Source: Alphaproteobacteria bacterium
Lineage (GTDB): Bacteria > Pseudomonadota > Alphaproteobacteria > Rs-D84
Length of the DNA stretch: 45,784 nt
Reading direction: 5' to 3'
Assembly: GCA_017935245.1 (NCBI GenBank)
Contig: JAGBHZ010000008.1
Location: 1-45,784 of the forward strand
The position numbers and the translations under genes are program-made. Position 1 is the stretch's first letter. Each line of letters begins with the position of its first letter. This document shows positions 1 to 45,784 of the stretch, piece by piece. Below the pieces are notes generated by a model. It had not been told where the DNA came from. It did no database searches and was given only the letters and a program-made list of their open reading frames with translations.

Positions 1-203
1 TTAGTTATTGATCCATGCACCAACGCATCTTGGATATCAGACGGCGAAATTGGCAATTTTACAACATCGCCCAGATATCGCACAAATTCCCCCGCAATCA
101 TCATCAGCGATTGCCGCACCAATGGATTTATTTTTGTACGACTGTCCCACACATGCGGTGCCAAGCTATTGTGATATTTAAACCCAAACATCCCCACCCC
201 CAT
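1..203 (-). CDS. Partial nucleotidyltransferase-like protein (N-terminus, runs off window)
   Basis: The first 67 codons are visible and read without a stop to the window edge. Its ATG overlaps the TAA of the upstream Cys-rich gene (TAATG), so it is probably translationally coupled. A second in-frame ATG lies four codons on, just after a G-rich stretch that could be its ribosome binding site. The residues follow the pattern of nucleotidyltransferase-fold proteins: an N-terminal VWD motif, then NPLVRQSLM, IAGEFVRYLG, and at the very end HGSIT, which matches the GS motif that begins the catalytic strand in this superfamily. The DxD metal site would lie outside the window. That it is a gene is fairly sure; the family is inferred from pattern only. 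Confidence 0.6.
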   Translation of the reverse strand, partial: MGVGMFGFKYHNSLAPHVWDSRTKINPLVRQSLMMIAGEFVRYLGDVVKLPISPSDIQDALVHGSIT

Positions 204-763
204 TATGTTGCCGTCGTGGTTGTGGATTCTTCTTCGCCATCATTACAACTCATCTGTCGTTCACCATCCCAATAACAGTTATTTGTAAAAACAAATGTTC
301 CGCTATCGTCTGACTGTTCAACACCTTTTGGGAAATAACATTCGTTAACACCAACCGAACCGGCATCACTGGTAACATTTTCTTTGTCACAATTAGTAAA
401 ATATGCACAAGATTCGCAAAGGCCATTGTTGGTATTGAAATATTCCCCAGCAGCACAAGTTGGAATATAACACGAACCTATTTCAAAATACGCATAATCA
501 TCAATAACACCATTACTGTCATCATCATACGGTTCATTCTTGGCATTACAAAACACGTCATAAACCCCTGTGCCATCTGGACACAAACACTTGACTTCAT
601 CGGAATCCCCCAGCGTTATATCGCTATAGATGCCGACGATTGTGCAGGTATGTGTGTCTAATCTGACTCCACCTTCTGTACAGGTTATTGTTGCGGCGCT
701 GGCCCCAACATATGGAACACATGTCACCAATATAGTTGTCATCCCAAAGTAGGTTTTATTCAT
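203..763 (-). CDS. Secreted small cysteine-rich protein
   Basis: 186 residues. Residues 1-24 form a Sec signal peptide ending in ASA before ATITC. The mature part has more than a dozen cysteines, including a TCAAGEYFN...GLCESC stretch of the same Cys-repeat type as the giant proteins at 7422-30568, and an acidic D/N-rich segment (YDDDSNGVIDD) that could bind calcium. It ends in an EEESTTTTAT tail. An AGGGGA ribosome binding site lies about 9 bases before the ATG. It looks like a small relative of the giant secreted proteins. No enzymatic domain is seen. Function unknown; a role at the cell surface is inference. Confidence 0.8.
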   Translation of the reverse strand: MNKTYFGMTTILVTCVPYVGASAATITCTEGGVRLDTHTCTIVGIYSDITLGDSDEVKCLCPDGTGVYDVFCNAKNEPYDDDSNGVIDDYAYFEIGSCYIPTCAAGEYFNTNNGLCESCAYFTNCDKENVTSDAGSVGVNECYFPKGVEQSDDSGTFVFTNNCYWDGERQMSCNDGEEESTTTTAT

Positions 764-789
764 TTTTACATTCCCCTTTTTTTAATTAA

Positions 790-897
790 AAACGGTGGTT
801 TAGATTCGGCATAAAATCCGATTGACAAAGGGTTTAAATCCGCGCTAAAATAGGGCTATGAATTGGGCGAATCTAAACCACCGTTTAGATTCGGCAT
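790..897 (+). promoter_or_regulatory. Divergent intergenic region with promoter and three-armed inverted repeat
   Basis: A sigma-70-like promoter reads toward the Lon-like gene: TTGACA at 822-827, 18 bp, TAAAAT at 846-851. Around it sits a perfect 19-bp inverted repeat (790-808 against 868-886). The motif TTTAGATTCG occurs at 799-808 and again at 884-893, and its complement at 868-877. The 868-877 arm can therefore pair with either flank. Pairing with 884-893 gives a 10-bp stem with a 6-base loop (CCACCG), followed two bases later by an AT-then-eight-T tract, which looks like an intrinsic terminator in the plus-strand leader. Whether it attenuates the operon or ends a short RNA cannot be told from sequence. 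Confidence 0.55.
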
Positions 898-1002
898 TTT
901 TTTTGGCGTGTACGCCACACATATCGTGTGATTGCAGGATTATGGTATGTGTATTTTTATTCACCTTGAAATGTTGATAAAAAGTATTATATTTAGTTCA
1001 CT

Positions 1003-2760
1003 ATGAAAGAATATATTTTACCATTTCGGGATTTTGTGGTGCATCCGGGCCTGACGGTGCCGGTGTACATTGATAACAAAACATCAATTGCATGTATTGA
1101 ATCGGCGGCAAAAATGGGTCAGCGCTTGGTCTTGGTTGCACAGCGTACGTGGAATTATCCTGCATCTGTGCGGGACATTTACAACGTCGGTACAATCGGC
1201 GACATTGTCCAGGTTTTACGCATGCCAGATGGCAGTTTGCACGCCATCGTTCGCACCACAGACGCGGTTAAAATTAGTGATGTCGAGGTTGCAGATGGCA
1301 TCTTTGTCGGGACCGCCGAACCAATTGCCGTCCAAGATGATACCGCACACGAACAAACAATCGCACTGCGCGATAAAATTGCAGAAAATATGCAGTTTTT
1401 GGCCGGTGTGCGTAAAATAAAAATCGAAAAACTGCGCAATATTGTTCAAAATTATCCGTTGCCGGCGTTTATTGACTATGTCGTTCAAACGTTGGAAATC
1501 GACACTGAACCGGCGCTAAAAATATTGGCTGCGACATCATGGCGTGAAAAGTTAATTATCCTGTTGGAACAGGTTAATTTAATTACTGAAACTGCAAAGA
1601 TAGAAGAATCTATTAACAAGCGTATTCACCAACAGATGGAAAAAGGTCGCCGCGAAGCAATTTTACAGGAAAAAATGCGCGCAATTCAGCGGGAAATGGG
1701 TGAAGACGATTTGGAAATGGATGCAGAAAACATTAAAAAGAAAATCGAAAAAGCACACCTGCCACGCGAAGCAAAAGAAAAAGCATTGTCCGAGTGGAAA
1801 CGTATGAAATCATTATCGCCAATGTCAAACGAAGGCGGTTTATTAAAAACATATCTGGATGAATTGCTGGCAATGCCGTGGAACAAATCTGATAAATCAC
1901 ACATTGATTTGGGTGTGGCGCGTGATGTTCTGGATTCTGAACATTCGGGTATGCGCGGGGTCAAAGAACGCATTTTGGAACACATTGCGGTGATGAAAAA
2001 GACTAAATCCAACCAAGGGTCGATTTTATGCTTTGTCGGCGCACCGGGCGTGGGCAAAACATCACTGGGTAAATCAATCGCAACCGCATTGGGGCGTAAA
2101 TATCAGCGCATATCTCTGGGCGGGGTGTCGGACGAGGCGCATTTCCGTGGCCATCGCAAAACCTATATCGGAGCCCAGACGGGACGCAATATGGATGCGT
2201 TAAAACGATGCAAATCAAACAACCCGGTTATCGTTCTGGACGAAATCGATAAAATGGGGCGTGATTGGCGTGGCGACCCAGAATCTGCGTTATTGGAAAT
2301 ACTGGACCCAGAACAAAACAAGGCTTTTCGCGACCATTATTTAGAAGTGGACTTTGATTTATCAAACGTCTTGTTCATTGCAACCGCAAACAGTCTGAAC
2401 ATGTCAAACGCGTTAAAAGATCGTATGGAAATAATTGAAATCCCAGGTTATTCAATCGAAGACAAGGTGCAAATTGCACGCGAACATTTAATCAAACGCG
2501 CAGCAAATGACACCGGATGGGAAATGGAAAACATTGTTATATCAGATGATGCAATCCGTCATATTATTCAAAACTATACATCCGAACAGGGCGTGCGCCA
2601 ATTGCAACGCGAATTAACCGCAATTCTGCGTCGTGCATTATTGGAAAATAATGCCGAAGATGTGCGCACTGAATTTACGTGCGATAAGATTGATGAGTTG
2701 TTGTCTGTACGTCAGACGGCTGGATTTTCAAAGAAAATTGGATTTGGGGTACGCATATGA
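1003..2760 (+). CDS. Lon-like AAA+ ATPase without the protease domain
   Basis: 585 residues. It aligns in layout with bacterial Lon: an N-terminal substrate-binding domain (about 1-190), a central helical region (about 190-300) and an AAA+ module. Visible motifs are Walker A GAPGVGKTS (346-354), the pore-loop region GRKYQR, Walker B VIVLDEIDKM (409-418, D413/E414), sensor 1 ATAN (460-463) and sensor 2 GVRQLQRE (about 530). Ordinary Lon runs to about 780-820 residues with a C-terminal Ser-Lys protease. Here the gene stops just after the AAA+ lid, and its TGA overlaps the next ATG, so the end looks native and not like a frameshift. No protease remnant is seen in the next genes. It may act as an ATP-driven unfoldase or chaperone, or feed a separate protease; that is inference. 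The name lon would mislead. Confidence 0.85.
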   Translation: MKEYILPFRDFVVHPGLTVPVYIDNKTSIACIESAAKMGQRLVLVAQRTWNYPASVRDIYNVGTIGDIVQVLRMPDGSLHAIVRTTDAVKISDVEVADGIFVGTAEPIAVQDDTAHEQTIALRDKIAENMQFLAGVRKIKIEKLRNIVQNYPLPAFIDYVVQTLEIDTEPALKILAATSWREKLIILLEQVNLITETAKIEESINKRIHQQMEKGRREAILQEKMRAIQREMGEDDLEMDAENIKKKIEKAHLPREAKEKALSEWKRMKSLSPMSNEGGLLKTYLDELLAMPWNKSDKSHIDLGVARDVLDSEHSGMRGVKERILEHIAVMKKTKSNQGSILCFVGAPGVGKTSLGKSIATALGRKYQRISLGGVSDEAHFRGHRKTYIGAQTGRNMDALKRCKSNNPVIVLDEIDKMGRDWRGDPESALLEILDPEQNKAFRDHYLEVDFDLSNVLFIATANSLNMSNALKDRMEIIEIPGYSIEDKVQIAREHLIKRAANDTGWEMENIVISDDAIRHIIQNYTSEQGVRQLQRELTAILRRALLENNAEDVRTEFTCDKIDELLSVRQTAGFSKKIGFGVRI

Positions 2761-3119
2761 AAAAAGATATAGTAATACTTAACGGCAAACCAATTGAAGC
2801 CGTCGTGTTTGGCGACGGGCAAGAACAGATTGATTTCTTTAATTCTGTGTCGGAATATGCCAACACCAACAAATGGCATTTTTTTACCCGCATACAGAAC
2901 TCGCAACATCCAGGTATGCTAGAAACCGTTGTTATAGCACGCAGCAAAAAGTATACAATACGTGTTATAGAAACCAAAATGCCTAAGGCGTATCCGCCCT
3001 TTAAACAGTATCAATCGTATGTCTTTGATAACGAAACATCTAAAAGTAAAATAGATTACGGAACGATTTCACACTGTTTTTGGGATTTGTTGCACGAATT
3101 AAAGGACAAACAAAAATGA
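2757..3119 (+). CDS. Uncharacterised small protein
   Basis: 120 residues, predicted soluble, with no signal peptide or membrane segment. The start ATG overlaps the stop of the Lon-like gene (ATGA) and its own stop overlaps the start of tsaB in the same way, so it is translationally coupled on both sides. It is rich in aromatic and basic residues, with a C-terminal FWDLLHEL helix. I do not recognise the family. The coupling suggests its level is tied to the truncated Lon and the t6A-modification gene, but no function can be read from the sequence. Confidence 0.75.
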   Translation: MKKDIVILNGKPIEAVVFGDGQEQIDFFNSVSEYANTNKWHFFTRIQNSQHPGMLETVVIARSKKYTIRVIETKMPKAYPPFKQYQSYVFDNETSKSKIDYGTISHCFWDLLHELKDKQK

Positions 3120-3658
3120 TTTTAATTATCAACACATCGGGCGGAAATCTGGAATTTGTATTAGATGATAAATACAAATCGGTTGCGGTTGAAAAACAAT
3201 CCGTTGCGTTGCCAACCGAATGCGAAAAGTTTATATCCGAATGTGGCGCGAAATGGTCGGACATATCCGCCATTGGTATTGTTATTGGTCCGGGCAGTTT
3301 TACAGGAATCCGCTTAGGCATTGCATACGCCAAGGGATTGGCCATGGGATTAAAAATCCCAGTTGTGGGGTTAAGTTTATTTGACCTGTATCTGGCGGCG
3401 ACGCCGGATGCCTTTGTTGCCATTGATTCGGGTCGTGGTGATTTCTTTGTCGCCGCACCAGGTTTGGCCCCATGCACAATGGAAATCGAAGAATTAGAGA
3501 CAAAACAAATGGCGTGGCCCCGAACGGTCGGGCATAAGCCGTTTGATTTGCGGTTGGGGGTAAATATTGTAAAAGACAAAATATCATCTGGGGAAAATGC
3601 GCCGGTGGTACCAATGTATCTGCGCCCCAGTTATGCCGAACAATCAAAAGGTAAATAA
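3116..3658 (+). CDS. tsaB: tRNA threonylcarbamoyladenosine (t6A) biosynthesis protein TsaB
   Basis: 180 residues. TsaB is the non-catalytic ASKHA-fold partner of TsaD; with TsaE they transfer threonylcarbamoyl to A37 of ANN-decoding tRNAs in the cytoplasm. The hallmark GPGSFTGIRLG lies at about residues 60-70, and the N-terminus MILIINTSG is the usual phosphate-1-like strand. The protein is shorter than E. coli TsaB (about 230), mainly in the C-terminal half, which is common in alphaproteobacteria. The start is set by the ATGA overlap with the upstream gene; a longer in-frame extension to 3080 would lie inside that gene. Its co-location with rimI downstream is typical. Confidence 0.9.
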   Translation: MILIINTSGGNLEFVLDDKYKSVAVEKQSVALPTECEKFISECGAKWSDISAIGIVIGPGSFTGIRLGIAYAKGLAMGLKIPVVGLSLFDLYLAATPDAFVAIDSGRGDFFVAAPGLAPCTMEIEELETKQMAWPRTVGHKPFDLRLGVNIVKDKISSGENAPVVPMYLRPSYAEQSKGK

Positions 3659-3659
3659 T

Positions 3660-4031
3660 ATGACAAAAGAATTTTATAACAAACACAAAGAGATAATTGA
3701 AACAGCAATAAAACGTAATCCTGTAACATACAATATGACAACCAGCAAAAATGGAAAGTCGTCAGTACATTGCTATGACATACAAACCAAACAAGTTTCT
3801 GTTTTGGTCTATGCTATAAAAAACAATGCAACGCGTACAGTATCCAAGTATATTGCAAAAATTGAAATTGCATATGACACCAAGCGAAAAAAGCAGTTTT
3901 TAATCGCAAAAGACACGACAACCTTTGCGGATAGTTTATACCATAAATTATCTGCAAAGCACGAAGCACAAATTACAAGAACACAATTAAAGCAAAACTT
4001 TAATAATCGCGCTTTTGTTCGCAAACGCTAG
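3660..4031 (+). CDS. Uncharacterised small basic protein
   Basis: 123 residues beginning MTKEFYNKHK, one base after the tsaB stop. It is basic (many Lys/Arg, C-terminus NNRAFVRKR), soluble, and has no signal peptide. The C-terminal half has a helix of the type FADSLYHKLSAKHEA, which resembles in pattern TAFAYKMYGLMRDKY in the next gene; the two could be distant paralogues. Family not recognised. Its place inside the tsaB-rimI operon is the only functional hint. Confidence 0.7.
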   Translation: MTKEFYNKHKEIIETAIKRNPVTYNMTTSKNGKSSVHCYDIQTKQVSVLVYAIKNNATRTVSKYIAKIEIAYDTKRKKQFLIAKDTTTFADSLYHKLSAKHEAQITRTQLKQNFNNRAFVRKR

Positions 4032-4051
4032 TATTACAAGAGGGATAGTGT

Positions 4052-4426
4052 ATGGCTAATTTCTTGCAAAGAATTTTTCGCCCAGAATATCAATGGCGCC
4101 TGTTGGATATGGTAAATAAATACGATATCAAAGAAGAATTTAATAATTTTAATACAGACCATATCACACCATGTGGACATCCTGTATTTGGCAAAGGATC
4201 AACCAGAAAATATTTTATAACCGCCGATGACACGTATGTTATTGCAACACGCGAATATGATTCTGCGTTTGCAAAGCCAATATCGGTCAGTTTGTATGTA
4301 AAACGTGAACGCAAAGATGGCGACAAGCGCGCATCCGAACACCGCGAAAAAGACACCGCCTTTGCGTATAAAATGTACGGTCTTATGAGGGATAAATACA
4401 TTGCAGAACGTGAATTTACTTGGTAA
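4052..4426 (+). CDS. Uncharacterised small protein
   Basis: 124 residues, preceded by a good GAGGGAT ribosome binding site. It is soluble and charged, with no signal peptide. The middle has two beta-like stretches (YFITADDTYVIATREYD and ISVSLYVKRERK) followed by a terminal helix, a layout shared with the preceding gene. Its 3' end overlaps the start region of rimI. Family not recognised. Confidence 0.7.
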   Translation: MANFLQRIFRPEYQWRLLDMVNKYDIKEEFNNFNTDHITPCGHPVFGKGSTRKYFITADDTYVIATREYDSAFAKPISVSLYVKRERKDGDKRASEHREKDTAFAYKMYGLMRDKYIAEREFTW

Positions 4427-4802
4427 CTTGGCCGAATTACATGCCAAATGTTTTCCGCACAAGCCGTGGGGCGCGGCGGACTTTGCCGATTTGCAAAAAT
4501 CAGGCTGTGAAATTATCGCCAGTCAAAATGGTTTTATTGTTTATCGGGCCGTTGCCGACGAAGCAGAAATAATCACAATTGGGGTTGCACCGGATGCACG
4601 TCGCACGGGCATTGCGGCCGCCATGCTGGGGATTATCGAAGGCGACTTGAAAAAACGCGATGTAAAACATATATTCTTAGAGGTGGCGGCGGATAACGCC
4701 CCGGCACGCGCGTTGTATCAGAACAACGGATATGTCGAAATTGGCGTGCGGCCGGGATACTATGACGGCATCGACGCCATAATGATGAGGAAGGATATAT
4801 GA
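4401..4802 (+). CDS. rimI: GNAT N-acetyltransferase, probable ribosomal protein S18 alanine acetyltransferase
   Basis: 133 residues counted from a TTG at 4401; a GTG at 4410 is an equally possible start, and neither has a clear ribosome binding site because the gene begins inside the upstream one. The GNAT fold is clear: motif A around ITIGVAPDARRTGIAAAML (acetyl-CoA binding, RRTGIA as the Q/RxxGxG/A loop), then IFLEVAADNAPARALYQNNGY (motif B, with the ALYxNxGY signature) and an MMRKDI end. RimI acetylates the N-terminus of S18, and it commonly sits beside tsaB as here. Other GNAT substrates cannot be excluded. Confidence 0.85.
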   Translation: MQNVNLLGNLAELHAKCFPHKPWGAADFADLQKSGCEIIASQNGFIVYRAVADEAEIITIGVAPDARRTGIAAAMLGIIEGDLKKRDVKHIFLEVAADNAPARALYQNNGYVEIGVRPGYYDGIDAIMMRKDI

Positions 4803-5863
4803 ATCAACCATTTCAGCGCAGCAGCGCACAGATTATAAAAGTTGTTCCAAAATCCGTTAGCGATAACGAAATTATTCGTAACCCATCGCAAATACCGATT
4901 GGAAAGCCTGCGATATTCGTACTGGGGGGCGAAGAGACAATAGATGAATACAAGGCGCGTTTCTATGGCCGGTATATTCGCGAAATTTTAAAGCAAAATA
5001 ATATTAGTGGCGTTGATTTATATTCGGCGTTCTATTCGTTTGGTTCGCGCGTTCCATCGCACGACCGTGCCGAATTATTTCGCGCCGGGGGGCGTTTTAT
5101 CCAAGAATTTGACGCGGACAACGAAAAGCGTGCGCATCAGATTGCAATGGTTGATAAATTTGAACCCAAACCAATATTCGTACAAATTCTGTTTGAAAAA
5201 ATATTTAAACCGCGCATTGTAAATCAATATGGACGCCGGTATGACATCAATACCGCAATTGGATATGCGCGAAACGCAATATTCTTTACCCATTGCCAGG
5301 GTGCTTCAACATTACTAATGATTCAGAACATGTTGCAGGTGGCCATGCGTGATGCCGGGTACAGCGCAAACGAAATTGATTTGTTCTTGAAGAACATTGT
5401 TGCCATTAATCATGAGCCGTTGGGCCCAATTGAGCAATTAAAAATGACGTCTGTCTCATTTATGTCGGCCCATGATGCCGTTTTGCGAAACAATGGTATG
5501 ATTGGTAACGACATAATTGATAACATTGATATGACAAAACCTATGTTTTTTGAATCAAACCATACAGTTATTGTTCCAAACGTACGCGACGAAGCAATCG
5601 ATGCCGAAACAGACGAACATTCAACATTTGATTTAGGTAAAAAAAGCACGTATAAACTAAGTAATTGGGGGAAAATCATGTTTGCGGCCGAACGAAATGC
5701 GATTGTTAAATCTGTATCGGCGGCAATTATGCGCAAACCAATTCCGACAAATTTAATCACCGGACGCGGGGTTAAGTTTTCCGAGATGACGCAAAACGCA
5801 CGCGATTTTATGCGTGCGGCGTATCAGAGCCCACAAATTCAAGTACGCGATTATCAAAAATAA
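4799..5863 (+). CDS. Uncharacterised protein with possible hydrolase-like HCQGAS motif
   Basis: 354 residues, last gene of the operon. The ATG overlaps the rimI stop (ATGA) and has a strong GAGGAAGG ribosome binding site. No signal peptide or membrane segment. A beta strand followed by THCQGASTLLM (residues 164-174) resembles the nucleophile elbow of alpha/beta hydrolases, with Cys in place of Ser, and a conserved-looking NHEPLGP lies at about 203-209; this is weak pattern evidence. The last 56 bases overlap the 3' end of the opposing PIF1-like gene. Family not recognised. Confidence 0.75.
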   Translation: MNQPFQRSSAQIIKVVPKSVSDNEIIRNPSQIPIGKPAIFVLGGEETIDEYKARFYGRYIREILKQNNISGVDLYSAFYSFGSRVPSHDRAELFRAGGRFIQEFDADNEKRAHQIAMVDKFEPKPIFVQILFEKIFKPRIVNQYGRRYDINTAIGYARNAIFFTHCQGASTLLMIQNMLQVAMRDAGYSANEIDLFLKNIVAINHEPLGPIEQLKMTSVSFMSAHDAVLRNNGMIGNDIIDNIDMTKPMFFESNHTVIVPNVRDEAIDAETDEHSTFDLGKKSTYKLSNWGKIMFAAERNAIVKSVSAAIMRKPIPTNLITGRGVKFSEMTQNARDFMRAAYQSPQIQVRDYQK

Positions 5864-7091
5864 CATCCCGCGGCCGCAGGGGCGACGCAACATGTATGTC
5901 CGATGCCGCACGTGTGCGTGATAATGCAACATAGGTCTGGCCGTGGGCAAACGCGCCACGCGACATATCAATCACAACCGCGTCCAGTGTTTTTCCCTGG
6001 GCCTTGTGTATGGTCATTGCATACCCCAGGTTTAGCGGAAATTGCTTATACCCCCCTACTTCGTTTTCAACAATTCGGTCGTTTTCATCGCGGCGGTATT
6101 CTATTTTTTCCCACTTTTCAGGCTTAACCGTTACGATTTCGCGGTTATCAGACAATAATTGCACCGTTATATCACGCGCCGTCATTGAACGAACAATTCC
6201 CATTGAACCGTTATGCCATTTGTCGCCATTCTTTACAAAAACGACCAGTGCACCCACCTTTAGCCCCAGGTTTAATGGCGCGGGCACATCACGTTCGGCA
6301 AATGTCCCGCTTAGCACCCCGGTATATGTGATTTCAGGGGCATCAATCTGGGCCAGGCGCGATGAATTTATTCGTTCGGCCGTATCGCGGAACGGTGTTA
6401 TCAGAACCGCATTTGCACGGCGCGCCTCATCATCAATCCGACAACCATTAAAAAATTCCAGTGCCCCAACATCGCGCCCCCGCAACCGTGTCAGGTTTTC
6501 CAACAACGCCCCGTCATTTTGCCGATATACCATATCAAATCCAAACCGGATGAAATCGGCCCGTTTGTACACATTACTGTCAAAGAAATATGCGTTTGGG
6601 TGTTCGTATGCGGCCTGGTAATATCCCATGGCGTCGCGTGTTATAACCGGCGGCAATTGAAACATATCGCCGATGGCAACAACCTGGATTCCGCCAAATG
6701 GGTCATTGTTACGGCGCGCCATACGGGCCAATATATCAATCGCATCCAATAAATCAGGCGCAACCATTGAAATTTCATCGATTATCAAGACATCTGTGGC
6801 ATGTAATATATTGCGTGGTTTTGCCTTTAACTTTAATAATTCGGGCATAATGAAATCACGCGGTTGAATCTGGAACAGCGAATGAATCGTTTGCCCCCCG
6901 ATGTTCAACGCCGACACCGCCGTTGGACACGCACAAACAATGCGTTTTTTCGACGCAGATTTCAGGTAATTAACAAATGTTGATTTACCGGTTCCGGCCT
7001 GGCCCAGGATAAGAATATTAGAATTTGTGCGTTCAATTGCATTAAACGCAGAAATCTGGATATCGTTTAAAATCGGTGCAATCATTGACAT
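5808..7091 (-). CDS. PIF1-like superfamily 1B DNA helicase
   Basis: 427 residues from the ATG at 7091. A TTG at 7109 and an ATG at 7085 are alternative starts, and none has a clear ribosome binding site. Helicase motifs in order: Walker A GQAGTGKST (30-38), Walker B VLIIDEISM (D105/E106), motif III GDMFQLPPV, and the C-terminal UvrD-like domain with YAMTIHKAQGKTLD and VALSRTR. PIF1 enzymes unwind DNA 5'-3' and act on G-quadruplexes and stalled forks; bacterial members of about 430 residues are common in host-associated lineages. It is transcribed toward the tsaB operon, and the 3' ends of the coding regions overlap by 56 bp. Confidence 0.88.
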   Translation of the reverse strand: MSMIAPILNDIQISAFNAIERTNSNILILGQAGTGKSTFVNYLKSASKKRIVCACPTAVSALNIGGQTIHSLFQIQPRDFIMPELLKLKAKPRNILHATDVLIIDEISMVAPDLLDAIDILARMARRNNDPFGGIQVVAIGDMFQLPPVITRDAMGYYQAAYEHPNAYFFDSNVYKRADFIRFGFDMVYRQNDGALLENLTRLRGRDVGALEFFNGCRIDDEARRANAVLITPFRDTAERINSSRLAQIDAPEITYTGVLSGTFAERDVPAPLNLGLKVGALVVFVKNGDKWHNGSMGIVRSMTARDITVQLLSDNREIVTVKPEKWEKIEYRRDENDRIVENEVGGYKQFPLNLGYAMTIHKAQGKTLDAVVIDMSRGAFAHGQTYVALSRTRAASDIHVASPLRPRDVIFDNRVLEFVGSDTPHA

Positions 7092-7138
7092 AAACGCATC
7101 ATTACACAAATTTTCATCAATTATAATAAAAAATTGTC

Positions 7139-7166
7139 TTGCACGAAATTATAAATGATATATAAT
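7139..7166 (+). promoter_or_regulatory. Promoter of the CAU tRNA
   Basis: TTGCAC at 7139-7144, a 16-bp spacer and a perfect TATAAT at 7161-7166, ending 9 bases before the mature tRNA 5' end. Confidence 0.7.
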
Positions 7167-7175
7167 GGGCGCCGT

Positions 7176-7251
7176 GGGTTAGTAGCTCAGTGGTTAGAGC
7201 GGAGCGCTCATAACGCTTTGGTCGTGGGTTCAAGTCCTACCTAACCCACCA
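7176..7251 (+). tRNA. tRNA with CAU anticodon, probably tRNA-Ile2 (lysidine-modified)
   Basis: 76 bases with encoded CCA. The acceptor GGGTTAG pairs with CTAACCC, the D arm is GCTC/GAGC, the anticodon loop is CTCATAA (CAT), and the T arm is GTGGG/CCTAC. The D loop AGTGGTTA and the TTGGTCG and GGTTCAAGTCC segments match tRNA-Ile2 (ileX type) better than elongator tRNA-Met. If so, TilS converts C34 to lysidine and it reads AUA. The Ile-versus-Met call is by similarity from memory. Confidence 0.85.
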
Positions 7252-7257
7252 AGATTA

Positions 7258-7288
7258 AATTCCGTCCGTTTGGGCGGAATTTTTTTTT
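7258..7288 (+). terminator. Intrinsic terminator of the tRNA
   Basis: The stem pairs AATTCCGTCC with GGGCGGAATT around a GTTT loop and runs into a T tract at 7280-7288. Confidence 0.85.
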
Positions 7289-7369
7289 GAAAAAAATATT
7301 ATTTTATAAAAAGTCAAGTGTCAAAAACATGTCAAATTAAAAAATATTATTGATTTTTAATATTTCCCC

Positions 7370-7399
7370 TTGCGCGATATGCCGTATTTTTACTACCAT
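7370..7399 (+). promoter_or_regulatory. Shared-type promoter of giant gene 1
   Basis: TTGCGC at 7370-7375, an 18-bp spacer and TACCAT at 7394-7399. The same arrangement and nearly the same spacer end (TATTTTTAC) precede giant gene 2, and a looser version precedes giant gene 3. An AT-rich segment just upstream (about 7319-7362) is also similar between genes 1 and 3. The transcript would have a leader of about 15-20 bases carrying an AGAGGAAG ribosome binding site. Confidence 0.6.
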
Positions 7400-7421
7400 A
7401 GAAAACAAAAGAGAGGAAGAA

Positions 7422-10400
7422 ATGGGAAAAATACGCAAATTCCTGGGATTTTTGACATTTTTTATTGGTATGATTTTCGCAGCAAATTCATTTGCCACGG
7501 GGTATGTGTGCGACGATATAAAGATGTACACATCGTGTAATTCGGGGTATTACCTGTCGGCTTGTGGGACGGAATACGACGGACGCGAATTAAGTGAAGA
7601 CGATTTAACCACGGGGAATTCGTGTATGGAATGCCCAAGTGATGATTATACATGTGCCGGTGGACTAACGTGCCCAAGTCTGAAAACGGTTACAATTTCG
7701 TTTAGTTGTGGTGATGGTGAATTGAAGCCTGGGGTAACATTGCCAAAAATTACAGCAAAGCTTGGCGAAGAAGTGAGCCTGGAAGGATACAATCCGGCGG
7801 AGTATTGCCACAGGAATGGATATTATGCAGATACGAATGCTTTTGTGAGTGCTATTATATGGACGGATAAGGATACTGGTATAATTGTTGGCAATATGAA
7901 CTATACTATTACCGCCACATCGGACATGGAATTTTTGCCAGAGTGGAAACCAAACGACTTAGCTCTTAGTTTCTATAGGGGCGATCGCATCATTAGTCGC
8001 GATTATATAAACACCGATGATTATGTGTGCAGTTATGGTGAAAAATATACCATACCATCATATGAACAGGCCGGCTATGACTTTAATGGCGAATGGACAT
8101 CCGAAAATACAAGCAAAATATTCAAACCCGGCGATGTTGTGGATTGTACATATGAAACATTTGGCAGTTATGGCTTTTATAGTCTGAACGAAGCAAATAA
8201 TTTTGACTATAAATCGAACGACGGAGAAATAACCAGTGAAATTCCAACATCAGATAAACTTATAACAGAAAGTTTGCCCATTACATATCTGGTACGGTTT
8301 AATGCCGATGGTGGTTCGGGCACAATGGACGACCAAGAATTGGAGTATGGGGAGTATAGTAATTCAACTGAACTTAATGCGAATAAATTTACCCGTACCG
8401 GATACACGTTTATGGGTTGGTCAACCACCGAAACCGGATCGGTCGAATATACCGACGGGGAGTGGGTATCCAACCTGACCACAGAAGATGGTGCGGTGAT
8501 CAACCTGTATGCGGTTTGGGAACCGGCCTGTAATAAACTTCAGATGGCAAAGAAGTGGTTAGCCACGGGTGATCCGCAATTTTTGGAAGCATGGAATACA
8601 CGCGATTATTTGTATTTCAAAACAGACGATAACACAGTTTATACCGATTCGGCATGCACAACCGAGTATTCTTCCGCTGATTACAGCGACGTTATTCCAA
8701 CCGTTAAGCCTTCATCGGGGCTAAAGTTTATGGGTTGGGCGGTTTCTGCCAATACTGATATCAATTACGTATCGGCATTGCCAATTCACAGTTCTACGTA
8801 TGTTGAGTATATGTTGCTGGATGAAGATGGGGAAATCTTTGGCGGGGACCCATTAACGGGATTTAATCCTATACCAAAGTATCTATATGCCGTTTTTGCG
8901 TCTGATTGTGTTACAGACTCGCCCAAGGGAACCTGTAATCAGACCATAACAAAATCAACCGATACATCAACACTACGTGTTCAGTACGATGTTGAATGTG
9001 CCAATGGATATAATAAAGAAGATGTGGATTTGCTTGGTACGCTTGCAGAAAGTGATTTGAGTGTGTGTATAGGAAATGAATACACGGTTTCATTTAATGC
9101 CAATGGTGGTTCGGGCGGGCAATCGTCGTCTGTAACCGCAACGTATGGCAGCGAAATGCCAGAAATTAGCACAACCGCCCCAACCCGCACCGGATATACA
9201 TTTATGGGTTGGTATGATAATGCGGACTATAATGCGGGCAAAATGTACTATACCGTGGCAGGTGAATCAGCGCGTAATTATGACAATACTTCCAACACAA
9301 CGCTGTATGCCGGATGGGCCCCATGTACATATTCGGTAAAGTATAATGCCAATGACGGCAGCGGCACAATGAGCGACAGTTCACACACGTACGACATATC
9401 CAAGAATTTGTCCGCAAACACGTTCACACGCACCGGATATAATTTCTTGGGATGGTCAACGGACAATTCGGCAACATATACCAACGAAGAAGCGGTTATA
9501 AACCTGACCGCAACATGTGGTGGAACGGTTAACCTGTACGCGGTGTGGGATCCGATTACATTTACCATTGAATATCTTGGTGGGGATGGTGCAACGGGTT
9601 CGATGGACTATCAAACATGTACATATGACACGGATTGCTTTGTGGCCAACAATGAATTTGAAAAAACAAATTATAACTTTACAGAATGGGAATGTTCGGG
9701 GGGGGCATGCGATGGTGATATGGTTCAACCTGACGACAACCTAACGAATGCAACAGCCACCGATGGTGCGGTGATTACATTGACCGCGCAATGGTCGCTG
9801 GGGGTATCTACATGTACCGCGGGTCAGACATATGATGAACAAACATGTCCGGAGGGTTCATATTGCCCGGGCGAAAACGTTCCCGCTGGCACAGAATCCG
9901 GCGACAATGGTTGTGCACGCAAATGTCCTGTGGATATCCTGCGCGGTGGAACGGTGTCATCTGGCGAGGGAAGCGATAGTAGATCTGACTGCTATACCAC
10001 ACGTGAAAATACCGCCACACCAAATGGAACCGGTCGTGGTGACCAGGTGTGCGAATATGGCGTTAACGCAGCGAAAACCGATAACTATGCGGGTGACTGT
10101 ACGGTCGTAATTAATTGGTGCCAGGGGGGGATGTACCTGCAGGCAAATGATGATTCAGAATGTAAAACAACATCACCGGGTGAATACAGTCCCGAGGGCG
10201 ATACAAAAAAATATTTTTGTAATGATTTGAAGGGTGCAAACGATACAACTTCGTCCCAGGCGGGTGCCAAATCAGCAACCGAATGCTTTAACAGATGTTC
10301 GGCAAATGCAATCACCAATGGTGTACAAAACCCAATTGATTATGTTGTGGAGTATAACGGCACGGAATTCCCGGCGTGCAAATATGAAACGTCGTGTAAC

Positions 10401-13400
10401 GGGGGGTATGTTGTTGATGGCGATGCGTGTCAGCCAGATGTGTTTAAAATCACACTGAATCACAATGGTGGCGTGCCAAGTGTAAATACCATCTACTTAA
10501 AATATAATACCGGATGGTATTCAGATGAGACGGCAAACACACCGATAACATCAATTCCGTTGCCAACGGATGAAACCAAGACATGCAGTGGTTATTACTA
10601 TAATAATACCCAGATGATTGTTGGGGCCGATGGCAAACTAACAACCGATTATAAGGTGTTTGATGATGATGCGGAAATCGTCGCATCATGGGATGCAAAA
10701 CCAACAACGACATGTGCGGCGGGTACGTACTATACGGGAACCGGTACAACATGCGCCACATGTATCGAGGGCAATTATTGCCCCGGCGTTCAGAACGTTA
10801 TCCAGGGCTCTGGCCAGGCGGGTATGTTCACATGCGCATCATTAAAAGGTTCGTATGTTCCGGCGACCGATGCATCGGGCAATGTAATGACCGTTGAAAT
10901 TAATTCGGCGGCCGGTGCAGATAGCGCGTCTGACTGTTTCGCAACAAATGTTGAATATAAAACAACATATGCGACCGGTGCCCAGAAGTGTTACTATAAT
11001 TCTGGGGCGTACAATGACAAATGCACAGACAAATCGGTGTTCACATGTATTGCGGGATATTATTATGACGCTGAAAAGAATAGCACAGACTGTATCATCG
11101 TTGGCCGGGGGTATTACAGTCCAAAAGATTCCAAGACGCGTGGTATGTGCCCTGGATTTGGTACAGATTCAGAAGTTACCACGGATGATGAAGATTCTGA
11201 CAGTATCACGTTATGTAAACGTGGCAACACCGCAAAAAAAATTGTTCATGGTTATATGCGTGCCAGATGTACACACAAATCAGATGCGCCATCTGATTTG
11301 ACCGACGTGTCTGGGTATCAAGACAACTGTCCACTGGGGGTTGTTGTAACCTGTGATGCGGGGTATTATGATGATAAAACATACCAAGGCACAGAAAAAA
11401 CACCGTACTGTGTTCAGGTTGAAGCCGATTATTGGAGCCCAGATCAAGCAACATGTTCGGGCAGTGATGATATTCCAATGGCGGAAAATCCTGGATGCTC
11501 AACCCTGAAAACAGCGTGCGCGGCGGGTTCAACCACCAATGGCGTAACCGGCGCAACCAGTGCCGAAGCGTGCAAATGGACAACGTGTGAACCGGGTATG
11601 GTATGTGAAGACGGTAAAGAACCACAAAGTTGTTCCAAATTAACAGGCGGTGAATTTACACTGTCCGAAGCCGGCACAACCAGCGTTGATAGATGTTTTA
11701 AAACATGTGAAACTGAGTGCGTTGAACCAGATAGTTGTCCGACGAATTTCAGAAGATGTGAGTATAAAACTGGAGCTATGATTTCTGGTATTCAATACTA
11801 TGGGACGAATGAATGCACAACACAGGATCCGTACTGTTCTATCAAACATGGTTCTCAAACTTACTGTGAATCACCGTATTACTTGTCTGAAGAACATCCG
11901 GACTGTTCTGCAAGTTGTTCGTCTTTGGAACCAGAGAGATTTTATAATTCTTCTTCAAGCCCTACATTACAAAGAGCAGAAACGGCATGTAAAGCTTGGT
12001 GCGACCCCTCATCAGAAGACGCTTCAGGGCGTAAATATTGTGATTTCTCTGCCGCTTATGTATTTGACATAAATGGAAATTTAACTGATGAAACAAAGAA
12101 CTGGTGTCCTGAGCATGCGACATGTACGGATTATATTCCGCCAACTACTGGTTATGCTTGGTATCCAGCTGGTGTATGCGTTCCTACTTCTTTGTGTAAG
12201 TTTACTTTTGTGTGCGATCCAGGTTATGTTGCTAATACGGAAAGCGCGGTTGCGTATGGTCAAGCCAAAAGTTCGTCTGGGGGTGTCTCAAGTTCATCTG
12301 ACATTGCAACGTGTACACCGGGGACGTATATGGTTACATTGGATGACAATGGTGGTAATGGTGGCGCTGGGGCAGTCTATCAAAAATATACTGTTGGGTG
12401 GTCGTTGACGGATTTTGGTGATCTGGTTGACAGGGTTAGTGTTCCGACGCGCGATGGATATACGTTCAAGGGGTATTATGACGCTAAAACCGATGGCAAT
12501 TTGGTAATTGGTACAGATGGTATGTTGCCTGCGAATGATAAGTTCACAGATGATACGACACTGTACGCGCAATGGGATCTTATTACATATACTATTACAT
12601 ATGACAATATGGACGGTGCGACGAATAATATTGCCAACCCATCGTCATATACCATTGAACAGACACCAATGTCATTGGCAAATCCAGAAAAGAGAGGATA
12701 TACATTTACGGGATGGACCGGCGATGCGATATCCGACAATACAATTGTGGAGGGAACGACGGGAAATCTGACCATTACGGCAAATTGGAAGGCGAACACA
12801 TTCGTGGTTCATTTTGATACAACCGATGCGACCGAGACGGTTGTTCCAAATGTTGAATGTACGTATGATGAACCATGTAATGCGGCCGCTGCAATTGAGT
12901 TGCTATACAATACATTTAGTGGATGGAATACCGCGCCTGATGGTAAGGGTACAACGTATGATGGTGGTGCAGATATCACAAATATCGTAGCCAGTGGTGA
13001 AATTACGCTGTACGCGATTTGGAACCAGAACAAGGTTGCTTGCCATGCGGGCAAATATTATGAAAGTGGCGTGGAAAAAACGTGTCCAAAGGGCCAATAC
13101 TGTCCAGGCAACGGTCAAATCAACGAAGGGTCCACTGGGTGTATTGAAGAGTGTCCGGATGATGGCGCAACAACCAGAGTCAAGGATGGTGGTGCGTCGA
13201 ATATCGCACAATGTCGCAAGGTAGTTTCAGGTAGTGAAGCCAAGCAGACATTTACACACGGTACCGCACGGTGGGATTGTGCGTACAATATTGAGACGGG
13301 CGAATACACACTCGACTGCGATGCCGTACCATTGACATGCGATGCAGGATTTTATTATGAATTTGAAAAGCAAAATTACGGATGTACAACGGTGGAAAAT

Positions 13401-16400
13401 GGGTATTATAGCCCTGTCCCAGTGGTTCCAGACGGCGAAAAAGATGAAGCCAGTATGGAACGCTATGCATGTCCGGGCAAGCTATATGATGATGGCACAA
13501 CATCAAATGGAATTGGTTCGGTAGGTTTGCGCGCGTCGATTACAGATTGTACCAGTGTTTGTGCACTGACGATCGCGGATGTTTTGAACAGTAAAACCGT
13601 GACGGCAGATTCTGAAAAGGTTAAAAGTGACGCAAATGGCGTATATCCGGCGTGTTCATACACAATTGTGTGTCATGATGGATATACCGAACAAGACGGT
13701 ACGGATCCAGAATGTATTGCAAAGGAATATACAATTACATTGGATACAAACGGTGGAGTTGGAGATGTTGATGCGTCAATAAAATGCACGTTTGGCAGTG
13801 GCAAGTGTGCGTTGCCGTCAACGAATACATTGACACGTGCCGGTTATGTAACCGCAAACCAGTGGTGTGAATATTCCGATGGCAGTGGTGAATGCTATAC
13901 CGCCGGTGAAAACACAGTTGAAAACATTTCCGACAAGGGCGATGATACAACACTGTATGCGATTTGGAATCCGGGCGTATTCAAGGTTGAATTGGTGGCG
14001 GATGACGCAACCGAAAACGAAAACAAAAATCCAGTATATTTGAAATATACAGTTGGTTGGTATTCGGATAGCGGGGCAGAAAACAAACTGACATCGATTG
14101 AGGGGGGACTGCCCGGCAAATCAGGTTATATTTTCGCGGGGTATAAATTAGGCGACGTTATGATTGTTGATGCAAGTGGCAAACCGATATCTACAGATGC
14201 AGCGCTGCGGGCGACAACATCCGATGCGGTGGCAAATGTAACATGGGCCAATGGTAGCACAACGTGTGAAGCGGGATATTATTACCCCGGTAATGGTGGT
14301 GCCGAAAATTGTAAAGTGTGTGAAGCCAATCACTGGTGCCCAGGTGATACATTTGGAACAGACACCGGCAATATTGGCGGACATAACGAATGTCCGGATG
14401 GTGGATTGTCCGCGGGTGGCGTAACGGCAACAAATGCGGGTGTATGCTATAAAGAAGGCTTACCATACACATCCATCACAAAGCGTGCCACGGGTACACA
14501 GACATGTTATTATGACGATACAGACGGTAAAAAAGTATACGACGCACGGTGTGAAGACAAAGTTGTTAATACATGTATTGGTGGTTACTATCGTGCTAAT
14601 GACACAGATGAAGATTGTACCGAAGTGGGGGAAAATTATTACAGCCCAGATACATCTATAAAACGTATTGCGTGTCCAGACAATGGTATCACAGGCGAAA
14701 AAACCACCGCAACGGAAGCTGGCGAATGTTACAAGACCGTGCCATATACGGCAACAAATGGTTCGGGCACAATGGTCTGTAACTATACAAAACAGAACGA
14801 TGACGGCAGTGCACTGTATAACACTGATCCCCGTGATTGGTTTATAAACAAATGTAATCCAGGATATTATCGCGTTGCAGAAACCGACAAGGATTGTGTG
14901 GAGATTGAACGGAACTTCTATGGCCCGGTTAACGAAGTATACAAAGAACCATGCCCAATGGATGAAGTATCTGGCAAACGCGGTGTAACAAACACTACGA
15001 GAGCGCCGAGTGCTGGTTTTTGTTATGTTGAAGAGCAAAAGTTCGAATCAGAACATGGTGATGGTGTACAACGTTGCGACTATAACCAAGAGGACAGAGT
15101 GTATGACATGTGCGGTAAACGTAAATTCCACCACTGTGATCCGGGATATTATTGGGACAGAAAAATCGAAAATGACTGTGTACCGGTTGATTATAGACAT
15201 TTTGGTCCAGTTGCGGATGAAAGCAATCCAGGATACTATACGGCGCGTCAGGAATGTCCAACATTTGATGGACGCGAAGGACAGACAGAAGACGAATACA
15301 GTGCAGATGCATCGGAATGCTATATGACCGAGGTTCCATGTGGAAACGCCAGCACCGGTACAGGTACACGGACATGTAATTATGATGAGAGTGCACAGTC
15401 TTATTCTGATACATGTACAACAACATGTGAGATTGATGGATGTCCATCGGGACACTATCTGGACAGTGCAAGCAATGCATGTATTGAATGTCCGGCCGGT
15501 ATGATTTGTGGCCCAGAAACAGGCGTCGAAGGTGGCGAAGATCCAAAGGCCTGTAAAGACATGTTTGATGGACGTTATCCAAACTCGGATGCGGGTTCAT
15601 CCAGCACAGGTCAATGCTATGGTACATGCGATATCGCAACAAACGCATCAACCATGATGGGACGCGATTATCAAAATGACGCCTTAGACACATGTGAAGT
15701 TAAAACATGTTTGCCAGGTTATGATTTAGAAAATGGTAAGTGCGTAAAATGTGACGAGGGTAAATATTGCCCAGGCGACGCAGATGGCGATGGTGAAAAC
15801 GATGGCGAAGCCCAGTCATGTCCGACATCACATCCGAATTCAGATGCGGGTAATACAGACATGGGCGAATGCTATGCGGCGTGTGCAAAATCACCAAATG
15901 CATCGACCATGACGGGACGTGATTACTATACCGCCAAGGATACATGTGCAATCAATACATGTTTGCCGGGATATAGACTGAACGGTGGTACATGTACCAA
16001 GTGTGGTGATGGCGAAGTATGTCCGGGCGACGCAGATGGTGATGGTGAAAACGATGGCGAAGCCCAGTCATGTCCGACATCACACCCGAATTCAGATGCG
16101 GGTAATACAGACATGGGTAAATGCTATACGGCGTGTGCAAAATCGCCAAATGCATCAACCATGATGGGACGCGATTATCAAAATGACGCCTTAGACACAT
16201 GTGAAGTGAAAACATGTTTGCCAGGATATAGACTGAATGGTGGTAAGTGTACCAAGTGTGGTGATGGTGAAGTATGCCCAGGTGACGCGGATGGCGATGG
16301 TGAAAATGATGGTGATGTTACATCATGCCCGACATCACATCCCCATTCAGATAATGGAATCAGTGATATTAACATGTGCTATACAGATTGTACGAAGTTA

Positions 16401-17471
16401 GCAAATGTTGACACAATGATTGGGCGTAACTACTATGGCAGAAATGTCGCCGACACATGTGAAATTCAGAAATGTAAGTCTGGATATTATATGACCGATG
16501 GCAGGGCGTCATGTGAACTGTGTCCGGAAGGTACAATTTGTGATCCGAACTCAGGCACGGACATGGATGGTGATGGAATACCAGATGGAAAGCCAAAGAC
16601 ATGTGCAGAATTAACCAAAGGAACACATGTCTATGCCGCGGCGGGGTCGTCAAGTATCAAAGATTGTTATCTGAGATGTGAATCATATGACATTGTATAT
16701 GGTGTTGCGATACCAGATAATGAAATCGAATACTATAACAATGTATGTAAGTTCAAGGGTATGTCCGTAACAGATAACCCATGTGTTATCGAAAAGGTAA
16801 ATGGTGTGGAAACATGTGTTGAAAAATCATGTAATCCAGACTATGAATTGATTGATGGATATTGCCGCAAGTGTGAACGTGAAAATGCGACAGCGTACAA
16901 GACAAATGGAAACTGCCTGGTGGCAAAGTGTCATGCCGGTTTCCATCCAGACGGCGATCAGTGTGCAGCCGACCTTGCACAATGCAACATCCCGAACGCA
17001 GACGTTGCAACCAAGGTTTGGAACAGCAAACTGGGGGCGTATGATATATGTCGCGTAGAAACCTGTGTCGAAGGCTATCATGTTGCGTCAAACGCATGTG
17101 TTCCAGATGTTGAAGCGTGCAATATTGCAAATGGTACCGGAACACGTGAATGGGATCTGCGCAAGGGGACATGGGGCGATTGTATCGTAACGTCATGTAA
17201 GCCAGGCTTTGAACCAGACACCCAAAGCAAACAATGTGTAGCGTGTCCGAATACGTTTGGTGCATTGGGTGAAGTGGCCGTTAGCAGTTGGACAAAGGGA
17301 TGTACAATCGCATCATGTATGTACCAAGGTGAATTGTATGACCTGCGAAATAACGAATGCGTTCAAATCTGTCCGATGACAACGTACACCGATGAAACAG
17401 GTTCGTTGAAATGGAACGACAAAACAAAACGATGTGAACGTAACTGTGAAGATGGTTTTGTTCAATGGTAA
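7422..17471 (+). CDS. Giant secreted Cys-rich/InlB-repeat protein 1 (3349 aa)
   Basis: The start ATG at 7422 follows AGAGGAAG and gives a clean signal peptide (1-25, ending ANSFA). The mature protein begins with a Cys-rich head (GYVCDD...SCNSGYYLS...TTGNSC) shared with giants 2 and 3. InlB B-type (Listeria-Bacteroides) repeats, recognised by GYTFMGW and TLYAxW, lie at about residues 287-366, 553-790, 1635-1867 and 2102-2275. Between them are long arrays of ephrin-receptor/TNFR-like Cys repeats (CxxGYYY...C..C..GYYCPG), and near 2735-2985 tandem repeats of about 84 residues with DADGDGEND calcium-loop-like motifs. The last 78 residues form a domain shared with giant 2. No anchor, autotransporter barrel or sortase motif is seen. 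A surface, adhesive or host-binding role is inference; the export route beyond Sec is unknown. Confidence 0.9.
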   Translation: MGKIRKFLGFLTFFIGMIFAANSFATGYVCDDIKMYTSCNSGYYLSACGTEYDGRELSEDDLTTGNSCMECPSDDYTCAGGLTCPSLKTVTISFSCGDGELKPGVTLPKITAKLGEEVSLEGYNPAEYCHRNGYYADTNAFVSAIIWTDKDTGIIVGNMNYTITATSDMEFLPEWKPNDLALSFYRGDRIISRDYINTDDYVCSYGEKYTIPSYEQAGYDFNGEWTSENTSKIFKPGDVVDCTYETFGSYGFYSLNEANNFDYKSNDGEITSEIPTSDKLITESLPITYLVRFNADGGSGTMDDQELEYGEYSNSTELNANKFTRTGYTFMGWSTTETGSVEYTDGEWVSNLTTEDGAVINLYAVWEPACNKLQMAKKWLATGDPQFLEAWNTRDYLYFKTDDNTVYTDSACTTEYSSADYSDVIPTVKPSSGLKFMGWAVSANTDINYVSALPIHSSTYVEYMLLDEDGEIFGGDPLTGFNPIPKYLYAVFASDCVTDSPKGTCNQTITKSTDTSTLRVQYDVECANGYNKEDVDLLGTLAESDLSVCIGNEYTVSFNANGGSGGQSSSVTATYGSEMPEISTTAPTRTGYTFMGWYDNADYNAGKMYYTVAGESARNYDNTSNTTLYAGWAPCTYSVKYNANDGSGTMSDSSHTYDISKNLSANTFTRTGYNFLGWSTDNSATYTNEEAVINLTATCGGTVNLYAVWDPITFTIEYLGGDGATGSMDYQTCTYDTDCFVANNEFEKTNYNFTEWECSGGACDGDMVQPDDNLTNATATDGAVITLTAQWSLGVSTCTAGQTYDEQTCPEGSYCPGENVPAGTESGDNGCARKCPVDILRGGTVSSGEGSDSRSDCYTTRENTATPNGTGRGDQVCEYGVNAAKTDNYAGDCTVVINWCQGGMYLQANDDSECKTTSPGEYSPEGDTKKYFCNDLKGANDTTSSQAGAKSATECFNRCSANAITNGVQNPIDYVVEYNGTEFPACKYETSCNGGYVVDGDACQPDVFKITLNHNGGVPSVNTIYLKYNTGWYSDETANTPITSIPLPTDETKTCSGYYYNNTQMIVGADGKLTTDYKVFDDDAEIVASWDAKPTTTCAAGTYYTGTGTTCATCIEGNYCPGVQNVIQGSGQAGMFTCASLKGSYVPATDASGNVMTVEINSAAGADSASDCFATNVEYKTTYATGAQKCYYNSGAYNDKCTDKSVFTCIAGYYYDAEKNSTDCIIVGRGYYSPKDSKTRGMCPGFGTDSEVTTDDEDSDSITLCKRGNTAKKIVHGYMRARCTHKSDAPSDLTDVSGYQDNCPLGVVVTCDAGYYDDKTYQGTEKTPYCVQVEADYWSPDQATCSGSDDIPMAENPGCSTLKTACAAGSTTNGVTGATSAEACKWTTCEPGMVCEDGKEPQSCSKLTGGEFTLSEAGTTSVDRCFKTCETECVEPDSCPTNFRRCEYKTGAMISGIQYYGTNECTTQDPYCSIKHGSQTYCESPYYLSEEHPDCSASCSSLEPERFYNSSSSPTLQRAETACKAWCDPSSEDASGRKYCDFSAAYVFDINGNLTDETKNWCPEHATCTDYIPPTTGYAWYPAGVCVPTSLCKFTFVCDPGYVANTESAVAYGQAKSSSGGVSSSSDIATCTPGTYMVTLDDNGGNGGAGAVYQKYTVGWSLTDFGDLVDRVSVPTRDGYTFKGYYDAKTDGNLVIGTDGMLPANDKFTDDTTLYAQWDLITYTITYDNMDGATNNIANPSSYTIEQTPMSLANPEKRGYTFTGWTGDAISDNTIVEGTTGNLTITANWKANTFVVHFDTTDATETVVPNVECTYDEPCNAAAAIELLYNTFSGWNTAPDGKGTTYDGGADITNIVASGEITLYAIWNQNKVACHAGKYYESGVEKTCPKGQYCPGNGQINEGSTGCIEECPDDGATTRVKDGGASNIAQCRKVVSGSEAKQTFTHGTARWDCAYNIETGEYTLDCDAVPLTCDAGFYYEFEKQNYGCTTVENGYYSPVPVVPDGEKDEASMERYACPGKLYDDGTTSNGIGSVGLRASITDCTSVCALTIADVLNSKTVTADSEKVKSDANGVYPACSYTIVCHDGYTEQDGTDPECIAKEYTITLDTNGGVGDVDASIKCTFGSGKCALPSTNTLTRAGYVTANQWCEYSDGSGECYTAGENTVENISDKGDDTTLYAIWNPGVFKVELVADDATENENKNPVYLKYTVGWYSDSGAENKLTSIEGGLPGKSGYIFAGYKLGDVMIVDASGKPISTDAALRATTSDAVANVTWANGSTTCEAGYYYPGNGGAENCKVCEANHWCPGDTFGTDTGNIGGHNECPDGGLSAGGVTATNAGVCYKEGLPYTSITKRATGTQTCYYDDTDGKKVYDARCEDKVVNTCIGGYYRANDTDEDCTEVGENYYSPDTSIKRIACPDNGITGEKTTATEAGECYKTVPYTATNGSGTMVCNYTKQNDDGSALYNTDPRDWFINKCNPGYYRVAETDKDCVEIERNFYGPVNEVYKEPCPMDEVSGKRGVTNTTRAPSAGFCYVEEQKFESEHGDGVQRCDYNQEDRVYDMCGKRKFHHCDPGYYWDRKIENDCVPVDYRHFGPVADESNPGYYTARQECPTFDGREGQTEDEYSADASECYMTEVPCGNASTGTGTRTCNYDESAQSYSDTCTTTCEIDGCPSGHYLDSASNACIECPAGMICGPETGVEGGEDPKACKDMFDGRYPNSDAGSSSTGQCYGTCDIATNASTMMGRDYQNDALDTCEVKTCLPGYDLENGKCVKCDEGKYCPGDADGDGENDGEAQSCPTSHPNSDAGNTDMGECYAACAKSPNASTMTGRDYYTAKDTCAINTCLPGYRLNGGTCTKCGDGEVCPGDADGDGENDGEAQSCPTSHPNSDAGNTDMGKCYTACAKSPNASTMMGRDYQNDALDTCEVKTCLPGYRLNGGKCTKCGDGEVCPGDADGDGENDGDVTSCPTSHPHSDNGISDINMCYTDCTKLANVDTMIGRNYYGRNVADTCEIQKCKSGYYMTDGRASCELCPEGTICDPNSGTDMDGDGIPDGKPKTCAELTKGTHVYAAAGSSSIKDCYLRCESYDIVYGVAIPDNEIEYYNNVCKFKGMSVTDNPCVIEKVNGVETCVEKSCNPDYELIDGYCRKCERENATAYKTNGNCLVAKCHAGFHPDGDQCAADLAQCNIPNADVATKVWNSKLGAYDICRVETCVEGYHVASNACVPDVEACNIANGTGTREWDLRKGTWGDCIVTSCKPGFEPDTQSKQCVACPNTFGALGEVAVSSWTKGCTIASCMYQGELYDLRNNECVQICPMTTYTDETGSLKWNDKTKRCERNCEDGFVQW
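15625..16380 (+). repeat. Tandem 252-255 bp coding repeats in giant gene 1
   Basis: The DADGDGEND-encoding segment recurs at about 15778, 16030 and 16285, with the surrounding SCPTSHPNSDAGN, ACAKSPNAST and CLPGYRLNGG segments. The units encode 84-85 residues. The stretch encoding GRDYQNDALDTCEVKTC occurs nearly unchanged at about 15660 and 16170, so unit copies have been exchanged recently. Confidence 0.85.
17236..17471 (+). other. Conserved C-terminal domain shared by giants 1 and 2
   Basis: About 78 residues, including VAVSSWTKGCTIASCMY, GELYDL, YTDETG and WNDKTK, ending in GFVQW. The same domain closes giant 2 (22767-23002). It keeps six or more cysteines and ends exactly at the stop, as export, anchoring or capping domains often do. 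The role is inferred. Confidence 0.75.
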
Positions 17472-17478
17472 TAAAAAG

Positions 17479-17503
17479 TCCCGCCAATTGGTGGGATTTT
17501 TTT
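17479..17503 (+). terminator. Intrinsic terminator of giant gene 1
   Basis: The stem TCCCGCC/GGTGGGA with AATT loop is followed by seven T, 8 bases after the stop codon. Confidence 0.8.
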
Positions 17504-17580
17504 CAATGGGTTAAAATAGTATAAAAACGTTTTTCAAAAAACTTAATTTAAAAATTATTGTATGATTTTAACATTTCTCC

Positions 17581-17610
17581 TTGCACGACATATCGTATTT
17601 TTACTACCAT
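17581..17610 (+). promoter_or_regulatory. Shared-type promoter of giant gene 2
   Basis: TTGCAC at 17581-17586, an 18-bp spacer and TACCAT at 17605-17610. The run from here to the ATG is almost the same as before giant gene 1, down to AAAAGAGAGGAAGAAATG. Confidence 0.6.
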
Positions 17611-17632
17611 AAGATACAAAAGAGAGGAAGAA

Positions 17633-20600
17633 ATGGGAAAAATGCGCAAATTCCTGGGTTTTTTGACATTTTTTATTGGTATGATTTTTGCAGCAAATTC
17701 GTTTGCCGCCGGATATGTTTGTGATGATCTTATGAAATACATGTCGTGCAACGTTGGATATTACCTGTCGGATTGCAGGGCACCGTACGACGGACACACA
17801 TTAAGTGAAGACGATTTAACCACGGGAAATTCGTGTTTGCCATGTTCAGCTTTGGGGAATGATTATTCTTGTGCAGGTGGGAACGCGTGCCCGGTATCCG
17901 CATCCGGAAATATTACATGTGATTCAGGATTGTATATACTTGGTACTGAATGTACTACCTGCGACAGGGGGTATTATTGCCCAGGTGGATCGTTTGAGCC
18001 AAATGGTAGTGAGCAGGGACACTATAAGTGCCCCGACTCGCATCCAAACAGTGATCGCAATACTACTGCCATAGATTATTGTTATAAACAATGTGAATCA
18101 CAAACGGGATATGATTATTACAATGCGAAAGATACGTGTTCTAATAACACAGGTTCATATGTTTGTGATGATCTTATAAAATACATATCATGTAATTCTG
18201 GATATTACCTGTCGGATTGCGGAACAACATACGACGGACGCGAATTAAATGAAAATGATTTAACCACGGGGAATTCATGTTTGCCATGTTCAAACGCAGG
18301 CAGTGGCTCTGTGTGTAACGGTGAGCTAAAATGTCCACAAGACGATAGCATCGATTGTACTGCAGGAGAATATTTAAACGGTGCCACATGTGAATCATGT
18401 GAACCAGGTTATTATTGTCCAGGTGGTGCGTGGACACCAAACGGTGGTAAACAGGGTATGGAGCCTTGTCCGTTATCCCATCCCAACAGCAGTGATGGTG
18501 AAGAAGATATAAATTATTGTTACACATTATGTCCAGAGCTGAATGGATATACCCTGACCGATGGATATGATTATTATGAGGTGGACGACACGTGTGATTA
18601 TACCGCGAACACATACACAGTATCGTTTAATGCCAATGGTGGCTTCGGAGGACAATCAACATCTGTAACAGCGACGTTTGACAAAGCAATGCCAGCAATT
18701 AGCACAACCGCCCCAACCCGCACCGGATATACATTTATGGGTTGGTATGATAATGCGGACTATAATGCGGGTGAAAAGTACTATACCGCGGCGGGGGAAT
18801 CGGCACGCAAGTGGGATAAAACAGAAGAGACAACACTGTATGCAGGATGGAAGGCTGGTTGTTTCGCAATAACATTGGATTCAAACGGTGGCACTGGTGG
18901 TGAAAATGTGCCCGGTGTCTTATATAAAAAATATGATGAAAACGCCATATACAGCGATTCATCGTGTACAACAGAATACACAGAGGATTCTGTATTGTTA
19001 AATGTAACACGTGATGGATATCAATTTGCTGGGTGGTCTGGTTCCGATAATAAAAACGATATTACAGCCGATAAAACCGTGAATCCAATTTGGTGGTCAG
19101 GAAGCACCGTATTGTTGGGTGCATCGACTATTAACGCCGAAATGACAATATATGCGGTTTGGGCCAAAGAGTGTACAACCCCCCAAAATGGCACATGTAG
19201 TCTGAACATTAATCACAGTGCCATAAATACTGCTACAGTTACGTATGATGCAGAATGTGAAGAAGGATACACATTAACTGACGATGGTACCGCACAGCCA
19301 TCGTGTACGAACACGGAAAAATATTATACGATATCTTATATACTTGATGGTGGAACGATAAATGAAGAATATACTAAAAAATGTAATGAAAAATCGAATG
19401 TAATCACACTGCCAACAGACGTTACCCGCGAGGGACATACATTTGATGGATGGTACGATAGTGATGATAATCGTGTTACAGAAATCGCCGCAGGAACATG
19501 TAATGCAAACCTATCATTCACTGCAAAATGGCAAGAAATTGTTTCTGAAGAATCTGTCGTTATCAATTTTGATTTTTCACAGACTGCAGATGGTGCAAAA
19601 GTTGGTAATGGTGAATTACCACAGCAAATTGAATGTATAAAAGAGCAAACATGTTCTTTGCCACAAATTGAAAATGTACAATTGTACCGCGACGGTTATA
19701 CTTTTGTTGGGTGGTGCAATGAAAAAATTGCTGATTTCAAAGGAACAGACTATATCGAATATCTTGACAAGGGGGTATTTGATGCAGACACAACATTGTA
19801 CCCAGTGTGGCAAAAAAACACGGAGATAGATTCATATGATATACTGCTTGATAAAAATGGTGGTGAATTTAAAGATACATGGGACATAAATCAATGTAAT
19901 GTGAATTCAGATACAATCATACTGCCAACAGATATGATCCGCATTGGATACGTTTTTGATGGCTGGTACAGAAATGATGAACGCGTTTCAACAATTGATG
20001 CTGGGACCTGCACTGCTTCAATGTCGTTTGTTGCCCAATGGACGCCATGCAATTATACGGTTGCATTTAGTGCAAATGGCGGTAACGGCAGCATGGATTC
20101 CACAACACATACATATGATGAATCGCAATCGTTGACACCAAATAAATTTACACGTGATGGGTACACGTTTGTGGGATGGAATACCCTGACCAATGGAACA
20201 GGTGTTTCGTATTCAAATGGCGCAAGTGTTAAAAACTTGACCAGCACATGCAGTGGAACGGTAACCCTGTATGCAATGTGGAGACCAGAAGAATATTCGA
20301 TTACATACGCCCTTAGTGGTGGAACGAATTACAGTGGCGCACCGGTGGCGTATGATATTACAACACCAACAATAACACTGGGGACACCAACACGCGCAAA
20401 CAGTGTGTTCGAAGGTTGGTACACCGATGCCGCATTCACAACAAAAATTACAGAAATCGCTATGGGTTCAACCGGTGATAAAACACTGTATGCGAAATGG
20501 TCGTGTAATAATGGCTATCATGCGGATAATAATACGTGTGTTGGTAATGTAATTAAATTGGTGTGGAATAATGGTGGGGTTGGCGTTGCACCAACATCCC

Positions 20601-23002
20601 CGGCCAGTTGTACATACGGGCAATCAGTTACAATGCCGGCGGCAATTGTTGCAGATGGTTATGTATTTAATAATTGGACCGTGAATAACAATTCGTTTAA
20701 TGCAATGGAATCTGTGATTTGCAACAGTGGTAATTTGGGTGTTACAAGTGGAACGGCAACAATTGTGGCCATGTGGGGGCGTAATCAATATACCGTTACG
20801 TATTCATGTGGAAGCGGTACTGGAACACCCCCTGAAAAAGCGGTGGCAAAATATAACCAGAACTTTGCCGTTGCAAACAATACTTGTTCACGTGATGGAT
20901 ACACATTTAGTGGATGGGGCGTTAGCGAAACAAATGATATAAAAACAGCCAATACAACATTTAATTGGTCATATGTAAGCGATAAAACACTGACCGCCCA
21001 ATGGACGCCATGCGAATATACGGTTGCATTTAATGCAAATGGCGGTAATGGCAACATGGATTCCACAACACATACATATGATAAATCGCAATCGTTGACG
21101 CCCAATAAATTTACACGTGATGGGTACACGTTTGTGGGATGGAATACCATGGCCGATGGAACAGGTGTTTCGTATTCAAATGGCGTAAGTGTTAAAAACT
21201 TGACCAGCACATGCAGTGGAACGGTAACCCTGTATGCGGTTTGGGCACGGGGACAATACAAAATTAATTATGAATTATATGGTGGAACGAATTACAGCGG
21301 TGCCCCAATGGCCTATGATATTACAACACCAACAATAACACTGGGGACACCAACACGCGCAAACAGTGTGTTCGAAGGATGGTACACCAATACATCTTTT
21401 GTAACAAAAATTACAGAAATTGCTATGGGTTCAACCGGTGATAAAACACTGTATGCGAAATGGTCGTGTATGCCGGGATACAATATGAATTCGTCTGGCA
21501 CGGGATGTAATCGTGCAGATCCAAGTATTATAAATATTGTATGGCAAAATGGCGGGCATGGCTTAACATATATACCATCATCCACTTGCCTGTATGGCGG
21601 GCAAATATTTATGCCGATTGAACCATATGCGCCGGGATATACGTTTGTTGGATGGTCTGTTAATGGTCAAATATTTGACCAGAACCAAAAATTACCATGC
21701 GACATGGATACGTTTGGTGTTAAAGATGGACGCGTAGTTGCCACGGCATTATGGCGACCAGAAACATATACAATATCATACAACATGGATGGTGGCATTA
21801 ATCCGACGTCAAATCCAGAAACATATACAACAGAAACACCAACAATTACACTGACTAACCCAACCAAAGATGGATATGTGTTCAAATATTGGACCAATTC
21901 CGTTGGGAAAGTTATCGATAAAATAGAATCTGGATCCGTTGGTGATGTTGCATTGAAAGCCAATTGGGCAATTGGTACGTATAAAATTACATATAAATTA
22001 AATGGTGGGGTGAACAATACATCTAATCCAGATGCATATGTGTTTAACAAGACACCAATTGTGTTAAAACAACCGAAACGCGTTGGATATACATTTGATA
22101 AATGGGTTGGCAATTATGTGGTAGATAACACAATAATAAACAGTGCCGCTGGTGATCTGGAAATTGTTGCAACATGGAAACCGAATATATACACAATTAA
22201 CCTGAATAAAAATAACGGTTATGGAAACGTTGTATCATCGGTCAAGTGTACGTATGATAGTGGTATATGCGAACTGCCGTCATTGGGTGCATTAAAACGC
22301 GATGGATATGTGTCAACAAACAAGTGGTGCGAAAAAGCAAATGGCACAGGCAAGTGTTATGATGCGGGCACAAATATCGACACCAACATATCAGAAACAG
22401 GAACAAATATAACACTGTATGCGGTTTGGGAACCAGATGTGTTCAAGGTTGAATTAATTGCCGTTGACACAGCGGTTAGCACACCCCAGACAGTGTACCT
22501 GAAATATGCAACCGGATGGTTCAAGGATAGTGCAGCAAGAACACCAATTGCATTGATTGATACAAATGCCCTGCCAGAAAGGCCAGGATATGAGTTTGCA
22601 GGCTATGAACATGATGGTGTCATGATTGTTGATGCCAATGGTGAATTACAACTAGATTCTGATAGCCTTGAATTTACAGTGTATGACACAGCTGCAACGG
22701 TAATCTGGGAAAAGTCTGAATTGAAGTGTGCCCCTGGGACCGAACCAGATGACAAAGAAGAATATTGCGTACCGTGTCAAAATAGATTTGATGCACTGGG
22801 CAATGTCGCCGTTAGCAGTTGGACAAAGGGATGTACAATTGCATCGTGTATGTACCATGGTGAATTGTACGACCTGTACGATAATGAATGCATTCAGGTT
22901 TGTCCATATGATACGTACACCGATGAAACCGGTACAATGGTATGGAACGATAAAACCAAAAAGTGTGAACGTAAATGCATAGAAGGTTTTGTTCGTTGGT
23001 AA
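17633..23002 (+). CDS. Giant secreted InlB-repeat protein 2 (1789 aa)
   Basis: Start at 17633 by the same leader and signal peptide as giant 1 (MGKMRKFLGF...ANSFAAGY, cleavage near residue 25). The Cys-rich head domain is present twice, at about residues 26-70 and 173-220. Then come about sixteen InlB B-type repeats (18607 to 22720), each near 65-85 residues with a GYTFVGW-type motif and a TLYAxW end. One two-repeat cassette is duplicated 963 bp apart. The C-terminal 79 residues match giant 1. Compared with giant 1 it is mostly InlB modules and has few Cys repeats. It is probably a surface or secreted beta-rich stalk protein; the ligand is unknown. Confidence 0.9.
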   Translation: MGKMRKFLGFLTFFIGMIFAANSFAAGYVCDDLMKYMSCNVGYYLSDCRAPYDGHTLSEDDLTTGNSCLPCSALGNDYSCAGGNACPVSASGNITCDSGLYILGTECTTCDRGYYCPGGSFEPNGSEQGHYKCPDSHPNSDRNTTAIDYCYKQCESQTGYDYYNAKDTCSNNTGSYVCDDLIKYISCNSGYYLSDCGTTYDGRELNENDLTTGNSCLPCSNAGSGSVCNGELKCPQDDSIDCTAGEYLNGATCESCEPGYYCPGGAWTPNGGKQGMEPCPLSHPNSSDGEEDINYCYTLCPELNGYTLTDGYDYYEVDDTCDYTANTYTVSFNANGGFGGQSTSVTATFDKAMPAISTTAPTRTGYTFMGWYDNADYNAGEKYYTAAGESARKWDKTEETTLYAGWKAGCFAITLDSNGGTGGENVPGVLYKKYDENAIYSDSSCTTEYTEDSVLLNVTRDGYQFAGWSGSDNKNDITADKTVNPIWWSGSTVLLGASTINAEMTIYAVWAKECTTPQNGTCSLNINHSAINTATVTYDAECEEGYTLTDDGTAQPSCTNTEKYYTISYILDGGTINEEYTKKCNEKSNVITLPTDVTREGHTFDGWYDSDDNRVTEIAAGTCNANLSFTAKWQEIVSEESVVINFDFSQTADGAKVGNGELPQQIECIKEQTCSLPQIENVQLYRDGYTFVGWCNEKIADFKGTDYIEYLDKGVFDADTTLYPVWQKNTEIDSYDILLDKNGGEFKDTWDINQCNVNSDTIILPTDMIRIGYVFDGWYRNDERVSTIDAGTCTASMSFVAQWTPCNYTVAFSANGGNGSMDSTTHTYDESQSLTPNKFTRDGYTFVGWNTLTNGTGVSYSNGASVKNLTSTCSGTVTLYAMWRPEEYSITYALSGGTNYSGAPVAYDITTPTITLGTPTRANSVFEGWYTDAAFTTKITEIAMGSTGDKTLYAKWSCNNGYHADNNTCVGNVIKLVWNNGGVGVAPTSPASCTYGQSVTMPAAIVADGYVFNNWTVNNNSFNAMESVICNSGNLGVTSGTATIVAMWGRNQYTVTYSCGSGTGTPPEKAVAKYNQNFAVANNTCSRDGYTFSGWGVSETNDIKTANTTFNWSYVSDKTLTAQWTPCEYTVAFNANGGNGNMDSTTHTYDKSQSLTPNKFTRDGYTFVGWNTMADGTGVSYSNGVSVKNLTSTCSGTVTLYAVWARGQYKINYELYGGTNYSGAPMAYDITTPTITLGTPTRANSVFEGWYTNTSFVTKITEIAMGSTGDKTLYAKWSCMPGYNMNSSGTGCNRADPSIINIVWQNGGHGLTYIPSSTCLYGGQIFMPIEPYAPGYTFVGWSVNGQIFDQNQKLPCDMDTFGVKDGRVVATALWRPETYTISYNMDGGINPTSNPETYTTETPTITLTNPTKDGYVFKYWTNSVGKVIDKIESGSVGDVALKANWAIGTYKITYKLNGGVNNTSNPDAYVFNKTPIVLKQPKRVGYTFDKWVGNYVVDNTIINSAAGDLEIVATWKPNIYTINLNKNNGYGNVVSSVKCTYDSGICELPSLGALKRDGYVSTNKWCEKANGTGKCYDAGTNIDTNISETGTNITLYAVWEPDVFKVELIAVDTAVSTPQTVYLKYATGWFKDSAARTPIALIDTNALPERPGYEFAGYEHDGVMIVDANGELQLDSDSLEFTVYDTAATVIWEKSELKCAPGTEPDDKEEYCVPCQNRFDALGNVAVSSWTKGCTIASCMYHGELYDLYDNECIQVCPYDTYTDETGTMVWNDKTKKCERKCIEGFVRW
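20039..21472 (+). repeat. Duplicated two-repeat InlB cassette in giant gene 2
   Basis: A cassette of two InlB repeats at about 20039-20514 recurs at about 21002-21472 (offset 963 bp). Long stretches are identical at the DNA level, for example those encoding SLTPNKFTRDGYTFVGWNT and TPTITLGTPTRANSVFEGW. One unrelated pair of repeats separates the copies. Confidence 0.85.
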
Positions 23003-23009
23003 TATAATT

Positions 23010-23029
23010 CCCCCGCAGATTGGCGGGGG
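23010..23029 (+). terminator. Hairpin terminator after giant gene 2
   Basis: CCCCCGC pairs with GCGGGGG around AGATTG. It is followed by an AT-rich stretch (ATATTTATAAAT) and not a clean T run, so it is a weaker terminator than its neighbours. Confidence 0.6.
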
Positions 23030-23075
23030 ATATTTATAAATGGATTTTTTATCTTAAATAATACAAAATGTTTGC

Positions 23076-24233
23076 ATGAATAAATACGACGTAATCATTA
23101 TTGGTGCAGGTGCCGCCGGATTAAGCGCCGCCACAACCGCAACAAATACAGGACATCGAGTGTTGGTGTTGGATATGGGGCCCCACCCCGCACGCAAGGT
23201 GGCGGTATCGGGTGGTGGCCGTTGTAATATTACAAATATGGCGGCGGATGCATCCCGATACTTTGGCGAAAATCCAAATTTTGTACGTGGCGCAATTGCG
23301 CGTGTATCGCCCGTGGATATTTTAAATTGGATGGATGCGCATGACCTGGCATACACAGAAAAAGCACCGGGACAGTATTTCTGTGCATCAAATGCAACGG
23401 ATGTCGTTAATGCATTAATCAAAGATGCATCAAGCGCAGATATAAAATACAATCACGTTGTTAAATCCGTAGAAAAACAGAATAATGAATTTGTCGTCGG
23501 CGCCAATGATACAACATATATTTCAAAATCATTAATTGTGGCATCGGGCGGCGTGTCTTGTGGTGTGCATGGCGTATCAGATATCGGGTATAAAATTGCC
23601 AAGTATTTTGGCCATAAAATTGTACCCGTGCGCCCCGCCCTGTGTGCGATGGCAATAGATACCCCGGCCCCAGAATTGATGGGCATATCAATCGATTGTG
23701 AAATTACCATTGGACGCGAAATAATTCATGACGCATTATTGTTCACACACTTTGGCATTGGGGGACCGGCCGTATATCGTGCCAGTGTGCGCGATATTTC
23801 AAATGGCCTGGTAATAAACATGTGTCCAGGTATCGATATTTATGAATTATTGCGGTTGGCGAAACATACAAATGGACGCCGCAGTATTAGTAACGTATTA
23901 TCAGAACATATACCAATGCGATTGGCGCGTTATTTTGGTGGTGGCGACATGCGAAATATTGCAGATATACGGGACGCAGAACTGAAAAACATTGCAGACA
24001 CCATAAACAGACTTAAAATTGCCGGCCGTGATATACGATTGCATAATTTGGCCAGTGCAGAAATTGTTCGCGGCGGCGTTTCAACAGATTTAATATCATC
24101 CAAAACAATGGAATCCAAAATTTGTCCAGGATTGTTCTTTGCCAGCGAAGTAATGGACGTTGCCGGTGATTTGGGGGGATTTAACCTGCACTGGGCATGG
24201 GCCAGCGGTCGGATTGCCGGAAATAATTCTTAA
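23076..24233 (+). CDS. HI0933/BaiN-family FAD-dependent oxidoreductase
   Basis: 385 residues, cytoplasmic. The N-terminus DVIIIGAGAAGLSAA is a dinucleotide-binding Rossmann motif (residues 5-19), followed by ARKVAVSGGGRCNITN, the signature of the HI0933-like (BaiN/RdsA) flavoproteins, FTHFGIGGP near residues 226-234, and a C-terminal FASEVMDVAGDLGGFNLHWAWASG that closes the FAD site. Length agrees with the family (about 390-410). The substrate is unknown for most members. It lies between giants 2 and 3 on the same strand, with its own ATG 73 bp after giant 2; no functional link is visible. Confidence 0.9.
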   Translation: MNKYDVIIIGAGAAGLSAATTATNTGHRVLVLDMGPHPARKVAVSGGGRCNITNMAADASRYFGENPNFVRGAIARVSPVDILNWMDAHDLAYTEKAPGQYFCASNATDVVNALIKDASSADIKYNHVVKSVEKQNNEFVVGANDTTYISKSLIVASGGVSCGVHGVSDIGYKIAKYFGHKIVPVRPALCAMAIDTPAPELMGISIDCEITIGREIIHDALLFTHFGIGGPAVYRASVRDISNGLVINMCPGIDIYELLRLAKHTNGRRSISNVLSEHIPMRLARYFGGGDMRNIADIRDAELKNIADTINRLKIAGRDIRLHNLASAEIVRGGVSTDLISSKTMESKICPGLFFASEVMDVAGDLGGFNLHWAWASGRIAGNNS

Positions 24234-24342
24234 AAGCAAAAATACATTCCCCAAAAATGGGTTTAAAAAATTACTTTTTTTAAAATTCAACTTTCAAAAA
24301 TCCTGTCAAAAAAAATTTTTTATTGATTTATGTTTTTTTTAC

Positions 24343-24372
24343 TTGTGCGGATATAGACTTTTTTTCTATGAT
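24343..24372 (+). promoter_or_regulatory. Shared-type promoter of giant gene 3
   Basis: TTGTGC at 24343-24348, an 18-bp spacer and TATGAT at 24367-24372. The spacer start (GGATATAGAC) and the upstream AT-rich block with TGTCAAA and TTATTGATTT parallel giant gene 1, so the three genes probably respond to the same factors. Confidence 0.55.
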
Positions 24373-24394
24373 TAAGACAAAAGAGAAAAAGAAA

Positions 24395-27300
24395 GTGGGA
24401 AGAATGTCTAGATTTCTGCGCGTTTTTGCGATAATTTTCGGGTTGTTTTTTGTTGGTAATGCGTTTGCCGCCGGGTACGTGTGTAATGATATCAAGCAGT
24501 ACTCGTCATGTAATACGGGGTATTACATGACATACAACGGTGTGGCAAACACCACCCCCCGTGTTGGAAACGCATGTACCGCGTGTCAATCGGGATGTAC
24601 GTGTGCAAACAATGTTATGACGTGTGAGATTGCTGTTACGTGTTCCAAGGGGTATTATATAGCAGCGGGTGCAACGACATGTTCTACACAATGTGAATCT
24701 GGATATTATTGTCCAGGTGGCACATATACTATTTCTGGCGCTGGCGCGACGTCTATTATGGGGCGGACGGGTTGTCCATCGGGTTATGGTTCGTCTGCGG
24801 CGGGGTCGAATGAAGACTATGATTGTTATTTGACCACAACCCCGGGTAAGTATATTGCGACCGCAAACAGCAGCACACAAAGCACGTGTGAAGCCGGTTA
24901 TTACTGTCCATCGGATACGGTGTACTATGGTTCAACCGGGACGCGCACATCGTGCGGCACCGGATATACATCGGCGGCGGGGTCGGATGAAGCGTCTGAT
25001 TGTTATGGAGCAAGTTACACTTGTTCTGCGGGGTATTATCTGAATGGAACATCGTGTAAAGAGTGTACTGCCGGATATTTTTGTCCGGGTGGTTCATTGA
25101 CATACAATGGCGGCATAAATGGACGCACCGCATGTTCAAGTGTGTCGTCTGCATATAGTAATTCTTTTGCTGGTGCAAAATCCCAGTACGACTGTTACAT
25201 GACATGTCGTGCGGGAACCCGGGTTGTTACAAAAGGAGCAACATCGTGTAATTTAACTTCGAATGGTGCATGGGCCACGGCGTCACATAATGTATTTTAT
25301 GGCCAGTTATCACCCACGTATTTTACCCCATATCCGGCGATCTTGAGTACACAAACATCAGCTACCGCACATAACATACATGCAAATATGTCGTTGGAAT
25401 CCCCAAATTATTTTACTGGATCACTGCCCGCAGGACGGAAAGTTAAGGGGCCAACGATAAACGCGTCCGCCATTCGAATTACAAACACGGGCACAAACGC
25501 TATTTACTTAAGTGAATTGGGTATATATTCAGAAGTCGCCGAGCTGGACACCGATGGACGGTTCAGGGGGATGTTCCATCCATACGATTCGCTTTTGCCG
25601 GGTATTATCACCGAATTTGAGACATCAGGAACTGTTAATGGTGCCCCCTATGCGGTGTTGGACAGCGAACTGGTTCCATATATTTCTTCGTATAGCTATT
25701 CTGGGACGATTTTGCAGGGCGGTTCATCTCTTACAGTATATTTCAATGCGGCAGAGTCTGTTGCCTTTGTTCAGGCTGCATTACAAAGCACATCTACCAG
25801 CCAGACCGCTACGCTTAATTTTGTAATCGAATTGTATGATGAGGATGCCGGCGAATGGATGACCATTTTTGCTCCTGCAAGTTATCCAACCAACCAGGCT
25901 TCATTAGCAAACAACGCACCAGGACTGAAAGCATATATGATGTCTGCATATGCACCGGTTTACTGTGATGCCGGAACGTATGCTGGAGGCCGCACTGTAG
26001 ATATGAACAATATTGAAGACGTCACGGGTTGTACATCGTGTTCAAGTGTTTCGTTTACCGATTCGGATTCAGAATCATGCACAATCGATAACGGTACAGG
26101 GGCCAGAACAAAATCGCGTACATGTTACCGTAATGACGGACCAGTTGGTGCAACGCTTTCAACCCAATGTACGGGTTCGTCCAACTGTGATTCATATACG
26201 TATGATACATGTATGGTTGAATCCTGTAATTCGGGATATGTTCCAAATGACGACAACACCGAATGTGTACCAAATATTGTATCATGCGGTTCGGGCGAAC
26301 AATTAAATGGCATTTCATGCGAACCATGTGCGGCGGGATATTACTGTACGGGTGGGGACTTTACACCAAATGGTGGCATCCAGGGACGCACCGCGTGCGC
26401 AACCGGTTCATACAGCAGCGAGGGTCAATCATCATGTACCATATGTACGGCCGGCACAACAACATCATCAACCGGTTCCAGCAGTTGTGATGTAACATGT
26501 CCTGGTGCCGATGGCGTATATGCGTGGAGTACCCCCAGTTGGTCAACAGATAACACGGTATCAAACGTGTGTGTCGCATCATCATGTAACAGTGGATATT
26601 ACAAAAACGATAACACATGTAATAGCTGTGCAGAAGATTATCCGGATTTCCCGTATTCCAACAATCGCACCACCGGTGGATATGGATATTGCTATCGTCA
26701 ATGTGATGTAAGCGACGTTGACAATTCAACCAGCGTTAGCGGTATTCAATACGCCGACGGTGTTGGTGGGGGATGCGAGCCAGAAAGTTGCGAGGGCGGC
26801 TACTATATAGATGGCGATTATTGTTCCAGTTGTCCATATTCGTACCCAGACAGTGATGGGGACAGTGGCGAAGCATACTGTTATGCAGCATGCCCATCCA
26901 AGACGGGATACACATTAGATGGTGGACGTGATTATTACGACACAGACGATACATGTTCATATATCCCAAACACATATACGGTATCGTTTGATGCCAATGG
27001 TGGTTCGGGCGGGCAATCGTCGTCTGTAACCGCAACGTATGACAGTGATATGCCATCAATCAGCACAACCGCCCCAACCCGCACCGGATACACGTTTATG
27101 GGTTGGTATGATAATGCAGACTATACCAATGGTACCCAGTACTATACCGCGGCAGGTACATCGGCACGCACATGGAACAAGACATCCAACACAACGTTGT
27201 ATGCCGGATGGGAAATTATTTCATACACAATCACTATTAGTAAAAACGGTGGTTCTGGTTCGTTGACGGTCAATGGCGTAACACAAACCGGTACACCAAA

Positions 27301-30300
27301 CGTGTCATTCACATGCAACCATGGTACAACATTTACGTTGCCGGCGTGGGGAAATGGGAATGCGTTGACGCGGACCAAAATGGTGTTCACAGGTTGGTCT
27401 GTATCCGGTACGGTTACATGTAATTCAACCAAGACTATCACGGCACAATGGGCAACACCAACATGTAACGCCGGCACGGGTGTTGCAACAACATCACTGA
27501 ATAGTGTCAGCAGTAACAAGCCCGTATGTAATCGCAGCAGTAAATGTGGATATTATTGTTCTGCGACACAGACGGGAACGGCGGGGGCAACATCATTGAA
27601 CACGACATGTACCAAGACAAGTGCGGGGTACTATGCCGCGGCCGGCGCAACCAGCCAGACACAAGCAGCCGCCGGGTACTATGCAGCGGCCGGCGCATGC
27701 GAACAGACCAAGATTAAAGCAGGATGCTATTCAACCGGCAATGGGTCCAGTGTCGAATGTCCAAATTCATGCCCGACGGTTGAAACCGGATGGACAATGA
27801 GCACCACAACCGGCCTGACCGCGATTACGCAGTGTACAGAAACAACAACACCATCAGCCAGTGGTAGCCCAATCGCAAGTGTTTGTTCCGCCGGTACATT
27901 GACCAAAACGGCAACCACATCCGGCACATGGGGCACCGCCACGGCCAGTGGCCTGAACGCAACGGCGGGATACTATGTAAATGGTACAACATGTTCGGCA
28001 TGCGGTGGCAGTAACTATTACTGTCCGGGGGGAACAACCGCGCGCAAGACGGTTAATACGGGTTATTACTCAACCGGTGGATCATCCACAACACGTACTG
28101 GCCAGACCAAGTGCGAAGCGGGTAACTATTGCAGCAGTGGTGTAATATATCCGTGTTCTGGAACAAACCAGTGGCAACCCGACGCCGGTCAGACATCGTG
28201 CGACACGGTAACAGATGGTATGTATAAATCTAATAACTATACATTACAAAACTGTGGTACGGGGTACTATTGTAAATCGGGTGTTCAAACCCAATGCCCA
28301 AATGGTGGGACAACGGCGTCCGCCACGGCCAGTGTGATTGGTTCGTGCTATAAGACGGGATTACCTTTGTCCGTCAGCAATGGTGCGGGAACACAACGTT
28401 GCTTCTATACCAGTGGCTTGGGGACCAGTGCCGTTTACGACAGCAGCTGTGATACCAAGACGGTTACATCATGTAATGCAAAATATTATCGTGCAAATGC
28501 GTCTGATTTAATATGTACAACGGTTGGTACGGGACATTATTCGGCGGCGGGTTCACTGACACGCAGCGCATGCCCAACCGCGGATTCCGGGTGGACGGTA
28601 ACATCACCGGCGGGTGCAACAGTCAGTGATTGCTATGAAACCAAAACCGGCAGCGCGATTAGTGCTTACTGTGATGGCGGGGTTCTGAAACGCGCGGCAT
28701 CCAGCACGTCGGCGTACAGTTCAACGGTTTCAATCGCAACAGCATTAAATGCAGTAACGGGCGCAATCGTCAACGGCCAAACATGTACCCAGTGCAGCGC
28801 CGGAACATACAGCGCTGGCGACAAGGCAACAACATGTTCATCAATATCGGCCGGTTGTTATGGCGGTGCGGGGTCTGGGACATCATGCCCGAACCAGTGC
28901 ACGGCCGGTACATATCGTTCATCCACGGGCGGAAAAACCCAATCAGATTGTTCAAACGTAACCGCGGGTTGTTATGGCGCGGCCGGCGCAACAGAATCAT
29001 GTCCGGCATACTGTGCGGCAAACACCTACTCTAACGCAGGGGCAAGCAGCTGTACGGCATGTCCAACAGACTATAAGAACAGTGGTAATTCTGCGGCGGC
29101 CCACGCGGGTAGCGCAAGCTGTATAATCACAGTAAATGGTGGTTACTATATCGGTACAGCCGGTGATAACAGCGGCAACTGGGATAAATGTGCAGGCGGT
29201 ACATATAAAGCACAACACACCGTAGCATATGGTTCAACGTCAAGCTGTACATCAGCATCCAAGGGGTACTATGTGGGCACAACGGGTGCAAGTAGCCAAA
29301 CAGCTTGTCCATTGGGGGCATACACTAATGCAACCGGACAAAACACATGTGTCCCATGCCAAAACGGTACAACAACGTCCGGTTCAGGCCAGACCAGCTG
29401 TAACGCAACATGTGAAAATAGCAACAATGTTACTTCATGGGCAACCGCATCAATGTCGAATAATAATGTTATAAATCTGTGTAAGGTAAGCGGGTGTAAT
29501 GAAGATACATATTATACCGCAATGATTGAAACCGGGTATCAAAACACATGTACTGCGTGTGGCGAACACTCAACAAATCCGGAAAACAACACTTTGCCGG
29601 TGTGCGCATGTGAGTTAGGACATACCAAAGACGCAACCGTTGGTGGCGCAACAACATCAATTACGGGATGTCAATTAATAACTGGGATTAAATGTAGTTC
29701 TGGTTACTATTTGCCAGCCCAGGCAACGGCGTGTGAACTGTGTGACCCAGGACATTATTGCCCAAATGACACCGACTATTCTTGGAGCACGAATATCCAA
29801 GGTCGCATTGAATGTGAGCCAGGTACATACCAGCCAAATAAGGGAAAGACGTCTTGTACCGAGGCAAGCGCTGGGTACTATGTATCAGGAACCGCACAAA
29901 CCGGCCAAACACTGTGTACCGGTGCAACATATGCGGAAAATACCGGCCAGGAGTCGTGTACATCGTGTCCATCATCAAAATTTTATCCGGGCTTAGAGTT
30001 AGATTATTACCTGGATGAAACGGGCATACATTCAAGTCGTGAGGGATGCAGTGCAGTCTTTAGAAACATATCGATAGACAACGGTGCATTATCGGAAGCG
30101 TTATGTTTCTTGGATACAAATGGAGACTATGGAACGGCAAATGCCCTAAGAGGTACATGGGGGTGCGAATCACGCCAGCAATATTTGACGTGTGATGGTG
30201 GATATTACACGCCAATAACAACCCCACAGTTTGCGTATCCAACACTTCAAGAGATGGTCGCCAATACATGTACGGGTGTTGGTTCGGGATACTGGTCAGC

Positions 30301-30568
30301 AGCAGATAGTTTGACACGCACGACATGTGGAACAGGACTGGTGACATGTGGTTCAGGTGCGTGCGCGAACGAAGAAGACGACTGTGGACGGAAATTACAC
30401 GCGGGCGATGATGTGGTTTATCTGCGTAGCGCAAAGCGTGGGACCAAGGCACTGAATGTCAAGGTGGGCGACAAGACGTTCTATGGCGCGTTGAGCACAT
30501 CACTGACGGGTGCGTTAAAGGTCAAAGATGGTACAACAACATATTCGGTTGTTAATGATTACCAATAA
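24395..30568 (+). CDS. Giant secreted Cys-rich protein 3 (2057 aa)
   Basis: The GTG at 24395 is chosen because VGRMSRFLRV lines up with MGKIRKFLGF of giants 1 and 2 and follows an AGAGAAAAAG purine leader at the same spacing; an ATG three codons on is the alternative. The signal peptide ends near residue 25 (GNAFA). After a short Cys-rich head come TNFR/ephrin-receptor-like Cys repeats. A cysteine-free insert of about 240 residues lies at roughly 285-523, and two InlB B-type repeats at about 860-1020. A very long Cys-repeat stalk with many CxxGYYxAxG units follows to about residue 1980. The C-terminus (HAGDDVVYLRSAKRGTKAL to VVNDYQ) differs from giants 1 and 2 and is cysteine-free. Function unknown; a cell-surface role is likely. 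Confidence 0.88.
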   Translation: MGRMSRFLRVFAIIFGLFFVGNAFAAGYVCNDIKQYSSCNTGYYMTYNGVANTTPRVGNACTACQSGCTCANNVMTCEIAVTCSKGYYIAAGATTCSTQCESGYYCPGGTYTISGAGATSIMGRTGCPSGYGSSAAGSNEDYDCYLTTTPGKYIATANSSTQSTCEAGYYCPSDTVYYGSTGTRTSCGTGYTSAAGSDEASDCYGASYTCSAGYYLNGTSCKECTAGYFCPGGSLTYNGGINGRTACSSVSSAYSNSFAGAKSQYDCYMTCRAGTRVVTKGATSCNLTSNGAWATASHNVFYGQLSPTYFTPYPAILSTQTSATAHNIHANMSLESPNYFTGSLPAGRKVKGPTINASAIRITNTGTNAIYLSELGIYSEVAELDTDGRFRGMFHPYDSLLPGIITEFETSGTVNGAPYAVLDSELVPYISSYSYSGTILQGGSSLTVYFNAAESVAFVQAALQSTSTSQTATLNFVIELYDEDAGEWMTIFAPASYPTNQASLANNAPGLKAYMMSAYAPVYCDAGTYAGGRTVDMNNIEDVTGCTSCSSVSFTDSDSESCTIDNGTGARTKSRTCYRNDGPVGATLSTQCTGSSNCDSYTYDTCMVESCNSGYVPNDDNTECVPNIVSCGSGEQLNGISCEPCAAGYYCTGGDFTPNGGIQGRTACATGSYSSEGQSSCTICTAGTTTSSTGSSSCDVTCPGADGVYAWSTPSWSTDNTVSNVCVASSCNSGYYKNDNTCNSCAEDYPDFPYSNNRTTGGYGYCYRQCDVSDVDNSTSVSGIQYADGVGGGCEPESCEGGYYIDGDYCSSCPYSYPDSDGDSGEAYCYAACPSKTGYTLDGGRDYYDTDDTCSYIPNTYTVSFDANGGSGGQSSSVTATYDSDMPSISTTAPTRTGYTFMGWYDNADYTNGTQYYTAAGTSARTWNKTSNTTLYAGWEIISYTITISKNGGSGSLTVNGVTQTGTPNVSFTCNHGTTFTLPAWGNGNALTRTKMVFTGWSVSGTVTCNSTKTITAQWATPTCNAGTGVATTSLNSVSSNKPVCNRSSKCGYYCSATQTGTAGATSLNTTCTKTSAGYYAAAGATSQTQAAAGYYAAAGACEQTKIKAGCYSTGNGSSVECPNSCPTVETGWTMSTTTGLTAITQCTETTTPSASGSPIASVCSAGTLTKTATTSGTWGTATASGLNATAGYYVNGTTCSACGGSNYYCPGGTTARKTVNTGYYSTGGSSTTRTGQTKCEAGNYCSSGVIYPCSGTNQWQPDAGQTSCDTVTDGMYKSNNYTLQNCGTGYYCKSGVQTQCPNGGTTASATASVIGSCYKTGLPLSVSNGAGTQRCFYTSGLGTSAVYDSSCDTKTVTSCNAKYYRANASDLICTTVGTGHYSAAGSLTRSACPTADSGWTVTSPAGATVSDCYETKTGSAISAYCDGGVLKRAASSTSAYSSTVSIATALNAVTGAIVNGQTCTQCSAGTYSAGDKATTCSSISAGCYGGAGSGTSCPNQCTAGTYRSSTGGKTQSDCSNVTAGCYGAAGATESCPAYCAANTYSNAGASSCTACPTDYKNSGNSAAAHAGSASCIITVNGGYYIGTAGDNSGNWDKCAGGTYKAQHTVAYGSTSSCTSASKGYYVGTTGASSQTACPLGAYTNATGQNTCVPCQNGTTTSGSGQTSCNATCENSNNVTSWATASMSNNNVINLCKVSGCNEDTYYTAMIETGYQNTCTACGEHSTNPENNTLPVCACELGHTKDATVGGATTSITGCQLITGIKCSSGYYLPAQATACELCDPGHYCPNDTDYSWSTNIQGRIECEPGTYQPNKGKTSCTEASAGYYVSGTAQTGQTLCTGATYAENTGQESCTSCPSSKFYPGLELDYYLDETGIHSSREGCSAVFRNISIDNGALSEALCFLDTNGDYGTANALRGTWGCESRQQYLTCDGGYYTPITTPQFAYPTLQEMVANTCTGVGSGYWSAADSLTRTTCGTGLVTCGSGACANEEDDCGRKLHAGDDVVYLRSAKRGTKALNVKVGDKTFYGALSTSLTGALKVKDGTTTYSVVNDYQ
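25245..25965 (+). other. Cysteine-free inserted domain in giant protein 3
   Basis: About 240 residues with no cysteine, flanked on both sides by Cys-rich repeats. It contains NASAIRITNTGTNAIYLSEL and a later region of regular alternating beta pattern (LNFVIELYDEDAGEWMTIF). The first half recalls discoidin-like or other carbohydrate-binding beta-sandwiches by pattern only. It is probably the ligand-binding head on a Cys-rich stalk; that is inference. Confidence 0.5.
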
Positions 30569-30591
30569 TAATCACAGTTTAGGAAGGAAAT

Positions 30592-30617
30592 AAAAACCCC
30601 GAGCAATCGGGGTTTTT
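30592..30617 (+). terminator. Intrinsic terminator of giant gene 3
   Basis: AAAAACCCCGA pairs with TCGGGGTTTTT around a GCAA tetraloop: an 11-bp stem, 24 bases after the stop. It is symmetrical, so it could act in both directions. Confidence 0.85.
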
Positions 30618-30620
30618 ATT

Positions 30621-31160
30621 TAAAGTTCAGAGTGCAATTGTGGAATACATGAATACCACGATAAATAAAAGTTTAGTGGGACCCACTCATTGTCATCGCG
30701 AGGGTGTGAAACACCCGTGGCGATCCAGTAAATAGAAACAAATAGGAATACATAAAACTGGATTGCCACGCCTGCGCTTTGCTTGGCTCGCAATGACAAC
30801 CCCCGTTGTCATTCCGGGGCTTGACCCCGGAATCCAGGTGTAGGTAAATAAAAAGGAAAAACAAGACCTGGGTCCCGTGGTCAAGCCACGGGATGACAAA
30901 ATTTTTACAAAATTTTGTTAGGACTTACTTCTATAAACTTTTATTTATCGTGGTATTAATGTATTCCATATTTGAACTTTGCACTATGCACTTTGAACTT
31001 TGATTTAAACTTTTATTTATTGCTAAATTACCACTACCCCGGCACTGCGTGCCACCCCTTCGCCAGACGAAGGGGATTATCCCGCTAAACTTTTATTTAT
31101 CTAAGTATTAATTAATAAAATCCACAATTGCACTTTGAACTCTGCACTTTGAACTTTAAC
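30621..31160. repeat. Nested palindromic intergenic repeat cluster (no gene)
   Basis: An AT-rich arm of about 50-55 bp at 30621-30675 recurs inverted at 30934-30981 and again, more divergent, at 31086-31140. Between the first two arms lie two palindromic pairs. One is 30690-30728 (TTGTCATCGCGAG to CGATCCAGT) facing 30757-30799 (ACTGGATTGCCACG to AATGACAA). The other is 30805-30839 (GTTGTCATTCCGGGG to AATCCAGGT) facing 30866-30900 (ACCTGGGTCCCGTGG to GGATGACAA). A further 8-bp hairpin, CCCCTTCG/CGAAGGGG, is at 31055-31075. Such CGATCCAG/GGAATCCAGG repeats are widespread in proteobacterial intergenic DNA and yield spurious short ORFs. The whole could be a MITE-like element nested with REP-like repeats. 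Confidence 0.8.
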
Positions 31161-31186
31161 AAAAATCCCCCAAACGGGGGATTTTT
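31161..31186 (-). terminator. Intrinsic terminator of the XRE regulator gene
   Basis: AAAAATCCCCC/GGGGGATTTTT with AAAC loop, 21 bases beyond the minus-strand stop. On the minus strand the stem ends in five T. Confidence 0.8.
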
Positions 31187-31206
31187 ATATAGCCGTCTGG
31201 TATGCC

Positions 31207-31623
31207 CTATTCTGGACTGTTCATTGTGCGCAACATTTGCATTACCGCATCACGTTTGCCAGGGGACAATTTCCAATACAATTTTATCAATTCCAATGAT
31301 TCGGTCTTGGACATCGGATCATCGTTTGTCTGGGCCGATATGCGTGGCGATTGGGATCGTGTTGACTTGTTTTCATCTGGTAAATTACCCGGCAAGCCCA
31401 TAAAGAAAAATGATACAGGTGTGTCCATCGCCAACCCAATTTCAAACAGACGCGATGCCGCAACACGATTGCCGGCGGCCTCGTACTTCTGAATCTGTTG
31501 AAATGTGATGCCGCATGTGCTGGCCAAATCTTTCTGGGACAGACCAAGCATGTTGCGTCGCAACTGAATACGACGGCCGATATGTTCATCAATATATGTC
31601 GGATTAAATGGTTTGCCAGCCAT
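31207..31623 (-). CDS. XRE-family helix-turn-helix transcriptional regulator
   Basis: 138 residues from the ATG at 31623, which has an AGGAGA ribosome binding site. Longer in-frame starts overlap the gpmI promoter and coding region and are rejected. The HTH spans about residues 19-73 (RRIQLRRNMLGLSQKDLAST, then TFQQIQKYEAAGNRVAASRL), followed by PVSFFF. This is the layout of the small alphaproteobacterial XRE regulators with an N-terminal HTH and a C-terminal helical tail (LIKLYWKLSPGKRDAVMQML). It is divergent from gpmI, with a shared 132-bp intergenic region, and might autoregulate. Targets unknown. Confidence 0.88.
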   Translation of the reverse strand: MAGKPFNPTYIDEHIGRRIQLRRNMLGLSQKDLASTCGITFQQIQKYEAAGNRVAASRLFEIGLAMDTPVSFFFMGLPGNLPDENKSTRSQSPRISAQTNDDPMSKTESLELIKLYWKLSPGKRDAVMQMLRTMNSPE

Positions 31624-31694
31624 AGTGTTTTCTCCTGCCTTGAATAATAATTTAAGATTCATATCCTTGTTCTTGTATTTTGATAAAAATTCTG

Positions 31695-31723
31695 TTCTTT
31701 TGCAATCAAAAAACAGGTATAAT
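31695..31723 (+). promoter_or_regulatory. gpmI promoter
   Basis: A perfect TATAAT at 31718-31723 lies 32 bp before the gpmI ATG. The -35 at 17-bp spacing (TTCTTT, 31695-31700) is poor. Confidence 0.5.
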
Positions 31724-31755
31724 GCATTAAAATAATAAAAGATATAGGAAAGATT

Positions 31756-33231
31756 ATGAAAAAACCATTGCTTCTTTGTATTATGGATGGGGTTGGCATC
31801 AATGAAAGTACAGATAACAACGCAATTGCAGCGGCAAATATGCCATTTTTTGATGGCCTTTTGAAAAAATATCCGCATGCAAAACTCAATGCCAGTGGAC
31901 CGGCCGTTGGGTTACCCGATGGAACAATGGGAAATTCAGAGGTGGGACATATCACAATCGGTGCAGGACGCGTGGTCAATCAGTTCCTGCGACGGTTCCA
32001 GATTGAAGACTGGGGGAAAAATGTGGCACTGAATTCATTTGTTGCCGATGTTAAATCAACGGGTGGAATTGTTCATGTTGCGGGCCTGATGAGTGATGGT
32101 CGTGTTCATGCCGATATTAATGATATTCTGGTTATTGTAAAATACGTTATTGATGCGGGGTTGCGTGTATGCGTGCACTTTATCGCCGACGGTCGCGATA
32201 CACCGCCAAAATCAGCCCAGCAATTTATTGATTTAATTCGCGATAAATTGGCGCCAGATTTCAATAGTGGTCGCGCGTTTTGGGGGACGTTGTCGGGGCG
32301 GTACTATGCCATGGACCGAAATAATAACACAGAACGCACGGCGCGCGCATTTGACGCAATCGCAAATGCAAAATCTGAATACAATGCCCCAACAATTGAT
32401 GCGGCATTAAATGATGCATATGCACGTGGTGAATCAGATGAATTTATTAAACCAACCGTCATTGATGGCGACGCGCCAATATCAAACAAAGACGGGTTTA
32501 TATTTGCCAACTATCGCAGTGATCGCGCACGCCAAATTATGCGTGAAATTATAAAAACGGGCGCACGGATATTATGCTTTTCACAATATGGCGAAGGTTT
32601 GAACGATGTTTGCCCGGCACTGATTGATGATGTGGTGGTTGAAAACACACTGGGCGATGTGTTGGCGGCGCATGGTTTGTCGCAACTGCGAATCGCTGAG
32701 ACAGAAAAATACAATCACGTTACATATTTTATGGATGCCGAACGTAATATTGACTATGTGGGCGGTAAAAAGATTTTAATCCCATCGCCCGATATCGCAA
32801 CATTTGATTTAAAACCAGAAATGTCCGCAGTTGAAATCACAGATGCATTGTTGCCAATTCTGGGGGAATATGATGTGGTGATTTTGAACTTTGCAAATGG
32901 CGACATGGTTGGGCACACGGGAAATATGGATGCAGCCATCCGCGCGATGGAAACACTGGACGCCCAATTGGCGCGAATTGTGCCGGCGGTTCTGAAATTA
33001 GATGGCACAATTCTGATTACGGCCGATCATGGTAACGCAGAACAAATGTGGGATAATGAAAATAATGGCCCATGGACGGCACATACAACAAATCCAGTGA
33101 ATTTAATCGTTGTATCAAATAATCCGCCGGCAAATGTGCATGACGGTGGGCTAAGCGATATTGCGCCAACAATGCTGAAAATCCTGGGGATAAAACAGCC
33201 AGACGATATGACGGGTAAATCGTTGATATAA
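31756..33231 (+). CDS. gpmI: 2,3-bisphosphoglycerate-independent phosphoglycerate mutase
   Basis: 491 residues, alkaline-phosphatase superfamily. It interconverts 3- and 2-phosphoglycerate in glycolysis using two Mn ions, in the cytoplasm. MDGVG (D11) supplies a metal ligand, NSEVGH holds the phosphorylated serine (S61), ADGRDTPP is the substrate-binding motif, NYRSDRARQI follows, and the C-terminal metal ligands are in NGDMVGHTG and TADHGNAE. Full length and intact. It ends 2 bp from the convergent tadA stop. Confidence 0.96.
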   Translation: MKKPLLLCIMDGVGINESTDNNAIAAANMPFFDGLLKKYPHAKLNASGPAVGLPDGTMGNSEVGHITIGAGRVVNQFLRRFQIEDWGKNVALNSFVADVKSTGGIVHVAGLMSDGRVHADINDILVIVKYVIDAGLRVCVHFIADGRDTPPKSAQQFIDLIRDKLAPDFNSGRAFWGTLSGRYYAMDRNNNTERTARAFDAIANAKSEYNAPTIDAALNDAYARGESDEFIKPTVIDGDAPISNKDGFIFANYRSDRARQIMREIIKTGARILCFSQYGEGLNDVCPALIDDVVVENTLGDVLAAHGLSQLRIAETEKYNHVTYFMDAERNIDYVGGKKILIPSPDIATFDLKPEMSAVEITDALLPILGEYDVVILNFANGDMVGHTGNMDAAIRAMETLDAQLARIVPAVLKLDGTILITADHGNAEQMWDNENNGPWTAHTTNPVNLIVVSNNPPANVHDGGLSDIAPTMLKILGIKQPDDMTGKSLI

Positions 33232-33233
33232 AA

Positions 33234-33683
33234 CTAGGCCTTGGTACGGCGGGCACGGAAGAACGCGCGCAACATATGCGCAGATTCGTCCGCATATTCG
33301 GGCATATGATGTACGGACGGTTTCCATAAATGTTTATCGGTTTCATAAATTCGTGCGTTGGATGTAATGCCCCCGCCCTTTTCATCCGATGCGGCAAAAT
33401 ATACGTTTTTTATGCGGGCAAACGATATCGCGGTTGCACACATTGCACATGGTTCCAACGACACATAGATATCGCAATCGTCCAAGAATTTTACCCCCAG
33501 TTTTTTACACGCACGATTTATCGCAACAATTTCTGCATGCAGGGTTGGATTCTGTTTTAACTGAACCTGGTTTTCGCCACGTGCAATGATTTTTCCATCA
33601 CGAACAATCACGGCACCGATGGGAACATCGTCGTGATCGCGGGCACGGGCCGCCAAAATTAATGCTTGTTTCATAAAATTCAT
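33234..33683 (-). CDS. tadA: tRNA-specific adenosine deaminase TadA
   Basis: 149 residues. It deaminates A34 to inosine in tRNA-Arg(ACG); it is a zinc enzyme of the cytidine-deaminase fold. The HAE motif (H49, E51) and PCAMC (C79, C82) give the zinc ligands and proton shuttle. A second ATG at 33674 (MKQAL) is an alternative start that fits the family's usual N-terminus. The gene is divergent from rsmD with only 17 bp between the annotated ATGs. Confidence 0.93.
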   Translation of the reverse strand: MNFMKQALILAARARDHDDVPIGAVIVRDGKIIARGENQVQLKQNPTLHAEIVAINRACKKLGVKFLDDCDIYVSLEPCAMCATAISFARIKNVYFAASDEKGGGITSNARIYETDKHLWKPSVHHMPEYADESAHMLRAFFRARRTKA

Positions 33684-33700
33684 ACTTTATACTTTATCGT
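33684..33700. promoter_or_regulatory. 17-bp divergent tadA/rsmD start region with overlapping -10 elements
   Basis: TATACT at 33688-33693 sits 7 bases before the rsmD ATG. On the other strand GATAAA (33698-33693) and TATAAA (33691-33686) face the tadA starts. Transcripts from these would be leaderless or nearly so; neither gene has a Shine-Dalgarno sequence here. Confidence 0.4.
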
Positions 33701-34261
33701 ATGAATTCAAATTTGCAAATTATTTCGGGAAAGTACAAGGGGCGCAAGTTGCGCCGCCCGCCGGAAGCACGTCCAACTCAGAATCGCGCACGAATTGCGT
33801 TGTTTAATATGCTGGAATCTGGGATTATTGACCCGTATGCAAATATGACGATTTGGGATGCATTTGCAGGATCTGGGGCGTTTGGATTGGAATGCTTATC
33901 ACGTTATCCCAATGCGCAGATCGTGTTCACAGATGTCGCCCCAACATCAATCAAGACGATTCGTGATAATTTAAAAATGCTAAATATTGACGCACATGCA
34001 TCGGTGATTCCGGCAGACGCGGTTGGTAATGCAGAAAAATTTGGTCAAAATGCCGATTTAATATTTATTGATGCGCCGTATGATATGCCCGAATTGGGAC
34101 GCGTGCTGGTTGGACGCGTTGGTCGTGTGGCGCGACCGGGCACAATTTTGATTTGGGAACAAGAAGAAAAAAATGTAATTGCCCCAGATGAATCTATGTG
34201 GGAAATTCTGCGCGATAAAACATATGGCCGGGCAAGATTCTTGATTTTACAGAAAAAGTAA
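33701..34261 (+). CDS. rsmD: 16S rRNA (guanine966-N2)-methyltransferase RsmD
   Basis: 186 residues. It uses S-adenosylmethionine to methylate G966 of 16S rRNA in the assembled 30S subunit. The N-terminus IISGKYKGRKLRRP and RPTQNRARIALFNML are family signatures; motif I is DAFAGSGAFGLECLSR (about residues 49-64). The catalytic motif is IDAPYD, where most relatives have DPPY; one residue differs but the aromatic is kept. Length is normal. Confidence 0.92.
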   Translation: MNSNLQIISGKYKGRKLRRPPEARPTQNRARIALFNMLESGIIDPYANMTIWDAFAGSGAFGLECLSRYPNAQIVFTDVAPTSIKTIRDNLKMLNIDAHASVIPADAVGNAEKFGQNADLIFIDAPYDMPELGRVLVGRVGRVARPGTILIWEQEEKNVIAPDESMWEILRDKTYGRARFLILQKK

Positions 34262-34270
34262 TAAAAACAC

Positions 34271-34299
34271 TTGATTTTTTGGTTATTTTGGGTAATAAT
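34271..34299 (+). promoter_or_regulatory. rplY promoter
   Basis: TTGATT at 34271-34276 and TAATAAT at 34293-34299 (16-17 bp spacing). A leader of about 60 bases carries a possible small hairpin (CAGCACCC...GGCTGGG) and an AAAAGGATAT ribosome binding site. Confidence 0.45.
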
Positions 34300-34365
34300 G
34301 TCCCGCGCACAGCACCCTTGGAGGCTGGGCATCGTTAAACAAATGCTATATAAAAGGATATAAAA

Positions 34366-34977
34366 ATGGCAATTAATATTAATGCAGAAATTCGCGAACG
34401 TACCGGCAAGGGGGCCGCACGTAGCATCCGCAATAACAAAAATATTCCGGCTGTTATCTATGGCGAAAAGAAAGCCCCTGTTTCAATTGAATTGAATGGC
34501 CGTGAATTTGAAATGATGATTAAAACACCAGGATTGCGGACAAAATTGTTCCAAATCGCAACACCAAACGGCACAGAAGATGCAATGTTGATGGATATTC
34601 AATATCATCCAGTAACCGATATGGCGATTCATGCAGACTTTAAACGTATCGATGTTAAAAATCCGGTTAACGTTGTTGTTCCAGTCGAAGTTATCAATGC
34701 AGATACATCCAAGGGTTTAAAACTGGGTGGTACATTGAACTTTGCGGTGCGCAAGGTTGCATTGCGTGGTTTGGTTGATGTTATCCCAGAAAAAATCACA
34801 ATTGATTTATCAGATTTGACAATCGGTGATGTGGTTCACGGTACAGATTTGGTATTACCAAATGGTGTTGAACTGGGCCTGCACCAGGCGGAATTGGCGT
34901 TCGCAACAATCGGTGGTAAAATGCCGGCCGAAGAAGACGATAAAAAAGCCGCCGCAATCGCAGCAGCCAAGAAATAA
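34366..34977 (+). CDS. rplY: 50S ribosomal protein L25 (long, CTC-type)
   Basis: 203 residues: the N-terminal 5S-rRNA-binding L25 domain (about 1-95; RERTGKGAARSIRNNKNIPAVIYG, DIQYHPVTDMAIHADF) followed by the TL5/CTC C-terminal beta domain (about 96-185) and an Ala/Lys tail. It binds loop E of 5S rRNA in the large subunit. The long form is normal in alphaproteobacteria. Confidence 0.95.
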   Translation: MAININAEIRERTGKGAARSIRNNKNIPAVIYGEKKAPVSIELNGREFEMMIKTPGLRTKLFQIATPNGTEDAMLMDIQYHPVTDMAIHADFKRIDVKNPVNVVVPVEVINADTSKGLKLGGTLNFAVRKVALRGLVDVIPEKITIDLSDLTIGDVVHGTDLVLPNGVELGLHQAELAFATIGGKMPAEEDDKKAAAIAAAKK

Positions 34978-35000
34978 TTGTTTTCTTGAATTTATAAAAA

Positions 35001-35026
35001 CCCGCCAAATTGGCGGGCTTTTTTTT
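35001..35026 (+). terminator. Intrinsic terminator of rplY
   Basis: CCCGCC/GGCGGG with an AAATT loop, then C and eight T, 23 bases after the stop. Confidence 0.85.
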
Positions 35027-35075
35027 AGACTAAATATTCTGCAATAGGTGCTTTGACCACTGAATCTGCATGTTG

Positions 35076-35546
35076 CTAGGCCTGATTTGCGGCACGTTTG
35101 GCGGCACGCATATGCTTTTTAAATGCGCGGAATTCAGTTTTATCAATGCAACCATCAGAATTTAAATCAATCTGGGGTACCATTTCGGCCATTTTTGGAC
35201 ATTTTACCACCAGGCATCCATTATCAAATTCTGGCTTTGGCATTTTACCACGTATGCCACATGGCAACATTTTTGCCTCGGCAAAACCCAATGCAAAAAA
35301 TACCAATACAACAATAAACTTCTTCCAAAAACCACAGTGATGGTGTTTGCACTGGCAATTACCGCCACATGGGCATGATTTGTCGCAACCACACGGATGC
35401 ATTTCGACAACCGGTGCGGCAACATTAACTTCTTTTACCTTTTTAACAGGTGTTTTCTTGGCAACAGGTTTTTTAACCGCTGGTTTTGTTGCTACTTTCT
35501 TTACGGCAGTTTTTTTAGCCGCTGTTTTTTTTGTTTTTTCTGGCAT
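35076..35546 (-). CDS. Lys/Ala-rich, Cys-cluster, single-TM, EF-hand protein
   Basis: 156 residues with four clear parts. Residues 1-40 are a Lys/Ala/Val/Pro-rich tail of repeated AVKK/PVKK units like bacterial histone H1-like proteins. Residues 50-71 hold seven Cys and three His (C52, C54, C58, C60, C64, C66, C71), a metal-binding-like cluster. Residues 74-91 are a hydrophobic helix, and 127-138 form a canonical EF-hand loop (D127, N129, D131, D135, E138). The basic tail predicts the N-terminus stays in the cytoplasm, leaving the EF-hand in the periplasm. A GGAAGGGG ribosome binding site precedes the ATG. I know no family with this order; a calcium or metal sensor that touches DNA or RNA would be speculation. 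Confidence 0.75.
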   Translation of the reverse strand: MPEKTKKTAAKKTAVKKVATKPAVKKPVAKKTPVKKVKEVNVAAPVVEMHPCGCDKSCPCGGNCQCKHHHCGFWKKFIVVLVFFALGFAEAKMLPCGIRGKMPKPEFDNGCLVVKCPKMAEMVPQIDLNSDGCIDKTEFRAFKKHMRAAKRAANQA

Positions 35547-35585
35547 GGCCCCTTCCTTTGTTTTGTTGACGTTGTGATTGTATTC

Positions 35586-35618
35586 AATTAAAAAAACATT
35601 GTAAAGTTTTTTTTAATT
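35586..35618 (-). terminator. AT-rich palindrome at the end of the 450-aa lipoprotein gene
   Basis: AATTAAAAAAAC pairs with GTTTTTTTTAATT around ATTGTAAA and includes the lipoprotein gene's stop codon. It is a possible weak terminator before the Lys-rich protein gene. Confidence 0.4.
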
Positions 35619-36965
35619 CTTGGAACCACCAAATGCTGCATTCATCGTTACACCATTTTCAACGGCGGTATCGGTATATGTGGCCGTCCCAGAAAATTCA
35701 GACACCACATTATTATCACCATAATATTTTATATCAACGCCGGTATAATCAGAAATTGTGCCGGTTTGCGATAGTTGATATTCTGGTTTTACAATGTCAT
35801 TTGGTGTAAATGTAATTGTGGCATCTGTGCCGTCGTTCACAATTTCAACATCATACCATTTTTTTGTTACGTCCGTTGCACCCGACGCAAAAAACATATT
35901 TAATGTTTCAACGCCGTCTTGGAAATTCAATGTCGCATTCCCAGAAATTAACATCGCATCGGTGTCGGTTTTTGAAACACTGCCCACGGCGGTACCATTA
36001 AAGCGCATTTGGTCCGATAATTTTTCACGACTAATATTTTTTAGCGTATATCCACCCGCGTATGGTTTAATAGATGATTCGACCGTCTGTTGCAACAATG
36101 TTTTGTCCGCAAAATCACGCGTCGTATTAATGTTTATATATCCAAAGTCAGAATATTTTAAGCCGTATTTTTCGCCCTGGGTTATGACAGACGCAATTGT
36201 TTTATCGGTATATTCCGCGGTTTTATTGGTATTGGTAAATTGACGACCGGTACTGTTGCGGCGGGAAAATTCTGAATCACCAATCGCGACACCAATAATT
36301 TCACCATGTTCATCCAAATTAAATGTAATTTTATCTGTTCCAGATGGCATATTTAATTCAATATCTGATAAATCCTGGGACTGGGCTTCTATAATATATT
36401 TACCGGGGTTTTCTGGGTCAACGGCAAAATACCGGTCCAGAATATCGATGGCATTGGATGATATAAAATCACGTATTTCTGATTTGTCATCATCTGACAA
36501 AGAACTGTCCCAGGTATATTGTGATGCATCACCACCGGCAATCATGTATGCGGATTTAACATCCAATAATTCAAGATTTTTAAACCCATTTAAATAAATT
36601 TCATACATGTTTGTAAATGCAGTAATCGCATCCGTGTATTGCTTGTTAAATACGGGAACCTTGTCCCGATCGCTGGATACATTAGAATGCCCAGGCTTTA
36701 CCGTTCCAGGGGTTGACGCATATCGCGAAGAATCAACATTTGCCCCCGCCACCCCAGAATCAAAAACAACACCAACCGATTTGGCATATTCGACAATTTC
36801 CATGCGATTGGTTACATTTTGTGGCAAAGATGATACCTGCATATTAGATGCACGCATCTGTTGATATTCATTGTTTGTGTAGCCGCCACCAATACGATTC
36901 GCATCGCCGGTACTGGAACATGCCGCCAATAATATCAATGATGGGAAAATTAATATATGCTTCAT
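35613..36965 (-). CDS. Large surface-type lipoprotein with TbpB-like C-terminal half (tentative)
   Basis: 450 residues from the ATG at 36965 (AAAGGAT ribosome binding site). Upstream in-frame starts overlap the preceding terminator and are rejected. A lipobox LLAAC gives lipidation at C16. The N-terminal half is mixed; the C-terminal half is beta-rich, with MRFNGTAVGSV, ISGNATLNFQDGV and the ending NAAFGGSKN, a pattern reminiscent of the 8-stranded barrel of transferrin-binding-protein-like or Slam-dependent surface lipoproteins. That likeness is from pattern only. No Slam gene is in the window. Function unknown. Confidence 0.75.
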   Translation of the reverse strand: MKHILIFPSLILLAACSSTGDANRIGGGYTNNEYQQMRASNMQVSSLPQNVTNRMEIVEYAKSVGVVFDSGVAGANVDSSRYASTPGTVKPGHSNVSSDRDKVPVFNKQYTDAITAFTNMYEIYLNGFKNLELLDVKSAYMIAGGDASQYTWDSSLSDDDKSEIRDFISSNAIDILDRYFAVDPENPGKYIIEAQSQDLSDIELNMPSGTDKITFNLDEHGEIIGVAIGDSEFSRRNSTGRQFTNTNKTAEYTDKTIASVITQGEKYGLKYSDFGYININTTRDFADKTLLQQTVESSIKPYAGGYTLKNISREKLSDQMRFNGTAVGSVSKTDTDAMLISGNATLNFQDGVETLNMFFASGATDVTKKWYDVEIVNDGTDATITFTPNDIVKPEYQLSQTGTISDYTGVDIKYYGDNNVVSEFSGTATYTDTAVENGVTMNAAFGGSKN

Positions 36966-37051
36966 AAATAATCCTTTCGCTTTGCCTGATAATGACATGG
37001 TATTAAATATGAACAATTTATTCAAGACGATTTTATTTTTATCGCAATTAA

Positions 37052-37073
37052 AAATCCCCCATTTGGGGGATTT
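37052..37073 (-). terminator. Intrinsic terminator of the YhfL-like gene
   Basis: AAATCCCCC/GGGGGATTT with a 4-base loop, 5 bases beyond the minus-strand stop, followed on that strand by TTAATT. Confidence 0.75.
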
Positions 37074-37077
37074 ATTA

Positions 37078-37227
37078 TTAACAACCACCGGTTACATTAC
37101 CAATGATTTTTGAAATCGAAATATCTTTGTGTAACAAGAAATCATATTCACAATTACCAGATTTATAAGAACCGGTACACGCGGCCAATGTCATAACGGC
37201 AAACAATGCCAATAATGCTTTTTTCAT
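37078..37227 (-). CDS. Small lipoprotein, DUF4223/YhfL-like
   Basis: 49 residues from the ATG at 37227 with an AAAGGAGA ribosome binding site. The signal peptide ends in a TLAAC lipobox (C17). The mature 33 residues contain NCEYDFLLHKDISISKIIG, closely matching as I recall it the core of E. coli YhfL (NCSYDYLLH...ISISKIIGGC). Function of the family is unknown. It is separated from yraN by 69 bp and has its own terminator, so it may be a separate unit. Confidence 0.75.
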   Translation of the reverse strand: MKKALLALFAVMTLAACTGSYKSGNCEYDFLLHKDISISKIIGNVTGGC

Positions 37228-37296
37228 AGTGTCTCCTTTTTGTGTGTTTGTGAAAACATACCTATTATAAATCATGATTACAGATTATGCAAATTT

Positions 37297-37647
37297 TTAT
37301 ATCGCGTTCTTAAACCATGTAATGCGCCACCCACATACCGCAATAACATCAAAACGCGCATCATCCGACCAACGGACACGCGATAGATATGTGCCGGCCG
37401 CCGCACGCAGACGACGCGCCTGGGACGGGGTTATGGCGTCCCATGCGGTTTGTATGTCGGGACGATTTTTTACCTCTACAAAAATAATCAGGTTGCCACG
37501 ACGGGCAATGATATCTATTTCCGCACGGTGTGTGTTGCGACCCGTAATATATCGATTGTGTAATATGCGAAATCCATGAACGCGCAAATAATTACGCGCC
37601 AGAAATTCTGCAAATAACCCCTTGGAATACGAAGTCTTAGAACGCAT
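37297..37647 (-). CDS. yraN: YraN (UPF0102) family predicted nuclease
   Basis: 116 residues starting at 37647; the ORF is open further upstream but that part lies inside the previous gene. Family pattern: GLFAEFLARNYLRVHGFRIL, then HRAEIDIIARR (E43, D45) and LIIFVEVKNR (E58, K60), the restriction-endonuclease-like core. The biological substrate is not established for most bacteria. Its start overlaps the end of the upstream exported-protein gene by 11 bases. Confidence 0.88.
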   Translation of the reverse strand: MRSKTSYSKGLFAEFLARNYLRVHGFRILHNRYITGRNTHRAEIDIIARRGNLIIFVEVKNRPDIQTAWDAITPSQARRLRAAAGTYLSRVRWSDDARFDVIAVCGWRITWFKNAI

Positions 37648-38416
37648 ATGGTTTTGTCCGGAAATTTTCACGCGACTGTTGAATATTTTTTGATTCATCT
37701 GTGGCACGGCGACCATTATCAACCAAATCCAATGCGCCGTAATATGCCGTCATCATCGGATCATACGCATTATCCGAAGAAACCCATTTGTCCGTCCCAG
37801 AATTTGGCGCACCATATTTTTCCAGAACACTTTGCCAAAATGCTAGAATCTTTTTATGACGCTGGTTCGCGAATTTTTCAGAATCCCCTTCGACTTCATC
37901 GACATCATTTTTGTATGTAACACGCCATACAACATTATCGGTGGCGTTACTGGTAAAATACACCGTCATCGTTTCACCAGTGTTTTCACGCACCAAATGC
38001 AATTCAGACGCATACAGCAACCCCCGATTCTTGGCCAGGGTGCGAATACACTGTTCCAGTTCAGATGGCACATAAATCCCATCTTGGCGGCATTCATAAT
38101 CCAGGTTGTATTTCCAATCTTTGTGTATGGCGTAAATCACACTGTTGCTTTTGCGTGGCGCATACAATCCGTGCGTCTTTAAAAACAGGTTTTGAACGTC
38201 TTCAAACGACATGCCCAACATTACACCCGCAATGTCAAATGACGACACAGATGTTCCAGACGCTTCATCGTTCAGTTCGACCGATTCCAAAAGGAAATCC
38301 GCATCGGCCCCATCAACGATTGCAAATTCACTGAAATCAAATTCGTCGGTGGCAAATACCGCATGCGGTACAATCATGCAGATTAATGACAGAAAAAATA
38401 GTCCTAGTTTTTTCAT
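37637..38416 (-). CDS. Exported protein of unknown function
   Basis: 259 residues with a signal peptide (1-22, AVFA before TDEF). An acidic N-terminal stretch is followed by SSFDIAGVMLGMSFEDVQNLF, which has the pattern of the BamE/SmpA-like folded motif (I.LGMS.EDV) at about 58-80, then a mixed domain with two cysteines (DYECRQ and EQCIRT), probably a disulfide. It starts 7 bases after the second VirB8-like gene and overlaps yraN, so it is part of the bamA-linked operon. It could be a periplasmic assembly factor; this is a guess from context. Confidence 0.75.
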   Translation of the reverse strand: MKKLGLFFLSLICMIVPHAVFATDEFDFSEFAIVDGADADFLLESVELNDEASGTSVSSFDIAGVMLGMSFEDVQNLFLKTHGLYAPRKSNSVIYAIHKDWKYNLDYECRQDGIYVPSELEQCIRTLAKNRGLLYASELHLVRENTGETMTVYFTSNATDNVVWRVTYKNDVDEVEGDSEKFANQRHKKILAFWQSVLEKYGAPNSGTDKWVSSDNAYDPMMTAYYGALDLVDNGRRATDESKNIQQSRENFRTKPYAF

Positions 38417-38423
38417 TTACACC

Positions 38424-39071
38424 CTATTCCATGTTTTCAATTTCAAATACGCGGAACTTGAATATCGTAGATGGATCGCGTCCCGTTTCTAATTCATGGC
38501 CGATATTTATTTCTTTGCCACTGGTATCTTTCCAGAAGCCCGGTTCATAACGCATTTTAACCATCATTGTTCCACGCGTTATTATCGGGGCCAACGACAA
38601 ATCATTTGGCACGGTCCATGTGTGCAATTCATACGTTATTTGCCAACGATCCCCAATCTCGGGCAGATTAATTTCAATTACACGCGCCGTACGCATCATG
38701 CCCGCGGCGGCCATATCGCTGATTTCGGGGGCAATGGTGGCCTTCCACTGGGCAAATAATTCCGGCGATACCAACCGCGCTAATCCAGCGGTGCCACTAA
38801 TCCGGGTGTTAATGTTATTTACATCGGGAACAACATAAAAATATTCTGTGATAAATTTATCCACCAACATTTCACGTATTTTTTCATCACTTAAATCTTC
38901 GATACGGGCGGGAACGCCAATGCGTTGTGATGATAAATTGCCCGGCTGAAAGAAAAAAGAATCAATCGTTTGCTGGGATGCTGTGTCATATATGGCCGCA
39001 ACAACAACAATCATCCCCACCATCGCGGTCATTAAAACAAGCCCCAAAAGAAATGTAATCAATTTCTTCAT
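38424..39071 (-). CDS. VirB8-like inner-membrane protein, divergent second copy
   Basis: 215 residues: one N-terminal membrane helix (about 3-27), then a periplasmic domain. Elements such as KFITEYFYVVPD, ARVIEINLPEIGDRWQITYELHTW and DPSTIFKFRVFEIE fit the NTF2-like fold of VirB8/DotI-type secretion scaffold proteins, and the gene directly follows a better VirB8 match with a TAATG overlap. The assignment rests on layout and neighbour; an unrelated NTF2-like periplasmic domain remains possible. Confidence 0.6.
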   Translation of the reverse strand: MKKLITFLLGLVLMTAMVGMIVVVAAIYDTASQQTIDSFFFQPGNLSSQRIGVPARIEDLSDEKIREMLVDKFITEYFYVVPDVNNINTRISGTAGLARLVSPELFAQWKATIAPEISDMAAAGMMRTARVIEINLPEIGDRWQITYELHTWTVPNDLSLAPIITRGTMMVKMRYEPGFWKDTSGKEINIGHELETGRDPSTIFKFRVFEIENME

Positions 39072-39763
39072 TATTCACCTATGTTATATGCATTAAAATC
39101 CATTACATAGAACCCCAGTGTATTTGGATACAATGACGTGTTACGCCCCAGTGTTACATACGCCATGACCGTTATCGTGCCATATATATTGGATTCCAGT
39201 TCACCAATCACACGCCACATACCACCGTTATCGGTTACGTCGTTGGTCGCACTGACATAGATATTATCCAACGACAAAGATAATGTTTCGCCCGCGGCAA
39301 CGCGTTCCTGGTAATCCGGCACAACATTGTATATGAAATAGTTATATAACTCATCCCCGGACGCACAATATATTTTGGCCATCGCATCATTGTCCCGGGA
39401 TGCGCACTGGGACTTTTCAGAATATCCATACCACATCGCATCGTTTGCAGATGCGTCCAGCGATACCGTGAACCAATCCTGGGTAAAATGTGCAACCACA
39501 GATTCTTGCAGGGCGCGATTCTTGGTTATTGTGCGTTCACCATGATCATGTCCAACAATTTCCCATTTACCGGTAAAATCATCAATCGCAACCAAAAATG
39601 GATGTATTTTTTGTGAACGTGATGCCCATACAATTAATCCACCAACCACCAATATCAATGCAAAAACAATCATTGCGCCAATTGCCATCACGCGGGACAC
39701 GGCAATACGTGGTCCCGCGGGAAATGTCGGTGTGTTAAAATTGTCCGGATATTTCAGCATCAT
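39071..39763 (-). CDS. VirB8-like type IV secretion inner-membrane protein
   Basis: 230 residues. A short cytoplasmic N-terminus (PAGPRIAVSRV), one membrane helix (about 25-48, MAIGAMIVFALILVVGGLIV), then PFLVAIDDFTGKWEIVG, which matches the start of the VirB8 periplasmic domain, an RALQESVVAHFTQDWFTVS helix, and a C-terminal LYPNTLGFYVMDFNAY, matching the NPxGF motif of VirB8. VirB8 is a scaffold of the inner-membrane complex of type IV secretion systems. No other core gene (VirB4, VirB9, VirB10) lies in the window. Two ATGs at the N-terminus are possible starts. Confidence 0.72.
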   Translation of the reverse strand: MMLKYPDNFNTPTFPAGPRIAVSRVMAIGAMIVFALILVVGGLIVWASRSQKIHPFLVAIDDFTGKWEIVGHDHGERTITKNRALQESVVAHFTQDWFTVSLDASANDAMWYGYSEKSQCASRDNDAMAKIYCASGDELYNYFIYNVVPDYQERVAAGETLSLSLDNIYVSATNDVTDNGGMWRVIGELESNIYGTITVMAYVTLGRNTSLYPNTLGFYVMDFNAYNIGE

Positions 39764-39793
39764 CCCCCCGTATGTTGTCCGGCGGAATTTACA

Positions 39794-39940
39794 CTAGGCC
39801 TGGTACACCATAATGCATGCGCATGGACTTAATTTTAATTCATTGTTGTCATAACCAACACCGACCGGTTCGCGGTCATAAACCTGGCCACAGCCGGCCA
39901 ACGCCAGTGCAACAAACAATCCCAATAATAATTTTTTCAC
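39794..39940 (-). CDS. VirB7-like short lipoprotein
   Basis: 48 residues, GTG start at 39940 behind a GGAGTAA ribosome binding site (57 bases after bamA). The signal peptide MKKLLLGLFVALALAGC has a perfect lipobox (L14-A-G-C17). The mature part is about 31 residues and includes a DNNELKLSPCAC stretch with two cysteines. Size, lipobox, short Cys-containing tail and position just before VirB8-like genes fit VirB7, the outer-membrane lipoprotein that disulfide-bonds to VirB9. Such short proteins diverge fast, so the family call is tentative; the gene is well supported. Confidence 0.65.
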   Translation of the reverse strand: MKKLLLGLFVALALAGCGQVYDREPVGVGYDNNELKLSPCACIMVYQA

Positions 39941-39997
39941 GGCTTACTCCTTTCCCTTTTACCGAATTATAAGAAAAATCCACACATATCGTCAAGA

Positions 39998-42268
39998 CTA
40001 AAACTGGGTCTCGAACGAAAGCAAGAATCTTTGTTCACGATCGTATTTCGTCATCTTTAATGGCCAACCCCAACTGAAATTCATTGGTCCCATTGGCGTG
40101 TTCCAATAAATACCAACACCAACAGATGTACGAACACTGTCATCAATATCGTTTGGCAGACCCGCAAAAGTATATTCTTTTTTCGGCGGTTTGCCCAGGA
40201 TACCATAGTCGGCAAAGACGAATCCTTTGACCTGGTATTCATCGGGGATAAAGATTGGGAAATTCAACTGGGTCGAACCGTTAATCTTCCACAATCCACC
40301 CAATGCATATGTTGTGTACCACCAATTGCGTGAACCAACCCCCGCAACATCGAATCCACGCAATGATTCACCGCCCAGGAAGTAGCGATAAACACGCGAT
40401 ACATAATCGCCATCCAGTGGCTGAATATATCCAAAATCCAGCGAAGAACGCAATTGCCAGCGATCATCCCAAAACTTTACCATACCGATAATATCACCAC
40501 TGTACCGCATAAATGTTTCGGTACCACCAAACCCCGTATATGCCAGGCCCAAATTCGCAACAACACCGGTATGTGTATTCTGTTCAAAATTTGTGTCCAG
40601 ATTATGATAACGTAAATTCGTCCCCAGTGTGAATAACGTCGCGTCTTGCCAGCCATCTTCGGCCTGGATATCATAATTCTGGTCAAATGATGCGGACAGA
40701 CGCAAACTTTGTGTCCAATGGTCGGTCAGGCGCCACCCCATGCGTCCCGCCACCATCAAAGAATCACGATCATATCCAAATCCACCAAGCGACGAATAAT
40801 CATACATTGTGTATGAAACATCAAATCCACCCGATAATTGACGGCCAAATAAATAAGGTTCAGTAAAACTGAATAATGCCTGTTTCTGGTATTCTGCGAT
40901 TGATGCGCGTAATTGTACAATCTGGCCACGGCCCATAAAGTTATTTTCGGTTATCCCGGCATCAACCATAAATCCATTAATGTTCGACCAACCAAATCCA
41001 CCAGACAATTCCCCGGTCGGTTGTTCTTCGACGCGCACATCCAGATTCATCATGTTTTCACCCGCCACGCGTGTTGGAACCATTTGAACATCTTTGAAAT
41101 AACGCGTGCGCATTAATTTTTGACGCGCTTCTTCGATTGTCTGTAATGAAAACGGATCGCCGGCACGCATTGGCATTAATTGTTCAATCACAGAATCAAA
41201 TGTGCGAACATTGCCCAGGATATTAATACTGTTCAAATATATGCGATTGGTTTTCTGAATCTTGAAATTCAAATCAACCGTGCGATCATCGGCGTTCTTT
41301 TTGGGAATTGGGTCAACATTAATAAACGCATAGCCATAGTCTGCAACACGACTGCGCAATTTTACAAGTGTTTCTTCGACCGCATCCACGTTATAAACAT
41401 CGCCCGATTTCATAACAATTACATCGCGTAATTCAGAATCTGGGATATCATCAAACGGATTATCAATGGTTAATTTTCCAAAATTGTATTTATTGCCTTC
41501 GTCAATGGTAAATGTAACCGAATAATATTCACGATCGGGGGTAAAAACACCATTTGTGTCCTGGATATTAATATCAACATAGCCGTTACGCAAATAAAAC
41601 TGGCGCAGCATTTGGGCATCGTATTGAATACGATCTTCGTCAAATGTATCGAATTGCGTCATAAAGCGCCACCATGCATGTTCGCGTGATAAAATCTCGC
41701 CACGCAGTGTGCGATCACTAAACTTCTTGTTGCCGTCGAATTTAATGTCGGTAATCCATGTTGGGTGCCCTTCGGTTATTTCATAGACAACATTAACACG
41801 ATTGTCATCTAATTCGATTTTTTGTGGCTCGATTTTTGTACCAAAGAAACCTTTGCGCTGGTACACGGTCAACATGCGTTGAACATCGGCACCAATGGTC
41901 GATTCATCGTACGATGCACGCGCCTGGGTCTTGATTTCCTTTTTTAAATCGTCGGTTGATATTTCATCGTTACCCTCAATCGTTACCATGTTGATGATGG
42001 GCGCTTCGGCAATATCAATTTTTAAAACATTGCCAGACATACGAACGTTTATCTTGGAAAAATAGCCCGATGTTTGCAATTTTTTTGCAATTTCATTTGC
42101 ACGATGTGTGCCAACATTATCACCAATCTTTACATCGGCCAAAATACGAACGGATTCTGCGTCCATACGCTGGTTACCAGATACATCAATGCGTGAAACC
42201 GTCGCGCCATATACCGGCGTAACAAGCGACAATAATGATGCAATTAAAATACCATTTCTATATTTCAT
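39998..42268 (-). CDS. bamA: Outer membrane protein assembly factor BamA
   Basis: 756 residues. The start is the ATG overlapping the rseP stop (TGATG); an upstream GTG is rejected. Signal peptide 1-24 (ending YGA). Five POTRA domains follow (about 25-345), starting VSRIDVSGNQRMDAESVR, with later repeats ITDIKFDGNKKFSDR and LNSINILGNVRTFDSV, then a 16-stranded barrel with GGFGWSNINGFMVDAG, the loop-6 region RYFLGGESLRGFD carrying the conserved RGF motif, and a C-terminal FETQF that ends in the usual aromatic. It folds and inserts outer-membrane proteins. rseP just upstream is the standard arrangement. Confidence 0.96.
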   Translation of the reverse strand: MKYRNGILIASLLSLVTPVYGATVSRIDVSGNQRMDAESVRILADVKIGDNVGTHRANEIAKKLQTSGYFSKINVRMSGNVLKIDIAEAPIINMVTIEGNDEISTDDLKKEIKTQARASYDESTIGADVQRMLTVYQRKGFFGTKIEPQKIELDDNRVNVVYEITEGHPTWITDIKFDGNKKFSDRTLRGEILSREHAWWRFMTQFDTFDEDRIQYDAQMLRQFYLRNGYVDINIQDTNGVFTPDREYYSVTFTIDEGNKYNFGKLTIDNPFDDIPDSELRDVIVMKSGDVYNVDAVEETLVKLRSRVADYGYAFINVDPIPKKNADDRTVDLNFKIQKTNRIYLNSINILGNVRTFDSVIEQLMPMRAGDPFSLQTIEEARQKLMRTRYFKDVQMVPTRVAGENMMNLDVRVEEQPTGELSGGFGWSNINGFMVDAGITENNFMGRGQIVQLRASIAEYQKQALFSFTEPYLFGRQLSGGFDVSYTMYDYSSLGGFGYDRDSLMVAGRMGWRLTDHWTQSLRLSASFDQNYDIQAEDGWQDATLFTLGTNLRYHNLDTNFEQNTHTGVVANLGLAYTGFGGTETFMRYSGDIIGMVKFWDDRWQLRSSLDFGYIQPLDGDYVSRVYRYFLGGESLRGFDVAGVGSRNWWYTTYALGGLWKINGSTQLNFPIFIPDEYQVKGFVFADYGILGKPPKKEYTFAGLPNDIDDSVRTSVGVGIYWNTPMGPMNFSWGWPLKMTKYDREQRFLLSFETQF

Positions 42269-43338
42269 CAATACCACCCAAATACACGTGCCAAATCATT
42301 CCACATGGTTAGCACAAATAATCCCAATATCAACAACCATCCGCACATAATTGCGATTTCCATGCCACGTCCCTGTAATTTACGACGTGTAATGCCTTCT
42401 ATAATCAAAATCAATAAATAGCCACCATCCAATACCGGTAACGGCAACAGGTTAATTACCGCCAGATTTACCGACAGCAATGCAATCAATGATAAAAACG
42501 CAAAGAATCCCGCCAACATTGCCGCGCCCGAGTATTGGGCAATGGTAATAAATGACCCCAGTTGTTTTGATGAACGTTCACCGGTTACAATCTGTTTCAA
42601 GACAACAACCAATGTTTTGGATTCATAATATGTCTTACGCGCACCCGAATACATTGCACGGAACAGGTTTTGACGCGCGGGGTCGGCACGCTTGGCCCCG
42701 TCGGCGACCATGCCCCAACGTTCCGCCGGGCTAAGTGTTACATTTACCAATGTGTCCCCGCGGGCAATTATAACGTTTGCATCGCGATTTGCCGCCAATT
42801 CTTTGGCCAGAATTAAATCCCCCCAATTTGTGATGTTTTCATCATCAATCTTGACAATGGTGTCGCCTGGTTTGACGCCCGCATTAAATGCAACGGATTC
42901 TTGGATAACCTGGCCGATGACGGGCAACTGGGAATTTCCGACCAAGCGCGGTTGAAACATAAACAGTGATGTATAAATTATCCACGCCAGGATAAAGTTC
43001 ATCGTTACACCGGCGGCAATAATTATAAACTGTTTCCAGGCCGGCGAAGACAGATAATGTCCCTTTTTTTGTTCTGGGGCCATGTCGGCATATTTTTTAC
43101 GATTAAACATATCTTCTTGGCCGTAAATGGAAACGTATCCCCCCAGTGGCAGGCACGCCAATTTCCAAACCGTGCCACGTTTGTCAGTCCACCTAAGCAA
43201 CGCAGGACCAAAACCAATTGAAAACGTATCAACGCGAACCCCGGCCCAGCGCGCCGCTAAAAAGTGCCCTAGTTCGTGCACAAATACAACAACACCCAGA
43301 ACAATCAATAATGCAACAATGGTTAAAATAGTCTGCAT
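42268..43338 (-). CDS. rseP: RseP-family intramembrane site-2 metalloprotease
   Basis: 356 residues. The zinc motif HELGH (residues 21-25) lies in the first membrane helix, a PDZ domain spans about 120-210 (PGDTIVKIDDENITNWGDL), and the third catalytic element NLLPLPVLDGGYL lies near 293-305 in a late helix. In E. coli RseP cuts anti-sigma-E factor RseA and clears signal peptides. An AAGGAAGACAGG leader precedes the ATG. Length is close to other alphaproteobacterial members with one PDZ domain. Confidence 0.94.
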   Translation of the reverse strand: MQTILTIVALLIVLGVVVFVHELGHFLAARWAGVRVDTFSIGFGPALLRWTDKRGTVWKLACLPLGGYVSIYGQEDMFNRKKYADMAPEQKKGHYLSSPAWKQFIIIAAGVTMNFILAWIIYTSLFMFQPRLVGNSQLPVIGQVIQESVAFNAGVKPGDTIVKIDDENITNWGDLILAKELAANRDANVIIARGDTLVNVTLSPAERWGMVADGAKRADPARQNLFRAMYSGARKTYYESKTLVVVLKQIVTGERSSKQLGSFITIAQYSGAAMLAGFFAFLSLIALLSVNLAVINLLPLPVLDGGYLLILIIEGITRRKLQGRGMEIAIMCGWLLILGLFVLTMWNDLARVFGWY

Positions 43339-43370
43339 ACCTGTCTTCCTTTGCCTTTATTCGCCTTAGC

Positions 43371-44024
43371 TTATAACATTGTTAGCCAAACCAGTGGTAA
43401 CGCATAAATCCAACCGTCAAATCGATCCAGCATCCCACCATGACCCGGCAATATATTGCCAAAATCCTTGATTCCCATTTTGCGCTTAATCCAACTGGCG
43501 GTTAAATCGCCATACTGGGATAACAGTGCGATACTGATACCGGTCCAAATCATACCAATCGCCGCGTTTAATGGCACCCCACGCATCAGGCCATATGCCA
43601 CATACACAACCGCGCCACAAATTATACCCGAAATTTGGCCCGACCATGTTTTGTGCGCAGAAATACGTTCCCACATTTTATCGCCACCAATCATACGACC
43701 AAAAAGCCATGCCCCCGTATCCGCCGCACAGATAATTAATAATAATTGTAATACAATCTGGGGACGCGCGCCAACCGTGTTAATCGCCGCCAGCATGACA
43801 AACAACCATGCCAAAAATACACAAAATGACACACCACTTTTTTTCAAGCAATCTTGTCCTGTTTTTTTCATGCATAATATCATTTCTACAATCATAATCA
43901 ATACGATGGTTATCCCCAACACACGTACCGCCGGAAATCCAAAGAATTCCAACACGGCGGCACCACCCGCAATTAATGCCATAATTGCACCAACTAATAT
44001 GCGTTGCGCTGTATTTTTTGACAT
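43371..44024 (-). CDS. cdsA: Phosphatidate cytidylyltransferase
   Basis: 217 residues, starting at the ATG at 44024, which lies 9 bases after an AAGGGGG ribosome binding site; the ATG at 44033 is too close. Multiple membrane helices. The CTP-transferase signature is complete near the C-terminus: SQYGDLTASWIKRKMGIKD, FGNILPGHGGMLDRFD. It makes CDP-diacylglycerol from phosphatidate and CTP at the inner membrane. It is a little shorter than E. coli CdsA (285) but the catalytic half is intact. Confidence 0.94.
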   Translation of the reverse strand: MSKNTAQRILVGAIMALIAGGAAVLEFFGFPAVRVLGITIVLIMIVEMILCMKKTGQDCLKKSGVSFCVFLAWLFVMLAAINTVGARPQIVLQLLLIICAADTGAWLFGRMIGGDKMWERISAHKTWSGQISGIICGAVVYVAYGLMRGVPLNAAIGMIWTGISIALLSQYGDLTASWIKRKMGIKDFGNILPGHGGMLDRFDGWIYALPLVWLTML

Positions 44025-44044
44025 GGTTATCATCCCCCTTGGGT

Positions 44045-44797
44045 TTATTTTTTACCAGAATAGTTTGCCTTTTTGCCACCACCAAAACGACGATTGCGCT
44101 TTGCAAATTCATCCAGTGTGTATTGCCACAATTTTTCACTTTTTACAAAATCAGGCCAATGTTCCGGCACAAACAGTAATTCTGCATATGCCAATTTCCA
44201 TAACATAAAGTTGGAAATGCGGTATTCATTACTGGTTCGGACCATCAGGTCAACCGGTAACAAATCACCCGTATCCATAAATGTTTCAAACGTATCCTTG
44301 GTTACAGGTTCACCGTTTTCAATCGCCAAATTTACCGCGTCAACGATTTCGTCTTTGCCGCCATAGTTCAACGCAAACACAACCGTGCCACCGGTGTGTT
44401 CGGACGATTTTTCTTCCAGTTCATCACACAACTTGGCCAATTTTTCCGGCAAGCGATTACGTGAACCAATCACGCGATAGCGCAGATTTTTTTCAATCGC
44501 GTTTTTCATGTTCTTTTTTAATTCGGTATAAAACAGGTCCATTAGAAAATCAACCTCTTCCTGGGACCGGTTCCAGTTTTCTGTCGAAAACACCCAGAAC
44601 GTAACCGTTGAAACACCGCGCTTTAAAAACCAATCAACCAAATTTTCAAAGTTTGCAATGCCGGCCCGATGCCCCATTAACGGTGGCAGGCCACGATTTT
44701 CCGCCCAACGGCGATTACCATCACAAATAAATGCGATGTGTTGTGGAACCCTGACTGGTACGGATGTCGCACGTTTAGATTTGAATAAATTAAACAT
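44045..44797 (-). CDS. uppS: Undecaprenyl diphosphate synthase (cis-prenyltransferase)
   Basis: 250 residues. It condenses farnesyl diphosphate with eight isopentenyl diphosphates to make the C55 carrier for peptidoglycan and other envelope polymers. The catalytic motif reads ICDGNRRWAENRG (D26) where most bacteria have MDGNGRWA, and the FSTENWNR motif is intact. The downstream motif is RTSNEYRISNFMLW, with Asn in place of the usual Gly before Glu. These changes are at conserved positions, but the key Asp, Arg and Glu remain. The basic C-terminal tail (RNRRFGGGKKANYSGKK) is longer than usual. Confidence 0.93.
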   Translation of the reverse strand: MFNLFKSKRATSVPVRVPQHIAFICDGNRRWAENRGLPPLMGHRAGIANFENLVDWFLKRGVSTVTFWVFSTENWNRSQEEVDFLMDLFYTELKKNMKNAIEKNLRYRVIGSRNRLPEKLAKLCDELEEKSSEHTGGTVVFALNYGGKDEIVDAVNLAIENGEPVTKDTFETFMDTGDLLPVDLMVRTSNEYRISNFMLWKLAYAELLFVPEHWPDFVKSEKLWQYTLDEFAKRNRRFGGGKKANYSGKK

Positions 44798-44830
44798 TTC
44801 TGTATTTCCCGATTTTGATTGTTGATGTGA

Positions 44831-45391
44831 TTAGACCGCCATGATATCTGCTTCTTTTTCTTTGGCAATGGCATCAACTTCGGCCCCACGTTTATCAAAC
44901 ACCTTTTGCAGGTCGTCTTCGAATTTACGTTGATCGTCTTCGGAAATTTCTTTGTCGGTAACGGCGCGTTTGATTTTGTTCATGGCGTCCTGGCGAATAT
45001 TGCGCATTGAAATTTTTGCTTCTTCGGCGTATTTACCGGCAACCTTGACCAATTCGCGACGGCGTTCTTCGGTCAATGGTGGCATGTTCAGACGAATAAC
45101 ACCACCGGCCGTCATCGGATTAAGCCCCAACCCAGAATCACGAATTGCCTTTTCCACGGCGGGCGCATTGGTGATATCCCAGACGGTAACAGATAATGTC
45201 TGGTTATCGGGGGTTGAAACGGTTGCGACCTGGTTAATTGGCATTTCAGAACCATAAACCGGCACACGAATTGCATCCAACAAATGAACCGATGCGCGAC
45301 CAGTACGCAAACCGGCGTATTCACCACGCAAAACATCCAATGTTTGTGCGGTTTTTTGTTCAACTTCTGACTTTAAAATTGGATAATCCAT
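44831..45391 (-). CDS. frr: Ribosome recycling factor
   Basis: 186 residues, starting at the ATG at 45391 with a GGAG ribosome binding site; the longer in-frame start at 45439 overlaps the tRNA promoter region. Family motifs: LRTGRASVHLLD, INQVATVSTPDNQTL, then IRLNMPPLTEERRRELVK, and the C-terminal coiled-coil arm. With EF-G it splits post-termination ribosomes. It heads the minus-strand envelope operon, the usual alphaproteobacterial order frr-uppS-cdsA. Confidence 0.96.
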   Translation of the reverse strand: MDYPILKSEVEQKTAQTLDVLRGEYAGLRTGRASVHLLDAIRVPVYGSEMPINQVATVSTPDNQTLSVTVWDITNAPAVEKAIRDSGLGLNPMTAGGVIRLNMPPLTEERRRELVKVAGKYAEEAKISMRNIRQDAMNKIKRAVTDKEISEDDQRKFEDDLQKVFDKRGAEVDAIAKEKEADIMAV

Positions 45392-45432
45392 ATATAACTC
45401 CTTAGAATACAAAAAAAGATTAGCAAATTGAT

Positions 45433-45461
45433 TTGACATTTGGCAAGAAGAAATATAAAAT
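45433..45461 (+). promoter_or_regulatory. tRNA-Ala promoter
   Basis: TTGACA at 45433-45438, a 17-bp spacer and TAAAAT at 45456-45461, 12 bases before the tRNA. Confidence 0.75.
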
Positions 45462-45473
45462 AAGATTCCGCAT

Positions 45474-45549
45474 GGGGTTGTAGCTCAGTTGGTAGAGCAC
45501 TTGCATGGCATGCAAGGGGTCGTCGGTTCGAGTCCGATCAGCTCCACCA
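45474..45549 (+). tRNA. tRNA-Ala(GGC)
   Basis: 76 bases with encoded CCA. The acceptor GGGGTTG pairs with CAGCTCC (with wobbles), the D arm is GCTC/GAGC, the anticodon stem TTGCA/TGCAA carries TGGCA with anticodon GGC, and the T arm is GTCGG/CCGAT with TTCGAGT loop. Two degenerate tandem copies follow. Confidence 0.93.
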
Positions 45550-45626
45550 GGTTTTGTGGTTCTGGTTGGGACACTTGATGGCATGCAACACGCATCTCGT
45601 CGGTTCGAGTCCGATCAGCTCCACCA
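45550..45626 (+). pseudogene. Degenerate tandem tRNA-Ala copy 1
   Basis: 77 bases. The 3' part from CGTCGGTTCGAG to CTCCACCA is identical to the intact tRNA, and CACTTG...TGGCATGCAA survives from the anticodon arm. The 5' acceptor and D arm are replaced by unrelated sequence (GGTTTTGTGGTTCTGG), so no cloverleaf can form. Confidence 0.8.
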
Positions 45627-45704
45627 GGTTTTCGTGGTTCTGGTTGGGACACTTGATGGCATGCAACACGCATCTCGTCGGTTCGAGTCCGATCAGCTCC
45701 ACCA
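45627..45704 (+). pseudogene. Degenerate tandem tRNA-Ala copy 2
   Basis: 78 bases, the same as copy 1 apart from one inserted C near the 5' end. A further partial unit start (GTGGTTCTGGT) follows at 45705-45724. Confidence 0.8.
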
Positions 45705-45738
45705 GATTTCGTGGTTCTGGTCGAAGGACCCACAGTAT

Positions 45739-45784
45739 GGCGGATATAGCTCAGTTGGTTAGAGCGTTGGTTTGTGGTACCAAA
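45739..45784 (+). tRNA. tRNA-His(GTG), 5' part, cut by window end
   Basis: Acceptor start GGCGGAT, D arm GCTC AGTTGGTTA GAGC, anticodon stem TTGGT/ACCAA with loop TTGTGGT (GTG). The variable loop, T arm and 3' acceptor are outside the window. Confidence 0.8.

Follow-up and report, generated by a model that had tools for sequence, protein, structure and literature searches.

The window, a stretch of 45,784 nucleotides, contains three genes that probably encode a genus-specific family of giant modular, disulphide-stabilised surface or secreted adhesin-like proteins exported via Sec. All three are located on the forward strand. P1 (7422..17471, 3349 amino acids, ATG start) is composed of a signal peptide, a Cys-rich head, seven InlB-type repeats, Cys repeats (194 Cys) and a C-terminal tail of class A. 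P2 (17633..23002, 1789 amino acids, ATG start) harbors a signal peptide, a duplicated head, 15 InlB-type repeats, 70 Cys and tail A. P3 (24395..30568, 2057 amino acids) has a signal peptide, a head, Cys repeats (133 Cys), a single InlB-type repeat and a tail of class B; its GTG start agrees with the starts of aligned relatives. Together the genes occupy 21.6 kb, corresponding to 47% of the window's length and to 2.4% of the source genome (902,050 bp or 0.90 Mb, 92.5% complete). The first-pass annotation, which had described three giant reading frames filling half of the window in what looked like a small genome, was correct in both respects and in the positions given. An HI0933-type flavoprotein gene (23076-24233) lies between P2 and P3 and does not belong to the family.

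Architecture and predicted promoter of P1-P3

The heads of P1-P3 can be aligned from the signal peptide through the Cys-rich segment with 27 invariant columns, in line with the earlier proposal of a paralogous family of secreted proteins sharing signal peptide and head. Each protein possesses a single hydrophobic N-terminal stretch and no further transmembrane-like segment. As judged from the sequence, the signal peptide comprises a basic n-region, a hydrophobic core and an A-x-A-type end, and it is kept in 30+ relatives. These N-terminal features bear out the Sec signal previously assigned to all three proteins, and P1-P3 are predicted to be Sec-exported. A lipobox, an LPXTG motif, a beta-barrel or a hydrophobic C-terminus was not detected in any of the three, which agrees with the initial observation that no anchor is visible.

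The InlB-type repeats noted initially were identified by Pfam search as PF09479 (Flg_new), with seven stretches in P1 (E 8e-47, 157.7 bits), 15 in P2 (E 1e-113, 371.8 bits) and one in P3 (E 2e-13, 50.9 bits), all three proteins exceeding the gathering score of 27. Genome-wide, 21 matches to this domain were found, all of them inside the P1-P3 genes. The Cys-rich repeats are likewise real, but the ephrin-receptor/TNFR-like label attached to them was too strong. Within the window, PF07699 (Ephrin_rec_like/GCC2_GCC3) matches P3 only, at E 0.0075 and 16.5 bits compared to a cut-off of 23.1, whereas P1 and P2 gave no match; the Cys repeats of the window are therefore not formally assigned to this domain. 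A score above the cut-off was obtained only for one relative (L181, 67 bits for PF07699), which is located next to the secretin and matches both PF07699 and PF23091 (E 1e-18 and 8e-12). Another Cys-rich secreted ORF of 186 amino acids without Pfam match is located at 203-763 on the reverse strand of the window.

Each of the three genes is preceded by a nearly identical predicted promoter that had been overlooked in the first-pass annotation. The element upstream of P1 (7369..7399, +) reads TTGCGC - 18 bp - TACCAT and is an exact match to the pattern CTTG-N14-TTTTTNCTANNAT, as are those of P2 (17580..17610, +) and P3 (24342..24372, +). It spans 31 bp and usually ends about 22 bp upstream of the start codon. 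The window contains exactly three exact matches, one per family gene, whereas 0.63 matches would be expected by chance even if two mismatches were allowed. Of 34 family genes, 31 are preceded by the pattern, or 33 once the starts of L058 and L076 are corrected, compared with none of 55 control ORFs; as the pattern was derived from the same genes, this control measures specificity and is not an independent discovery.

Two conserved classes of C-terminal tails, also overlooked at first, can be recognized by profile and alignment. Tail A, with about 75 amino acids and the consensus ...CMYQGELYNLENNEC...DETG..W..C..C..GY..W, ends P1 (17214..17468, +; E 7.5e-41, supported by alignment) and P2 (22742..22999, +; E 2e-39), and its mean column identity is 64% across 15 sequences. 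Tail B, an LRS..VKVG..TFYG..YSVVND module, ends P3 (30341..30565, +; E 6.3e-44) with a mean column identity of 77% across five sequences. Proteins that share it are secreted, rich in Cys and between 200 and 3500 amino acids long, and in some relatives an extra tail (GCWCK...ANNMKG) follows a tail-B module. The idea that tail B is a strict C-terminal sorting signal was dropped, since in L170 it directly follows the signal peptide. The predicted structures of both tails are of low confidence (pLDDT 58 for tail A and 45 for tail B). Two small tail-B proteins (L173 and L174) harbor a TQYIDTG-type (LamG-like) stretch, which is another sign of mosaic secreted proteins.

Evolution and distribution of the family

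The middle of the family proteins is a mosaic of InlB-type and Cys repeats, in which whole blocks are gained or lost between species while the codons are under purifying selection. Relatives range from 1397 to 4430 amino acids in length, and in-frame gaps between species reach 768 amino acids without any frame break. In 11 of 12 between-species pairs dN/dS values of 0.08-0.26 were obtained over the alignable parts; in the twelfth pair dS was saturated. Interruption of the reading frames, raised earlier as a possible objection to the three giant proteins, was not observed. The frames of the relatives contain no stops, dN/dS is well below 1, and the closed chromosome OX097180 carries an intact relative of 2279 codons in a slot formed by a PIF1-like helicase gene and an HI0933-type flavoprotein gene, two genes that often flank tail A genes. 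Cassette switching is without support, as searches with PF09479, head, tail A and tail B revealed no silent gene cassettes in the source genome.

P1 also contains a tandem Cys repeat (15640..16352, +) of 252 bp (84 amino acids) in 2.8 copies, a recent expansion. Together with the large variation in length, such repeats would fit an explanation by largely neutral or selfish expansion, with no specific role for the proteins. This explanation is highly improbable, because dN/dS is low over the alignable length, frames are intact everywhere, and the promoter and both ends of the proteins are strictly kept.

Of the 59 genus genomes subjected to profile search, 37 contained the head, 31 tail A and 53 tail B. 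None of the three was present in 40 outside genomes, comprising 18 of the same order and 22 other Alphaproteobacteria. A scan of 84,980 species genomes with the tail A pattern yielded 65 loci, whose titles refer to Alphaproteobacteria, Rickettsiales, an uncultured proteobacterium or Ca. Enterousia; the two exceptions are one Clostridia bin and one unnamed bacterium. Within the genomes searched, the family thus appears to be restricted to one genus, a feature that had escaped the first-pass annotation. This genus, which belongs to the order Rs-D84 of the Alphaproteobacteria, is probably Ca. Enterousia, since the tail A loci include Ca. Enterousia intestinigallinarum, avistercoris and excrementavium, and the genomes of the genus have tail A in common with these named records. 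According to titles and isolates, tail A carriers originate from ruminant, bird and termite gut, where the termite origin is our reading of some isolate codes.

Ca. Enterousia are reduced-genome, partner-dependent bacteria, and the lifestyle of the order has been inferred to be that of an obligate symbiont or parasite (PMC12306168). The same study lists hypothetical membrane-bound proteins possibly serving interaction with other cells, but the giant-protein family is not among them, and no published description of it was found in the literature consulted. Rs-D84 was found in flagellate-bearing as well as flagellate-free termites (PMC11257099), so that a flagellate is not the obligatory partner for the order. 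In gut-dwelling, uncultured bacteria thought to depend on other cells, the contact interface could well be formed by such giant secreted proteins, which make up a large, conserved and co-regulated set and are obvious candidates for it. A function in surface adhesion or partner contact is suggested by the architecture, the variability and this lifestyle. The heads, the tails and the promoter provide concrete targets for labelling and expression work.

Proposed localization and candidate export route

For adhesin-like proteins, the following course is proposed. Sec would export the chains, and a periplasmic DsbA-type oxidoreductase would form the disulphides. P1-P3 would then be located outside the cell, acting as long adhesins or as contact proteins, in which the variable middle would set reach and binding specificity while the tails would serve folding, anchoring or export recognition. 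Of the 59 genus genomes, 57 encode a DsbA-type protein, and neither DsbB nor VKOR was found in any of the 59. A Cys-rich secretome without a known DsbA partner constitutes a second, separate puzzle. The source genome (contig C18, around 9921-10064 on the reverse strand, in L055) and relatives (L074, L086-L092) also encode a distinct secreted protein that is conserved, has a length of about 780-960 amino acids and is seemingly present once per genome; the head model of the family matched it only beyond the signal peptide.

The combination of a Sec signal without anchor or dedicated exporter, a very high Cys content and a conserved DsbA would also suit periplasmic or envelope-matrix proteins that form a disulphide-cross-linked scaffold, like the Cys-rich envelope proteins of Chlamydia, and are never displayed outside the cell. 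The presence of an autotransporter with chlamydial Pmp repeats in the source genome points in the same direction. However, a several-fold variation in length (1397 to 4430 amino acids) with a reshuffled middle is unusual for a scaffold, and P1-P3 contain InlB-type repeats, which are typical of exposed proteins. RodA, MreB and MrdA have moreover been reported in the lineage (PMC12306168), which also argues against this role. An envelope scaffold is hence considered rather unlikely.

As a route for the adhesin-like proteins across the outer membrane, a genus-conserved, secretin-based type IVB pilus/T2SS-like machine, not recognized in the first-pass annotation, could act as exporter. The source genome encodes TcpQ, a PilN-type secretin, PilO, PilP and GspE-like and GspF-like proteins. 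The secretin assignment (E 1e-69) has 235 bits, which is below the equivalog cut-off of 288. Of the 59 genus genomes, 56 possess a secretin, 54 T2SSF and 54 a prepilin peptidase; the source genome, 92.5% complete, gave no match for the peptidase. TolC occurs in all 59 genomes. The type IVB pilus/T2SS-like machine would be the most likely route, though a tentative one; no other machine found belongs to a class for which transport of proteins folded in the periplasm is known. At 39071-39763 on the reverse strand, the window also harbors a gene for a VirB8-like protein (PF04335, E 1.4e-8). The two genes after it encode small proteins that are either exported or located in a membrane, and this locus is a possible type IV secretion remnant.

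In a more specific version of this export step, the type IVB pilus/type II-like machine would export P1-P3 and either release them or carry them on the pilus, as the toxin-coregulated pilus does with TcpF; the head or a tail would be the recognition signal. Pili of this class are able to secrete a Sec-exported protein (PMC9565799), and the core machine is conserved in the genus. The gene directly downstream of the secretin carries the head and/or tail B in 7 of 56 genomes. However, this slot is no commoner for family genes than other fixed slots (secA, PIF1/HI0933), and in the source genome no family gene is found next to the secretin. The adjacency, once regarded as a strong link, was for these reasons reduced to a lead. 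The machine is moreover found in genomes lacking tail A. Pilus-dependent release or carriage is therefore rated as possible, short of probable. The most elaborate form of the proposal is a speculative one. Here the disulphide-bonded giants would be co-regulated, use the fixed head and tails as export or anchoring signals, leave through a secretin machine of the type IVB pilus type and form a dedicated contact system, with which a gut bacterium dependent on partners would hold partner cells or feed on them.

Comparison with known systems

P1-P3 have in common with the internalins of Listeria the InlB B-repeat (PF09479, TIGR02543; PDB 2Y5P), its presence in many copies and a secreted, modular organization. 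In contrast to internalins, they lack a leucine-rich repeat domain (Pfam search) as well as a GW module or LPXTG motif, and they belong to a Gram-negative host. NCBIfam internalin models reach 52 bits on the window proteins compared to a cut-off of 1600, and a PDB sequence search gave a weak match to InlB (E 0.1) and nothing informative for P3. With the ephrin-receptor-like/GCC2_GCC3 and TNFR-like repeats (PF07699, PF23091) they share short Cys-rich repeats of the CPxGYYCPGG kind, but the window proteins remain below the Pfam cut-off.

The type IVB pilus-secreted proteins TcpF and CofJ (PMC9565799) resemble P1-P3 in being Sec-exported proteins encoded in a genome with a TcpQ/PilN/PilO/PilP-type machine. 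P1-P3 differ from them as giant repeat proteins that are encoded outside the pilus operon in the source genome. Autotransporters, including those of the chlamydial Pmp type, are likewise large surface proteins with many repeats in bacteria with small genomes, whereas P1-P3 lack the C-terminal beta-barrel of type V autotransporters (PF03797 or similar; Pfam search). A true autotransporter of 1085 amino acids with chlamydial Pmp repeats (PF02415, E 9e-25) and PF03797 (E 7e-31) is encoded elsewhere in the source genome (contig C18, L055:1687-4941), near a Cys-rich secreted ORF of 460 amino acids and clpX. Compared with these systems, the family is a variant of giant repeat-type surface proteins and does not form a new category.
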